64,000 bases of DNA, from assembly GCA_003313425.1 (NCBI GenBank), contig NHZP01000006.1:1488001-1552000 (forward strand). Reading direction: 5' to 3'. Positions 1 to 64,000 of the stretch are shown here, piece by piece. The stretch's first letter is position 1, and every line of letters begins with the position of its first letter. The notes beneath the pieces are model-generated. The model had not been told where the DNA came from and ran no database searches. It saw only the letters and a list, made by a program, of their open reading frames with translations. Made by a program: the position numbers and the translations under genes. This DNA comes from Pseudopyrenochaeta lycopersici. Lineage: Eukaryota > Ascomycota > Dothideomycetes > Pleosporales > Pseudopyrenochaetaceae.

Positions 1-1074
1 ATTCGTGCACACTCCGGCCTGACGCATCGTCTCGCCAAGTATCATGCGGAATGGCTCACGCACCCGTGCCCGAATGCAAGTAAGCCTTCATCAACACTGA
101 CAGCTTATATTGATGGACCATACGGAGAAACGCCAACATGGTCGAGATTTGAGAAGCTGGTATTAGTGGCTACATCAACAGGGGTGTCGTTCGCACTCTC
201 GATAATGGACCATCTGGAACAGCTTTGCTTCCTGGAGGACGAGCAATTGAAGACGCGAAGTGTGACGTTCCTATGGGTAAGTAGGCACTTAGACCCACAA
301 TTTGAAAACATTGTGGAGGATCTGCTATCCCGATATAACACATCGTTATGTGAATTAGACATAAGGTTGGAAGTGGAGTTTTACACCACATGTCTTCATT
401 CTGCAATTGGATCTGGGTCAACGCCACACGATCCGTTTTCACATCTCCGCCTATATCCACAGGGACGTTTATCCGGAAAGCCATCATTGCGGATCAGAAA
501 CCCAGATGAGATTTACGACGAGTGGGACCGGGAAGCGGAGATTAAAAGATTGGGACAGAAGGTAGCGGAGCCATTCGTGACCGAAATGGGGAGCGTTGAC
601 AGGAGCAGCTTTGAAAGCGATCAATTCAGCGAAACAAGCACATTTGTTGAAAATCATGGCGAATCCGGAAATGATGAGGATCCATTCTCTGACGCCTATG
701 AAGTAGACAGAGAAGATGCAGCGTATCGGCCGCTACCCTCTCTCAGATCACAGCGGCATGAGCCACCTAGAAGCAAAAGAAATGGAGAAGAAATGAAGTG
801 TCAATGTGAAATCATCCAGTATCAGAAGAAGCGTTTATCTACAAAGCGCAATTCGAACGAATTTATAAACCGTAGATACGCCATTCGTCCGGATTTGGAA
901 CATACCTTGTCAAACGCAGTACCACAAGCGAGTCTGGAGAGCACAATGGTGGCCGTGTGTGCGAATGAATATGTCACTCGAGATATGCGGAAAGTAGTAG
1001 CAAAGATGAATGTCGACTTCGCGCTGCGCAGACGAGCGGCTGGGGTCGATATTTTCTTGGAAGGGTTTGGGTGA
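1..1074 (+). CDS. Ferric-reductase-like protein, C-terminal NAD-binding part (5' partial)
   Basis: The frame is open from base 1, so the gene begins outside the window. About 357 codons are visible, ending at TGA 1072-1074. The early part reads DGPYG (near base 115) followed by LVLVATSTGVSFALSIMDHL. This matches the FAD/NAD-binding junction of fungal ferric reductases (FRE family), where a GPYG loop precedes a glycine-rich nucleotide-binding strand and helix. A strand with FLWVSRH follows, as in the family. A polar, probably disordered insert lies between roughly 520 and 840. The end (VAVCANEY...RRRAAGVDIFLEGFG) resembles the usual last strand and C-terminus. In the family this domain passes electrons from cytosolic NADPH through FAD to membrane haems, reducing Fe3+ or Cu2+ outside the cell. 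The glycine-rich loop is unusual (ATSTGVS rather than AGGTGIT). The membrane domain is not visible, so metalloreductase versus NADPH-oxidase-like cannot be settled. Confidence 0.72.
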   Translation: MRAHSGLTHRLAKYHAEWLTHPCPNASKPSSTLTAYIDGPYGETPTWSRFEKLVLVATSTGVSFALSIMDHLEQLCFLEDEQLKTRSVTFLWVSRHLDPQFENIVEDLLSRYNTSLCELDIRLEVEFYTTCLHSAIGSGSTPHDPFSHLRLYPQGRLSGKPSLRIRNPDEIYDEWDREAEIKRLGQKVAEPFVTEMGSVDRSSFESDQFSETSTFVENHGESGNDEDPFSDAYEVDREDAAYRPLPSLRSQRHEPPRSKRNGEEMKCQCEIIQYQKKRLSTKRNSNEFINRRYAIRPDLEHTLSNAVPQASLESTMVAVCANEYVTRDMRKVVAKMNVDFALRRRAAGVDIFLEGFG

Positions 1075-2579
1075 GCGCTTGTGGTCAGCAGTGAGCGCCT
1101 TAATATTAAGGACGTGATATCCCGACAAATCAGAATACAATTTACACATACGTAGACCTTTGCGAACTATTCTTTCTCCCTGCCATTGATGTGATACAGC
1201 GATGGTACCGAATTGCCTGCTGTTGATCCATCCTCACTTATCTCTGTGGTCCCTCAAGACTTGCTAATTCGAGTACTAGAAGCCGGAGTTCCTGTAAACG
1301 GTTTGGGAGCGAGCAGTTCTGAAGCTTCTGTGGTAGAAGGCACACGGTCGAAGCGGTAAGAGGGAGCTGGAGAATGTAAAAGTGGCCCTCAATGAGACAC
1401 ATGCAGCAATCTGAGTAGTTCTTCGAGGACCTGTGATACATTTAGTGAGATTTCTTGCAGGTGAGTCCTAGGAGTACTTGCAAATTTTTCTAGAATGCAA
1501 TGCGAAATCTTGAAAATATCTTATTCCCCACTCCATATGGTAGCAAACAGTGCGTGGCGATTGACTTGAGGCTTCGCGCTGCTATTTTAATCCCTATACA
1601 TTGCCTAACAGGGTCCTCAAGTGTAGGCTCGCGTTCAGGATCTCGAAGATCTCGCTTTAATCGCATACCGTTCCCTTGTGGAGTCAGTTTGCAGCCCGGA
1701 TTAAGTACATTCCAATAGTTACTAGGTGTTTTTATAGCTATATTGGCTTCAGAATGACATATAAAAAGATTCCCAGCCAGTTAAAGGTCTTATTAGAGAG
1801 AAGAAAGTTTTGTGATTTTGCTCTCTTCACTGAGGCTCGGCGTGAAGTGACCTGAACACAACTCTCACTGTCAACCGATATCTCATAATACATGCATTTA
1901 GACAGCAACCAAGCATGCCAGATTATGGAGGCAATGGAGGAGCAAATTAGTAACTAAATGATTTTGCTTGTATGCCAGATAACAGAATGTGTTCAATTGA
2001 TATGGAGACACATTGAGAACGCTCAAAAGAGTCACAAGTCTCAAAGGTATTCGAGCGAGGCGTGAAAGTCAATGGATAAAATTGAACAACTAAAGGAATG
2101 TCCCACCAGCGTCCGAGATCTATCAGCAATGGGATACTGGAGACCTATAGACAAGTCCGTAAGATGGTCGCAGCGACCGTTACTGTGTAAGGATGCAACT
2201 CTTGAGTTTAAAGCAACTGCTAGATTGGCCTGAAATTGGTATCCAGGTGATCCCCGTCTGAGTTACTGGAGAGAAAAAGAGAACAGACCTGTGAAAGCCC
2301 AAAGATCTTAAATAGAGCTCTTGGCTTAGCTCGCTAGCATTTCACCTGGTCGCGCAAACGGATAATGTTCTAGTGCTGTGTTGGTGAAGAGGTATTACTA
2401 TACCTGATAGGGAAGCCATTGAGTTTCTTGACTTCACCTTAACTTTGTTTGGTGGTAATATTCTCTGGCACACAATAGTACTCACTTATATTTAAGCTCT
2501 CTCGACATAGCCATTAACAGTCTTCCATAATCCACCAACTACGAACAAATTCATCTTCTCGACTCAAAAATACTCCATC
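1075..2579. other. Intergenic, no gene recognised
   Basis: This stretch has only short ORFs without fungal splice context or recognisable motifs. The last 60 bases before 2580 are pyrimidine- and CA-rich, like a fungal 5' leader. Confidence 0.5.
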
Positions 2580-2909
2580 ATGCCAAACGACAACACCGTC
2601 GCTCGCTTCCTCGTTCCCTCCGCAATGGGAGTGCGTTCGCGCCGCCACCGGGTTGTACTCAACCGTGCGGAAATGCACCTAGTAGACCTTGTTGGTTTGC
2701 TACAGAACCTTTCCGACCAAGACCCGCCAACCGTTAGGAATGAACAGATCGAGTCCATTCGCACCAAGGTCACTCATATATGGATGGCCATTGCTGAGCT
2801 CGAGCGATACGTCGCTCGTCATCCACGAACGAGGATCGTGGACCGCTTGAACACGGTCAAGCAGAAGTTGCTGTTGATTCGACAACTGCTCGAGAACGAC
2901 ACCAATTGA
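2580..2909 (+). CDS. Small helical protein of unknown function (109 aa)
   Basis: I do not recognise this protein. The ATG at 2580 follows a C/A/T-rich leader typical of fungal genes, and the frame ends at TGA 2907-2909 with no intron needed. The product is basic and mostly helical by eye. It has a leucine-rich segment (MHLVDLVGLLQNL, about residues 32-44) and a C-terminal amphipathic stretch (DRLNTVKQKLLLIRQLLEN), suggesting a small coiled-coil protein. No signal peptide or membrane segment is visible. A weaker ORF of similar flavour lies about 600 bases downstream, but I could not show the two are related. Confidence 0.5.
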   Translation: MPNDNTVARFLVPSAMGVRSRRHRVVLNRAEMHLVDLVGLLQNLSDQDPPTVRNEQIESIRTKVTHIWMAIAELERYVARHPRTRIVDRLNTVKQKLLLIRQLLENDTN

Positions 2910-3513
2910 AGTGAGTCTGATGCTTTTTGCTTTTGATAAAGAGAGAGGTGGACTGAACTGACATGGTGAATCAGGAGCTTACATCTGAACGCCAGAGTTT
3001 CCGCAGCATGATAATTCATGTTTATTCTGACGAGCAGTTTGGGAGCATGGGTTGGCGTCCGGCGCGTTGAGATCAATGTCGATATGACAGGGCCTAGTTT
3101 TGAAGGAAATATTCCTGTGTTTCATGACTTTTGTTTTTCGACAAGCGGGTCTTTCTATGAGCAATAATTACTTACGAATACAATCAAATTCCAATTTTGA
3201 TCGGAGACTCCCAAACACTTTGCGGTTTTGAAGACTTTTTACCTTGTTAAACGTAGTTGTCTTTGGTCTGAGGCTTGGCCTCGTGAAACTTCGTTCGCAA
3301 TAGCCAAATCGATGATAACTTTGAAAGAAGGGCAAGACTTTCATTAACATGAGAAAACCATCGTGCACGCTGATGCCTCTTAACTTTTGCAAAATAGCCC
3401 TTCTAATCTTAACCGCCTCAAGTCTTTGGGACGATATGATCCAGTATGGCAAAGGAACAACATTCCTCTCATGAGATTCCGGCACAGTTTCGAAGTTTTG
3501 GAGATGATCAGTT

Positions 3514-3894
3514 GTGTTCGCAGAAACAAAGAACCAACTGTGGAACAGCCTGATAGACTTTGCACTGGGTAAGAGAATGACAACCGAGTTGGCCAAGTGC
3601 AGCGCTGCTGTCATCGACTTGGTACAATACATGCAGCGCACAAAGTCGGTTTTGCAACAGCTGTCTAGTCAGAATGTAAGAGCTCGGCAGAAATTTGCCG
3701 CCCACCACGGTGCTACGGCGAGCATATGTTCTTTTGGAGGACTCGACCACTCTACCAATGATTTATACCACATCCCTTGTCCACTTCCGAGAACCATGCA
3801 CCATAACTATTCTCTCCTCTTCTGGAAAAATTTGATTTCTTGTCCCTCGTTGTCCTATACCCTGCTTGCAATCCGACGGGCGATGGACCACTGA
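3514..3894 (+). CDS. Possible small hypothetical protein
   Basis: This is a 126-codon open frame whose first half (about residues 1-65) is helical and polar and looks protein-like, whereas the second half does not. No ATG with a convincing leader was found; the frame begins at a GTG-type codon, so the true start may lie in an upstream exon. I recognise no domain. It may be chance. Confidence 0.2.
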   Translation: MFAETKNQLWNSLIDFALGKRMTTELAKCSAAVIDLVQYMQRTKSVLQQLSSQNVRARQKFAAHHGATASICSFGGLDHSTNDLYHIPCPLPRTMHHNYSLLFWKNLISCPSLSYTLLAIRRAMDH

Positions 3895-4736
3895 AGAAGA
3901 ATCGAGTATGGAGCAAGGATAATGACGACTTTTTCGTAGACTTATCGAGAGATTTCTAGCTGAAAGTAGTTCACTCTAGCTAGAACAAGACAACTGTTTA
4001 GTATGCTCCTCTCGTATGATCTTATCAATTCATAAACATACTGAGAATGTCTAGCGGCGGCTTTGTGGTTCACAGCGCATTCTACGAGCTCCGCAAACGT
4101 TCAACAATTAGCATCACCTCTCACCACGGCAAGTGACTTCTCTGCTTCTATGTATGCGCGAAATTGTGATAGAAATGAGACTGTAAATGCGAGCATAAGA
4201 GAGACGCCATACTTGCGGTTTGGGGTGAAGGTTGAACTTGGCGGTTATTGTGTGGTACGGCAATGGACTGACTGAGACTGAAGGTCTATGGAAACTGGGA
4301 AATAATTACAAAACAATTAGACACGGCTGTTGAAACAAGTGCCATCGCTGGTAGGACCGACGACGCGGAAGGTAACAGCCCTCACCTCACTTGTAGCGTC
4401 ATGGATATATATCGTAAGCCACAACGCCAACCTAAAGTGGAACTCACAGCGACAAGTTTTCATTGGTGACTCTAATTGATTGGATTTGGACACGTTTTCT
4501 CTTCTGGTATTGGAAGACTTGAGTATTCTAGAATGATTCTGCTATTCCATATCAAATACCGTGTGCACCCTAAATACATGCTGCTGAGTTTCCCAACGCC
4601 AAAAAAGTGTACAAGAAATGTCAAGACTGTTCTGAACTGAATAACATGAGAATTCTGCTCAACCAAACCATGAAGATTTCTCAGCATAGATGAACACCTC
4701 CAAACTGCTACTTCCACCACTCCTTACGCTTTCTGC
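3895..4736. other. Intergenic, 3' side of the SET-domain gene
   Basis: No coding signal is recognised on either strand. The stretch must hold the 3' end of the minus-strand SET-domain transcript. Confidence 0.45.
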
Positions 4737-7027
4737 TTATGCTTTCATGAATTCCTCAACCGCAACATCTGCCCCGGTAATTACCCTGAACCACACCTTT
4801 GCCACAATTCTAACCTCATTGGCCAAATCTCCCATTCCTTTACTATCATAACCCTCAGCTATGTACTTCAGCGCCCGCACCGCCTCCACGTTGACCAGGC
4901 CGGAATTCTTTTGTATCTTGAACCCTTCTTCGCTAACTTGTGTTAGTATCCCAAAGTACTTTAGTAGCTTCGTTGCAGACTCAATCATCCTGTCATTATT
5001 TTTCAGTATTCGCCAGGCCTCAGTGAGGAAAAGTGTAGGGTGGATCAGACAGAGCCGAGGTAGTTCAGCGTAGATGGCGTCCTCATAAAGCGCTTCAAGA
5101 TCGCGGAGGCGCTTAGCGAACTTTTTGAGCGCCGTTACTGTAGGCTTGCTACCAAGTTTCTGGGCAGTAATTTTCAATTCCTCGAAGATGGCCATTCTTT
5201 CCGTCTCTTTCATTCGCCCAACATTCTCATCAAGGGTGCATAAGGTACAATCGCACCTGAATCCCCAAGTACCCAAGAATCGCTGTTGTCGATCTTCAAT
5301 GATGAGCTCGGGCGCAACATACTGTGCTGTGATCTCTTCACCAGCGGCAATGTCGCGGGTAGCACGCAAGAGCAGAACGTCACCAATGAAAGTGCGTACA
5401 CTGTTGGGAAGGCAGTTATGATTGATGTACGAGGTGTGAATCCAGAACCCATTACGGGCGACAGAGTGTGCAGAGAGTAAGTCGAGCGAGCGAAGGAAAG
5501 CCGAGAAGCAATTGCGTCGCCGGATATGTTCGATGCGGAAACTGCTCGCCGTTAGTTTGGGCGTCGGAATCTAATACGACATCAAAACGCAGCGTGTATC
5601 CTTACACATCTACAGGAATTTCCTCATTTTCTTTGATTTCCCAGCCATAATCCTTCCAATATCCGCCATCATCCATGTCGAAGAAATCCTTCCGTAGGCT
5701 AGGATTGTGTCTTAATTTCTGCACTAGTTCTTTGAATAGTTGGGTGCCTGCCCTATCTGCCGCTGTCTCGTCGCCAAGGCTGTATAATGAACAATCGCTG
5801 CCTCGATCATTAAAGAAATACCCTGGTAGAGCAAAAGCCTTTTCCGCCATAATCAAGTCCCCAGTCTTGAAAGCTTGTTCCGCGAAAAGTCCACGACCGT
5901 GGTGCTGCGTCTCCTTGACCAGGGTACCGCTCGTGTAATTTGCAGCATCGACGTGCAGAGTGAGAGGGCCTACGTATGATGACATGAGCTGGAGGTTGTA
6001 GTCTGGCGTGTTTTGGTAGATCCCTAGATCGAACTTGATACGCGCGGCAAGGTCTCTGAGTGGTCGAGGAAGGTTGGAAGCGATAGTTTCCGGATCGTCC
6101 GTACGACCATCACGTAACCACGATTCGATGACCGACAGGCTAGTAAGTTCTGAAGCAGATAGTGAGGGAGTATGTTTCGCGTGAAGGGAGATGGCTAGCG
6201 AGAGGTCTTTAACCGCGTCGTCGAACCGGAGGAGCACAAGATTAACACCACAGCGTTTTCGACAGAGATCAATCTGCGCTGCTATCTCACCACTTTCACC
6301 CAATTGTACTGTGGCACGATTGTATCTAGTATTCATCAGTATCGCATAGGAAAAGTATCAAATATACTTACAGCTTGAGTGCCTGGCGAAAGCGCTTTTT
6401 TAGAAACATTGTATCGCCCTCTTTCTTCCATTTCACAAAATCCATAGGTATACCATTAAGTTCACTCGTCCTCCAGGGCTCTGGGACGATTGTGCTATCT
6501 GGGGCTAAAATGGCAAGGTCTGAGGGCTGGTCAACTCGGATCTGATGACCTCCACTAGATATCACGCTCCAACAAGGCTGCTTGATTGCGAGGATTGAGT
6601 TCTGAGAGATGATTGGGTCGTTCATGGAGTCTTCGAGATTGCAGATAGTAAGGCGTGCAATGTCGCCCAACTCATCTTCTACAATGGTCACAGTCGCGGA
6701 GTAAATGTACGGATCCGTGATGGTGCGCAGAATAATGAAGTCGTCGCGATTTCGAACATTCACTCGCAGATCGTTGATTCGAACATGTTTCCCTTTCGAT
6801 AAAGGTGTTCTTGATGGTGGGTATGGTGGCGGCAGAATCAAATTCTTCGGTGGCAAGGCAGTTCCAACCAACAACTTCAAATGCCAGTTATGATCGTGGA
6901 GAAGAGTCTCTCTTGACTGCTTTTTCTTCGGATTCTGTCCTTGGTTGGATTCATTTTCCTTTTGCAGCTCTTTCAATTCATCCGGGACTTCTTCATAAGT
7001 ATTGGTAATTGGGTCTGGACGCGCCAT
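4737..7027 (-). CDS. TPR and SET-domain protein (SMYD-like), three exons
   Basis: Gene model: complement(join(4737..5541, 5606..6325, 6372..7027)), 726 aa. Both introns (46 bp and 64 bp) have GTAAGT/GTAAGG donors, branch-like CTGAT/CTAAC sites and AG acceptors, and the frame holds across each. Residues about 196-270 are TPR-like (KEGDTMFLKKRFRQALKLYN..., then FDDAVKDLSLAISLH). The SET domain starts near residue 350 with HGRGLF (361-366). It continues with the AdoMet- and substrate-site motif NHNCLPN at 499-505 and GEEIT at 526-530. A post-SET zinc cluster C-x-C-x2-C lies at 555, 557 and 560. SMYD-type proteins transfer methyl groups from AdoMet to lysines of histones or other proteins; the substrate here is unknown. 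I see no MYND zinc finger. The ATG at 7025-7027 is the first in frame. Confidence 0.88.
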
Positions 7028-7833
7028 GTTTGAGATGCCGGGATCGCTGTTCTTTCAGAACGGAGAGTAACTCACACAGAGATGTAATACTCTGGGAGCG
7101 TTCAGAATACTCTTCGTTATTTGTATACACACGCTAAGCACTTCTTTACATGTTCAAGGTGTCCTTCGGAACGCGGCTAAATGAACCCGTCGCGCAATCT
7201 ATTCTCCATCGTAATCTAATCTAGCAGCCGGCGCCCCTTAGCGTCTCCGCAGTCTGGTCACTTGCTATTCGTAACAGCGTTTAACTAGTTGAAGCCAGAG
7301 GCGTCAATTTGCGTTGTGTGAGGTTGGCGAGGAGGGCGCAAGGGCTATTAGGTGAGCGTCAGTGTATGCCGTGGCATCCTCCAGGCCTACCAACGGAGTT
7401 TCTCGTACTTCAGATCCACTTGAAATAGAGATGAGAATTATTGCCGTAAGGCGATGCCACGGTCTAGACGCTTGGACCGCACCTTCTCACATCGCCAGTA
7501 GTCGTCGTGTGCTTGACCCCATATTCGACTAACACCCCAAACATCGCCGCCATTGCTACGCATACTGTTGATTTTGGATTCTTGAAATATCCTCTGGTTT
7601 CGTGGCCCTTATTAACGGAAACTCGGAAATATAGAATTATTAAGCGGACCAAAACAATCCGTGGTCTTTCAAAGGGACAAGATTAGCTTGCATGACAACT
7701 GACTGATACCCGCATGAAATCCCAACCACTTGATACTATCCAAAATTATCTTGTTTTCCAATGATGCTGTTTGCACCTAGTTTTGCAGAGTAAGCTGCTG
7801 ATTTCAGGCTCCCTCCTAGAATCCCGTTGTAAC
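7028..7833. other. Intergenic, promoter side of the SET-domain gene
   Basis: No gene is recognised. It holds the upstream region of the minus-strand SET gene and the 3' flank of the next minus-strand gene. Confidence 0.45.
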
Positions 7834-8695
7834 TCAGCCGATATACCGCCCGGCACCATTGTACTTTTGCGGGTAGATGTCCTTCAGGAAGAGCCACTCA
7901 GCAAGATTTGTGACACCCTTTTTACCCAGAAATCCACCAGCGAATGACTGCTCAACGATTGACTCCCAGTCAACATGATCCTCTGCCGCATGTTAGCCAA
8001 CATCCTATCAAGAAAATGTATCATCGTTGGCTTATACCCCACTTGACGCCCTTACAGTCCTCATAGCCTCGACGGCAAGCATTGTGAGGCCTCATGATAG
8101 GGCGTTGATGCGTGCGGCACCACCGAAAGTGATCGTACCTGAAGCAGTCGATCCAAAAGATGGGTGCGCCGCAACCGCTATTGAGGTATGTCAGTGCTTT
8201 CTTGATATTATGGTCAAAACCGGCTTACCATGTGCGAGTACCACTCTCGGCCTGATATTTCTGGTACCTCTGGGCTATTGTTTCAATTACATACGGCAAG
8301 AACGTCGCATTCTTGCCGCTGCCGATGGTTCTCGGAGGTGGCAGCACAGTGGGGAAGGGTTCAGACGATCGCTGTTGGGTATGGACCTGTGGGAAAATTG
8401 GACGTGGCTGGTTGTTCTCTCTATGTGTGCCACCAGGGACGCCGTAGACGGGGGAAGGAGGGAGCGGACGAGCAAAGCGCCCGCTCGTTGGTGAGTGGCC
8501 AGATTGTGCAGCAGGACGGCCAAGAGCTATCGTGGGATGCCTAGGAGTAGTACTTGAGGTTTTGAGAAGCAATATTGCCTCCTCCACATTACTCACTCGC
8601 CTCTCGAGTTTATCGAAGTGGCTGATTAAAACGTTGAGCTTGCCTTCGAGGACTTGAACAGTCTCAAGGACCCGTGTAAGTTGTTGATGATCCAT
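7834..8695 (-). CDS. Coiled-coil hypothetical protein, three-exon model
   Basis: I do not recognise the family. Preferred model: complement(join(7834..7982, 8139..8177, 8242..8695)), 213 aa. Exon 1 encodes MDHQQLTRVLETVQVLEGKL and further heptad-like sequence to about residue 48 (a coiled coil), then a Pro/Ser-rich linker. The last exon is clearly coding: it reads DHVDWESIVEQSFAGGF and ends GAGRYIG before TGA 7834-7836. The middle is uncertain. The donor at 8138 (CAG|GTACGA) gives a stop-free protein. A donor at 8055 (GTAAGG) with an acceptor at 7981 also keeps the frame but includes a TGA at 8092-8094. An alternative first donor (GTAAGC at 8228) leads into another frame. The ATG at 8695 was chosen because the upstream in-frame start is TTG. 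Confidence 0.5.
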
Positions 8696-10559
8696 TGTGT
8701 TGGTGGCAAAGTTGGATTTCAAGTGGAATGAGGAGAAAGAATGTGTAAGGTCAGATCAGTGTTGTGAAGGGCTATATAAACACATTGTGGCCAAGTACCA
8801 GAGCGGAAGGAGCCCTGTTTGTATTTCTTGGCATTGGCGCGATGTGTACCATTCGCGTGAGTTTGTGAGGAGTCGAGTTTCACAGGTAATTCATCTCCGA
8901 AAAATTTAGGAAAGCTCTCCTTCACTACTGTAATATCAAGGAGTTCGATAAATATCCTTGATTATGCCCGAAACTGTGTCGTTCCAGATTGAGTTTACAC
9001 CTTTGATGCCAATAATAAACTGCTATCACGACTCTCAAATCCTAGACTAAAGCACGAAGAAAACTGTCGGAAATTTGGTTAAAATGTGAGATCAATGGAC
9101 ATTGTGTCCTGTACTTCCTCGCCTGAAATGTGGTGACGGGAAATGCATCGGCAAGACATATTATACATATACCACGAACTACGCAGTTCCAATCTGTAGT
9201 ACGACAAGCCAAACCACGACTCTTACAATCCAGGGCTATCTAGGAGACTTTGACACCCTACAGAGCAACCGGTGAAATAGACACAAAGCAGTGAGAGCGG
9301 AACCTGAGTAGCGTTTGCAGTCCACTGTTGATTGATTCAAAGAGGAAGGTCTGTGTTTATGGTGTTGTCACTGGTAAGAGGTTGGTGGCCTCCCTGTGCA
9401 GTCGATTTTCGGAGGCTCGCCCTAAAACTCGGTTCTATACTTATTCCCATGTCCATCAATCGCACATCGATATCGAGATAGTCAGCTATATAGCCATACA
9501 TCAGCTTTGAATATTATATCAGTATATCTTGCTGAGTTTTTGGGCTGGGATCGGAAAGATACAAATGCAAATTTTCAGTTTGGCCTTCCGTCTTTCACCT
9601 TCAACACTTCCCTAACTTTTCATGACGCGCTCCCGGAACGACAACAAACTCTCACCAATAGTAGAAGCGCACTGATTGGCTCCTTCCCTACCAAACAGGC
9701 AGCAGGCGCGCCTTCAGATCAACTTCTCCATCACGTGAATTGTTGATCTGGCGACGAAGGCCCGTGCCGGCTACAGATAAAAGGGCCCTGCCATCCCACC
9801 GCCTCTTTTCTTTCTTCATCCGACCGTACGGCTGCAGATGGAGCATTGCGCTCTGCTTGTAGGGTGTATCTACCTTCATGATAGCGGTCCAGGGTGTTCC
9901 CCTTGCAAATCAAAACCTGGTGGCGTGCAAGCTGCAGTACATCATTGGCTCAGTGCTTCTTGTCCCAGGGACATATCTATTATATAACCCCAAATTATAT
10001 TCTTCATTACCCACTCACATACTTTGCTTGTGATGCCTTATATACGCTGCAGTGCATTTGGCGAGCCTTCCAAATTGCGGAGCTGTTTACTATAACCGGA
10101 CTACTCACCTTCACTTCTAACGAGCTATTGAACGTGTAGTTGCTGTATATTCTATTCTTTACCTAAGTCATCTTACTTTACTTACGAATGTCGTGCGCCT
10201 TGAAATTAACACGCAGAGGAAGCCTCCTTTGTGTCTGCTAAACTTTAGACACTGCCCACCGCACAATTGGTACCAGTATTTATGGAACATAACGGCAGAG
10301 CTTGAAAAGCTATGGAAATATCGACTTGGATGTCGCCTCAAGCATGATGGACACGTACCTGTACTTTGGGAGGAGATATAGATTGCACAGCCTGGAGCTG
10401 GAAAGGGCTGTCATTATCTCCGGGTTTTGATTCAGCTAGTGGGAAAGGTAAGAGAAAATTTGATGCATAGAAGCCATCGGCAAACAGGTTGTTCGCTGAT
10501 ACAACAGAGTTCGTTCCAGATGGCAATGTTTATCGTCCTACCGTCTTTTGAAAAGCCTC
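8696..10559. other. Intergenic, left flank of the copia insertion
   Basis: No gene is recognised on either strand; the ORFs are short and lack splice context. The last five bases (10555-10559, GCCTC) are one half of a target-site duplication whose partner is at 39724-39728 on the opposite strand. Confidence 0.5.
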
Positions 10560-10682
10560 TGTTAGCCAACACGGTTAGCTCCTCACGTGCTCTGTTATAT
10601 AAGCATCCACAGGGTATATAGTTCCCTTGTGTCTCATTTGATAGGAATCAACCTAGTTCCTCCTGCCTGCTGCCCACCAACA
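10560..10682 (+). repeat. 5' LTR of left copia copy (A-type)
   Basis: This 123-bp LTR carries an E-box-like CACGTG (10584-10589) and a TATA-like TTATATAAGC (10595-10604). It is identical, read by eye, to the LTR at 39729-39851 of the other element. It differs from the LTR at 15847 in two places: GATAG versus a T-run, and CCCACC versus CCCGCC. Confidence 0.93.
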
Positions 10683-10683
10683 G

Positions 10684-10695
10684 TTATGAGCCCGG
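10684..10695 (+). other. Primer-binding site, half-tRNA type
   Basis: TTATGAGCCCGG directly follows the LTR (one base gap). It is complementary to the anticodon-arm sequence of initiator tRNA-Met (CCGGGCTCATAA), as in Drosophila copia, which primes from a 5' half of that tRNA. The mirror copy is at 45021-45032. Confidence 0.7.
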
Positions 10696-10898
10696 TTTGC
10701 ACCTCCTAAGCTACGCAACTCTGCACGAATATAGCTTTAGACGTGTAACTGATAACAACTACGTTCACCTTTACCCGTTGTGTCTATTGACAGCTAGGTC
10801 AGCGTCAAAGACCTATATAGTCGACAAGTGTCGCTATTTAACCAGAACTGTTGCTCTCCGCATAGAGATCAGTTTGGTGATTGATCACTGAGATCACG

Positions 10899-12458
10899 AT
10901 GTCGTACAACGACGCAGGAGTCACACGAGTGACTGTTTTACTGGATAAACCAGCCGACTGGGAGTCGTGGTTCCAGCTACGACGAGAGAAAGCTGTCGTA
11001 GATGGCATTTGGAAGTACCACGACATCTCAAAACCAAAGGATGAGCTACCAAAGCTTAGAGAACCAACTAGACCGTTACCTAGCGATATACGGCCAGGAG
11101 CGACAGAGATCAGCCAGCTAGACGCAGCTGAAAAGGCATTATACAGTGATCTCCTTCAAGACTGGAGATACAAAAGAGCAGAGTATATGAAACTTAAGCA
11201 GAAGGATGGTGAGCTCCTTCTTGACATCAGCCGTACGATTGCTGCTCGACACCTTTACCTTATTAGCGGAAAAGATGAGGCGTACGATCGACTGGTCACT
11301 CTCAAGAAGCAGTTTGCGCTAACAGCTGCCTCACGAAGCAGAGAGCTGACTATCAAATATCGAGCTCTGCAGGACGGTCCTCAGAGTCGAGATCTTGAGC
11401 AATGGCTTAACGACTGGATTCACATTACCAACCAAGGCGGGGAGGCAGGTCTCCCTGAAACAACAGGTTATCGAGCTCAAGAGGATTTCCTGACATCTAT
11501 CAGGACGATTGCCCCTGAATGGGCCGCGTCGTCGCACCATGACCTTATCAAAAAGGAGACCTTAGACAAGACGAATGAGATTCAACCTCTAGCAGACTAT
11601 ATAGCTCAGTTCAGGGTCTATTATCGACGAATTGGGCCTAGTGCAACGTCGCTTGGCACGTTTGCAACACTCGGTGTTTCAAACAGAACAGACCAGAAGA
11701 ACCAGAAGGACCAGAAGGAGCAGAGATCATCAAAATCAGCTCATAAGCCAGAATGTCTCTGCGGAGGTATGCATTGGTACAGGGAGTGCTGGTACCTGTT
11801 TCCAGATCATCCAAAGAGACCAGAGAGCTTTCGACCTGTCAAAGCTGTACAGGATAGGATAGCTGAGGCCTTGAAGAACCCAGAGCAGGTTAAAAGGATC
11901 AACAAGCTCCTCGCTCGTCACGGCAAGAAAATCAAGGGCGTGGATGAGCCAATAAGCCTTGACAGTGGAAAGGAGAGCCAGGGGGGCAGTTTTGCGACCT
12001 ACAGCTCCTTCTCCGTCACTCAGGTGCAACCAAAAACGCTGCCAACGATCATTAATCGATGGATCCTTGACCCAGGCTCAAACATCCATATATGCAATTC
12101 AAGGAGGTTTGGCTGGCGAGAGACAAGGCAGGCTACAGCCCAGGAAACAGTGCTTGCAGGAGACTCAATTCTAGCAATACAGGCCTGGGGAGAGGTTGTG
12201 TTCAAGGTCAATCGACCGTCTGGAATAAGTCAGATTAAGCTGACTAATGTGGCCCTTATAGAAGGCTTCTTTACAAACGTTATAAGCCTCTCAAGATGCC
12301 GAGAAATAGGCATTCAGTTCGACTCAGGACGAGATGTCATATACAAGCAGCATCCGTCAAACGTCACATGCCTACTTAGGTATAGAGAAGGACACTGGAT
12401 CGTTGATGCTGACGAGAACGATCGTCTAGCACTGAGTAGCTTTGCAACAGCTCTTTAA
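10899..12458 (+). CDS. Copia gag, zinc knuckle and protease
   Basis: 519 codons are open from ATG 10899. The upstream in-frame codon at 10881 is TTG, so the ATG is preferred. A gag-like helical region comes first, then a variant zinc knuckle C-x-C-x3-H-x4-C (ECLCGGMHWYREC, about residue 287). The aspartic protease start is WILDPGSNIHICN (about residue 388); Asp-Pro-Gly-Ser replaces the usual Asp-Ser/Thr-Gly. Family knowledge: gag packages the RNA and the protease cuts the polyprotein. The stop at 12456-12458 falls in what should be a continuous gag-pol frame. The same frame continues into integrase sequence, so the stop is probably a C to T lesion (CAA to TAA). The equivalent region at 43258-44817 is decayed. 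Confidence 0.88.
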   Translation: MSYNDAGVTRVTVLLDKPADWESWFQLRREKAVVDGIWKYHDISKPKDELPKLREPTRPLPSDIRPGATEISQLDAAEKALYSDLLQDWRYKRAEYMKLKQKDGELLLDISRTIAARHLYLISGKDEAYDRLVTLKKQFALTAASRSRELTIKYRALQDGPQSRDLEQWLNDWIHITNQGGEAGLPETTGYRAQEDFLTSIRTIAPEWAASSHHDLIKKETLDKTNEIQPLADYIAQFRVYYRRIGPSATSLGTFATLGVSNRTDQKNQKDQKEQRSSKSAHKPECLCGGMHWYRECWYLFPDHPKRPESFRPVKAVQDRIAEALKNPEQVKRINKLLARHGKKIKGVDEPISLDSGKESQGGSFATYSSFSVTQVQPKTLPTIINRWILDPGSNIHICNSRRFGWRETRQATAQETVLAGDSILAIQAWGEVVFKVNRPSGISQIKLTNVALIEGFFTNVISLSRCREIGIQFDSGRDVIYKQHPSNVTCLLRYREGHWIVDADENDRLALSSFATAL

Positions 12459-13240
12459 GGAGCGTACAAGGTCTCACGGGAAGATCGACGTCCAATTGCC
12501 GCATCTTATGTTGAAGCTCATGAGATGTTTGCACACGCGAGCAAGGAGGCAATTGATTACTTAAATGCGAACGTACGAGGAATCAACCTTGAGCAAGGAG
12601 CTCGAGCACCGCAGCTGCGAGAATGCGAGACCTGTATTGAGTCAAAGTCGACAGCTTAGGTCAGTAGGCGTCAATCAGACAATTGAGCTACAAGGCCTTT
12701 CTATAGGATTGTAGTTGATCTTGTACAGCTGATCCTAACAGGAGAAACGTGCTATAACGGAGATTGTTACCTCCTGCATGCTGTATGCGAGTTCTTAAGG
12801 TGGTATGAGGCGACGACTCTTACTAATAAAACACTACCTGTTGTGATAGCAGCGTTGCGAGCGCTGATAAATAAGATTGAACGCTAGTATGGACATACTG
12901 TCGTTATCCTTAAGGTTGACGGCGATTGCGGGTACGGCTTACAGCTCTATGAGATCGCGAGGCAGGCTGGCCTCAAGGTTGAGCTTCGAGCCCCTGACAC
13001 GCCTGAACAGCTAGGAGCCGTAGAGTAAGCAGGGAACGTGATCATGACAAGAGCAAGATCACTTCGAATTAAGGCAGGACTGCCAAAGTCGCTGTTAAAT
13101 GAGCTAGCAGTTACAGCAGCTCGAATCGTCAATGTTACGCCTACCAAGTCAATCGCATGGAAGACGCCATATGAGCTAGTCTATGGCAGGCAGCCTTCAG
13201 TTGCCCACTTCTCACAGATAGGCTGCAAAGCCTATGTCCT
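12339..13240 (+). pseudogene. Copia integrase segment, decayed, identical to the other copy
   Basis: In the gag frame this encodes the end of protease, the integrase zinc-binding region (H...H...CETC near 12509-12640) and part of the catalytic core. The frame is broken by TAA 12456, TAG 12657, TGA 12684, TAG 12885 and TAA 13026, each explainable by one C:G to T:A change. Read against 42476-43377 I found no difference over 902 bases. The sequences on both sides differ between the copies, marking this as the exchange or conversion tract. Confidence 0.8.
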
Positions 13241-15779
13241 AAATAAGAAGCTAAAGAAAGCAGATAAGCTTAAGTCTCGTACATTCATAGGATACCTCAC
13301 AGGGTACGACTCAACAAATATCTTCCGCATCTGGCTGCCAAAGAAGAGCCAGGTAATACGCGTGAGAGACGTAATATTTCAGAAGAACAGCCTTTTCAAC
13401 GACCACAAGAAAGCTGAGAGAGAAGCTATCGTACGAGAAGATATTAACTATCTCAACATACCCCAGGTACAGGAGATAGAGGCTGATCAAGAGATACTGC
13501 AGAACCAGAGGCATCAGCTCAACGATAAGACAGCTCGTTCTACAGAGATAGCTGAAAACAACACAGTAGCAGAGTTCCATAAGGACTAGGGCTTTCTACT
13601 AACACCAGAACCATCAGATCGTAGTACTGCACCACCTCAACAGGAGGCAGGCGACAATAGAGAACCAGACCAAGCTACAGAGCTAGTAGAACAGGTCAGT
13701 GCTGAAGATCAAGGCACTGAGGAACAGGTTCAAGAACAGCTGCTTGATGAGCTGCAGACACATCATGAGGATGACACGTCTACAGTTACAAGTAGACCAG
13801 ATAGACCACTTAGGCCAGCTGCAACAGGCAGGCGAGGCCGACCACGAAAGCTACCATCTAAGTGGCCTAGAGGATGGAGCAATACAGACGACTATGTACC
13901 TAATCGTCAGCAGAACAATGCACCAAAGATGGCTAATCCTGCTGTTAGAAGTAGTAGCAACATTGTAGAAGGGAAGAGAGCTAGGAGGCTAGCTAACCAG
14001 GCCCTAGCTACATACTACAGAGCATTCGCAGTGGCATTGAATCCAACAGCTCCTTTGAAGCTCGCAGGTGAGATGCCTAGGTTAAGGCTACATCGTGATC
14101 AACTACCAGAACCGCCAAAACGATGGAAGGATATAAAGGATCATCCATTTAGTGCTGAGTTTAGAGAGGCAGCACGAGCAGAGCTTGACAGCTGCTGGTC
14201 AAAAGATTGCTTTAAGCGTACAGAGGTTACTGCAACGACAGCAGATGCTAAGGTTCTACCCCTAATATAGGTGTTCTCATACAAGTTTAACGAAGACAGG
14301 TACCTATACAAGTTTAAGGCGCGTATATACGTACGAGGAGACCTGCAGGAGGCATGGGGTGAGACGTATACTGCAACGTTAGCTATTAAGGTCTTTCAAT
14401 CTCTTGTAGCATTAGCAGCAGTATTTAACCTAAAGATATTTCAGTTCGACGCCCTAAACGCCTTTCTTAACGCTCAACTACCACGCAAGATATACTGTCG
14501 TACGCCTAAAGGGTTCACAGACGAGTTTAGCAAGCTTCTTAAGCTTCAGCGAGCGCTCTATAGCCTCAAAGAAGCACCACTGCTGTAGTACCAGGAGCTC
14601 TCATTAACCTTAAAGAAGCTTAGGTTAAGGCCTGTGCTAGGAGCACCGTGCCTATACACGAACAACCATCTGATCGTCTTTTTCTATGTAGACGATATCG
14701 TCGTCCTCGTCCATCCGCTCAATATAAGCTACTACCAGACGTTCAAGCAACAGATGCTTAGAACGTACGAGATCCGTGAGCTAGGCGAGCTAAAGTGGTT
14801 CCTTAGCATCCGTGTGATCCGCGAGGAGCTTACTCAATCAATCTACCTAGCACAAGACTCATTCATTAATAAGATCGCAGCGAAATTCAATCTTAAGGAG
14901 AACACAAGATACCCAGATGTGCCACTAAGGGACAACGTCCTCCTGCCTTCAACAGAGGAACTAAGTGCTGCTCAAACACAAAAGTATCAGCAACTAGTTG
15001 GCTCACTGGCGTATATCTCAACCTCGACGCGACCAGACGTCGCAAGAGCGCACTTAATCCTTGCACGCCACCTACAGAATCCAGGGCAAAAGCACCTGCA
15101 CGCTGCCAACCATGTGTGGAGATACCTAATAGGCACAAAGCACCTAGCTATTCGAGCGTCAGGGGACATCCAGCACAGCATAACTAGCATCACATCACCA
15201 GCTCAGCAGGAGCTAGACCAAGAACCTCTCTTTTATGGTGCATCAGATGCGGCCTTCGCAGATAAGCCTAAAACTCGCCGAAGCTCTCAAGGCTACATCT
15301 TTAAACTATATGGACTGCCTATTGACTGGAAGGCAACAGTCCAACAATCAGTTACAAAATCAACTACTAAGGCTGAGCTGCTATCTCTATCCCTTGCAGG
15401 ATCAGAGATAGAATGGTGGCAACGCTTCTTTCAAGCTATTCAATTTAACCCTGAGTTTACACCAGCACTGTAGTGTGATAACCAGCAGACTATCTTAATC
15501 GTGACAAAGGCAGTTGACAAGCTTCAGACGAAGCTAAAGCATGTGGACGTACATCATCATTAGTTACGTCAGGAGGTAGCAGAAGGCAGACTGCAGGTAG
15601 ACTAGAAGGCTACTACAGAGATGCCAGCTAACAGCCTTACAAAGATCCTTAGTCGACAGAAGCACGCTGACTTCGTACGCCAGCTAGGACTAAGTGACCT
15701 ATCAAGGATTCGAGAGGAATCAGAGAGTACTGCTCTTAGTCTGCAGGACCTGGGGGGGTGGTACTACCAACTACAGTAG
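13241..15779 (+). pseudogene. Copia pol (integrase C-terminus, RT, RNase H), decayed
   Basis: This is homologous to the intact ORF at 39919-42678. Six tryptophan codons have become TAG (13587, 14268, 14586, 15471, 15561, 15603), and there are many further G to A and C to T changes, often TG to TA or CA to TA. The RT box YVDD (near 14687) is still readable. An 18-bp repeat unit present in the other copy is missing near 13797. It cannot encode a working protein as it stands. Confidence 0.9.
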
Positions 15780-15846
15780 AGGCAGATGCTTGAGGACCTT
15801 CATTTACAGCTTTTGTTGCTCTTCATTCACTCAAGCTGGGGGGGTG

Positions 15847-15970
15847 TGTTAGCCAACACGGTTAGCTCCTCACGTGCTCTGTTATATAAGCATCCACAGG
15901 GTATATAGTTCCCTTGTGTCTCATTTTTTTAGGAATCAACCTAGTTCCTCCTGCCTGCTGCCCGCCAACA
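15847..15970 (+). repeat. 3' LTR of left copia copy (B-type)
   Basis: This 124-bp LTR is identical, read by eye, to the LTR at 45034-45157 of the other element rather than to its own 5' partner. It is preceded by a G-rich polypurine tract (about 15836-15846). The bases after it (15971-15975, GAGCG) complement the CGCTC at 45158-45162. Confidence 0.93.
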
Positions 15971-16310
15971 GAGCGGTTGCACATCTTTATTCATTTTGAT
16001 TCACTTAGAATATGTCTCCAGTATAGTGCAAAGAGCTTGCGATAAGAAAGTATTTCACGATATTCCCAAGGGGAGGGGAGTGCTATGGCAACGCTGGTCC
16101 AGCACAGGTTACTACAAACAGTGAGAGAGGCCGATTGCTTGGACCCACTTTCTGCTTGGGCGCGCACCATCACAAGATAAAACTGCACCCGCGCATCTCA
16201 TATTTGCATTCTCCTCGCCACATTTTATGTTCTGCTCAACCGATCCTAAAACGGAGCAACATTCTACTCAACTATCATCGAACCACTCCTGAAGACACTC
16301 TATCGCCACG

Positions 16311-17309
16311 ATGCAAATCGTCTTGTTCTTGGTCTTGGCTGCACCAACGATGGCAGCTTTGACATATGATTGCCCAACTGTCTTCGATTATGACCAACTA
16401 CCTTCCTGTGCGCGCGACTGCAAAATCCTCGAAACATCGGAGCTGAACTGCGTTCCACCCGCAGCTCCTCATTCGAACCAAGAGATCTATCAAGACTGCC
16501 TTTGTCGGTCCGAATACCTTCAAAGCCTCCATGCAAGCGGCGAGATATGCCATGATGTCTGCAGCGACCAGGAGGATGAGGTTATTTACCATTACTACAA
16601 CTCGCTTTGCGGAACACCACATCCGACGCACACATCCTCTTCGACACCGATACCTGCAACACCAAGTTCCATCTTAAAAGCTAGTACATCTGCGATCACA
16701 CCTTCTGCAACAGCTGGGGGTCAGGGAAAGCTGAACACGAGTGAGAACTGGTGTGTATCGCCTTCATATTTTCCCAGCTTGATATTGTGTACCACACTAA
16801 TACCTCGCAGGTTTCATCACAATTGGAAGTATCTGGTAATTGCTGGCACTATTATCATTAGTGTGTTTCTTATCCTCTTCGCACTGGCATTTTACCGCCG
16901 CCGCCGCCGATCCGACCTTGAAGCCTCCAGCCCGTTGCCTTACACCAGTCCAGTTCCTCCCCAGTTTCTCTCTGTGCCACGTACTCGGTCACTGCGTGAT
17001 AGCGGGGGCCATGGAAGGCCAATCAAAAGCCCCAGCACCACCGACCTCAGCAACTACAACCTTCGAAGACCCCTAGTCGCTTCGCCCATTGCGGCACAAG
17101 CACGGAGTCACAGCTTTGTAGATTCTCTAAGGGCGTACGCGGATGAGAACCGAGAGCGCGAGAACTCACATGGAGAAAAGAGTTCGCTCCCTGTAGCAGG
17201 TGTGCGAGAAAAGTCGCTACAAGACGTTGAAAATTTGATTGGGGAGCGACTGAGGACTACTGGACGGCCTGGCGTCCCTGTTAGTGTGAGGGGGAAGATG
17301 CGTAGGTAG
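16311..17309 (+). CDS. CFEM-like cysteine-rich single-pass membrane protein
   Basis: Model: join(16311..16750, 16811..17309), 312 aa. The ATG opens a hydrophobic signal peptide (MQIVLFLVLAAPTMAA). Residues about 21-100 form a cysteine-rich ectodomain (LPSCARDCKI..., CLC, CHDVC) resembling CFEM or related fungal extracellular domains. A Ser/Thr/Pro stalk follows, then one membrane helix (YLVIAGTIIISVFLILFALA), an arginine-rich stop-transfer (RRRRR) and a long polar cytosolic tail with an amphipathic end. The 60-bp intron has a GTGTGT donor and a CACTAATACC branch region. It has no stop and is a multiple of three, so the unspliced message would also be translatable with 20 extra residues just before the membrane helix. 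The role may be cell-surface sensing or haem and adhesion binding; no ligand is known from sequence. Confidence 0.72.
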   Translation: MQIVLFLVLAAPTMAALTYDCPTVFDYDQLPSCARDCKILETSELNCVPPAAPHSNQEIYQDCLCRSEYLQSLHASGEICHDVCSDQEDEVIYHYYNSLCGTPHPTHTSSSTPIPATPSSILKASTSAITPSATAGGQGKLNTSENWCVSPSYFPSLILCTTLIPRRFHHNWKYLVIAGTIIISVFLILFALAFYRRRRRSDLEASSPLPYTSPVPPQFLSVPRTRSLRDSGGHGRPIKSPSTTDLSNYNLRRPLVASPIAAQARSHSFVDSLRAYADENRERENSHGEKSSLPVAGVREKSLQDVENLIGERLRTTGRPGVPVSVRGKMRR

Positions 17310-19691
17310 GTGGAAAATACCGTCAAGGGCTGTGCTCTCGTCAATTTCGGAAACTAGATGCAGCACTTGAGCATCATCGGATGCCATGCCCTCTCAGCTG
17401 ATTATTGGTGCGACCTTGTCAGCGACGGGCCTGAATTGCTATCCTGGCGTTCACGATGATTGACTGTCTAAGTTATGGCATGTTTATGCCAACGCGAGGT
17501 TTAGGCGGTTTGCGGATTGTAGGGTTTCAATGAAGCCGTGGGTTCCAGACGCATAGTGGCAAGCTCTTTTTGTCCAAACATAAGGGTATGTAACGGAGGG
17601 ATATGATAGTGACCTATTTTGGTATGGTGGCCTTGGTGGACTGCAATCTGTACGAGCCATAGGACCCTACTCTAGCGTGGAACAATGACCGTCTGCTGAA
17701 GGGGATAAGACACACCACGGACGAGTCTCTTGGTTCGCAGGTGTCAATGTATATTTGATAGGCAGTGATACCCCATGGCTTTAATTATACTATTTCTTTC
17801 AATGACTATCCGGTGATCGAACAAAAATTCGGCGAAAATGCTAATGCTTGTTGAGGCGCCCGCATTTTTCGTCATCGCAGAGAATATGAAAAGGCTATTA
17901 TACTGGGAGTTCAAGGCCCTCAGCTCTACGAAGGTAAGCACTTTCAGCAAAGCAATCCCCTCTCCACCTCCGAAAAGCGATACATGCTGAAGGATGACGT
18001 GCACAAGGCATGAAGAGGGCTCAGTGCTTTTATGGCCGAAACAGAATTAAAATTGACACAACGCGCCCTGGGGTGCTTGAAAAAGGGTGAACGACTTCTG
18101 GAAACTTCAAGGACAAATGTACTGAAATGAAGTGGATGGTCTTGCAAAGGCTACTCGAGATGAATTTCTCAGACAAGTGAGGCAGAGACCGGAACTTGGA
18201 CTTAAGCTGAAGCTGATAACAGACCGCGATCCAGGTGGATCACACACAGCAACTGACCGGAAGTGCCGCTGCATTTAGAGCGTGCCACTGGAAGTTACTT
18301 CATGCCAGTTCTCAGAACGTATAAAATTTCAAGAAGCGGTGTGATTAGAAGATGTTGGACGCATTGTTGATGTATCGAAACTGTTGTCTTATTTGGTCCT
18401 CATACAATTAAAACGGCGTCCGTGTTAGAATCATGAGAGTCTCTTCAGAAAACCTCTGAATCCCTTCATTCTTCTAGATTACCTCTCTGTCTGACTCCGT
18501 GTACCCAGAAATGTGATCTGCTGGTGTGATTTTGTGGCAGCTAGTATTGGTTTCTGCTAGTCTCGCTAAAGACGCTGATGTCTCGATCTGAACTGGGCAA
18601 GGCGATTGGCCGGGTGCGCTAGGAGGCGCAATCAATAGCATCCGAGGCACACCCAACTTCCCAGATATCTTGAACCGAGGGTTCGTCTTTCTCAGTTCCT
18701 AGGCGCTTCAGAGTCAGTTGAGATCTGTTCTTTCCTCAACAAAATGACGGTCTGAGAAGTCGAGCCGCACTATCTATGGCTACCGAAAGAGGCCGAAAAC
18801 TTCCGCAGTGTCTACCGAGAGGGATATGTGTCTTTCAATGTTCTCAATGCGTTCAATATTGACTGATTTCCCGGAAGCTTCGTGAAGTCGCTGAGTGTTA
18901 ATTACAGGCCAGGGTTACGCGAATTCCCCGCAGCACGCGATCACGTGCGCAAGGTATTCCACATGAGCGTATGGATGACGATTCAGTCGTCGCTTGAACA
19001 TAAGGCCTATAGCTACCTAGGAGGTATATTCATATATGTATAGTTTTTGGTTCTACTATAGTCAATATTTCTCTACCTCCCTTACCTTTGGTGTATTCAT
19101 CTAGACCCAGTCTCTCGGATATCCTTCAACGAGCGTTGCGTAAACAGCCAATGACGTAGCCTTCCATAACTACAGCCACCATAAAGGACCATGTCAGCAT
19201 GCCCCATTTATTGTTCTAGCGGGCGAATTACCGAAAAGTAGCGAAAGTCGAAACTTTGACTACAATCCCGTGCCGTCTCGACGATCTCTGCCCATTCTGT
19301 CCTTTGCTCTCGACTCGTCAGTCGGTATTCAAGGCAAGAAGGCCTGCACACGGCTTGTCAAGCCGATGAAACCCCATCGTGTGGCTTGATGTCTGGCTTG
19401 ATAGTCATTATTTCCCCGCACATAGCGAACGTCATTTTCTTGGCCAGATGGGAATGACTTGCTCCGACCACACGGCATCTAAAGTGTGGTGTAAGCATTG
19501 TGCATAAGGCCTAAACTCTGCCCATTATATTGCACTGGTATCTAAAATACTCCTTATACTTCTTAGATTCCTTGGTTGCATTGCATAAAGCTGCCATCAG
19601 TGTTCGACTATAGGGTTCCTAGATTTCCTGCATCCCCCCCAAGTCTTCGCAACAATTCTATTCCATTGTAATTTTTTGATCGATATATACC
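17310..19691. other. Intergenic, no gene recognised
   Basis: This 2.4-kb stretch has no supportable ORF. The last 100 bases before 19692 are C/T/A-rich, consistent with the leader of the transporter gene. Confidence 0.45.
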
Positions 19692-21327
19692 ATGGCGGAC
19701 GAGAAACAGGTTATAGATGGTCCGGAAAACACGCCCAAAACACTCGAGGAACTAAAGCACACGAGAACAATCGATACTATTCATCAAGATGAAGCTCTCC
19801 GGGTTCTTGCACAGTATGCTGGAGACGAAAGCTGGACGCCAGATGAGGAGAAGAAGTTGGTCCGCAGGCTAGACAAGAAACTAATTTCCCTTTTGATTAT
19901 CACATATGGGCTTCAATATTATGACAAGGCCATGCTGTCACAAGCGGTGAGTCTATTTCTAATTACCTTTCAGATGGCAACTGACTGAAGCTTGCAGGCA
20001 CTTTTTGGGTTGCGAACAGACCTAGGCCTTACCACTGGAAACCGATACTCATTCTCCGCCTCCATATTCTACCTCGGATTCATTGTTGGCAGCTACCCAG
20101 CAATACTTATGGCTCAGCGTTGGCCGATCGAGCGAGTCGCATTCGGTATCGTTTTCGTCTGGGGAGTGTGTCTAATGTGCTCCGCCGCCTGCACCGACTG
20201 GAAAACTTTCTATGCACAGCGCTTCTTCCTGGGTTTCTTGGAATCTGGAGTATCCCCAATGTTCATGCTCATCGTAGGCGGCTGGTACAAGAAGCGAGAG
20301 CAAGCACTTCGTATGGGTGCCTGGTACTGTGCCACAGGCTACGTCTCCGCAGTCTCCCCATTAATTAACTACGGCCTCGGCCACATCACCGGCGGGGGCC
20401 TTAGCAGCTGGCAATATATGTACATCGTTGCTGGAGTCATCACCGTCCTCTGGGCATTTGTCATTTTGTTCTTCATGCCCCCAGACCCGATTCGGGCAAG
20501 AGGCTTCAGCGACCGTGAGCGATACATTGCCGTTGCCCGGATGAAGGAAAATAATTCGGGAGTTCGCAATAAACACTTCAAGATTGAACAGGTCGTGGAA
20601 TCGCTTTACGATATCAAGTTTTGGTTAATCTTCTCCATTGCATTTCTCATGATGATTGCAAACGGCCCAGTCTCAAGCTTCATTCCTATCATAATCTCAG
20701 GGTTCGGATTTAATCGCCTCAATTCACTGCTTCTCACGATGCCGGCAGGTGCTATAATTGGCTCCATCGAACTCACTGCTCCATACCTTGCCTACAAGTT
20801 CTCTGGTATTCGGACTTGGCTCATCGTTATCTGTCAGTGCGGAACCATCATCGCTTCGATTCTTTTGTGGCAATTACCACGAAGCGAAAAAGGCGGACTT
20901 CTCTTCGCATGTTATATCCTGGCTTCTTTTGGCGGGGCTTACGCGGTCTTGATGGGACTTCAAATCGCGAACACAGCCGGGTACACCAAGCGCTCGGTGA
21001 CTTCCTCAGGCATTTTCGTGGGCTACTGCCTTGGTACGTACTTCCATAACATGACTCTGGATCACTAAATTGTGACTAATTGTGTGCATAGGCAACTTTG
21101 CCGGGCCATTACTCTTCAAACCAGAAGACGCTCCTGGGTACGCTCCGGGGTTTATCGCTGTTCTTGGAACCTCTATTGGGGCTGCAGTCCTCGCGATTGT
21201 CTATCGCTATGTTTGCATATGGGAAAACCGAAAACGAGATAAGACTGGCACCCTTGAAGGCTTTGATCATGCTTACGAGGATGACCTTACCGATATGAGG
21301 AATCCTCAATTCAGGTATACATTATAG
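19692..21327 (+). CDS. MFS transporter, allantoate permease (ACS) family
   Basis: Model: join(19692..19946, 19998..21033, 21092..21327), 508 aa. Both introns have GTGAGT/GTACGT donors and AG acceptors, and the frame is kept. The N-terminal tail of about 65 residues is polar and cytosolic. Family signatures follow: KLISLLIITYGLQYYDKAMLSQA in the first helix, a GLTTGNRYS loop, FYLGFIVGSYPA, FLGFLESGVSPMFMLIVGGWY, and a helix ending WAFVILFFMPPDP before the central loop. The C-terminal half shows the second set of helices, giving about 12 in all. Members of this proton-coupled anion:cation symporter family carry allantoate, nicotinate, pantothenate and other organic anions across the plasma membrane. 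The substrate here cannot be told from sequence. Confidence 0.9.
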
Positions 21328-22063
21328 AATTAGCACTTCGATAATGAGTAAAGAACTTCTCAAATACCTTTGATATTCCAAGACATTTACGCTTGTAAAT
21401 AGAGCACATAGAAAGAACAGCAATGCGACACCTAAGCTTCGATATAACGTTTGATAACTATTGTGCCCTTGCCCACCCTGGGTTCCAGGTAAGTACGGTG
21501 CCCGCGACTCATATTCCTCGCACTGCAGATGAATGCTTCAAGTCTTGTATACGTGACCCACATTCCTATCCAGCGGAGCCTTTCTGGAAACCCGAAAGAG
21601 GCTAAGTACATGTGTGTTGTCCGTCATTGGCTGGCGACGCTAGTTAACAAGCACTATGTTTACAGTGGCCCTTTCAATCCATGACAACTACCGACCTCAG
21701 AATATGCTCATGGGCTTGAAGATTCTCCAAATTATAGCTGCGTTCAATCTCAAGTTTCAAAATATTAGACTGGTACAGGATTCCTACGAACTGCCGTGCG
21801 GCTGCTGTTGGTGACCTGAATATGATGCTTCGACCGCGGTACTGCTTGATATGGAAGGCAAGTGTTATGTGCGAACTATGAGATGAAATATCTGGAAAGG
21901 GCTAATTATAATCGTTTTGGTAGTGATTTAGAGCAGCAATAGCGATATCAACATCAGAACTGTCCGATAGCGGACCCGATCAAGCAGGCGCAAAAAACTC
22001 GACATGAACGCACGAAGCAACGGCGCTTTTGAACACTGGAGCGAAAATCCTTCAAGATATAAA
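21328..22063. other. Intergenic, weak two-exon ORF only
   Basis: An ATG at 21423 opens 22 codons up to a good GTAAGT donor (21489). An AG acceptor before 21531 would join it to about 51 more open codons. No domain is recognised and the product would be about 73 aa, so this is more likely chance than a gene. Confidence 0.25.
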
Positions 22064-22813
22064 TTACTTGGCATTCGCCAATACCCTCCTTCCTACACCT
22101 GCAGTTCTTGTAGCCGCGCCCGCAGCTGCACCGGCACCCGCAGCTGCACCCATGTTACTCACCACAAACTGCGCAGCTTCATCTGCATTCCGTCCATAAC
22201 TCAAATGCGGTGCCAAGACAACTGCCTGTCCAGCACATATGAGGTCTCCTGTAGCACAAATGATCTTCGTGTTCGCAGCAGGGACGTTGCCAACAGCATC
22301 CCCGTTGTCAGGGTCGCCGAAAATGACTGCGGAGGATACGAAGGCGGAGTCCTGTGCACTGAGCATATCGGCTGCGTTATGGACGAGCTGGCCTCCTTGT
22401 CTTTTATTTCAATTAGACTCTAATCAAGTGACAGGGTAACGGAGAGTGAAGCAAACGTACGAATAGCCAGCCATAACCAAAGCTGTATCCGGGCATTGTG
22501 CCCTAACCTGGCCAACCATCTGCGCCATCAAAGCACTTCCTCTTCTATCCCCTCCCGCCAGGAAACCGGCAACATTAGCAGGGTACTCGATGCCCTGAAC
22601 AGCGACGTTGGCGGCGCCGCCCATCATTTGGCCTATGGCGCTGACAAAGGGTGGCCCAGCGATCGTCCCCATGTTGCCGGCCTCAGTAGTACCACGGGCG
22701 AAGAGGACAGTCATTGCTTTGCAACCGCCGCCTCCTGTGACATCGTTTTGGGTTGATGATGACAGTGCAGCAAGGGTAAGGGTCGGGAGGCTGAGAAGGG
22801 TGAGGGACTTCAT
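22064..22813 (-). CDS. Cutinase-family serine esterase (CE5), secreted
   Basis: Model: complement(join(22064..22400, 22461..22813)), 229 aa, with a 60-bp intron that splits the catalytic serine codon region. An N-terminal signal peptide (MKSLTLLSLPTLTLAALSSS) is followed by C31...VLFARGTTE, typical of CE5. The nucleophile motif is GYSQG at 116-120 (Ser118), the acid is in CATGDLIC (Asp170), and the base is His183 in PHLSYG. Cysteines 31/107 and 166/173 match the two family disulfides, so the catalytic set is complete. CE5 enzymes hydrolyse cutin polyester or acetylated xylan outside the cell; cutinase is the better guess from the GYSQGG and GDP contexts. An Ala/Gly-rich segment sits near the C-terminus. 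Length is normal for the family. Confidence 0.92.
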
Positions 22814-24259
22814 GGCTGTAGAATTACAGGTTGGTATATTAGAAGAGACAGACGAATGATTAATTTACTATTGAATGTATGACTAGAATGAAGGAGAGCC
22901 TGCCTGAGGTCTGAAAAGAGAGAAAATAGGGTCTGGGTATAAGGATACTTCCAGGCGATTCACAGAGTTCACGCCTTCTTGTACCGCAGTGCCACTGGAA
23001 TTCCCAAGTGGAGCTGCCGAGGTATACATGCAGGCATTGAAAAGCCGACCTCATAATAAACATTTGTCATGTTTCGTTGTTGCTCCCAAGATTGCTTTTA
23101 GAACACCATGCTGTGAGTTGAGGTAGGCCAAGATGTCGGAGAATACTACACCAATAATGGCTGTGCAAGGTCTTCCACGCTAAAAGAAGCTTTTTTCGGA
23201 CATTTTTGACAAGGGCTCAAGGATTGGTTGCCTGTTGGGCTGCATATGACAGCCGGTACAACGGTTAACCTAGTGAAGCCGCGACAGAAACTGTCAGTAG
23301 AAGCGGCGGAGTTTCCGTTCTAGTATCGGCCAAGGCCATCAATGGTCAGTTAGGCGCCTAAGTAGGGCATCTGAGGAAGTCATAACGCGTTTGACATCGT
23401 GTTTCGAAGCATCTAGTCTTCCCAGATCGTGTGCGCAGTGGAATCGCTGGCGACACAGACAATGCTCAAGGTATGAACAACGCAGGCTGTCAATGAAGTA
23501 CCTTGGGTATGCAGAAATGTAGTCATATTCCTTATATTTCGAGTCTTGTAGGCGGCATTGGCGAAAGTACATTCTAAAGAGAGAAGCCGCAAATCCGAGG
23601 TTGTTTCAGCGCTGGAATCAACAAGACACGAATCGTATCATGTTTCATCGATCATCCTGAGCCCTGTTTCAAACTCGCGGTATGGCGATCTTCCGTGCCT
23701 TATTGTCGTTGGGGAACACAGCATTCATGCGTCGAAGCTGAAGGCTTGATGGGCTTGTTTAGTCGATCAGGCCACGTGACCTCCACAGTGGTTAGCATGC
23801 GTGAGAGGAAACACCAAGGCGAAACTGCCCATTGCTTACGCGTTCGCAGGTCATAACCAAGAGAACCTTGGATCGCTGGCATTTCTTGACTGCATTTCGG
23901 AGTTCGGCATTGTACTCGCGAGGTCCCGGGTTCTGTGGCTGCAGAAATTGTGGCTACCGCAGCAGCCCAACATTTGCGACTCAAAATGAAAGGGCGGTCT
24001 TTTAAAATAAAAGGCCATTGTGACCTCACGGCATCTGCAACCCAAAGTCACCGGTTTTCATATAGAAGGGCGGAGGTTGACTCATTCGGCATTCGGTACC
24101 TACGGGTGTGGAGCAGTAAGCGCCCCGCCAGACTAAAGGCGGAAGGTGTATTTCTGTATCTTCGAAGCCTTGCAGCTGTCAACATCTGGACATAAAATCA
24201 AGGCAATAACAGCAATTAAGTCTATCCGGCTGAACATATTCAACTCGAAATCATTCACC
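22814..24259. other. Intergenic, divergent promoter region
   Basis: This 1.45-kb stretch lies between the minus-strand cutinase and the plus-strand GNAT gene. No coding signal is recognised in it. Confidence 0.45.
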
Positions 24260-24962
24260 ATGCCTCTCGAAATCCGCCCCATCGAAGAGTCCGACGTTGC
24301 GGACTTTGTCCGTATCCAAATGGCCGCTTTTCAGGGCGGCGGCGGCATCACGAAACTTATAACTCCTGATCCTCTGCCAGCAGACTATGTTCAAAAAGCA
24401 ATTGACAAGCACATCAAGTCTTGGCGCGAAGAGCCAGACGTCACGTATTTGAAAGTTATCGACACAGAGTTGGACGGGAAGATGATCGCAGGCGCCAAGT
24501 GGCGCATCAACGAGAAAGAGAGGACAGAAGAGCAGATACAGAGCATGCTGCCGGTACCGGGTCCTGATGAAGAAGGAAGGCCAGCGCTGCAAGACTTTAT
24601 GAGGTATCTTGCTCGAGTAAGGAGGGAGTACATGGGCACCAAGCCTTTTTATTGTAAGTGTAATTTCGCGAAGTCGACATGCATTGCCAGGCTAATCTCT
24701 GTAAGTCTTGCAAATCCTTGCAACACACCCAGACCATCATCGCAGAGGCGCAGGAGCGAAATTGATAGCTTGGGGTGTAGAGCAGGCAGACAAGGCACAA
24801 TTGCCTTCTTTCCTAGAGTCATCACCTATGGGCAAGCCGCTGTACGCAAGGATGGGCTTTCAGCAGAAGTACGAGGAGGTATGGGATTTGACCAAGTATG
24901 GTTTTCAGGGTACAGACACTAACACGGTCATGATTCGAGAACCATTATCCCTTAAAAAATGA
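24260..24962 (+). CDS. GNAT-family N-acetyltransferase
   Basis: Model: join(24260..24653, 24706..24962), 216 aa. The 52-bp intron (GTAAGT...GTAAG) joins KPFY to LQILATHPDHHRRGAGAKLI. That stretch is GNAT motif A: a beta strand followed by the acetyl-CoA pyrophosphate loop RRGAGA. The C-terminal motif B region reads PLYARMGFQQKYE, as in fungal GNATs of the small-molecule type. The N-terminus (LEIRPIEESDVADFVRIQMAAF) is the usual first strand and helix. These enzymes acetylate amines using acetyl-CoA; the acceptor is unknown. It is probably cytosolic, with no targeting signal. It is unrelated in layout to the NatD-type gene near 58 kb. Confidence 0.85.
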
Positions 24963-25094
24963 AGTGGATGGAGCTAAATGGGGGACGAGAAGTCAGATCG
25001 TATGCTTTTGGATAGGGCCCCACAGCAGTACGGTATTATACGACATTAGGAGGTTTCTCTTACTGTACAAAAAGAGAGCTTCTTGGGTAACGCA

Positions 25095-25748
25095 TCATGT
25101 AATCCTCGCGATGCGTTTTTTGTCCGCCCCTACTTGAATCTCCACTTCCCTCTCCTCTCCAAGCCTATGCACATGTTTCATAAACTCCAAATGATCACCG
25201 TCTGCCTCTGTATACATTGTTTTAGCCAGCCATTCGAGGCGAAAAACCCTGAGTGCCGTAGCTTCGTCAAGCATGTCAAAGAAACGATCAACATGCTTTT
25301 GGTAGTCCGGCGTAATCATACGTGCAGGTTGCACAAGCGTAATGGATTTCACTTCACTGATCGCACCGCCGACGACCTCAAAAAAAGTGGTGCCGGTGTC
25401 AACGCAAAGGATTCTGATAGTTTTGGTGGCACAGAGGTAGGAAAGGGCTTCCATTCGGATTTGGGCACAGACGCGGAAAAGTGGGAGATTGAGCGCAGAC
25501 GCACCAAGGTGTTCGGCCTTTACGCAGTTGGCGACGGTAATTACTTTGAGCTCCGAGTAGATGGCGTAGGAGTATATTTGATTGCGGATCTCGCCTGGCA
25601 GCATGAGAAAGCGAGAGCGACTGTTGTCTCCTCGGGGCTGAAGGCAGATTAGCATGGTGAACAAATTCCGGATTGACATACTTATTACCATTGATGAGGG
25701 TTGATCCCTCTGGCCAACGTAGCTGCGAAGCCATTTCCTCAAACTCAT
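25095..25748 (-). CDS. 2EXR-domain protein (F-box-like, fungal)
   Basis: This is a single-exon ORF of 217 aa. The core SRFLMLPGEIRNQIYSYAI, followed by LPLFRVCAQIRMEALSYLCATKTIRI, is the 2EXR signature common in Dothideomycetes and Leotiomycetes. There a short F-box-like 'LPxEIRxxIY' helix is followed by 'LLxVCRQIRxEAL'. Function is unknown for the family; an adaptor role like F-box proteins has been suggested by resemblance only. No signal peptide or membrane segment is seen. The ATG at 25748 is used, but Met20 or Met24 could equally be the start because the first residues add nothing conserved. Confidence 0.72.
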   Translation of the reverse strand: MSLRKWLRSYVGQRDQPSSMVISMSIRNLFTMLICLQPRGDNSRSRFLMLPGEIRNQIYSYAIYSELKVITVANCVKAEHLGASALNLPLFRVCAQIRMEALSYLCATKTIRILCVDTGTTFFEVVGGAISEVKSITLVQPARMITPDYQKHVDRFFDMLDEATALRVFRLEWLAKTMYTEADGDHLEFMKHVHRLGEEREVEIQVGADKKRIARIT

Positions 25749-26022
25749 CGTGGTGGTGATATCAGTAGGCAGACATGTTGGTGTCGAGGTGAGATGTGAG
25801 CAGCTGCGACCTTACCCGATTCGGCTAGCAGAATTATTCGCTCGAAGGCGAACAATTCAATGTTAGTCTTGACCATAGATTAGCACGTCGAAAGCAAATT
25901 ATTGAGACTGAGATATCCACTAGCGCCCGTGGGCTTCAGATAAAGTGCTTAAAATATGTGGTGGTTCTGAGGCATTCTACCTGTACACCCGCCTTGTTCA
26001 TCAATAGCTTAGGCAGCCACAT

Positions 26023-27518
26023 CTACGACTGCGGCACCATCAAACGATCCACATCCGGTCCCCAATTGCCCGTCGCACTGATCTTGACCTCATTTGTGCC
26101 CTGTCTCAGATTCACATGCACGACAGAACTAGCTGGATCACCTCCTCCGTGCGGGAGAAATGCGATCCTCTGACTGACCCCGTTTACACTGACATCTGCA
26201 TAACGCTGGCTACTGTCACCGTTCAGATGCTTGACCCTCAACGTTGTGCGCGTAGTTGCCAAACTCTGCACATTGCTGAACAGCACAGTGCCAGATGTAG
26301 AACCGCCAATGTAGCCCGCTGAATTACCGCCCGAGCAGGTGGAGCATGCTTGTGATCTTGCGCCGTTGGAGAGTGTGGCTGATTCGCCTTCATACTGATT
26401 CTCAGATGGACCAGCCGTCATGCTTCCAGAGTTTGCATCCAGAATCCAATTCACACTGTTTTTCATGGTTGCAGTGGTGCCATCAATCTGCAATGGTAAC
26501 CACACGTACGTGCTTCTCATCAGATTTGAACTCTGCCAACGATCGCCCAGGTACATGAACTGATTTCCAATGGGTAGCACAAAAGTTGTTTGTGAGGCGT
26601 ATGTGTTTGAGCCTGAGTCTGCGAATTTCTTCCAGGCGGACCAGGGACCGGATAAAGAGGTAGCAGTGCTGTAATAGTTGTCGTTCGGGTTCCAACCAGT
26701 CAGTTGCGAGCTGAACATGAAGTAGACACCGTTCTTCTTGATCACAGCCGGCGATTCATACTTCTCAGCCCAGGTGTACACGTTTCTTACGACGGTGAGG
26801 TAATCGTCTGAGAGCAGATTGATGCGGAGACCATTTCTGCGCTGTGGTTTTGTCAGTCTCTCGTGCAGGCGACGTGTAAATCAGCGCAACGTACATCTTC
26901 GGTCAAGAGATATGCCTGGCCATCATCATCTACGTACACTCCGGAATCCCTACTTTCGAACCCTAGCGGCTGCTCACTCCTCAGGTACGTATACTTTCCG
27001 CACACAGTATCACCGATTGCAACGCCGATTTTTGCTTCGCCGTAGTTTGCGCTATCGATGTGCATCCACATCACATATTTGTTAGTTTTTGCGTTGAAGA
27101 TGACTTTGGGTCGCTCAATAACGCGGCCTGGGCCTGTGTCGCCGGATGCAGTTTGCGAGATGAGTGCACCCTCATAGTTCCACTCCACAAGATTGGTGGA
27201 AGAATAGCAATTCACGTTTATGAACGCTGTGCCGTTGGTCTTGTCTTCACCGATCCTGAAGCAAGGCGTGATGAGCAATGTGGTAAATAGAGATGAAGCT
27301 GTTCAGGCGTACCAATACCACTTTGCTCCGACCTTGATAATCCCTCCTCCGTGAGCTTGTATATGCTGTCCAGTGTTGGTCTGCAACACCTGTCAGTCGA
27401 AGGCTTATGCAGTCAGAGTAGAACCCACCGCAGTCCATGTTGCGCCAGGAACAATTTGTAGTGTTGCAGTCGCCACCGAAGCCAGCAGACCTAGTGCTGT
27501 GAGCCCAAAAGATCGCAT
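26023..27518 (-). CDS. Glycoside hydrolase GH43 (subfamily 24-like) with C-terminal CBM35, secreted
   Basis: Model: complement(join(26023..26841, 26895..27255, 27313..27380, 27429..27518)), 445 aa. The three introns are 53, 57 and 48 bp. A signal peptide (MRSFGLTALGLLASVATA) comes first. The five-bladed propeller domain spans about 31-310: AHGGGIIKVGAKWYW, GEDKTNGTAF, NCYSSTNLVEW, RPKVIFN, MWMHID, then YESPAVIKKNGVYFMFSSQLTGW and a DRWQSSNL segment. This matches fungal exo-beta-1,3-galactanase-type GH43. From about 323 to the end there is a CBM35-like beta-sandwich (YEGESATLSNGA...AGYIGG...FLPHGGG). Such enzymes trim the galactan backbone of plant arabinogalactan proteins outside the cell. 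In that subfamily the usual catalytic base is reported absent, so activity cannot be judged from a missing residue. Two tandem acceptors (27390 and 27381) are possible for intron 1. Confidence 0.9.
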
Positions 27519-30500
27519 CGTGAAGATCGCGATTATGATTTGAATAAGTCGCGTCAATTCCAAAACATATGGAAGGCGGAACGTTCATTATAGCACTGTA
27601 TGAACCAGCTAACCCGGGATAATATCAGCCCATTGCTTTCAGATGAGTGGGTACTGAGCCACGCTGCCATTGACGGAACACATCATTTCAACAAGTCACG
27701 AGTATAGATCAATGTTTCAATGACCAAGAATGTTTATTGAGTCGGACATGGGTCCGTAAACGAATTGCGGGGCGCATTAGCGTAAAGTTTGGAATGACGA
27801 TAGTTCCGGCTTTTTTCCTTAATTGAATAACTTGATGCCCATGTGCCTGCGCTGGGTTGGACTTTTGCCGGGTCGTAAATCAACCGCTGCCCGGACCAAG
27901 TGTTTATAATGGGCACAATTCTTTTCGGTGCTAGATGTAACATGCGGAAGCATGGAAGAATCGAGGCAAGCTTCCGGTCTTGATTTTTGGACGCTTAGAG
28001 GACTTACGAATAGACAAAATGATGGAATGCTCGCTGAGCGCCCGAACAAAGGTCAGGAGATAAACCGACGCATAAATTACAGGCCTCCCAGTCCCAGTGT
28101 GAAATACAACTTGATCTACCTATGCAGATCCAATATACGCGTTAAAGGCCCATGATCATCCGGGTAGGTGGAACTTTCAAGAGGTCGAACATTCTCATAA
28201 AGGGTTGCAAACGCAAACAAGAGAGTACATGCGGCTCGCTCTACTTGTTGTACTTCCTACCCTGGCTAATCATGGTATCCGCATTCTAAGAGATTGCAAG
28301 TCCATCCCTGTCACGTATCAGTGTTGTATCTCCACAATCGTGTGCTTTGCAATCCTGGCGCCTGGGTCGTTGCTTGTCCTGATAGAGATATGTCGTGTCT
28401 GGTCTTAGCTGCTCAAATTCTGTCTGCTTCTGCGTTTACCACCAACCAGGACCATCCTAGGTGTTTGGCTGCACTGTAGAGTCGTTTCTCCAGATCGCTC
28501 TCGGTCGTGGCCCGGCCTTACGTATGGATTCACCCCGGTTCTCTGAAGCCCTTAGGCCCTGCGGATCTTAGCTATGCAAGTATCAAGTCGTTTTACAGAA
28601 GAGTGTAGTCATGTGTCCGAAGCTCACCCTGTACAATGATCTCGGTGTTGGAGCCGGTGTCAAGCACACGGTCAACTCGCCGAGCGCTGAGCTGGTTTGA
28701 GGAACAACGATACTCTCCTTTCAGCATTAGCATACTTCTAAGCGTCTATGCCCCTGTAGTGTCCGAATAGATTGCTACCGGCACACATATTTTGTCTAGG
28801 GTAGGCTGCGCGTGATGCTGTCGCGGTTCGTTGTAGAAATGTATCTAACAGTACCGAACCAAGCATGACAGCCATCAATACTGTCTCTACAAGCCCCCTG
28901 GGCAGTCTCTGAGGATGTGAAATGGTGTCAGAGGCAGATGCCATGCACTCAAGGTAGCGCCCATCTCTGCGGGTGATCTGGGAGTCCTGGGGGCAACGCT
29001 GGCGGCGGGTCAGCGGAAGAGGCCGCCCAGGCGCCTGTTCAAGGAGGAATTCCCACTCTTGACGCCATGTTCCAGGGCGGTGTGAATAGTTCAGCTTGCT
29101 CATTTGGATATAGCGTCCAGAAACCGGATACTCCGAAGGCCATCATATGCGTTGTTGCAAATGTCTGCCAGTTTGGCGGCAGCTGGTGACGGGCATAAGT
29201 CAACACCACAGGGTCGCTATCGCCAACTTTATGTCGCGCCCCTCCACATTCCGAACACCCCCACCGTCCACAACGCACAACGCCGCTGAGTCCTGAGAAT
29301 AGGTGCATCTTTTGGCGGCAACTTTGTTCATGCACATGCCGCTCGTCTTGATGTCACCGAGCCATGGGTCATGTTGTGGTCGCTGATTGAGCTCTGAAGC
29401 TCTGGTAGGCTTGGTTTCATCCCCCGCCGCCATCTTACTCTACCACAGCTCCAGCGGAGTAGAAGAACCTCCTGAGAAGGTCTGGAGAGCTCGAAGCCAG
29501 CTTGACTAATCTTTCACGAGTCCGTGGACGCTGTCGCAGGTTCGACTGTAAGCTCAGGGTTGCGGCCAATCTACTCGCTACTTCACGACCCCCGAAACAC
29601 GCTCACAAATCCCTAGATGCAACAAATCTGCAGCTTCTGAGGTACCGAAGAACACAGAAGTATGCCCTGAGCTTCCTGTGGGTGGGCACATGCATCAGGA
29701 AGGCGAGGCAGGCGACAACATGGCTTCCAGCACGTCACCGAGGGCGGCAACCGGACACATCATAGCCTCAAGGTATGTTATGGAAACGCATGGATATGCG
29801 CTGCATGTCTGGAATGTTTGCTGATATCGAGCTTGTGCAGCATCTCCGTCTCCCATCCGCACCCAACCGACGATACGATTGTAGCGGCAGCCTCCATCAG
29901 CGCGCACATACTCCTCTTGACTGGCTCCAAATCTCCTTGAAGTCGTTGCCTATATCCGCATACCTCGCGAACACTTCATTGGGAGTGTAATAGAGCAGAG
30001 GCTATAGCCCATATATGCTATCCAGAATACGAGAACGAGTTGGGAGGCGAAAGATGTCGACCATCGTATACCATAGACCATACAAGCGCCTGGTTTGGCG
30101 GCAAACCTCTGTTCGGAATTGTTCAGGGCTCGCCCTATCTTGGCTTGGCCATGCGCAACATGAGCTTGCCGAGCTCTGACATGGTACGCCCTCAATCGTC
30201 GCGGTTACTGCTGTATCGGATTCTTCGTCTATACGTGCTGGCCTGTCATGTCATTGAGGGTGGATAATGCAAGTTTTGCCGTCGTTGTGCGCCATACGCA
30301 TACGTAGCATCGCGTCTCCCAGCGTCAGTATACTAGCGCCACGCACATTCAGCGCGAAAGCCAACATTGGTCCCGATATCTCTGGCCTTTGGCAACTCTT
30401 AGGTCATGTCGCTCTGAGAGACCGGTTCAATGTTCTTTGCTTCTTCCCCGACCCCTCTGTGATGCTTCGCGCTCGCATGGCATACGTGAAGCGGCCTCGA

Positions 30501-33500
30501 ACAACCGACATATCAAGCGCGAGACTTCGGAAGGGAAGTATGATCCACCTCTCCTTACAATCTTCAGTCATCAATCATTTCGGATTGGGTCCAGCTCTTC
30601 TTGGCCGCCCCCAGCCACGCTGCGACTTGCCGATCAAGTTCATACTCTCACGAATCAACCACCGTCTCTCTACAGTTATCTCCTCCCACGTTCCTCAATA
30701 TTGGTCTTACTGATACCAGCAAGGCACAAACCGGGCCGACTTGGACTCATGCTAGTTGTCGAAAAGGATGTTATGTTATATGGTCTCTCCTGGAGGTGTA
30801 GGACGGGCAAACTACAGCACAAAGAAGGGGGAGACCTGTGTCTAACGCGTCCCGTGTAGCTTCAGAATGTCCAGTCCCCATGAAACATCAGCTGTTGGGT
30901 AATTCCAATGTTGAGGATTGTGGTGGTGGTGGATGCTGTGGTGAACAAAGTGCGATTCACACTTATTGGTGGCTGATTTGACGGCGACACGATGATACCA
31001 TTGCGTATGCAAGACATATCCGACAAGCGGCATCAAACTTGGTGACTTTCCATCTTCGATGCTTGGCGAGTTACTGAATTTGAAGGACGACTCTTCGCAC
31101 GCATCCTCTGAAGGAATCTTTAAAGGGCTTTTTGGCTTGTATCCGGGCACAACCTACCTCGGATTTTGGTCACTCTCAGCCGTTTTCGGTCTTCAATTAT
31201 TTGCAGCCATTGCGGGTCGCTCTCGATGAGACGCCGGCATTTGGCATAACTAACCCCCTTCAACGGTTTGACAGACGCTTAGCCATCTGGAACCTCAAGC
31301 ATGGCTGTTCACGATGAGACGCAGTTATCCATCATTGGCCTCCCAGACAAGGAGCTATCGAGAGCATCATGTTTGAGCTCAAATTGATTTGACATAAAGC
31401 GTTTTGAAACACTTTGATCAAGGACGAACGTCGAACGCGACATATCCCCCTCTGGATTTACCTCGTTTTATTGTGATGCGTTGATTCTTCAACTACCTGT
31501 GTCACCTGTTGGGTCGGCAGTAGTCCATCCTCGGGTGTAAGCGGATTTGGTTGCAAATATCGGATCGACGCCAGTCTCCATATGTCTCTTTCAGAGGATG
31601 GTAGGACTGACTCCATGGAGTCTTCTCTTTTTCTTTCTCTTCTTTTCCTTGTTATCTTTGCGCACGGCACACTCTTTCGGGCCATTATTCTGCTCCCCTA
31701 TTTGTCTTTCAACACCCCTTCTTCTGCTTCTCTAATCTCTGTGCCTCGGATACCAACGCCTATGGCAGTTGAAGTACTCTTTCTGCAACTCTTTCGCTCG
31801 TCCAGTCATTTCTGTACTTTCAATTCGAAAACTCAACAAACCTATCTTTGAGGACGGATTCGGTACTCGAAAATACTTCAAATATGAATATTGGGCCTTT
31901 TTGACATCGCGGCGGCAGCATTTAGTCTCATGAAGAGCTTTGAAACCTGCCTTGAGTAAGAGCTGGCTTTCGTCGGATACGTACGATATTGATCGTTCTT
32001 CTTGCCGAACCAATCAACACTCTCATCATTTGTCAGGTCCAGCGGTTATATGTCCCAGCATTCTTATAATGACATGGCAACTTTGCCTTCTCCTTCGAAT
32101 GGCAAGTGTCGGCGGTATCTCAAGACATTGGCAAGCGTATAGCCTTTTCGCCGAAGGAATGATGCCTTTTCCCAAACGATCGACTTGTTTGATATGCACG
32201 ACACCACCTGGCCGTTGAAGATGCATTCATCCAATAAACTGCATGGTTTTGGCCGAGTTCCTAGGTCAAGGTTGCTCCAAACGACGAGAGAAACCCTCGA
32301 TTCACCACAATTTCCTCCAGATGTCGCCCCATTGTCCGGCTAAGTTTGCAGACTCATCGTCGGTTCGTCCTTTGCGCAGTCGGTTGGTCTTTCCGATTCG
32401 AAAAAGGCAGTACCTCCAACACTTTCCGCATGTAGGCGCCCTAAGCAGGAAACCCCGCTGCCTTCTCTACAGCACAGCTGGTATACTGACTCTTATGTTT
32501 CGTAACGACTGAGAAACAGCCCTTTGATCCGGAAAATGATCTGTGACGGAATGCACATCGTTCAACAGGTACCGCCGTTTCCCGCATGCAACCACAAGCG
32601 GGCTCAGGTAATTACTGCTGTCACGGCTTTGATATTGGCCATGACAACAAAGCCTGGTGCTCAACCCCGTGAAGGCGTTACAAACATCTTCTGAGAGCCG
32701 ACGAGCACAAGAAAGTAATACCTCTGCTTGCTCAAAGTATTGCCATACTCTTACTCTATGAATTATGTATGGTCATCTATTTCGGCAGGTCAGAGAGATC
32801 AAGTGTAAAGTGGAAGAGCAGAAACGTGATTGGGGTTGCAAGACAACTTACACTCGCCTTGTTGTCTCTCTCCAGCACACGGGAGAGGAATCCAGGGTTG
32901 AGACTCGTACCGGCAGAACTACCTCGGTGCTTTGAGATATGGCTTGCAGTCTTACGTCGACACAAATCTTAATCATGACGTTACTCCGTGTCGTTGGTCC
33001 GACTTTAAAGAATCTGGCTATATTATGGATGCGACGGCCAACCTCAATAACGCTAGGCCAGTCACAGTGCATATTGTCAACCCTAGTCGGCGGGCTTATT
33101 GTCGGAACACCCCATCTTGAGGGCGGGATTCCCTTGGGGAAATAATGGCCTGGAAGGAATCGAGACTCGTGGCCTAGATTTAAAGCCACTTTTATTGTCG
33201 GTCGGGCTTAGAAATTTACGTTCGTGAATTTTGCTACAGGTCCCGCCGTACTTCAGTCTCGCATCGGACCGGAGTCGCGCACGCTTATGTGTTCTTTCAA
33301 CCATTTTCGTGTATCTTCTGGTTCCATTCGAGGAATGTTCCTCTCCTCAGTGGGTTGTGTTCGAAGATTGGGTGCCATGCGCGTGTGTCGGATTGGTATT
33401 GCCAATAGCGCGACTCAATCTGGACTCCTTATATCTTTCATCGAAGCATCGACTCTGCGGGTTCGGGCGCTGTTGGTGTTCTATCGGAACAATGCCTTGA

Positions 33501-36045
33501 TTGAACACGTAGTGAGCAAGTAGAACGTCATGGTCCGATCGTTGCTGTTCGATGCCGCTGGCAAGGAAGGCAGAAGTTGCGGATAGGTGGCGCCATCCTG
33601 TTAAACCTACAGATATCTGAAGATCGCTTTCACGGCTTGTTATCAAATGTCTTTGACTGGCAGAAGAAACGGGCTATTTACCGATTCTGTCGTCAAAGCG
33701 ATAACCCACTCCGCCTTCGAATGTCCAATGACAGGAGTGGCATTTCGGCCTCGGATACTTGATCCTCTTACTCTAATTTGAAGCATTTGGCTCAAGCCGT
33801 GATCTTACCAACTTGGACTGCCCGGTGGCTCATATTTGCGGCAACCCGTCAGGTCTCCAGTCTAGGACGATGGTTCCGACTGACTTTTCCGCCGACAAAT
33901 CCTTCTCTTTATTTCAATTGTGGAAGTCAGCATGTTCTATCTTCATTTCTGTACCAGTACCGAAGACACTTCCGTTGTTCTTTCCATGAGAGTGATGGAC
34001 GAGCGAAAAAGTTAGGCTCCCGCTTCCTCATCTCATTCGATTTCCGTTTACAGTACCCTGGTCCCAAAAGTGAATCCTAGCCAATCCTTCTACTCCCCTA
34101 AATACTCAGGATATCATTGTTTCCAGTTGACCCTGGGAGAGGCGGTGCGGAAGAGGGACGAACGGAAAGGGTTGAAATCGTCTGACTTCGTCACAAATTC
34201 ATCTACGTTCGGTTGTTTTGTTCCGACGCAGAGGGTCCCTGGTCTTCTTGTCTACTTATCCATATTTTCATGTACTCCGACTTCCCATGCGTGGGTATTT
34301 CGCGACTCGTGGTGGTTAGGGTGGTGGGTTGGGAGCGGAGTGTCGAGTCGGTGGGTTCTCCAGCGAATCGGAGACGAGGGCTGTAGGGACAAAGGTCGAA
34401 CAAAGAGTGCGCAAGAATATCGAATTATTGGTAGAAACTTGCTAAAGCGAGCACTTCTCTGTCCTTAATCGCAGTCTCGAGCTCCGTTTCGAATATCATG
34501 CAGGCTAGGCCTCACGGCTGTTGATGAAGTCGCAAAACACTCTGCACGACTCGCGACGCGGGGAGAATCCCCAGGGACAGCTACCACGTCCTTGATCACA
34601 GTGATCAATTAACGGGACAGAGTAGTATGTCTATCTCCTTGATAAGCTCTATAAGGAACAGGTGTTACGCTCAGTCGCTAGGTATGTGCCGATATTCTTC
34701 CACTGAAAATGGACACGAAGACGCCTGCGAGGTGGCGAACTGGGGGCTTGCTGGCAGAATTCCTGGCAATCGTATAAGAACAGTTGTAAGAAGTAAGGAG
34801 TATGATGTTACGATGGGGGTAACAGCAGCTAAGCGCTGTTTGGTTTCGTGAATAACAGGACTTGGCGAGTGACCGCTGCGTCTCACGAACAACATTGGAA
34901 GACAAAGATTGCCCCTAGCGCAATCACGGTTCACGCGACTCGAATTGTGACTGATACTGTAAGACGCAGAAGGCGATCTAATGAGTCTTCGTTCAAGCTT
35001 CCGCTCCGGTCACACAGCTGCCTGCCAATTCAGTCACTTTGACCGCAGCAAGCAGCACTGGGAGCTTTCCATACCCATCACGAGCTCTACAACGCCTTAA
35101 TTCGAATTCCGATTACTTTTGATACTAGAAAAGATGTTCAACACTATCAGCCCCCGCCTATCTTGCCATGAGAGGATCGGCAATAGTGAGCAAGCGAAAT
35201 CTATGCTACGATAGAGCCGCTATTGAGATCCCGATCAAAAATCATAACACTAAAGATTGTGCTAAGGTTTTTGACATGACCTTTGGGGCTGTCAAAATAG
35301 GCAAGGTCAAGTCATTACACAGTGCATCAGGGGTTCATCCACAAAGAACTTGCATGCCTAAATGACGGAAGATTGCATCGAGTGTTGCCACAATGGTCGC
35401 AATGACTGCCCATGCCATTTCCGCTCTCATATTTGTCCACAGGACATTCAAAGCATTCCATTTGATTTATCGATATATCAACTGCTGAATCATTCATCCA
35501 TTGGCTTGAATCAAAAGCGCATTTGGCTGCTTCAAGATCTGGTCAGAATACAAGCAACACGAGAGAACGGACATCATTCTCAAGTGTGAATATCATATGG
35601 AGGCGATGAAGATTCTTAAAGAAGGCTATAATTAAACAACCGACAATTTCTGTTCAAATGTAGCTTTCGCATATATGCGCCGGCCAAACAGGTACCGAGG
35701 AAATCGATGTCAATGCTCTTGGAAATCCAAGAGGAAGGCCAGACCAACACAAGAAAAGATTTTCTCGCGAGGCCAAGAAACAATGTGATGAAGGGCACAG
35801 GACTAAGAGGTGAAACAGCGCAATGATGCAGCTATATGTGTCTTCACTTCAGATTCCTATAGCGGATCAACCGTGAAGGCCTTTCATTATCAGGTAAAAT
35901 GGGGTCCTTGGACGTTATTTTGCTTTGCTACGAAGCATCGAAGATACAGTTTGAAGCGCCCCCAAGTGACTGAACGCTACAAAGTACTATTAGCTTTGTG
36001 TCGTTTCCCCCAAACAAGATGAAAGCCTCCTCCATGCCACATTAA
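27519..36045. other. Gene-poor 8.5-kb stretch
   Basis: I searched both strands by eye and found no ORF with a recognisable domain, convincing start leader or frame-keeping intron chain. ORFs here are short, overlap on both strands and lack family motifs. Base composition is close to the genic parts, without an obvious AT-rich RIP appearance, and I saw no LTR, terminal repeat or transposase motif. A minus-strand frame at 30842-31150 has a histidine-rich patch but no supporting context. The stretch may hold decayed genes, non-coding RNA or long intergenic DNA. Confidence 0.4.
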
Positions 36046-37007
36046 TTAGCGCTTTGAGTTACCGCAGTAACCCGATCCTGAAACCATCCACATTTTCCGG
36101 TACACCTTGACCAACTCTGCCTGGAGCTCTTCCAGGTTCAATCTAGAGTCCACACTTTGTTCGAGCACCTTGTGCGTCTGTTGTTGCTCCTGCGTAACCT
36201 CACGATTATTGCTTCCAGACCACCAATCAAATCCGTCCTTGCCGCTCGCGAGCATCTCATGGACGCCCAATGCATGACCGAATTGGGCGAGAATCAGGTT
36301 GTACTGCTGCCAATGCTCGTCAGTCATCGGAATGGTGATCTTGTAGGCGATACCAGGGATGACTGGGTCACGCTCGACCACGGTGTGGAGTTCATCAGCC
36401 ATATACATTTCAATGAACCTGCGGATGCCATCGAGTGCTGGCGTTTTGATGCAATGGTTGCGGACCATAGAGAACGGGCCAAGAAGAATCAACCGTGCTT
36501 TTGCCTAGCTTGTTGTAAGCCATGGATGGCAATAGACCTGAAAAGTGGGGGACTCACTTTGGCAGGAGGCTGTACGACCTTCGTCTCTGGTACTGTGTTG
36601 AATGGCGCCTGCTTTGATGGTGCTGTGTTGAACGGCTTCTGGTATGGCGGTCCAGTAGTGGCTACTGGTGGCATTTCACCAAAACAGATCATCGTTGGGC
36701 GTGACTGACTCCTCAGTGACGGAGCACCGAGTCCGGGTAGGAAGCCCGGCTGAGCCACTGAAACTCCTCTGTGTTGAAGGACTTGATCTTTGGCATCGCC
36801 GCTGCGTGGGATCGCCCATGGATGTGGTGGGGATGGGGCCTCCTTCGGGGGAAGATTACGAGCGTTGGCCAGACGGTGACCAAACCCAGCATCTGCTGAG
36901 CGAAACCACCTGTGCGGCTCTGGCACAACAGTTGCCGAAGGAGATGCTGGAGAGGAATGCTCTCGTGGCTCAATGGGCGTTGCATTTGGGTTCCAAGCGG
37001 AAGACAT
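36046..37007 (-). CDS. Hypothetical protein, Pro-rich N-terminus, two exons
   Basis: I do not recognise this gene. Model: complement(join(36046..36504, 36558..37007)), 302 aa. The 53-bp intron has a GTGAGT donor and a CTAG acceptor and joins PPAK to AKARLILLGPF in phase 0. Residues 1-150 are Pro/Ser/Ala-rich and probably disordered. The second half is a compact helical domain (ALDGIRRFIEMYMADELHTV..., MTDEHWQQYNLILAQFGHAL, then a Gln-rich helix and ELQAELVKVYRKMW). No signal peptide or membrane helix is seen. The C-terminal domain looks conserved in character (aromatics, regular helices), so a real gene is likely. Confidence 0.6.
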
Positions 37008-37454
37008 GTTTATTGAAGATGGTCGTTGTAGAGAGCAAAGATCGACTTCGTGCGCAGGAATTAAAGTGAGTTGATATTGCTAAACCTAAAGGTTTAGGAG
37101 AAGTAGTCAGAGCTGTATTTTATGTTGCGAGGGAAACGAAAGCCCGTTTGCTAAAACAAAAATTCACATTTCAAGTCAGCGTCACCACACAAACGCTCTT
37201 GATTAGGAAATTTCTGGGCGGGGTAGCTTTAATCTGAGTGAACTCGTTTGTCTCAATACATAAAACTTGGTACGGTACGCGAGGATAGTTTCACTCCAAA
37301 GTGAAAAGGATCTTAGAAATGTCTCTCCCGGACGACCTTGCTCCATTAATACCCTTTCACCATCACCTGTTTTCTCTTCTCCCAACCGGGAACATTTGGA
37401 TTCCTTAGCATCAAGAACATTCTCCGAATTTTTCTTAAGAACAACCATCACGCT

Positions 37455-38024
37455 TTGACAGCACCAACTCGTGCTAGCCCACATCCAATCGCTAGATTAC
37501 CACGCAAAGTCGCAAAAGCAACAATAACAGCAAGAACATTTCACATTCCAATAGCGATAATTATCACTAGTGAGTTGATTTTAGCTATGGTTATATTCTG
37601 TCCCCTGTTCACTTATTGCCTTGTAGACATGCATTGGCGTCACATCAAAATCCGAAATCCACTGCGCCCCCGAACGCTGACCTTCCGGGAGTCGCTCCTC
37701 GCAAAAGAGGCTTCTGAGCAAAAGAGTGCCGAGAAGGAGAGAATAAGGGTTGAGAAGCACAGACTGGCTTCCCTCGCACGCCTCGAGCGCCGAGAGCCCA
37801 TCTGGCCCCGGCTTACACGCTGTTTGCGCAGGATTGTGCTAGCAAGTTTCTCGACCACGCTTCCTGGAGCGGAGGACGATTTCGAGGATCAGGCATCAGC
37901 GACATACGGAAGTGAGGAGGTCTTTACAGAGTTGAAGAACCAGAAACGACAGAGACTTGAGATTCAGAAGGGTTGGGGGGTGATGCTGGAGGTGATTTTC
38001 GAGGAGAGTGACGAGAGTGAGTGA
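37455..38024 (+). CDS. Small single-pass membrane protein, unknown
   Basis: This is a 189-codon intronless ORF. A basic N-terminus of about 27 residues is followed by one hydrophobic helix (FHIPIAIIITSELILAMVIF and on to about residue 55). A long, highly charged Arg/Glu/Lys-rich helix comes next (about 72-115, likely coiled coil), and then an acidic tail. I recognise no family. The layout suggests a small membrane-anchored protein with its charged part in the cytosol. The first codon is ATG, but the leader is not strongly diagnostic. Confidence 0.42.
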   Translation: MTAPTRASPHPIARLPRKVAKATITARTFHIPIAIIITSELILAMVIFCPLFTYCLVDMHWRHIKIRNPLRPRTLTFRESLLAKEASEQKSAEKERIRVEKHRLASLARLERREPIWPRLTRCLRRIVLASFSTTLPGAEDDFEDQASATYGSEEVFTELKNQKRQRLEIQKGWGVMLEVIFEESDESE

Positions 38025-38640
38025 TGGCTCATGGATGAAGGAGTTCGGCGGCTTAATGCAACTCGGCGAGGAAAATAAGGCTCCTATACTTGCAGATTTA
38101 CGCACAGGCGTTCGCATTTATTATCACAATTGACAAGTTACATTACAGAAAAGCCCCATGAAGGCGTCCAAGTTGTCTCAATAGTGACATGGTATGTAGC
38201 CAATACTTAAATGAAGGGAATTTTTTTAAACAGAATCGGGATATATTCATCTGATGATATTACACTGAAGGCTTCCAAACTCCTTTCTGAACATCGAATC
38301 CAGGGCCTCATCGGTTCCGAATATCTACCCCTGGTTCATGAGTACTGCCGAACATGAAAGCTGCAGCAAAAGTGCGTTCAATTATATTTTTTGCTTTCAG
38401 TGTATTTAGGTAATCGTCTTTTGCCTTCGGCGGTGAACACTTGATGGGATACGTGAATTCCAGATAACGCTACAATTGTACCTATAGATGAAGTTGTTAG
38501 CCATTGCAAATGAAGAAGGCTATGGATTTAGTGGCGTTTTGACCCTCCTTCCGAAAGCGATTTGGCGAAGGCCCGCCCCGCACACTTGCCAACCTAACTC
38601 TGACTTCACTTGATCATTCACCACCATTGCAAGCATCATA
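38025..38640. other. Intergenic, no gene recognised
   Basis: AT-rich 3' and 5' flanks of two small genes; nothing else is supportable. Confidence 0.4.
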
Positions 38641-39151
38641 ATGTCAACATTCACTTTTTGCAAAGGGTTTGCTGACGCTGCTGTTGGTGTCATTCTTCTC
38701 ACAAAACCCGAAATCATATACCATAGCGCTGTTGCGAAGGCGCTGAACCGCTTTTCCGGGTTGCGGCTGCCCAACCCACATCCAACAAGTCCAGGGGAAA
38801 TAAGCTCGCAGCATGCGGTTGCTATAATGGTATTCCTTGTTAAGCCTTTCGATTTTTTTTTTCAAAAAACACAGAGTCTAACTTATTCAGGTTGTTGCTG
38901 TCGGGGTTGGTCACATGCGTGCCAGTAGGCACCGTAGCGCAATTCCTGCTTTCGTCCTCATGAATGCCCTCTGGTCTGCTTTCGCTTTCGCAACTGTAAT
39001 ATTCAAGCCTCATCGTGCAACAAGTGCTTTACTCATGACGGGCATCAATCACTTCGTATTTTCAACCATTATGATTTGGCGCGCGAAGATGGGTTTGGCA
39101 GAAATCTTTGGATTAAACCAGCGAGACCAAAAAGAAGATAAGGCATTGTGA
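38641..39151 (+). CDS. Small four-helix membrane protein, two exons
   Basis: Model: join(38641..38829, 38891..39151), 149 aa. The 61-bp intron is phase 0, with a GTATTC donor and a TTATTCAG acceptor preceded by a pyrimidine run. Hydrophobic segments lie near residues 6-20 (CKGFADAAVGVILL), 55-72 (across the splice, AVAIMVVVAVGVGHM), 83-100 (FVLMNALWSAFAFATVIF) and 108-125. The helix spacing and small residues resemble fungal small integral membrane proteins of unknown function. There is no signal peptide apart from the first helix. It lies 0.6 kb from the copia copy, at the end of the inverted block. Confidence 0.6.
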
Positions 39152-39728
39152 AAAGCCACCTGCTTTTGTTACTTAGTTTTTCGTTTATCTCTTTTATATG
39201 TACGCTGTTTGTTTGGGGTATAGGCTGAATATATTTCTACAGCAAAGTCTGCGTCCTTCCGAAAATCAATCTTATCGTACTATTCCATCCGCTTGCATTG
39301 GTATGCAGTCCGTTCTTGTATCACTACACCTATTTGTCTCCTTAATGAAGTTCGCTCTTGGATTTTGGTACAGATACCGCTTTTCAGCTGTTTGGCTTGC
39401 CTGAGTCCACTCGCCGCTGCTCTAATTATGTCCGTCTTATCTGCTAATAGGAAAACGTGGAAACCCCTCGTACATTCGGCCACACAAGCCAAAGCAGCCA
39501 AATATTTTGCCTGCGTGCCCTTCCCACCACGCGTTCAACACACCATTATATCTAAGATGACTCTGGCGCAGTCATTCTGACAGCAATGGTGGTATCGGAA
39601 GTGGACCAAAGAGCTTATAAAGTGAATATGAAGTGCGGTGGCTGACTTTCGGTCGTTTTATGAGGATTTTCCAATCGACTTTTAGCCGTGTGATGGGACT
39701 TTGGAGCGCGCTTCATGGAATTTGAGGC
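39152..39728. other. Intergenic flank of right copia copy
   Basis: No gene is recognised. The last five bases (39724-39728, GAGGC) are the reverse complement of the GCCTC that precedes the left element. Confidence 0.5.
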
Positions 39729-39851
39729 TGTTGGTGGGCAGCAGGCAGGAGGAACTAGGTTGATTCCTATCAAATGAGACACAAGGGAACTATATACCCT
39801 GTGGATGCTTATATAACAGAGCACGTGAGGAGCTAACCGTGTTGGCTAACA
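39729..39851 (-). repeat. 3' LTR of right copia copy (A-type)
   Basis: This 123-bp LTR is identical by eye to the LTR at 10560-10682 and differs from its own partner at 45034. Confidence 0.93.
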
Positions 39852-39918
39852 CACCCCCCCAGCTTGAGTGAATGAAGAGCAACGAAAGCTGTAAATGAGT
39901 GTCCTCAAGCGTCTGCCT

Positions 39919-42678
39919 CTACTGTAGTTGGTAGTACCACCCCCCCAGGTCCTGCAGACTGAGAGCAGTACTCTCTGATTCCTCTCGAATCCTTGATAGG
40001 TCACTTAGTCCTAGCTGGCGTACGAAGTCAGCGTGCTTCTGTCGACTAAGGATCTTTGTAAGGCCGTCAGCTGGCATCTCTGTAGTAGCCTTCCAGTCTA
40101 CCTGCAGTCTGCCTTCTGCTACCTCCTGACGTAACCAATGATGATGTACGTCCACATGCTTCAGCTTCGTCTGAAGCTTGTCAACTGCCTTTGTCACGAT
40201 TAAGACAGTCTGCTGGTTATCACACCACAGTGCTGGTGTAAACTCAGGGTCAAATTGAATAGCTTGAAAGAAGCGTTGCCACCATTCCATCTCTGATCCT
40301 GCAAGGGATAGAGATAGCAGCTCAGCCTCAGTAGTCGATTTTGTAACTGATCGTTGGACTGTTGCCTTCCAGTCGATAGGCAGTCCATATAGTTTAAAGA
40401 TGTAGCCTTGAGAGCTTCGGCGAGTTTCAGGCTCATCTGCGAAGGCCGCATCTGATGCACCATAAAAGAGAGATTCTTGGCCTAGCTCCTGCTGAGCTGG
40501 TGATGTGATGCTAGTTATGCTGTGCTGGATGTCCCCTGACGCTCGAATAGCTAGGTGCTTTGTGCCTATTAGGTATCTCCACACATGGTTGGCAGCGTGC
40601 AGGTGCTTTTGCCCTGGATTCTGTAGGTGGCGTGCAAGGATTGAGTGCGCTCTCGCGACGTCTGGTCGCGTCGAGGTTGAGATATACGCCAGTGAGCCAA
40701 CTAGTTGCTGATACTTTTGTGTTCGAGCAGCACTTAGTTCCTCTGTCGAAGGCAGGAGGACGTTGTCCCTTAGTGGCACATCTGGGTATCTTGTGTTTCC
40801 CTTAAGATTGAATTTCGCTGCGATCTTATTAATGAATGAGTCCTGTGCTAGGTAGATTGATTGAGTAAGCTCCTCGCGGATCACACGGATGCCAAGGAAC
40901 CACTTCAGCTCGCCTAGCTCACGGATCTCGTACGTTCTAAGCATCTGTTGCTTGAACGTCTGGTAGTAGCTCATATTGAGCGGATGGACGAGGACGACGA
41001 TATCGTCCACATAGAAAAAGACGATCAGACGGTCGTTCGTGTATAGGCACGGTGCTCCTGGCACAGGCCTCAACCCAAGCTTCTTTAAGGTTGATGAGAG
41101 CTCCTGGTACCACAGCAGTGGTGCTTCCTTAAGGCCATAGAGCGCTCGCTGAAGCTCAAGAAGCTCGCCAAACTTGTCTGTGAACCCTTCAGGCGTACGA
41201 CAGTATATCTTGCGTGGTAGTCGAGCGTTAAGAAAGGCGTTTAGGGCGTCGAACTGAAACATCTTCAGGTTAAATGCTGCTGCCAATGCTACAAGAGATC
41301 GAAAGACCTTAATAGCTAACGTTGCAGCATACGTCTCACCCCATGCCTCCTGCAGGTCTCCTCGTACGCATATACGCGCCTTAAACTTGTATAGGTACCC
41401 GTCTTCGTCGAACTTGTATGAGAACACCCACATTAGGGGTAGAACCTCAGCATCTGCTGTCGTTGCAGTGACCTCCGTACGCTTGAAGCAATCTTTTGAC
41501 CAGCAGCTGTCAAGCTCTGCTCGTGCTGCCTCTCTAAACTCAGCACTAAATGGATGATCCTTCATATCCTTCCATCGTTTTGGCGGTTCTGGCAGTTGAT
41601 CACGATGTAGCCTTGACCTAGGCATCTCACCTGCGAGCTTCAAAGGAGCTGTTGGATTCAATGCTACTGCGAATGCTCTGTAGTATGTAGCTAGGGCCTG
41701 GTTAGCTAGCCTCCTAGCTCTCTTCCCTTCTACAATGTTGCTGCTACTTCCGACAGCAGGATCAGCCATCTTTGGTGCATTGTTCTGCTGACGATCTGGT
41801 ACATAGTCGTCTGTATTGCTCCATCCTCTAGGCCACTCAGATGGTAGCTTTCGTGGTCGGCCTCGCCTGCCTGTTGCAGCTGGCCTAAGTGGTCCATCTG
41901 GCCTACTTGGTCCATCTGGTCTACTTGTGACTGTAGACGTGTCATCCTCATGATGTGTCTGCAGCTCATCAAGCAGCTGTTCTTGAACCTGTTCCTCAGT
42001 GCCTTGATCTTCAGCACTGACTTGTTCTACCAGCTCTGTAGCTTGGTCTGGTTCTCCATCGTCGCCTGCCTCCTGTTGAGGTGGTGCAGTACCACGATCT
42101 GATGGTTCTGGTGTTGGTAGAAAGCCCCAGTCCTTATGGAACTCTGCCACCGTGTTGTTTTCAGCTATCTCTGTAGAACGAGCTGTCTCATCGTTGAGCT
42201 GATGCCTCTGGTTCTGCAGTATCTCTTGATTAGCCTCTATCTCCTGTACCTGAGGTATGTTGAGATAGTCAATATCTTCTCGTACGATAGCTTCTCTCTC
42301 AGCTTTCTTGTGGTCGTTGAAAAGGCTGTTCTTCTGAAATATCACGTCTCTCACGCGTATCACCTGGCTCTTCTTTGGCAGCCAGATGCGGAAGATATTC
42401 GTTGAGTCGTACCCTATGAGGTATCCTATGAATGTACGAGACTCAAGCTTATCTGCTTTCTTCAGCTTCTTATTCAGGACATAGGCTTTGCAGCCTATCT
42501 GTGAGAAGTGGGCAACTGAAGGCTGCCTGCCATAGACTAGCTCATATGGCGTCTTCCATGCGATTGACTTGGTAGGCGTAACATTGACGATTCGAGCTGC
42601 TGTAACTGCTAGCTCATTTAACAGCGACTTTGGCAGTCCTGCCTTAATTCGAAGTGATCTTGCTCTTGTCATGATCAC
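39919..42678 (-). CDS. Copia pol: integrase C-terminus, reverse transcriptase, RNase H (open)
   Basis: This is a 919-codon open frame; its first ATG is internal to the integrase core, so it is a polyprotein fragment rather than a complete gene. It begins with the integrase core end (PYELVYGRQPS...GCKAYV) and a Gln/Glu-rich linker with an 18-bp repeat. A reverse transcriptase follows: FDALNAFLNARLP, YGLKEAPLLWYQ, and the catalytic FFYVDDIVVLV. RNase H has its acidic set in ASDAAFAD, TEAELLS and CDNQQ, then the HHHWLRQE and ADGLTK motifs. Upstream in the same frame the 902-bp tract has stops, so full gag-pol cannot be made. It is likely a formerly active copy. Confidence 0.9.
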   Translation of the reverse strand: MIMTRARSLRIKAGLPKSLLNELAVTAARIVNVTPTKSIAWKTPYELVYGRQPSVAHFSQIGCKAYVLNKKLKKADKLESRTFIGYLIGYDSTNIFRIWLPKKSQVIRVRDVIFQKNSLFNDHKKAEREAIVREDIDYLNIPQVQEIEANQEILQNQRHQLNDETARSTEIAENNTVAEFHKDWGFLPTPEPSDRGTAPPQQEAGDDGEPDQATELVEQVSAEDQGTEEQVQEQLLDELQTHHEDDTSTVTSRPDGPSRPDGPLRPAATGRRGRPRKLPSEWPRGWSNTDDYVPDRQQNNAPKMADPAVGSSSNIVEGKRARRLANQALATYYRAFAVALNPTAPLKLAGEMPRSRLHRDQLPEPPKRWKDMKDHPFSAEFREAARAELDSCWSKDCFKRTEVTATTADAEVLPLMWVFSYKFDEDGYLYKFKARICVRGDLQEAWGETYAATLAIKVFRSLVALAAAFNLKMFQFDALNAFLNARLPRKIYCRTPEGFTDKFGELLELQRALYGLKEAPLLWYQELSSTLKKLGLRPVPGAPCLYTNDRLIVFFYVDDIVVLVHPLNMSYYQTFKQQMLRTYEIRELGELKWFLGIRVIREELTQSIYLAQDSFINKIAAKFNLKGNTRYPDVPLRDNVLLPSTEELSAARTQKYQQLVGSLAYISTSTRPDVARAHSILARHLQNPGQKHLHAANHVWRYLIGTKHLAIRASGDIQHSITSITSPAQQELGQESLFYGASDAAFADEPETRRSSQGYIFKLYGLPIDWKATVQRSVTKSTTEAELLSLSLAGSEMEWWQRFFQAIQFDPEFTPALWCDNQQTVLIVTKAVDKLQTKLKHVDVHHHWLRQEVAEGRLQVDWKATTEMPADGLTKILSRQKHADFVRQLGLSDLSRIREESESTALSLQDLGGWYYQLQ

Positions 42679-43377
42679 GTTCCCTGCTTACTCTACGGCT
42701 CCTAGCTGTTCAGGCGTGTCAGGGGCTCGAAGCTCAACCTTGAGGCCAGCCTGCCTCGCGATCTCATAGAGCTGTAAGCCGTACCCGCAATCGCCGTCAA
42801 CCTTAAGGATAACGACAGTATGTCCATACTAGCGTTCAATCTTATTTATCAGCGCTCGCAACGCTGCTATCACAACAGGTAGTGTTTTATTAGTAAGAGT
42901 CGTCGCCTCATACCACCTTAAGAACTCGCATACAGCATGCAGGAGGTAACAATCTCCGTTATAGCACGTTTCTCCTGTTAGGATCAGCTGTACAAGATCA
43001 ACTACAATCCTATAGAAAGGCCTTGTAGCTCAATTGTCTGATTGACGCCTACTGACCTAAGCTGTCGACTTTGACTCAATACAGGTCTCGCATTCTCGCA
43101 GCTGCGGTGCTCGAGCTCCTTGCTCAAGGTTGATTCCTCGTACGTTCGCATTTAAGTAATCAATTGCCTCCTTGCTCGCGTGTGCAAACATCTCATGAGC
43201 TTCAACATAAGATGCGGCAATTGGACGTCGATCTTCCCGTGAGACCTTGTACGCTCCTTAAAGAGCTGTTGCAAAGCTACTCAGTGCTAGACGATCGTTC
43301 TCGTCAGCATCAACGATCCAGTGTCCTTCTCTATACCTAAGTAGGCATGTGACGTTTGACGGATGCTGCTTGTATAT
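42476..43377 (-). pseudogene. Copia integrase segment, decayed, identical to 12339-13240
   Basis: It has the same five in-frame stops as the left copy and no difference seen in 902 bases. The first differences are at 42475 (silent, CTG versus CTA) and 43378 (T versus C). Confidence 0.8.
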
Positions 43378-44817
43378 AACATCTCGTCCTAAGTCAAACT
43401 GAATGCCTATCTCTCAGTATCTTGAGAGGCTTACAACGTTTGTAAAGAAGCCTTCTATAAGAGCCACATTAGTCAGCTTAATCTAACTTATTCTAGACAG
43501 TCAATTAACCTTAAATACAACCTCTCCCTAGGCCTGTATTGCTAGGATTAAGTCTCCTGCAAGCACTGTTTCCTAGGCTGTAGCCTGCCTTGTCTCTCGC
43601 CAGCCAAACCTCCTTAAATTGCATATATGGATGTTTGAGCCTAGGTCAAGGATCCATCGATTAATAATCGTTGGCAGCGTTTTTGGTTGCACCTAAGTGA
43701 CGGAGAAGGAGCTGTAGGTCGCAAAACTGCCCCCCTAACTCTCCTTTCCACTGTTAAGGCTTATTAGCTTATCCACGCCCTTAATTTTCTTGCCGTGACG
43801 AGCGAGGAGCTTATTAATCCTTTTAACCTGTTCTAGGTTCTTTAAGGCCTTAACTATCCTATCCTGTACAGCTTTAACAAGTCAAAAGCTCTCTAGTCTC
43901 TTTAGATGATCTAGAAATAGGTACTAGCACTCCCTATACTAATGCATACCTCTGCAGAGACATTCTAGCTTATGAGCTGATTTTAATGATCTCTGCTCCT
44001 TCTGGTCCTTCTGGTTCTTCTGGTCTGTTCTGTTTAAAACACCGAGTGTTGCAAACGTGCTAAGCGACGTTGCACTAGGCCCAATTCGTCGATAATAGAC
44101 CCTGAACTAAGCTATATAGTCTGCTAGAGGTTGAATCTTATTCGTCTTGTCTAAGGTCTCCTTTTTAATAAGGTCATGGTGCGACGATGCTGCCTATTCA
44201 GGGGCAATCGTCCTAATAGATGTTAGGAAATCCTCTTAAGCTCGATAACCTGTTGTTTCAGGGAGACCTGCCTCCCCGCCTTAGTTGGTAATGTGAATCT
44301 AGTCGTTAAGCCATTACTCAAGATCTCGACTCTGAGGACCGTCCTGCAGAGCTCAATATTTAATAGTTAGCTCTCTGCTTCGTAAGGCAGCTGTTAGCGC
44401 AAACTGCTTCTTAAGAGTGACCAGTCGATTGTACGCCTCATCTTTTCCGCTAATAAGGTAAAGGTGTCGAGCAGCAATCGTACGGCTGATGTCAAGAAGG
44501 AGCTCACCATCCTTCTGCTTAAGTTTCATATACTCTGCTCTTTCGTATCTCTAGTCTTAAAGGAGATCACTATATAATGCCTTTTCAGCTGCGTCTAGCT
44601 AGCTGATCTCTGTCGCTCCTGGCCGTATATCGCTAGGTAACGGTCTAGTTAGTTCTCTAAGCTTTAGTAGCTCATCCTTTAGTTTTAAGATGTCGTGGTA
44701 CTTCTAAATGCCATCTACGACAGCTTTCTCTCGTCGTAGCTAGAACCACGACTCCCAGTCGGCTGGTTTATCCAGTAAAACAGTCACTCGTGTGACTCCT
44801 GCGTCGTTGTACGACAT
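43378..44817 (-). pseudogene. Copia gag and protease, decayed
   Basis: This is collinear with 10899-12338 (same length, no indels seen) but carries many TAG/TAA codons where the left copy has CAG, CAA or TGG. For example, Gln (CAG) becomes TAG near 44741 and Trp becomes TAG near 44706. The changes are C:G to T:A, many in CA/TG context. The start codon position (44815-44817) is kept. Confidence 0.88.
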
Positions 44818-45020
44818 CGTGATCTCAGTGATCAATCACCAAACTGATCTCTATGCGGAGAGCAACAGTTCTGGTTAAATAGCGACACTTGTCGACTATA
44901 TAGGTCTTTGACGCTGACCTAGCTGTCAATAGACACAACGGGTAAAGGTGAACGTAGTTGTTATCAGTTACACGTCTAAAGCTATATTCGTGCAGAGTTG
45001 CGTAGCTTAGGAGGTGCAAA

Positions 45021-45032
45021 CCGGGCTCATAA
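45021..45032 (-). other. Primer-binding site, half-tRNA type (right copy)
   Basis: CCGGGCTCATAA on the plus strand, next to the LTR. It is the mirror of the site at 10684-10695. Confidence 0.68.
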
Positions 45033-45033
45033 C

Positions 45034-45157
45034 TGTTGGCGGGCAGCAGGCAGGAGGAACTAGGTTGATTCCTAAAAAAATGAGACACAAGGGAACTATA
45101 TACCCTGTGGATGCTTATATAACAGAGCACGTGAGGAGCTAACCGTGTTGGCTAACA
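45034..45157 (-). repeat. 5' LTR of right copia copy (B-type)
   Basis: This 124-bp LTR is identical by eye to the LTR at 15847-15970. The adjacent 45158-45162 is CGCTC. Confidence 0.93.
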
Positions 45158-48100
45158 CGCTCTTTGGCAACCGCGAGACACGGTCAGGAGTGAATGTGCA
45201 TCCGACGTACCATTATCCATGCATTTTGTTTCCTCAAGGCACCTTCCAGATTTTTCTCTCAGATTCTCTTGCCATTTACCTCTTCAAACTCCAGTAGCCA
45301 TTGGAAACTCTCCCGTTACGGTAATCAACTCTGCTTTTTCTTTCACGGTTTCCCTGGTCATGAAACTTTAATATTCCGTTGCAACAAACAGTAAACAATA
45401 GTTTAACATGATCTTAGTACGGTATGTCCTTTTTGTCATTTGTGAAATGCTTTCTGTCTGCGCAGCTAAGATTGTGTGAGTTGTTGCGCCTGAGCCTCCA
45501 TTCCCCAGTCGAATACGTGGTTCCGTCTTTTAATTCCGATGATTCAATAGTGAACCCTCAATTTAAACTACTGGATCTGTTACCGAATTTTACACGTATA
45601 CAAGAGTGTAAACTTGATAACGAATACCAAGCGAAAGACTGAGAACGAATACTGAAGGCAGTGCCGTGTGCTACAAAGATGCTGCTTCGAATTGACCTAC
45701 GAATTGAATTATTATTGATTGCACGCCAGTACATAAATTATGCTCTTTCCAGACACATTTATCTCACCTTCGCTCAATCATCCACCCTCCTTCACCGTCT
45801 CTCAAGTCACACAGCACCCCCACACCCCATTATTCCTCATCTTTATTAGCTAACTTGACCTTTTGTATATATATTTTAACAGTTGATACCTCTTTCATTA
45901 AGCGCGCCACAGCTACAGGGCACAGCGGTTCATCCGCTATTAACAAAAGTTTCCAGGTACGTACTACATTTCTTTATTCTCATCGACAAACCCGCCGCTG
46001 CTGCTCGCCAATTCGACTCCGGATCCAGGAATCAAACAGGTACGTTGTGTATTTCTTTTTGCACTTTCGTTCATGTATTACGGAAGGTGAAGAAGGCAGG
46101 CTAAGGAAGACGGAACCATCACTCGTTATCACCTAAAGCGAGGTCAGTAGGTGGCGCTCTTTTCCATTGGTTCCTATCCTCGAATAAATTTCTTTTTGGA
46201 ATTGCTTGTAAGAAACATTGTATATAGAAGCTGCAATTGTCCAAGCAATCTGCTATATAGTAATGCCGTATTGGCGCACGCGCTTACACAGATAGAGTTT
46301 GGATTTTCTTTCAGAATAGCATGTATAGTAGTTATTGCATCAAAGTAAGCTCCTCAGCTCAAAGCCCTACTAGAGAGATATTCATGTATTGTGGCAAAGC
46401 AGTGTGTTGCGTCGCGTCACGCCCGCGTCAAACCTATTACCAATTGCCGCAACGTAGGCGAAAATATTTGCTTATAATGTTCAAGCGGGGTTGTTCAGCG
46501 CAGCTTCATGCTCAAGCTAGAACTCATGTCAAATCTTCATGAATATACACAAGATTGGGACTTGGGCACTGTAGTTCACAAGCAAAGTCAAAGAAGAAGT
46601 GCCATATCATGCGACAGTTTGAATTGTATGCGTACACTACCACCCCAAAGCAACCAGCGGCATCCCACAGGAAGCTCATCATCCGCAGAGATGATGGCCA
46701 TATCATCATTTCAACGCTTTTGCACAGGAGCACCGCAGAAGCGGTGCCCTGTGCAAAAGCATTGGAGCAATCATAGGGCCATCACCCCTACTGGTGATGA
46801 CCCTCCTGTGGACCCGAAACTGCCCACCAGTGTATCTCAAGAGCACAGGCCCCAACCTCGCCAGGCTCAGTTGTCAGCGCCTTGAAGCTTGTCTGACGTC
46901 CTTGCATTGCATTGAGATCCCCTGTCATAATATAAATACCCAGCTTCTTCCACCATTGCATTGAGAGCGTTGATATTCGGTAGCTATCTATAGGCCCTCA
47001 ACTCGTATCTTTTCGGTGCCGCAGCTTCGTCCAGCCGTGTACGTTTGCGTTGTTATTGTGGATGGTTCTTGCCGTCTATCGTGTGGCTTTATCTTTTGAA
47101 GCCGATTCGCCATGATTGCTAAGAGTCAAATCAGTGGCGTGTATTGCGCAATAGAGTAGTAGAACTCACACATATTGATGCCTCGAATGTGTGAGACTTT
47201 TCAACTAGTAACAACTGTCGGTGAACAGCAGCCTTTGTTACTGAAACAAGGCATGAATATACAACCAAAGGTCAAGCGATGTGCGACTCATGCTCAGACC
47301 TTTTGTTGTTTGTGTGGAGTCCATTTTCTATCAACTGCCTTCACAAGTCAGCGATCCATAAGTGCGGAAGGGTGTGGCTGAATTACGTACCTGACCCTGT
47401 TGACAGCATTATCGAAGCAGGTTTGATGAACCTCGAAGCCTGTCCCAATGGGCCGCTTCAATTGTTTTGATCAGGTTGATTTTCCGTCTGCACATGAAAG
47501 CTTGCTCATGCTTAACGATGATAGTCTCGCGTCCATGGCTGCCAACTAATTTGTACAAGTTTAGTGCTTGTAAATTTGAGACTGAATAATGACTCACAGA
47601 GTATAGGCCCAGAGGTTTGAGGTAGCTCTTGTAGGAAGCAAGGCGAACCAGCATGGGGTTTGAGTCTTCAAGAGAAGGAGTATTTGTTTACTGACGTTGA
47701 GATTCTGCTTCTGCTAAAATCTGTAGCTTTTAACGCTGGCCATATTGCCAAAGGCTAAAAAACAGTAATGTCACCTCATTTGATGGATTGAGGAGAGGAG
47801 GAAAGTTGATGAGATTTTGAAGGAGGTTGGCGTGAGGTGAAGGGGTTTATATAGTGGGGGGAGGGGGGGGGGGGATTCGCCAAGTCCTTAAGTGGAAGGG
47901 ACGTGCCCAGGTGAGTGCGCTGGGACAACTCTATGTGACCGTCAATGAGGCAGTGAAGACAATTTGGTACTTTTGCTTGGAAATCGGTGATGTGGGTTAA
48001 ACTATTTGATGATGCGGAATATCGACCATGTTCACAAGCGATTGCTGAAGCTCAACACGTCTTGGTATGGGATATAGATCCCTTGTCGTTTATTTTCGCA

Positions 48101-49136
48101 TGACTTAAGGTCCTCGGGCCATAAGTTTGGGATAAAGCTCAGCTAGGTACCAAGGCCTTTCCTGATTTCTATCCAATGCTAGATATAATTATGGCTGACC
48201 CATTAAGAACTGGTTAACAATCCCTCCTAGTCACCTACCGTAGTCTCATGACCCCATCATAGAAGCACTCGAAACCCTCAAAGCTTTCAAATAAGCCGCA
48301 ATTCATGTGCCTAATTGTCTTATGAAGACTCTTACTGTAGTTGTGTGTTCCATCGCCCCTGAATCACAATGTCCACAGTCAATACCGAAATCAAAAGCTG
48401 TACAGCTTTCTCCGAGCGCAAACGAACCCGTTGCCGAATCATTTTACGCCCCATTTACTGCCTTGGGCCTGGAACGTACGGGTGATAACTGAAATTGGAG
48501 ATATGGTTGTATCGCACATACTTGGATGGCCAGGACTTCGAAAGACTCACGGCAAGTTGCAGAATAGAATCTGTAGCAGACATTGAGGAAAAATGAAGCT
48601 AAGCGCGCATGATGTGATTGAGGCACGACGGACTGCCCGTTGAGCTTCTAAGGAATCATGCAACTGCTTTGTCAAAAAACAGCAATGGGGGTGCTTGGAC
48701 GAAGTGACTATGCAAGACGTCTAGGTTTTGCACCACATAGGCTAATATAGCTGCAAGAGGTGTAAGATTTGATAAAATTACGAAGGGATGAGAAATTGAC
48801 CATATTTGAGCTTTAGAAAACCTCGCAACTAGTGTATCGGCACACTAAGGGATTACAGCGATGTGGCTTCGAGTACGTCTGTACTGGTACTCATTGGCAA
48901 AGAGATAAATAAACTCGGTTCTCCGGCTTTAAACCACGAGGCACAAAGAATAATAGCTCCCCGCTTGGACAGAAAGAGGAGGCACCGAATAGAGTGAATC
49001 ATATAACAATTTTACATAGACGTGGCCATGAATCATTGAATTATTGTTATTATACCCTGCCACCAGGCGGAGACGTTTCCAACCTTCAATTAAGGAATAA
49101 TTGACTGATACTACTGTTTACCCTCGGCTGTTTCCA
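45158..49136. other. 4-kb stretch without recognised gene
   Basis: ORFs are short and unconvincing. Notable are a hairpin at 46716-46760 and a G-run at 47856-47874 (6 G, A, 12 G). The ORF at 46508-46885 spans the hairpin and has no recognisable motif. Confidence 0.4.
46716..46760. repeat. 45-base near-perfect inverted repeat (hairpin)
   Basis: Arms GCTTTTGCACAGGAGCACCGC and GCGGTGCCCTGTGCAAAAGC pair with a single unpaired A in the left arm and a loop of about four bases. No T-run follows and it is not a tRNA. Confidence 0.7.
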
Positions 49137-51182
49137 CTACTTATGTATCCTCAGAGCATCCCATACGAAGGCTGAGATAAACACAGCCGTCAACAGTACC
49201 CCAGTGAGGACGCTAAACATCTCTTTATGCTGCAACAGCGCCCTTGTGACAAAGCCAGAGCGACACAATCCGGAATTACACCCCGGTTTACTTATTATCA
49301 ACCGACCCTCCACGATCGTGAGCAACCGCTGGAACATCCATACAAGAAAACGATATACACCAACGACCATTATAACAAAAACAAACATGTCTCCGTACTT
49401 GGGGGCCTCAATCGCCTGAGAACTCGGCTCACGCGGACTCAGGTTCTCCAGTCCTTCGATCAAGACGTCGTGCTGCAGCTCCCAATGTGTCTCCACGCCA
49501 CGCACACATATATCTTCCTTTTGGTTCGCGCTTAGCGACAAGTGGTATATGGGTGAGAGCTGCAGAATTCCTGAAGACGGGGATGTTGCGGCAAAAGTGG
49601 CGTGTCCTGTGTGGTCGAACGGGCTGAGTGTGGTATTTGTCATGCCGGAGGAGGTGGAGTTGTACCCTCGGCCGGTGGTATGGGAAGAAATTTTTGAGAG
49701 GGATAGAGCTGTGCAGATGCCAAACAATAGAACCAGCATCGTGGTTTGTGGCCATGTGAGGGGTGGTTGAGGTGCCAAGGTTTTTTCGTTTGCTTTCTCA
49801 AGCGTTTTTGCCTTCAGTCTTGATGGAAGACCCGTCTTGGACTTTTCGAGCTCTCTCCTCTTCAAACGTAAGGAATCTCGCAATTTTTCCAATCCCTCGA
49901 GTAGCTCTTTGGAGCTCTTGTTGGAGCCTAAAGCGGAATCAACTTTCTTTTCTTCCTCGTCCTTCAAATACTCAATCGGTCCTATCTCAGCACCGTCGCC
50001 AAGTTTCATCTTCGAAGAACGCTTCATCCTTCCAGGAAGGGGGCGTGTGTCTTCAACTCGTGGCATGTTCTTTTCGGGTGGCTGAGCAGAAGAGTCGTCG
50101 CTTGATTGTTTATACTTTTCGTTTGACGTTCGAGGAGTACTTCTGTTTGGGTTCTCCGAAGCGCCGTTGCAAAGTTGTTTATTATCGTCATCAAGACTAT
50201 CCTCGGCCCAATAGGAGCCGCTTGACTGTTTCACCCATGGAGTGCTGACAGGACGGAGAGGAAGAACGTGATCAATTGTCTTTGGAGCCTGGGTAATTGC
50301 ATCTGGACTCTCTTCTAGAATTGATCTCCAAGTCGAGGCTTTTGGTTGGGTAGATGGGCCTGAAGAATTTCGAAGGTGTGATCGCATCGGAATAGTTGGT
50401 ATAAGCGAATCATCAAAACTGCGAGTTTTTGCCGCTCCCTGATGCATGGGCAGGCGTGGTGGTACTCGCGCATTTTTCAGCGTTTTGAAGACATATCTCT
50501 CTTCTTGAGATTCAAAGCTTCCATACGCTTTCGCCTTCTTGGACGATACTGACGAAGTGGTCCTGGGCTCATCTGGAGGTAAAGCCGCTTCTGGTCTCTC
50601 GTCTACGGTGGCGAGATGTGCAACGAAATTACCAAATGCAACAGCTTCGGGCTCCACAGGATGTGGTTCGAGGTCGGGACAAGCTGAGTGTTGCTTGGTG
50701 TCACCCAACCGACCGCCGGAGGTGCTGTTGATAGCGTGTCGTTGGCCATATCCGCGGTAGTGTGGTGATGCATTTATAGTAGCGGCGGCCTGCGATAAAA
50801 GCTCCGGAGAGTAGCGTCTTCCATGTTTTTTGGAAGGTGTGGTTTGAATAATGGCAGTAGTGGGTGTCACTGGTGGCGTTGGCAATGCACCGCTCATCAT
50901 GTAATCCGGAGCCGTCATTTCCTCAGTGATCACCGCTTGAGACGGGAGCGGTTCCTCAAACGGCTGCTCTTTAGACTTTAATGGCTGATTATCTGGAGCT
51001 TTTCGAAATGTAGGCCAATTCTGCCCAGCGACTTTGGGTACAAATCGCAGATGTTGCTGGTTGCTCAATGCCTGTGTAGGCGGTGCGATTTTCCTTCCAG
51101 CCGCGGCAGATTTACTTTCCCGCGAAGACGCTGCGAGAATGAAGCTACTGCGAGCTTCTTCAAGTTGAGGAGTATTCTTCAT
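49137..51182 (-). CDS. Large disordered protein with C-terminal membrane helices, unknown
   Basis: This is a 681-codon intronless ORF starting at ATG 51180-51182; the upstream in-frame start is TTG. I do not recognise it. Residues 1-400 are Ser/Pro/Thr-rich and probably disordered, with possible phosphosites (PTPPVTPTT). A charged coiled-coil segment follows near 415-460 (LLEGLEKLRDSLRLKRRELEKSK). A hydrophobic helix lies at about 482-500 (TTMLVLLFGICTALSLSKI). A Ser/Thr-rich luminal-type loop with NxS/T sites and two cysteines follows. Two further helices come near 600-622 (MFVFVIMVVGVYRFLVWMF) and 655-675 (VLTGVLLTAVFISAFVW). This suggests an ER or nuclear-envelope membrane protein with a long cytosolic tail, by inference only. 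Confidence 0.68.
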   Translation of the reverse strand: MKNTPQLEEARSSFILAASSRESKSAAAGRKIAPPTQALSNQQHLRFVPKVAGQNWPTFRKAPDNQPLKSKEQPFEEPLPSQAVITEEMTAPDYMMSGALPTPPVTPTTAIIQTTPSKKHGRRYSPELLSQAAATINASPHYRGYGQRHAINSTSGGRLGDTKQHSACPDLEPHPVEPEAVAFGNFVAHLATVDERPEAALPPDEPRTTSSVSSKKAKAYGSFESQEERYVFKTLKNARVPPRLPMHQGAAKTRSFDDSLIPTIPMRSHLRNSSGPSTQPKASTWRSILEESPDAITQAPKTIDHVLPLRPVSTPWVKQSSGSYWAEDSLDDDNKQLCNGASENPNRSTPRTSNEKYKQSSDDSSAQPPEKNMPRVEDTRPLPGRMKRSSKMKLGDGAEIGPIEYLKDEEEKKVDSALGSNKSSKELLEGLEKLRDSLRLKRRELEKSKTGLPSRLKAKTLEKANEKTLAPQPPLTWPQTTMLVLLFGICTALSLSKISSHTTGRGYNSTSSGMTNTTLSPFDHTGHATFAATSPSSGILQLSPIYHLSLSANQKEDICVRGVETHWELQHDVLIEGLENLSPREPSSQAIEAPKYGDMFVFVIMVVGVYRFLVWMFQRLLTIVEGRLIISKPGCNSGLCRSGFVTRALLQHKEMFSVLTGVLLTAVFISAFVWDALRIHK

Positions 51183-52091
51183 ATTTGTGTCGTTCAAGTC
51201 TGAGGAGCCCTATCAAGCTATCAGCGTAATATTACCAAGGGAAACTTTCCAATTCACCTCAAATTGGCTTGCATGTGCAGTGCGGTGCAGTTTTTGTCTG
51301 AGGAATGAGAACATCTTGTCAATTGTAAAGGGTCTTAAATATAGATTAGGTTCTCGCTGGGTTTCAGTCAGTAGATGTGATGTTTTTTGAGACTTTGCAG
51401 AGTGATTGAGCGCCTAAGCACAGGGACAAAATAAACAGAGGTGTGAGGTCAAAGGGAAAGAAGACACAACTTGACGGGCAACCACGCCATTTGAACCCAG
51501 CCTGGGGGTACTTTCCTTTCGGGGCATACAGAATTGGCAGGAATAAGGGCGGTATTTGGAACACTATAATCTCTGGGTATTGGCTACGAAGTCCTTATCC
51601 CATCGCTTACAGTTAGACGGTCACGTCACAGCAAAGACATGCACTCTTATTGATCGAAAAAGGCATACTATGCAGTCTGGACGGTGGAGACATCGCAATG
51701 ATGCAGTGGTAACTGAGATGGGTCCATATATTGTCTCGTTGTCCAATATCTGAATATCAATGTGTGATCTGGATTTGCCAGCTCGTCGCATGCGCTGCAT
51801 TTGCTCTGTCTAGTCAGCAAAATGAACGACCTGTGATTGACCAATGCAGTGCAGATAGCAACTGAATGTTTTGCGGTTCCGATGGGTCGAAATCCAGGTT
51901 GCTAGGGGTGCAAGTGGTTCGGTATCCGTATGACCGTGGCCAATGCGCAGCAATTCGAGGGTCATCAAGTTCAAAGTTCGCACAATTTGATCTCCTAACT
52001 AACGTAGGCGACATCCACGGCAAGGAACAAAGGTGGAAAGGTTGAAAGGGGTATCATATTATGTTATGCATGTTCTAAGCATACGCTGGTC
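51183..52091. other. Intergenic, no gene recognised
   Basis: 5' flank of the membrane-protein gene and 3' flank of the mitochondrial-type gene; both are on the minus strand. Confidence 0.45.
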
Positions 52092-53837
52092 TCATAACTC
52101 TAGATGTTCGGCATCGCCCCTCTTGACGAGTGTACTCGGATGCGTAGGGGGTCCATCCCTGCCCAAGCTCTTCAGATCTGCCAACAGCATTCTCAGATGG
52201 TGCTGTCTGTTCTGATTACCGCCCCAGGTCACAGCTTGTGAATAGTACAGAATGTCCCAAGTCTCGTCGCTTATATTTTGCAAGAATGTTGGGAGCGCCC
52301 GCGCGCGCTGGTAGGCGCGCCATAGGATGCGTCGAATGTCATCGTTTGCGCCGATGTACGCGAGCTCAATGGCTTGGTTGAATGACTTTAGGGCAGGCGA
52401 GATGTTGAAGGGTGGGAGGAGTGTGACGCGTAGGCGCTGGAGAGCGGCGATGTGTTCAGGTGTTTGACGAGCGGCGTCGATGCGTTGCTTGAGAGTGGCA
52501 GTGCGGCTTTCTTCTAGTTCGTAAGGGTCAGGCGCTGTTTCGTGGGCGATGGTTGTTAGGTCTGACTTTGTTTGCTCGGACTCTGAGATGAGTTTTTGGA
52601 TGTACATCAGCTTCTCCATCAGCCTGGGGTCCTCCATAATCTTGTCCACCTTGGCTTGAAGTTCTGCAGGAACATTCTCTTCTACCTCAGTATCTTCGGT
52701 GAGTGGTACTTTTGACTGCATTTGCGCGAGTTTCTTGATCTCTTCAGCGAGCTCCTCGGAGTCCAACTCGCGTTCGAGATCGCCCTCCTGCGCCGCTTCC
52801 GGGTCTTCACTAAGTACGGCGTCGAGTTCAGCCTCCAGGCTACTGTCGCCGCCAATGGACTTGAGAACGTCGCGCATCTGGTGCAGCAGCTTGTCTACGT
52901 CTTGCAGATCTTGGGGTGTCTCAAGATCCAGGTCAGGATCGTCGCTCTCGTTCTCGTCAAGTGCCTCATCGACATTTTTTTCAAACTGACTCCACTCCTT
53001 CTCGAATTCTGCGTCTGTTGCCTCGTTTGCCATGGCCGCCATCTTGTTCTGGAGCGCCTTGTTCCCATTCAGGGAAGCCATGGCCTTCTCTAGCACAGCC
53101 TGGAATTCGGGGTTGTCCAAGTCGTCCATTTCAGGCATCTTGGCCTGTACCGCTCGAAGATCTTTCGCCGCATCGCCGACGTCTGGATCGTCGATCAGAT
53201 CCTGCAGGGCCTGGTGTGTGGCCATTCGCAGACTCGCGTTGAACTGCTTGATCTCTGGTTCTGCGTCTCTTGCCGCCTGCTCATCCAGCGCCTTCAATTC
53301 CTCTTTTGTCTTGATCCCCTCCTTTATGTCCCTCAGCTCATTGGTCAGGTCGGCGAAGTTGGGGTTCGATAGCAGGCTGTCAATCAGCCGCCGATTGAGC
53401 TTTGCGTCATCGTACTCGGGATTGTTCTGTGACTCCTCAATCATCATGTACATCTCCTTGTCCCTCTTCCTGTCTTCTGGCGTGGCTATACTCTCAATGA
53501 GTCGCTGCGGTGTGCCCTTGTCCAGGTCCTGCTCGTACCAGTTTATGACGGGGAGATGGTCGGAATCCAGGTCTTTATCCGACAGCGGGCGCATGGACTT
53601 TTCAGTGACTTCATCGGATTGAATTCGTGATGTTATCTTCTCTGCAAGCTTGCTTTGTTCTGCTGACAAGGCCTTGGGGCGTGATGTGCCATCTTCTTTT
53701 GGCGGTGCTGTTTTCGTGCGTTTGCTGCGGACGAATCGTGCTGCACCAGGGCGAGCAAAGGGGCATGATGGTGGCAGCGGCCTAGATAGAGCCCGTATGA
53801 GCGCTCTTGATGGCACATATGCTCGTAATGGCGCCAT
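52092..53837 (-). CDS. Predicted mitochondrial protein, acidic helical, unknown
   Basis: The ORF is open to 53996, but the best start is ATG 53837 (581 aa). It begins MAPLRAYVPSRALIRALSRP and continues with about 20 more basic or small residues without acids, a typical mitochondrial presequence. The body is highly charged and helical, with repeated acidic stretches (residues about 230-420) and no membrane helix. The last 130 residues look like the conserved domain: LQRLRVTLLPPFNISPALKSF, AYIGANDDIRRILWRAY and SDETWDILYYSQAVTWGGN, then HHLRMLLADL. That C-terminal pattern is familiar from ascomycete hypothetical mitochondrial proteins, but I cannot name a function. It is probably a matrix protein. 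Confidence 0.72.
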   Translation of the reverse strand: MAPLRAYVPSRALIRALSRPLPPSCPFARPGAARFVRSKRTKTAPPKEDGTSRPKALSAEQSKLAEKITSRIQSDEVTEKSMRPLSDKDLDSDHLPVINWYEQDLDKGTPQRLIESIATPEDRKRDKEMYMMIEESQNNPEYDDAKLNRRLIDSLLSNPNFADLTNELRDIKEGIKTKEELKALDEQAARDAEPEIKQFNASLRMATHQALQDLIDDPDVGDAAKDLRAVQAKMPEMDDLDNPEFQAVLEKAMASLNGNKALQNKMAAMANEATDAEFEKEWSQFEKNVDEALDENESDDPDLDLETPQDLQDVDKLLHQMRDVLKSIGGDSSLEAELDAVLSEDPEAAQEGDLERELDSEELAEEIKKLAQMQSKVPLTEDTEVEENVPAELQAKVDKIMEDPRLMEKLMYIQKLISESEQTKSDLTTIAHETAPDPYELEESRTATLKQRIDAARQTPEHIAALQRLRVTLLPPFNISPALKSFNQAIELAYIGANDDIRRILWRAYQRARALPTFLQNISDETWDILYYSQAVTWGGNQNRQHHLRMLLADLKSLGRDGPPTHPSTLVKRGDAEHLEL

Positions 53838-55680
53838 TCTGATAATGCAAGCCGAGACACTGCAGGGCAAGTTGCTGTCTGCACTTTGGAAGGGCTGCAA
53901 ACAACGCAAACTTGAGGCTTGGCACCCCCGAGGAACTCCGCAACCCGTCTCCATCACATTGAGTAACACATCTGCCATCACTTCGCACCATGGCAAGAAT
54001 TAAAATGCCTTTGATGCTGTGTGAATCCGCATTCAATCTTAAGTGCAGGCCACTTTCTCTATGATTTCTCATGTTGCAAGGCCCACAATATTTTTCACAG
54101 ATCTCATGTGCAATTCCACTAGGCTGCACGAACCAGCGTTTGAGACCCTCTTTCTGTTATGAATATGCCCTCAGCTGTGCCCAGCTCATTTTTAATGGAG
54201 AAAGCTCGCTGCTCAAGGTGTGTCTAGAGTTTCACCTTCAGCTTCCGTCTCCGCCTGCTCTTTCCGCGTATCCAATCTCTAAAGATGTAGACAGAAGCTT
54301 CTCAACTTCGGCGTATCATGTATCAAAGACCATGAGTCGGCAGTAACTAAAAAAACCCGCCCGTACGCCTCTCGCATAGTCATACTTTAGACGATGCCAA
54401 CCATCCTAGCTTCATCTGCTTCCAAACAGCCCAAGAAATACGAAAATCATGCCCCGAGGATCAGTCGCCTGGTGTAAGTTAAACTGATCAACAAAAAATT
54501 CAGCTGCGCTGTAAATCTCAAAGAGTATCCTTGCCGAGCTTCCATATCAATCTCTTGGTTATAATGTAATATGCTGGCTCAGTAGAACGGACAACCTTCG
54601 ATCCTCGGAAGTTGATCGTCGCTATTCCTATGAGTCCTTTTCAATGATCCAATTCATAAGCTCAGAAATGTAGCGAAACTTCGGCTTGATCAACGGCCTT
54701 TTGAATTGAACTTCTTTGACATTTGACAAAGAGATTAAACAGTTCTATATCAAGCGATAATTAGCCATTCTGAGGCAACGTGTTCCTTGGGTAAGGTGGT
54801 TTTGAAGGAGATCGTGTGTGCAAAAGGTGAAGGCGGTTCCGATACATGAACTGACTGCCATCTACAACCTTAACGGCGACTACAACTCTTTATGCATACT
54901 GTTAAATTCTCGTTTCACCTGAACGGATCCTTTCGGCAACATAAGAATTACAGGGCGATTTTTGTGGTCGTCAATGTGGTGTCGTTGCAGCGCAACGGTG
55001 CTGATTGACGTGTTTCGCTTACATTGCTCTTTCCCAGCCTATTTGACTTGCTATTGTCGAAAAGAACATCTTTCAGGGTATCATTGACTTTTATCTTGTA
55101 ATTCAATCGTCGACATTTCGCACGACATTGATACCCCTTCCCCACACTCTGCACAAATTAGTTGTGGGCCTTCTCAGCTCCTCACAAGCCCATGGCCGAT
55201 TGCTTCCCCTGAGTATCACAAATTTCTCTTACTCACATCTAAAGCCAATTTACTTATGTTTCCAAACACCCTTGATTTCTCTTGCTCAGCTCTTCTCCCA
55301 TTGTGCACGCTTCGGTGAAAGATCCGTTTGAAAAGGGAAAAGGGCACGTCCCAAAAGTTCACTACTCTTCCGTATAAAATCTCTTCTTTTGGTGTCCTTC
55401 ACTAACATCAATTGCTGGTTTTCAACTGCTTTCATGAAATTCCTCATTGCACAAGATTTGACAAGCACACTTTCAATTGACAAGCAAACTGCGTATTGCA
55501 AGCGACAATCGGTTCTAGCTATAAGAATTATACGATCATTTTCAACCGAATCTTCTTCCCAATCTCTAGTATGTATAAATCGCTCTATCCGGATCTGTAA
55601 TATATCAATTTGATGCGCCCAAAGACACTGTCTAACGAACGACTATTAGGGCTAGCACCATTTCATACCAGGTGAAGAAT
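53838..55680. other. Intergenic, no gene recognised
   Basis: Only short ORFs on both strands. The 55100-55680 part is C/T-rich and low in G on the plus strand, like promoter or leader DNA. Confidence 0.4.
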
Positions 55681-56341
55681 ATGTCCTCCAACGCCTCAGG
55701 CTCAGGAAGCGGTGTTCGTCCTTCATCTGCCGCTGCGCCAGCTGGGGATTTATCTACGTCTCCTCCTGCTGCCGCTCTGCCTCTGCCGACCCCGCGCACT
55801 ATCGACAACCAGGGTGAGCCTGACGATTCGCTGGGCGCGTACGACGATGACATCAAGGATCCGCTGGCATTCCGATCGATGGAGGACATCGTTAAGCGGC
55901 TGATGGAGCCCCCTAGCAGGTCATGGACCCCTATCTATGTCAGCATCCAGCTCCGATGGGTCAAGATCATGGTGTCAGAGAAACACTTCATCTAGGATCC
56001 AGCGCAGTCAAGAAGCGTGCTCCGCAATGACAGCAAGATCCGAACCCACGGCCTTGCGTATGGCTTGCCTAGACGGTACTGGGAATGGCTTTGCGGTACG
56101 AAGGTTAGTGATAGTATTATGAGGGCCAGCAAGGACGTACTTTGGGTGGCCAGGGCTGAGTTTCAGAGGGAGGCTCTGCCCTCGTCTTGAATCTGCTTGC
56201 CTGGAGATTTGGATCGTAGAGTTATATACGGCGTACGATGTGGAGCGTACTGAGAAGCTCCAAGCGACAATTCTGAGTACTATGTAGGAAGCGCACAAGT
56301 CTCTGAAGGACCCCCGGCATAGATTTTCGAGCCACAATTAA
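55681..56341 (+). pseudogene. Decayed gene remnant, unknown family
   Basis: From ATG 55681 a Ser/Ala/Pro-rich start leads into DDSLGAYDDDIKDPLAFRSM and MVSEKHF, then TAG at 55993-55995. The same frame stays open and protein-like past it (SVLRNDSKIRTHGLAYGLPR, RYWEWLCGTK, ...) to TGA 56188-56190. A shifted frame then reads CLEIWIVELYTAYDVERTEKL, a TAG, and EAHKSLKDPRHRFSSHN before TAA 56339-56341. This looks like one coding sequence broken by two stops and a frameshift. An intron ending at the first TAG (ATCTAG|GATCC) could remove that stop but would need a weak donor. I do not recognise the family. Confidence 0.4.
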
Positions 56342-57742
56342 AAGATGATTAATCATTGTAATTGTATTGCTCATTTTGAATATGTGTCTTGTTGCTTCCC
56401 AATTCACCGCTAGCCCCTCGCGCGTCATGGGGATGATGAAAGTTTCGGCTGGCTCAAGTAACAGTACCGTAAATCCATTTCCTCTTCCCGTTCCGTAGCG
56501 CACAGCATCCGATTTTCTCAATTTCGCTATAAATTGTCATCATGATGCAATGGCTCCCAATGATTTGCGGGCTGGTGTTGGACGCTCCTTTTCACCAAAC
56601 AACGACAATGGGGCCAGGGTGTCTCTCGAATAAAATATAGTGACCAGTGCCATATGATGTGTCCTGCTAGGACGGTGAACCGCTAGGCCAGCTGTGGTTG
56701 TGCAACAGGAAGCCAGCATCCTGTTCAGTGGCGATTGAGGAACCTGGAGGACTAGCGCTGGGCCATGTATGACCGTATAGTCCCACAAATCGAAGGACTG
56801 TCGGTGTAGAAATGAAGTCTCAGGAGAGTAGGACGACCCAGTGGCGGCGGCATGGCAAGGTATATGGAAACTATCTGGGTAGTGACATTGTCCAACGGAG
56901 ATTAGCTCTGGGAATGTGGCCAAACAACAGAGTATTACACAGACATCTCTCAAGTTCCTTCGACCGAGGGAGGTGGATATCAACGAGGCGGTGACGCTGT
57001 CCGGAGAGACAATCATCTGCACGACTCGCCGCAATGGCGTGCCATGACAACTCAGCGGTTTCAATCAAATGCAAATCGGATTTGAGTCAACGCAGCGACC
57101 TCATCACTGGAATGCTTGGAAGTAGGCCATTCATGCCGTAGCGTTCGGTCATCATCATTATCAATGAATGCTGGGCTACCCGTAGCGAGCTCATTCGCTG
57201 AGGCGCGTCCATGAGGCTAGAGTCGAACTAAAGCTCTGCGAAGGTAACCTATGTGTCTCTCTTCGTTCTACCGCACTGTGCGTGGCGGTAAGTTGCGCCT
57301 GTTCCACATTGTTATCCTGTGATGCGCCGCACACCCCATGTTCATGGCCTCGAACATGTTACATCTATTCATAAGTAAAGGCAGAGTGGGGCCAAACAAA
57401 CATGAGCTGAAGGCTGAACGTGCTTTGAAGCATTCGCAAACATATGAAGAGGTAGTATTATGATAACAGGGTGACGACTAAAGTTGTGGTGTAGGGCATG
57501 TTGCTCCAAGAATGACTTCGTTGGCTTGGACGTTCTGGAATGAAAATGAATCAGAAGCATGGCAAAAAGTCTTTGATTCAGAGCACGTTCCCTGGTTTCC
57601 ACGAAGCACGAGAGTTGAGCCAAGACGATTGGGAAAAGTATGGTGGTTACACAGTATAAACGTCCTGTCGGTCGTGGGTATCTTATCTATAAACGCCATA
57701 TGAAACATGCTTGGATCCATATCAGCGCCCATGTCACCACCA
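56342..57742. other. Intergenic, no gene recognised
   Basis: Nothing supportable on either strand. It includes the 3' flank of the NatD-type gene. Confidence 0.4.
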
Positions 57743-58870
57743 TCATCCAGCCAAAGGAATCTCCTTGCTCATGATCATGTAGTCCGCCTTCACGATCTTA
57801 CTCCTCATCATCCTATCATTCGGCGAGCATTCATCCTTGCTATAGCCCAGTTTCTCGTACAGTGCCCTGGCACCCTCATTGGCCGTAAACACTGTCAACA
57901 TTGTCTTATCTATGCCACATCGCGCAGCCGCATCCTCGATGAAGCCGATGAGCTTGGAGCCAAGGCCATGGCCGCGGAGATGCTCGTGTAGGTGGATCTC
58001 GTATATGTAGACGACTTCGCGATCATCGTTGGGAGGGTCATCATAGGTGAACATGAACGAGATGAAGCCGAGGATTGTGCCGTTACTTCTCGTACATGGC
58101 CGTTTGGGGTCTTTGCTGGCATGGGTCACGGTAGGCGTTGATTCGTTACTGGCGAAAGATTTTGCGGTGCCTGTTGCGTCTGGTTTGATGGTGCCGTCAA
58201 CGTCGCTTGAAGAAGTGTAGCTTTGTATGGTTTGGTCCAAAACATCTAGTGATGCAGTACTCTTCCCACTAATGCTTGTATCTATGCCCTTTTGACCCTC
58301 ATTCTTCACCTCCTCAGAGGCTCCAGTGCCGTCATACTGTCGAATTAGAAGATACATCATCTCCTTGTCCAACATTTCTGCTTTCTTTTTTGACGGGTGC
58401 CATCCTATACTTGATGCCCTATAATCGTCTCCAGAGGTCTTTTCAATGAGAGCCAAGCAAGCTGTAAGCTCGCTCTGCTTCAGCTCCGTCGCGGTCCGCA
58501 GAAGCTCGAACTTGAGCGGGGAGAGGGAATTTCTAGCTTCATAAGCACGGAGGCCTCTTGGGTCCTCCTGCATTAGCCTCTGAAGTTTAATAATACGCGG
58601 TGCAAGGTGTTCCATATCGTCGTATTCGACCCGTGTATGCATGGGTTGAGGCAGATCTCCGTGGAGAAGGTAGCTTTGGGCATTCGAAGCTCTGGCCCTC
58701 GTTTTTTTCAGCAGCAATTTTTTGTATTTGTGCAGGCTGTTGTGGCTCTTCTTCAGCGCTCCGCTGTTTGGGAGGTAACTGTTGTCTAATAGCGCGCTTT
58801 TAATATTCGGCCTCTGAGCCTTGTAGACTTCTGAGAGACTGGACTTTTTCTTGCGAGATCGCCGGGCCAT
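57743..58870 (-). CDS. NAT4: N-alpha-acetyltransferase NatD (Naa40/Nat4-like) histone acetyltransferase
   Basis: Single exon, 375 aa from ATG 58870 (the preceding in-frame codon is GTG). The C-terminal 110 residues form the GNAT core: YIYEIHL (289-295), acetyl-CoA loop RGHGLG (299-304), then LTVFTANEGARALYEKLGYSKDECSP (325-350) and DYMIMSKEI. The pairing of YxYEIHL with 'LTVFxxNxGAxxLYxKLGY' and a DECSP tail is characteristic of Naa40/Nat4. In the family this enzyme acetylates the N-terminal serine of histones H4 and H2A. The N-terminus is basic, like a nuclear signal. Residues about 185-265 are a Ser/Thr/Asp-rich insert interrupting the conserved fold, making this longer than the roughly 240-285 aa yeast and human forms. 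It is transcribed away from the FMO gene across a 1.1-kb shared promoter region. Confidence 0.85.
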   Translation of the reverse strand: MARRSRKKKSSLSEVYKAQRPNIKSALLDNSYLPNSGALKKSHNSLHKYKKLLLKKTRARASNAQSYLLHGDLPQPMHTRVEYDDMEHLAPRIIKLQRLMQEDPRGLRAYEARNSLSPLKFELLRTATELKQSELTACLALIEKTSGDDYRASSIGWHPSKKKAEMLDKEMMYLLIRQYDGTGASEEVKNEGQKGIDTSISGKSTASLDVLDQTIQSYTSSSDVDGTIKPDATGTAKSFASNESTPTVTHASKDPKRPCTRSNGTILGFISFMFTYDDPPNDDREVVYIYEIHLHEHLRGHGLGSKLIGFIEDAAARCGIDKTMLTVFTANEGARALYEKLGYSKDECSPNDRMMRSKIVKADYMIMSKEIPLAG

Positions 58871-59932
58871 CACAATGAGTGCTGGGCCTGGCCGTTGTGC
58901 GCATCCAGTAAGTGGTGTTGGGACAACGCGTCGAAGTGGATGTGGAAGAGGACGCGTCGGCGGGGCCCTTTCGATACAGGCTGTCTGGGGCGCTCACAGC
59001 CTAGCCCTGCATTGGCCAGCTGTTACGTCAGCCCGCATCAGAAAGAGCCGCACTCATTTCACCAACCACTGTCTCACTCAGCATTCTAATACAGATTTGC
59101 ATTTCTACATCTCGGAGAGGAAAAGTATCAGACTCAGGCTGGGGAATGCTGCGACGATATGCCACGGTAGCGCCCAAGCCGCCTTCCCGGCTTCGAGCAC
59201 GAGGAAAGCGTCCTCTTGGTCTCGATCATGTACGTCTTTTATCTCAATAATAGCAATGGCTGCAATTAATATGCCACTGATATACAGTTCATTCAACGAC
59301 AACGCGCATTGTCGTTATGGAGGGATATTGTCCGGAGCACGTCCAATATCCCTGATGAGTCGACCAGGAAGGATATGCGACAATTTGCAAGATCCGAGTT
59401 TGAACAACATAAACAAGTCTCTGATCTTGTAAGTGTTTATTACTTGAGCTTTATTGTTTGAACTGTTTCTAATAGTATCGGCAGGGCCATATTCGTTATC
59501 TCATTTCTGTATGCCGATTCTAAAGCTGCGCTTCCTCCTGCGATACTCCCAAACTGACATACATTTCCAGTATGGCAAGACTCAATTTCAGACTATGAAA
59601 GGCACCCTCATCAACTCTGGAGTACTCAATGAATGAAAGCATTCCAGATATTGTTCCTGCTCTTCGCATAGTGATATTCCAGCTTCTTTCTTCTCATTGG
59701 CTGGGTTCCCGAGAGGCATCTACCTAGCGTGACAGTCATATCCCCACCCATTCAAACATCGAAGCCTACCACATCACGTTTAATTGCCCTTCATCAATCC
59801 CCTCTAGTCACTTGGGTGTATTTAGAGCTCTTTACAATCAGCAAGTCGTCCATTTTGGGTTATTGAGCTGCAGTTGGCAGCCTCAAGAACAAGTTGACAT
59901 ATTTTACCTCCAGTTGGCAGTGACCGGCAACC
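58871..59932. other. Divergent promoter region between NatD-like and FMO genes
   Basis: No convincing gene. An open plus-strand frame at 58851-59432 overlaps the start of the NatD-like gene and has no recognisable domain. The leader before 59933 ends CAACC ATGG. Confidence 0.45.
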
Positions 59933-62240
59933 ATGGCTACAACAGGAATCAAGACCGTGTGCGTCGTTGGGGCAGGTCCAGCCGGTTTAGTTGCCGCGAA
60001 AACATTTGTACAGCATGGAAACTACTCGGTCACCGTGTACGAGGCAGCAGATCGTATCGGCGGGATGTGGAGAGCCCAACCTGGCGAATACGGCGACAAA
60101 TGTTCCCCAGAGATGAAGACCAACCTTAGCAGGTTTACTGTTGCATTTCCTGACCTTTCTTGGTCATCCGTTGACCTTTCAGATCCTGTGACCCGGTCTG
60201 CTCCAGGAGCCCCTCCCATGTTTCCTAAGGCATGGCAGGTAGGGCGGTATCTGGAGACTTACAAGACGAAATTCGGTCTCGACTCCAACATCTACCTTAA
60301 AAAGCGTGTTATTAAAGCATTGATTCTAGAGAACTCCAGGAATTGGCAGATCATCACTGAGGATACCGTAACGAAGGAGCAGAGCGCGGCCACTTTTGAT
60401 CATCTCATCATCGCTAGCGGATTCTTTGATAAAACAGGCCGCTCTTTCCTTCCATCTTCGCCCAAAGAACTTCGAAACTTTCAGCATTCTTCACAATTTC
60501 GCGATCTCTCTGCACTTACAAACACTGCTGGCAAGATCGTCGTGATCGGCGGCGGCATCAGCGGTTCTGAGGCAGCAGCTCAGGCTGCTTTCCAGATTTC
60601 AAGCGCACAATTTTCTCCGGGCAAGGCGAGCTCTATTCATGTTGACAGCAAGATCTACCACATTCTGAATCGACCTCTTTATGCCCTCCCTCGTTACCTT
60701 CCTCAAAACCCGTATAAAACCGATAGCCAGGATTTTAATCTGGCCCCTAAATTCCTGCCCCTTGACCTTGTTCTCTACAACCTCTCACGCCGAGGTGATG
60801 GAGTGATCTCGGCAGCTATCACGACGGTCCCGCCCGATAAAGCAGAAAAGGGACACGACTTCCTGCGATCCGTTCTGGGCGGCGACCAGGGAGACATTGG
60901 GTACTCAGAGCTTGTGTACGAACCAGAACAGACACAATATCCCGGCTACACGGGAATCACCGATACCTACGCAGAGTTTGTGAGAAGCGGTATGATTGTT
61001 CCAGTGAAAGGCTGGGTAGGCGGGGTCAATCAGCGAGAGAACAGCGACCTTTTTGACATCACCCTCAAAAGCTATGACCCGTGGTATCATATTTCGTCTA
61101 AGGAAGTAAAGGTATCGTCCATTAGCTCACCTGATCTGTGCGTCTCATTCTGATCTCGTTTAGGATACGACTACAGTCACCGAAGTTGCTGGTATCATCG
61201 AAGCGACAGGTTACAAAGTCGACCTTGACTACCTCGATGAAAGCATCAAAGATGCAATCGGTTATGATCCATCCTGTCCCCGTATTCCTTTTCTCCTTAC
61301 ACGCGGTTCGATGCTTGCTGTTGTACCTAAAATTGGGTTTGTCGGTTTCTACGAAGGACCGTACTGGGGCGTGATGGAGCTGCAGGCTCGTTTCATCGCT
61401 GAAACTTGGGCCAAGCACGAAACGGCCTCGGGCTATCTGCCTGAGCAGGATCTCTATCAACATGACGTCACAGAGCGCATGAGACACGCTATTCAATACG
61501 AAAGGTCCCTGCATGTACCACAGTTCTGGATGTCTGACTATGTTGGGCTCATGGAGGAGTTTGCGAGAGAGGCGAGCGTTGCGCGTGATGATTCAGCTTT
61601 TGAAGGGCAGACTGGGCCAGCCTTTCCCTCACGCTATCAAGGCGCAGGGACCGATCCAGAAGCTGCTCTGGTCGTTCAGGAAGTTGCAGAAATTGTCAAA
61701 GCATCGAGTGAGGACGCCAGGTTCGTTGCAGCAGCAGTCTTTCGCGGTATGCAAGGTATCTGGACCCTACAGCGCAAGATCGACTCTCGCAACACTGCTT
61801 CACCTGGTGGCACTTTTTCAGGCACCGCAGAATTTCATCCACGCAACACCACCTCACCCCAATACTCTGCAGAATATCTCTACGTTGAAGAAGGTACCTT
61901 TAAGATGGATACCGGATACTCTTTTCCTGCCTCGCGACGCTACATCTATCGCTACAATGAAACGACCGATAAAATTACAGCGTGGTTTGCAGACGAAGAT
62001 GGCATCTCTGTTGGTGCATTGTTCAATACTTGGAACTTCCATGCGCCAGAGAGTGGGTGCCATGGTTGGATAGCGAGGGGTCACCACTGGTGCGATCCAG
62101 ATACGTACAAGAATACGTGTGAGTTTAGGTTTCGAGGTGCGAGCCTGCAGACCTTTGGAATTACGTATCAGGTTGATGGACCGAGGAAGGATTACTCCCA
62201 CGAAAGTTGGTATTTGAGGCCGACAATGGAGCACAAGTGA
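59933..62240 (+). CDS. Flavin-dependent monooxygenase fused to DUF6314
   Basis: Model: join(59933..61111, 61164..62240), 751 aa, with a 52-bp phase-0 intron. The ATG sits in ACCATGG. FAD site: VCVVGAGPAGLVAAKTF (Gly13-x-Gly15-x2-Gly18) and EAADRIGGMW. The second Rossmann motif, for NADPH, is VVIGGGISGSEAA (about 203-215). The linker HSSQF (185-189) keeps the His-x3-aromatic part of the FMO signature but lacks its usual FxG part. The IEATGY motif (near 406) matches the C-terminal ATG motif of FMO/BVMO enzymes. From about residue 594 to the end lies a DUF6314-type domain: VFRGMQGIWTLQR, EYLYVEEGTFK, RRYIYRYNE, GALFNTWNF, GWIARGHHWC, CEFRFRG and DYSHESWYLRP. The substrate is unknown. The fused domain has a lipocalin-like beta-barrel look and may bind a small molecule (inference). 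Confidence 0.87.
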
Positions 62241-63458
62241 GGCAAATGAGAATGCCAAGGTGCACGATGAATGACAGAGGGAGGAAGAGAGACATGCTCG
62301 GAAGACGTCAAAGTGGGGCACCTCGCGTACACAAATGAATATGGACGAAGGGACACAAATTTCTAATGTCTCTGAAGGCATATTCCGCCAACCAGTCATG
62401 TTAGGACTGGGGCCAGGAGAGCAATGTCTTATCATCCAGCCGTTTTCGCCCCCTCATTCAACCTCAACAGCCGATTTTGCCAATATCCACAGAGAATGTC
62501 TTTCAGTGAGCATGCATTAGAACATAATCAGCTTCAGGCCTTCGCTTGACCCTGGTCTTCGTACAATTCCCGTCTTCGAATAACCTTCCGGGGCGGCCAC
62601 GACATACATGTGTAGGATTTTACAGCTCTCGACAGGCAATATCCGCTCATGCTGCAGGTCTCATGAAACGTCGCATTCCTCGTTTGTCATATCTTAAACC
62701 AAGCCTAACATTGTAGCCCGTCTCCTACTCCCGCACGCCGGAGTGTAGCGGTCTCAACTGCGGACGCAAAACCCAATGCCAGGAATGAACAGTGACTTGA
62801 CCGTTCCACCGCACAACCGCTCATTACTGACACTCCAATGGACAGAAGGCGAGTTGTTGCACCAAACCGAAGATCACTTCAATCGTCTGCGGCGTACCCT
62901 TTCTGTGAGCCCAAGATGGTCAACACGAGGACATTATGTTGTGGTACATCCACTGTAAGGTGTCCATCACTTTCCATGGTGGTCTACGCTGCCACTCTCA
63001 TCCCCCCAGCGTGGTTGCTGGGCCGCTTATCATTACCTAGGGTAGTATACAGTGTGGTAATGATGGCAAATTTGCTAGCCGCCAGCGATTCGGGTGGAAA
63101 ATGGACCGACCACGTTTGATAGGTCTCAGGTAGGAGTCGCTGCGATAGCGGGCGACGACGAAATTGCAAATCGATCGTAGACCTGAAAGTGGTAAGCTGA
63201 ACGCTCCAGCGGTCGTTCAATCTGGCCTTGTGCGCGAAAGCTACTGCCCCCGAATGTCTATATAATGATCGGTTCTCAGCCGCCAACACTCACTTTCACA
63301 ATTCACAGAAGAATTCTAGTTCCTTCAATAAACTCCCGTTTCGATTCTTTTCATCATATCTGCCACTCAGATCTTATCACGCTACGAGACATCTGTCACT
63401 CGGCATTGATTCTCCTCATCTTACTCATCGATCTGTACTCCTTACCTAACAATCCAAT
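62241..63458. other. Intergenic, no gene recognised
   Basis: Short ORFs only. The last 150 bases before 63459 are C/T-rich, with TATATAATG at 63259-63267, and resemble a promoter and leader. Confidence 0.45.
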
Positions 63459-64000
63459 ATGAAAGCCGAACTTCTCCTCCTCCTACCCTTGGCTAGCCTC
63501 CTGCTGGCTGGGCCTGCCAGGAGGGGTTGTGGTGAGACGAAATCATTTGTCAGAACCAACGACTGCGGTATGGCCTATGGCGGGTAAGGAGTTTGTCTCC
63601 TTTTGTGCTGTATCGGTATTCTCTATCTTACTTTCCCATGCTAATTTATAAATAGCATGTGGGTCGAATGCGGTGCTGGAGTGACCGAAATGCCAACATT
63701 CACCATTCCAGAGTGCTCATCCACGCCAACGGCGGCAAAGCCCTCGGATGAGGGTGCCGATCCAGCTGCCCCTCATACAGAAACTATCAGCGCTAGTGCT
63801 CTGATTACGCCTCCTCCGACTCCTCATGTTACAAATTATAGGTATGGTAGCGAAACAACGACGTGTTCTTCGCTGTGGATCTGCGTCGATGCCCTCGCCG
63901 TTTGTGGAGATTACACGCAGATGTACGGAGCGTACGTCACTCCTCACTCCCGAGCTCTAAATTGAAGTATTCACACGTGGACAGGTGTTATGACATATGC
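63459..64000 (+). CDS. Secreted cysteine-rich small protein (3' partial)
   Basis: Model: join(63459..63583, 63656..63931, 63985..64000 and onward). The ATG opens a strong signal peptide (MKAELLLLLPLASLLLAGPA) followed by RRGCGETKSFVRTNDCGMAYGG. Intron 1 (72 bp) has a GTAAGG donor and an AATAG acceptor. Intron 2 (53 bp) has a GTACGT donor and a GACAG acceptor. Both keep the frame, and the last visible codons read A-C-Y-D-I-C. At least nine cysteines are seen in about 139 codons. A Thr/Pro-rich linker (about residues 65-95) separates two cysteine clusters. I recognise no family. A small secreted cysteine-rich protein of a fungus can be a wall protein, an antimicrobial protein or a host-interaction protein; the sequence does not decide. 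The end lies outside the window. Confidence 0.65.

Follow-up and report, generated by a model that had tools for sequence, protein, structure and literature searches.

How did two retrotransposons of the same family come to bound a block of genes in the fungus Pseudopyrenochaeta lycopersici while facing opposite ways and lying between flanks that do not match? The question arises in a 64,000-nucleotide stretch of contig NHZP01000006.1 (C6; hereafter the window), which contains no N and holds two Ty1/copia-type elements, each a mosaic of two parental elements, E1 and E2:

10560..15970, + strand: LEFT copia element, 5411 bp (C6:1498560-1503970), chimeric, with an E1 5' part and an E2 3' part
39729..45157, - strand: RIGHT copia element, 5429 bp (C6:1527729-1533157), chimeric, with an E2 5' part and an E1 3' part

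The LTRs of the element are 123-124 bp long and have the termini TGTTAG...CCAACA, with the TG start and CA end of Ty1/copia. An open frame of 922 aa in RIGHT matches the copia-type reverse transcriptase RVT_2 (Pfam, 1e-38, residues 411-632), ahead of which the same scan, covering this frame only, found an SH3_retrovirus domain (residues 52-122). The two elements today differ by 185 substitutions over approximately 5.4 kb, and their longest common exact run is 902 bp.

The first-pass annotation had reported that the pentamers flanking the two elements are crossed target-site duplications (TSDs). All four were found where it placed them, matching crosswise and not within either element:

10555..10559, + strand: GCCTC, TSD of parental element E1, outer left end
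15971..15975, + strand: GAGCG, reverse complement of the E2 TSD (CGCTC)
39724..39728, + strand: GAGGC, reverse complement of the E1 TSD (GCCTC)
45158..45162, + strand: CGCTC, TSD of parental element E2, outer right end

Given the base composition of the window, the probability that both crosswise matches arise by chance is about 1e-6. The 5-bp duplication expected of Ty1/copia was confirmed in this family: among the 37 copies examined, LEFT and RIGHT included, identical 5-bp flanks were present at all 35 others, 22 of which were read whole and 13 at their ends. Flanks matched in 21 of the 21 copies first read whole. Fourteen further LTR pairs, picked by spacing from 100 listed out of 165 hits to the LTR's first 30 bases, were fetched at their ends only; 13 of them, called full-length solely from LTR spacing, had matched flanks and one had mismatched flanks. 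The latter, the span C33:510073-516209, considered as a second TSD mismatch, is really a full-length element beside a distinct LTR, both of them with matching flanks; this full-length element counts as the 35th control copy. One copy on C35 (L030) was left out of the control, being interrupted by a second, reversed copy; what resembled an inverted break there reads as the insertion of one copy, reversed, into another.

The LTRs are crossed in the same manner as the TSDs:

10560..10682, + strand: 5' LTR of LEFT, 123 bp, allele A, the form common in this genome
15847..15970, + strand: 3' LTR of LEFT, allele B, 124 bp
39729..39851, - strand: 3' LTR of RIGHT, allele A, 123 bp
45034..45157, - strand: 5' LTR of RIGHT, allele B, 124 bp

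Each element thus carries both alleles: the two GCCTC ends have A and the two CGCTC ends have B. An exact 29-mer from the T-run of allele B occurs at only two places in the 62.7-Mb assembly, namely these two LTRs, although a mutated form would escape such an exact search. None of the 21 other copies read whole carries B, and the two LTRs of each score closer to allele A than to B. Allele B is not wholly private, since its A-to-G difference near the LTR end occurs in 13 of these 21 copies; nor are differing LTRs peculiar to LEFT and RIGHT, since 8 of the 21 likewise have LTRs with unequal scores against A.

The interiors of the elements change lineage as well. Before element position 1780, RIP-type differences show RIGHT mutated at 75 sites and LEFT at 5, whereas after position 2681 the counts are 10 for RIGHT and 88 for LEFT. 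The best change point of this polarity falls between 1779 and 2682, with a log-likelihood gain of 72.2 compared with a maximum of 8.6 in 500 shuffles. The C-to-T changes prefer CpA on either strand, as RIP does: the CpA/TpG context accounts for 60 of 74 changes in the 5' part of E2 and for 58 of 88 in its 3' part, where the dinucleotide counts of LEFT predict approximately 28%. The strand bias of E2 reverses between these parts, the C>T:G>A ratio being 52:23 in the 5' part and 17:71 in the 3' part.

Substitutions outside the CpA/TpG context, scored against another copy, L002, and consisting mostly of transitions with 11 transversions, gave the following picture: (i) at element positions 1-965, LEFT alone equals L002 at five sites, RIGHT alone at one, and neither at one; (ii) the interval 966-1659 is mixed, with LEFT alone equal at 9 of 19 sites, RIGHT alone at 2, and neither at 8; (iii) at 1660-1779, LEFT alone equals L002 at 4 of 4 sites; (iv) at 1780-2681, LEFT and RIGHT agree with each other against L002 at 15 of 15 sites; and (v) from 2682 onward, RIGHT alone equals L002 at 40 of 40 sites. 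RIGHT and L002 have an exact run of 2,848 bp in common and show no substitutions after column 2682, and LEFT shares an exact run of 965 bp with a further copy, L004. The departure of LEFT from the young lineage in 966-1659 implies either a mosaic E1 or an exchange more fragmented than a single crossover would leave.

The lineage switch lies inside the tract in which the two elements are identical:

12339..13240, + strand: 902-bp tract in LEFT, identical to RIGHT, derived from element 1780-2681; probable crossover zone
42476..43377, - strand: 902-bp tract in RIGHT, identical to LEFT, derived from element 1780-2681; probable crossover zone

Its length exceeds the largest gap (417) seen over 10,000 uniform placements of 185 substitutions. 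The tract bears RIP-mutated states in LEFT and RIGHT alike and lies 31 or more substitutions away from every one of the 21 other copies in the alignment. These states are mostly C>T, on the strand opposite to those of the LEFT 3' part. The tract is best read as the product of a crossover with gene conversion, a reading that assumes the E1 middle to have been similar to its sister copies.

The first-pass annotation had attributed this arrangement to ectopic homologous recombination between inverted copies. Such recombination predicts chimeric elements, and chimeras are what the LTR alleles, the RIP polarity, and the non-RIP substitutions (mixed in 966-1659) reveal; together with the exchanged TSDs, they support the attribution, and we regard inversion of the block by a crossover between the LEFT and RIGHT copies as very probable. 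The block and its recognizable genes are as follows:

15971..39728, no strand: inverted block, 23,758 bp, as judged from the crossed TSDs, LTR alleles, and non-RIP substitutions
19989..21068, + strand: MFS transporter ORF (Pfam MFS_1, 1e-30)
22424..22864, - strand: cutinase ORF (Pfam Cutinase, 9.2e-23)
25095..25811, - strand: 2EXR-like ORF (Pfam, 2.5e-4, below cut-off)
26023..27302, - strand: two ORFs that are pieces of a GH43-like gene, one of them including a CBM35/CBM13-like part; below cut-offs

Of the six genes originally named in the block, the MFS transporter and cutinase thus stand above the Pfam cut-offs and GH43 and 2EXR fall below them, while CFEM and GNAT were absent from the Pfam results for the 25 of 76 block ORFs scanned (ORFs of at least 85 aa).

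In the proposed history, E1 (LTR allele A, TSD GCCTC, little mutated) would have stood on the left and E2 (allele B, TSD CGCTC, RIP-mutated) on the right, in opposite orientation. E2 would have been mutated by RIP first, the younger copy arriving later; the crossover would then have followed, probably recently and within one chromosome, and no subsequent RIP is visible. A break, probably in E1, may have been repaired from E2 within the element interior, and the repair would have ended as a crossover that inverted the 23,758 bp between the copies. As the crossover swapped the element halves, it swapped the TSDs with them. Gene conversion would have left the E2 version of the tract (at most 902 bp) in both copies. 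The order of RIP and exchange is less certain than the inversion by crossover: the reversed strand bias within E2 counts against it, since a single round of RIP does not usually give such a reversal.

The same bias is the starting point for an alternative compatible with a real inversion, namely that RIP struck later, on the right-hand half of each element, and that a small, separate conversion event then copied RIGHT sequence into LEFT. As the elements now lie, G>A changes on the window's + strand predominate in both mutated parts (52:23 and 71:17), and in Neurospora 91.9% of RIP clusters lay on one strand (PMC7296669). However, this order requires that the complementary half of each copy was spared, yet the RIGHT 3' part equals L002 over 2,848 bp; the non-RIP-context substitutions switch lineage in the same zone; and the common tract is mostly C>T, against the strand of the LEFT 3' part. 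We consider RIP after the inversion unlikely. It is also decidedly doubtful that LEFT and RIGHT form a reversible switch, in which repeated crossovers, favored by a 902-bp tract rendered identical through conversion, would keep both block orientations among nuclei or strains and the patchiness of 966-1659 would record earlier rounds.

The block might instead be flipped in the assembly alone, by an assembler crossing between similar inverted repeats. A pair of inverted repeats is a likely place for a mis-join, which would leave the same crossed signature, and a fungal assembly with erroneous inversions is on record (PMC4971763). Against this, all 35 other copies examined were assembled through with matching TSDs. 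They include an inverted pair, L005/L004, whose members lie approximately 40 kb apart on the same contig as LEFT and RIGHT, and which keeps matching TSDs despite an exact run of 4,369 bp, compared with at most 902 bp shared by LEFT and RIGHT, although one such pair could be luck. The window is free of N, and the E1 middle, if sister-like, would also need to have dropped out of the assembly. A mis-join at LEFT and RIGHT is unlikely, and we give an inversion confined to the assembly very little credence.

Non-crossover gene conversion could have swapped parts of the elements in a block that was never inverted. It is commoner than crossover between dispersed repeats in yeast (PMC9879454), and conversion or ectopic recombination has been blamed where the two LTRs of a full crapaud copy in Podospora anserina are disparate, as in 7 of 150 (PMC10787394). 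The flanking TSD bases are exchanged here, however, and since they sit outside the elements, conversion within the elements cannot move them; this explanation is highly improbable. Two unrelated insertions with lost or mutated TSDs, conceivable in that TSDs are just 5 bp long, have a negligible probability, given the slight odds of a crosswise match and the crossed LTR alleles and half-swaps that they leave unexplained. An LTR retrotransposon of this type integrates from cDNA, and we rejected insertion of a hybrid element as ill-suited to such an element and as predicting identical rather than chimeric copies; that mechanism has been proposed for DNA transposons (PMC2775673).

Inversion by crossover between opposite copies has close counterparts. 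The assertion of the first-pass annotation that base-level proof of the mechanism is uncommon is only partly right, since exchanged TSDs and chimeric copies are published hallmarks of the Galileo inversion 2z3 of Drosophila buzzatii, which likewise involved opposite copies and a short interior exchange interval (141 bp) (PMC2775673). As a DNA transposon with TSDs of 7 bp, Galileo differs from the fungal LTR retrotransposon; uninverted chromosomes were sequenced for 2z3, whereas only the derived arrangement is seen here; and the present case shows parents marked by RIP, together with a probable conversion tract. In Saccharomyces cerevisiae, crossover of inverted Ty elements on one arm likewise inverts the segment between them, and hybrid elements and crossover-associated conversion also occur, but the breaks were made in Ty1 in the laboratory with Cas9, whereas the event described here is natural (PMC9879454).

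Other reports share parts of the pattern. Crapaud, also a RIP-affected fungal LTR family, shows disparate ends, but the accessible text describes neither paired crossed TSDs nor inversion of a specific block (PMC10787394). Rearrangements of Verticillium dahliae, including six inversions, have been tied to repeats and homology-based repair; their breakpoints came from strain comparison, and the term 'target site' is absent from the text (PMC4971763). For Colletotrichum higginsianum SD6, homology-based recombination at a transposon fragment was offered as a possible origin of an inversion; that fragment is of a Helitron-type DNA transposon, and the available portion gives no TSD evidence (PMC5576322). 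Mismatched flanks of intact plant LTR elements without TSDs are known products of homologous unequal recombination; the study, as far as its text is accessible, classes single elements, pairs none with a reciprocal partner bearing the complementary TSD, and does not use the word inversion (PMC7251063). LTR phylogeny has been presented as a way to detect inter-element recombination, with detection of inversions as future work (PMC2672092), and the available part of PMC3026039 contains nothing on exchanged TSDs. A search made mainly of titles and the beginnings of abstracts, and mostly outside subscription journals, found among the papers listed none on a filamentous fungus that describes an inversion with exchanged TSDs.

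The process itself is thus already known from the Drosophila Galileo inversions, and it is the completeness of the record that is unusual. A single assembly preserves a nearly complete account of an inversion that retrotransposons mediated naturally in a fungus, covering the parental halves, the crossover interval, a probable conversion tract, and the probable timing with respect to RIP. The divergence that RIP imposes on copies is generally considered to restrict ectopic recombination; the exchange described here appears to have paired a mutated copy with a fresh one. Crossed TSDs, crossed LTR alleles, and a switch of RIP polarity could be used to screen long-read fungal assemblies for inversions without a relative for comparison.

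Re-reading of the window sequence bore out the element ends, the orientations and the four flanking pentamers of the first-pass annotation, which had proposed an inversion by recombination between two inverted copia copies, here LEFT and RIGHT. The elements and the frames in the 23,758-bp block between them are as follows:

10560-15970, + strand: LEFT copia element, ends confirmed
19989-21068: MFS frame, above Pfam cut-offs
22424-22864: cutinase frame, above Pfam cut-offs
25095-25811: 2EXR-like frame, below Pfam cut-offs
26023-27302: GH43-like frames, below Pfam cut-offs
39729-45157, - strand: RIGHT copia element, ends confirmed

Of the block genes named by that annotation, MFS and cutinase are supported above the cut-offs, and 2EXR and GH43 are matches below them. 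The family is assigned to the Ty1/copia type by the form of its 123-124 bp LTRs, which start with TGTTAG and end with CCAACA, and by an RVT_2 domain (reverse transcriptase of the copia type) encoded in RIGHT's open frame.

The window covers bases 1488001-1552000 of contig C6 of an assembly of 62.7 Mb and 188 contigs, which its genes and changes typical of repeat-induced point mutation (RIP) suggest to be fungal. Comparison with other family copies in this assembly revealed that, among the copies examined, mismatched target-site duplications (TSDs) are found in LEFT and RIGHT alone, whereas the TSD is kept in 35 of 35 other copies examined (22 read whole and 13 deemed full-length from LTR spacing; the interrupted copy L030 excluded). 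The 5-bp flanks are identical in all 21 other full-length copies fetched whole. Further 14 LTR pairs, picked by spacing among the matches listed (100 of 165 LTR-start matches) and compared at their ends only, include 13 with matching flanks and one without; the latter was rejected as a TSD exception, since a full-length element and an independent LTR lie side by side there and the flanks of each match. With 165 LTR-start matches in the assembly, the family exceeds the copies examined. The probability of both crosswise pentamer matches (GCCTC with GAGGC, GAGCG with CGCTC) arising by chance is ~1e-6. The TSDs at 10555-10559 and 45158-45162 are 4/5 G+C, and the other 35, counted by eye, at most 3/5; the flanks have 47% G+C for LEFT, 43% for RIGHT (in the upper part of the range) and 23-46% for the 21 other copies. 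At C6:1675088-1680590 (locus L010, 1001-6503), 5 bp separate a full-length element from a reversed single LTR. GAATT fills this gap and also flanks the two on their outer sides, which would fit a second insertion that reused the TSD of the first. In L030 (C35:417766-424644), a reversed copy, whose match ends at element position 1569, appears to interrupt a second copy at element position 1037.

The LTRs of a freshly inserted element are an identical pair. In LEFT the 5' LTR is allele A and the 3' LTR allele B, and in RIGHT the reverse holds; therefore, each element is composite or has been altered since insertion. Allele A sits at both GCCTC ends, so that the LTR alleles are crossed in the same pattern as the TSDs. 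Allele A is common (100% identity in 33 of 41 LTR matches, among the matches listed). The exact 29-base pattern with the T-run of allele B occurs at two sites assembly-wide, both in the LEFT/RIGHT pair; its second difference, an A-to-G change near the LTR end, is not private, being common to 13 of 21 other copies. Within 8 of these 21 the two LTRs score unequally against A, and none of them has allele B.

The alignment of LEFT with RIGHT has 205 differing columns, 185 of them substitutions. In the two mutated parts, 60 of 74 and 58 of 88 changes fall at CpA/TpG, and this context is the basis of the label RIP. Before element position 1780, RIP-type T or A states number 75 in RIGHT and 5 in LEFT; after 2681 the polarity is reversed (10 and 88). 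The change point is best placed between 1779 and 2682 (gain 72.2 versus a maximum of 8.6 in 500 shuffles), and in this 902-bp tract LEFT and RIGHT show no difference; when the substitutions were placed uniformly 10,000 times, a model that takes no account of clustering, the largest gap was 417. As a check outside the RIP context, we used only substitutions not at CpA/TpG (mostly transitions; 11 transversions listed), with copy L002 standing for a young lineage (L002, L004, L005). RIGHT alone equals L002 at 40/40 sites after 2681, LEFT alone at 4/4 sites in 1660-1779, and at 15/15 sites in 1780-2681 LEFT equals RIGHT, both against L002. In 1-965, LEFT alone matches L002 at five sites, RIGHT alone at one and neither at one; 966-1659 is mixed (nine, two and eight, respectively). 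From the latter pattern, the parental element with allele A and TSD GCCTC (E1) seems to have combined sequence of several subfamilies, as a mosaic, already before the exchange, although a patchier exchange is a possible source of the mixture. In 966-1659 (window 11525-12218), LEFT has the background variants of RIGHT and of another copy, L016, without RIGHT's RIP changes.

Within the 902-bp tract, RIP-type T states occupy 32 and 33 of 132 C/T sites in LEFT and RIGHT and 10 in L002, and the tract is at least 31 substitutions from each of 21 other aligned copies. Outside it, the 5' part of LEFT and the 3' part of RIGHT have a low mutation level, about that of L002. The simplest reading of these shared states and little-mutated parts is that sequence of the RIP-mutated parent (E2; allele B, TSD CGCTC) replaced E1 sequence in the tract by gene conversion. 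The conversion tract is at most 902 bp long and, if the middle of E1 resembled sister copies, would span about 1818-2577, as bounded by the outermost sites at which LEFT and RIGHT each depart from three or more of four sister copies.

The RIP states in the exchanged tract, its lack of divergence over 902 bp, and a 2,848-bp exact run in common with L002 in the E1 part of RIGHT suggest that RIP preceded the exchange, in the following order: (i) E2 would have inserted and then been RIP-mutated, (ii) E1, of the young lineage, would have inserted in the opposite orientation, (iii) a crossover would have taken place between the two, and (iv) no visible RIP would have followed. The alternative order, with inversion first and RIP afterwards, is kept as a rival, since the strand bias of E2 flips about halfway along the element (C>T:G>A 52:23 in the 5' part versus 17:71 in the 3' part). 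As the elements now lie, G>A predominates on the window + strand in both RIP-mutated E2 parts.

That the block was flipped only by the assembler is unlikely, since another inverted pair was resolved correctly: L005 (C6:1629185, -) and L004 (C6:1675088, +), also on C6, have an exact run of 4,369 bp in common, against 902 bp in LEFT/RIGHT, and each has a matching TSD. This is one pair, however, and could be luck. The window has no N bases.

The LEFT/RIGHT pair has the hallmarks of the Galileo inversion 2z3, in which two chimeric copies face opposite ways and have swapped TSDs (PMC2775673). Crossover between inverted Ty1 elements inverts the intervening segment (PMC9879454), a transposon-linked inversion through homology was proposed in Colletotrichum higginsianum (PMC5576322), and strand-biased RIP clusters are already described (PMC7296669). 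Given these precedents, the kind of event is already known, and the LEFT/RIGHT inversion is a new, well-resolved example. With the exchange confined to element sequence, no other gene is cut by the inversion itself. Five full-length family copies in both orientations occupy ~182 kb of the contig (C6 1498560-1680590); the three besides LEFT and RIGHT have matching TSDs, and further rearrangements among these clustered copies are possible.
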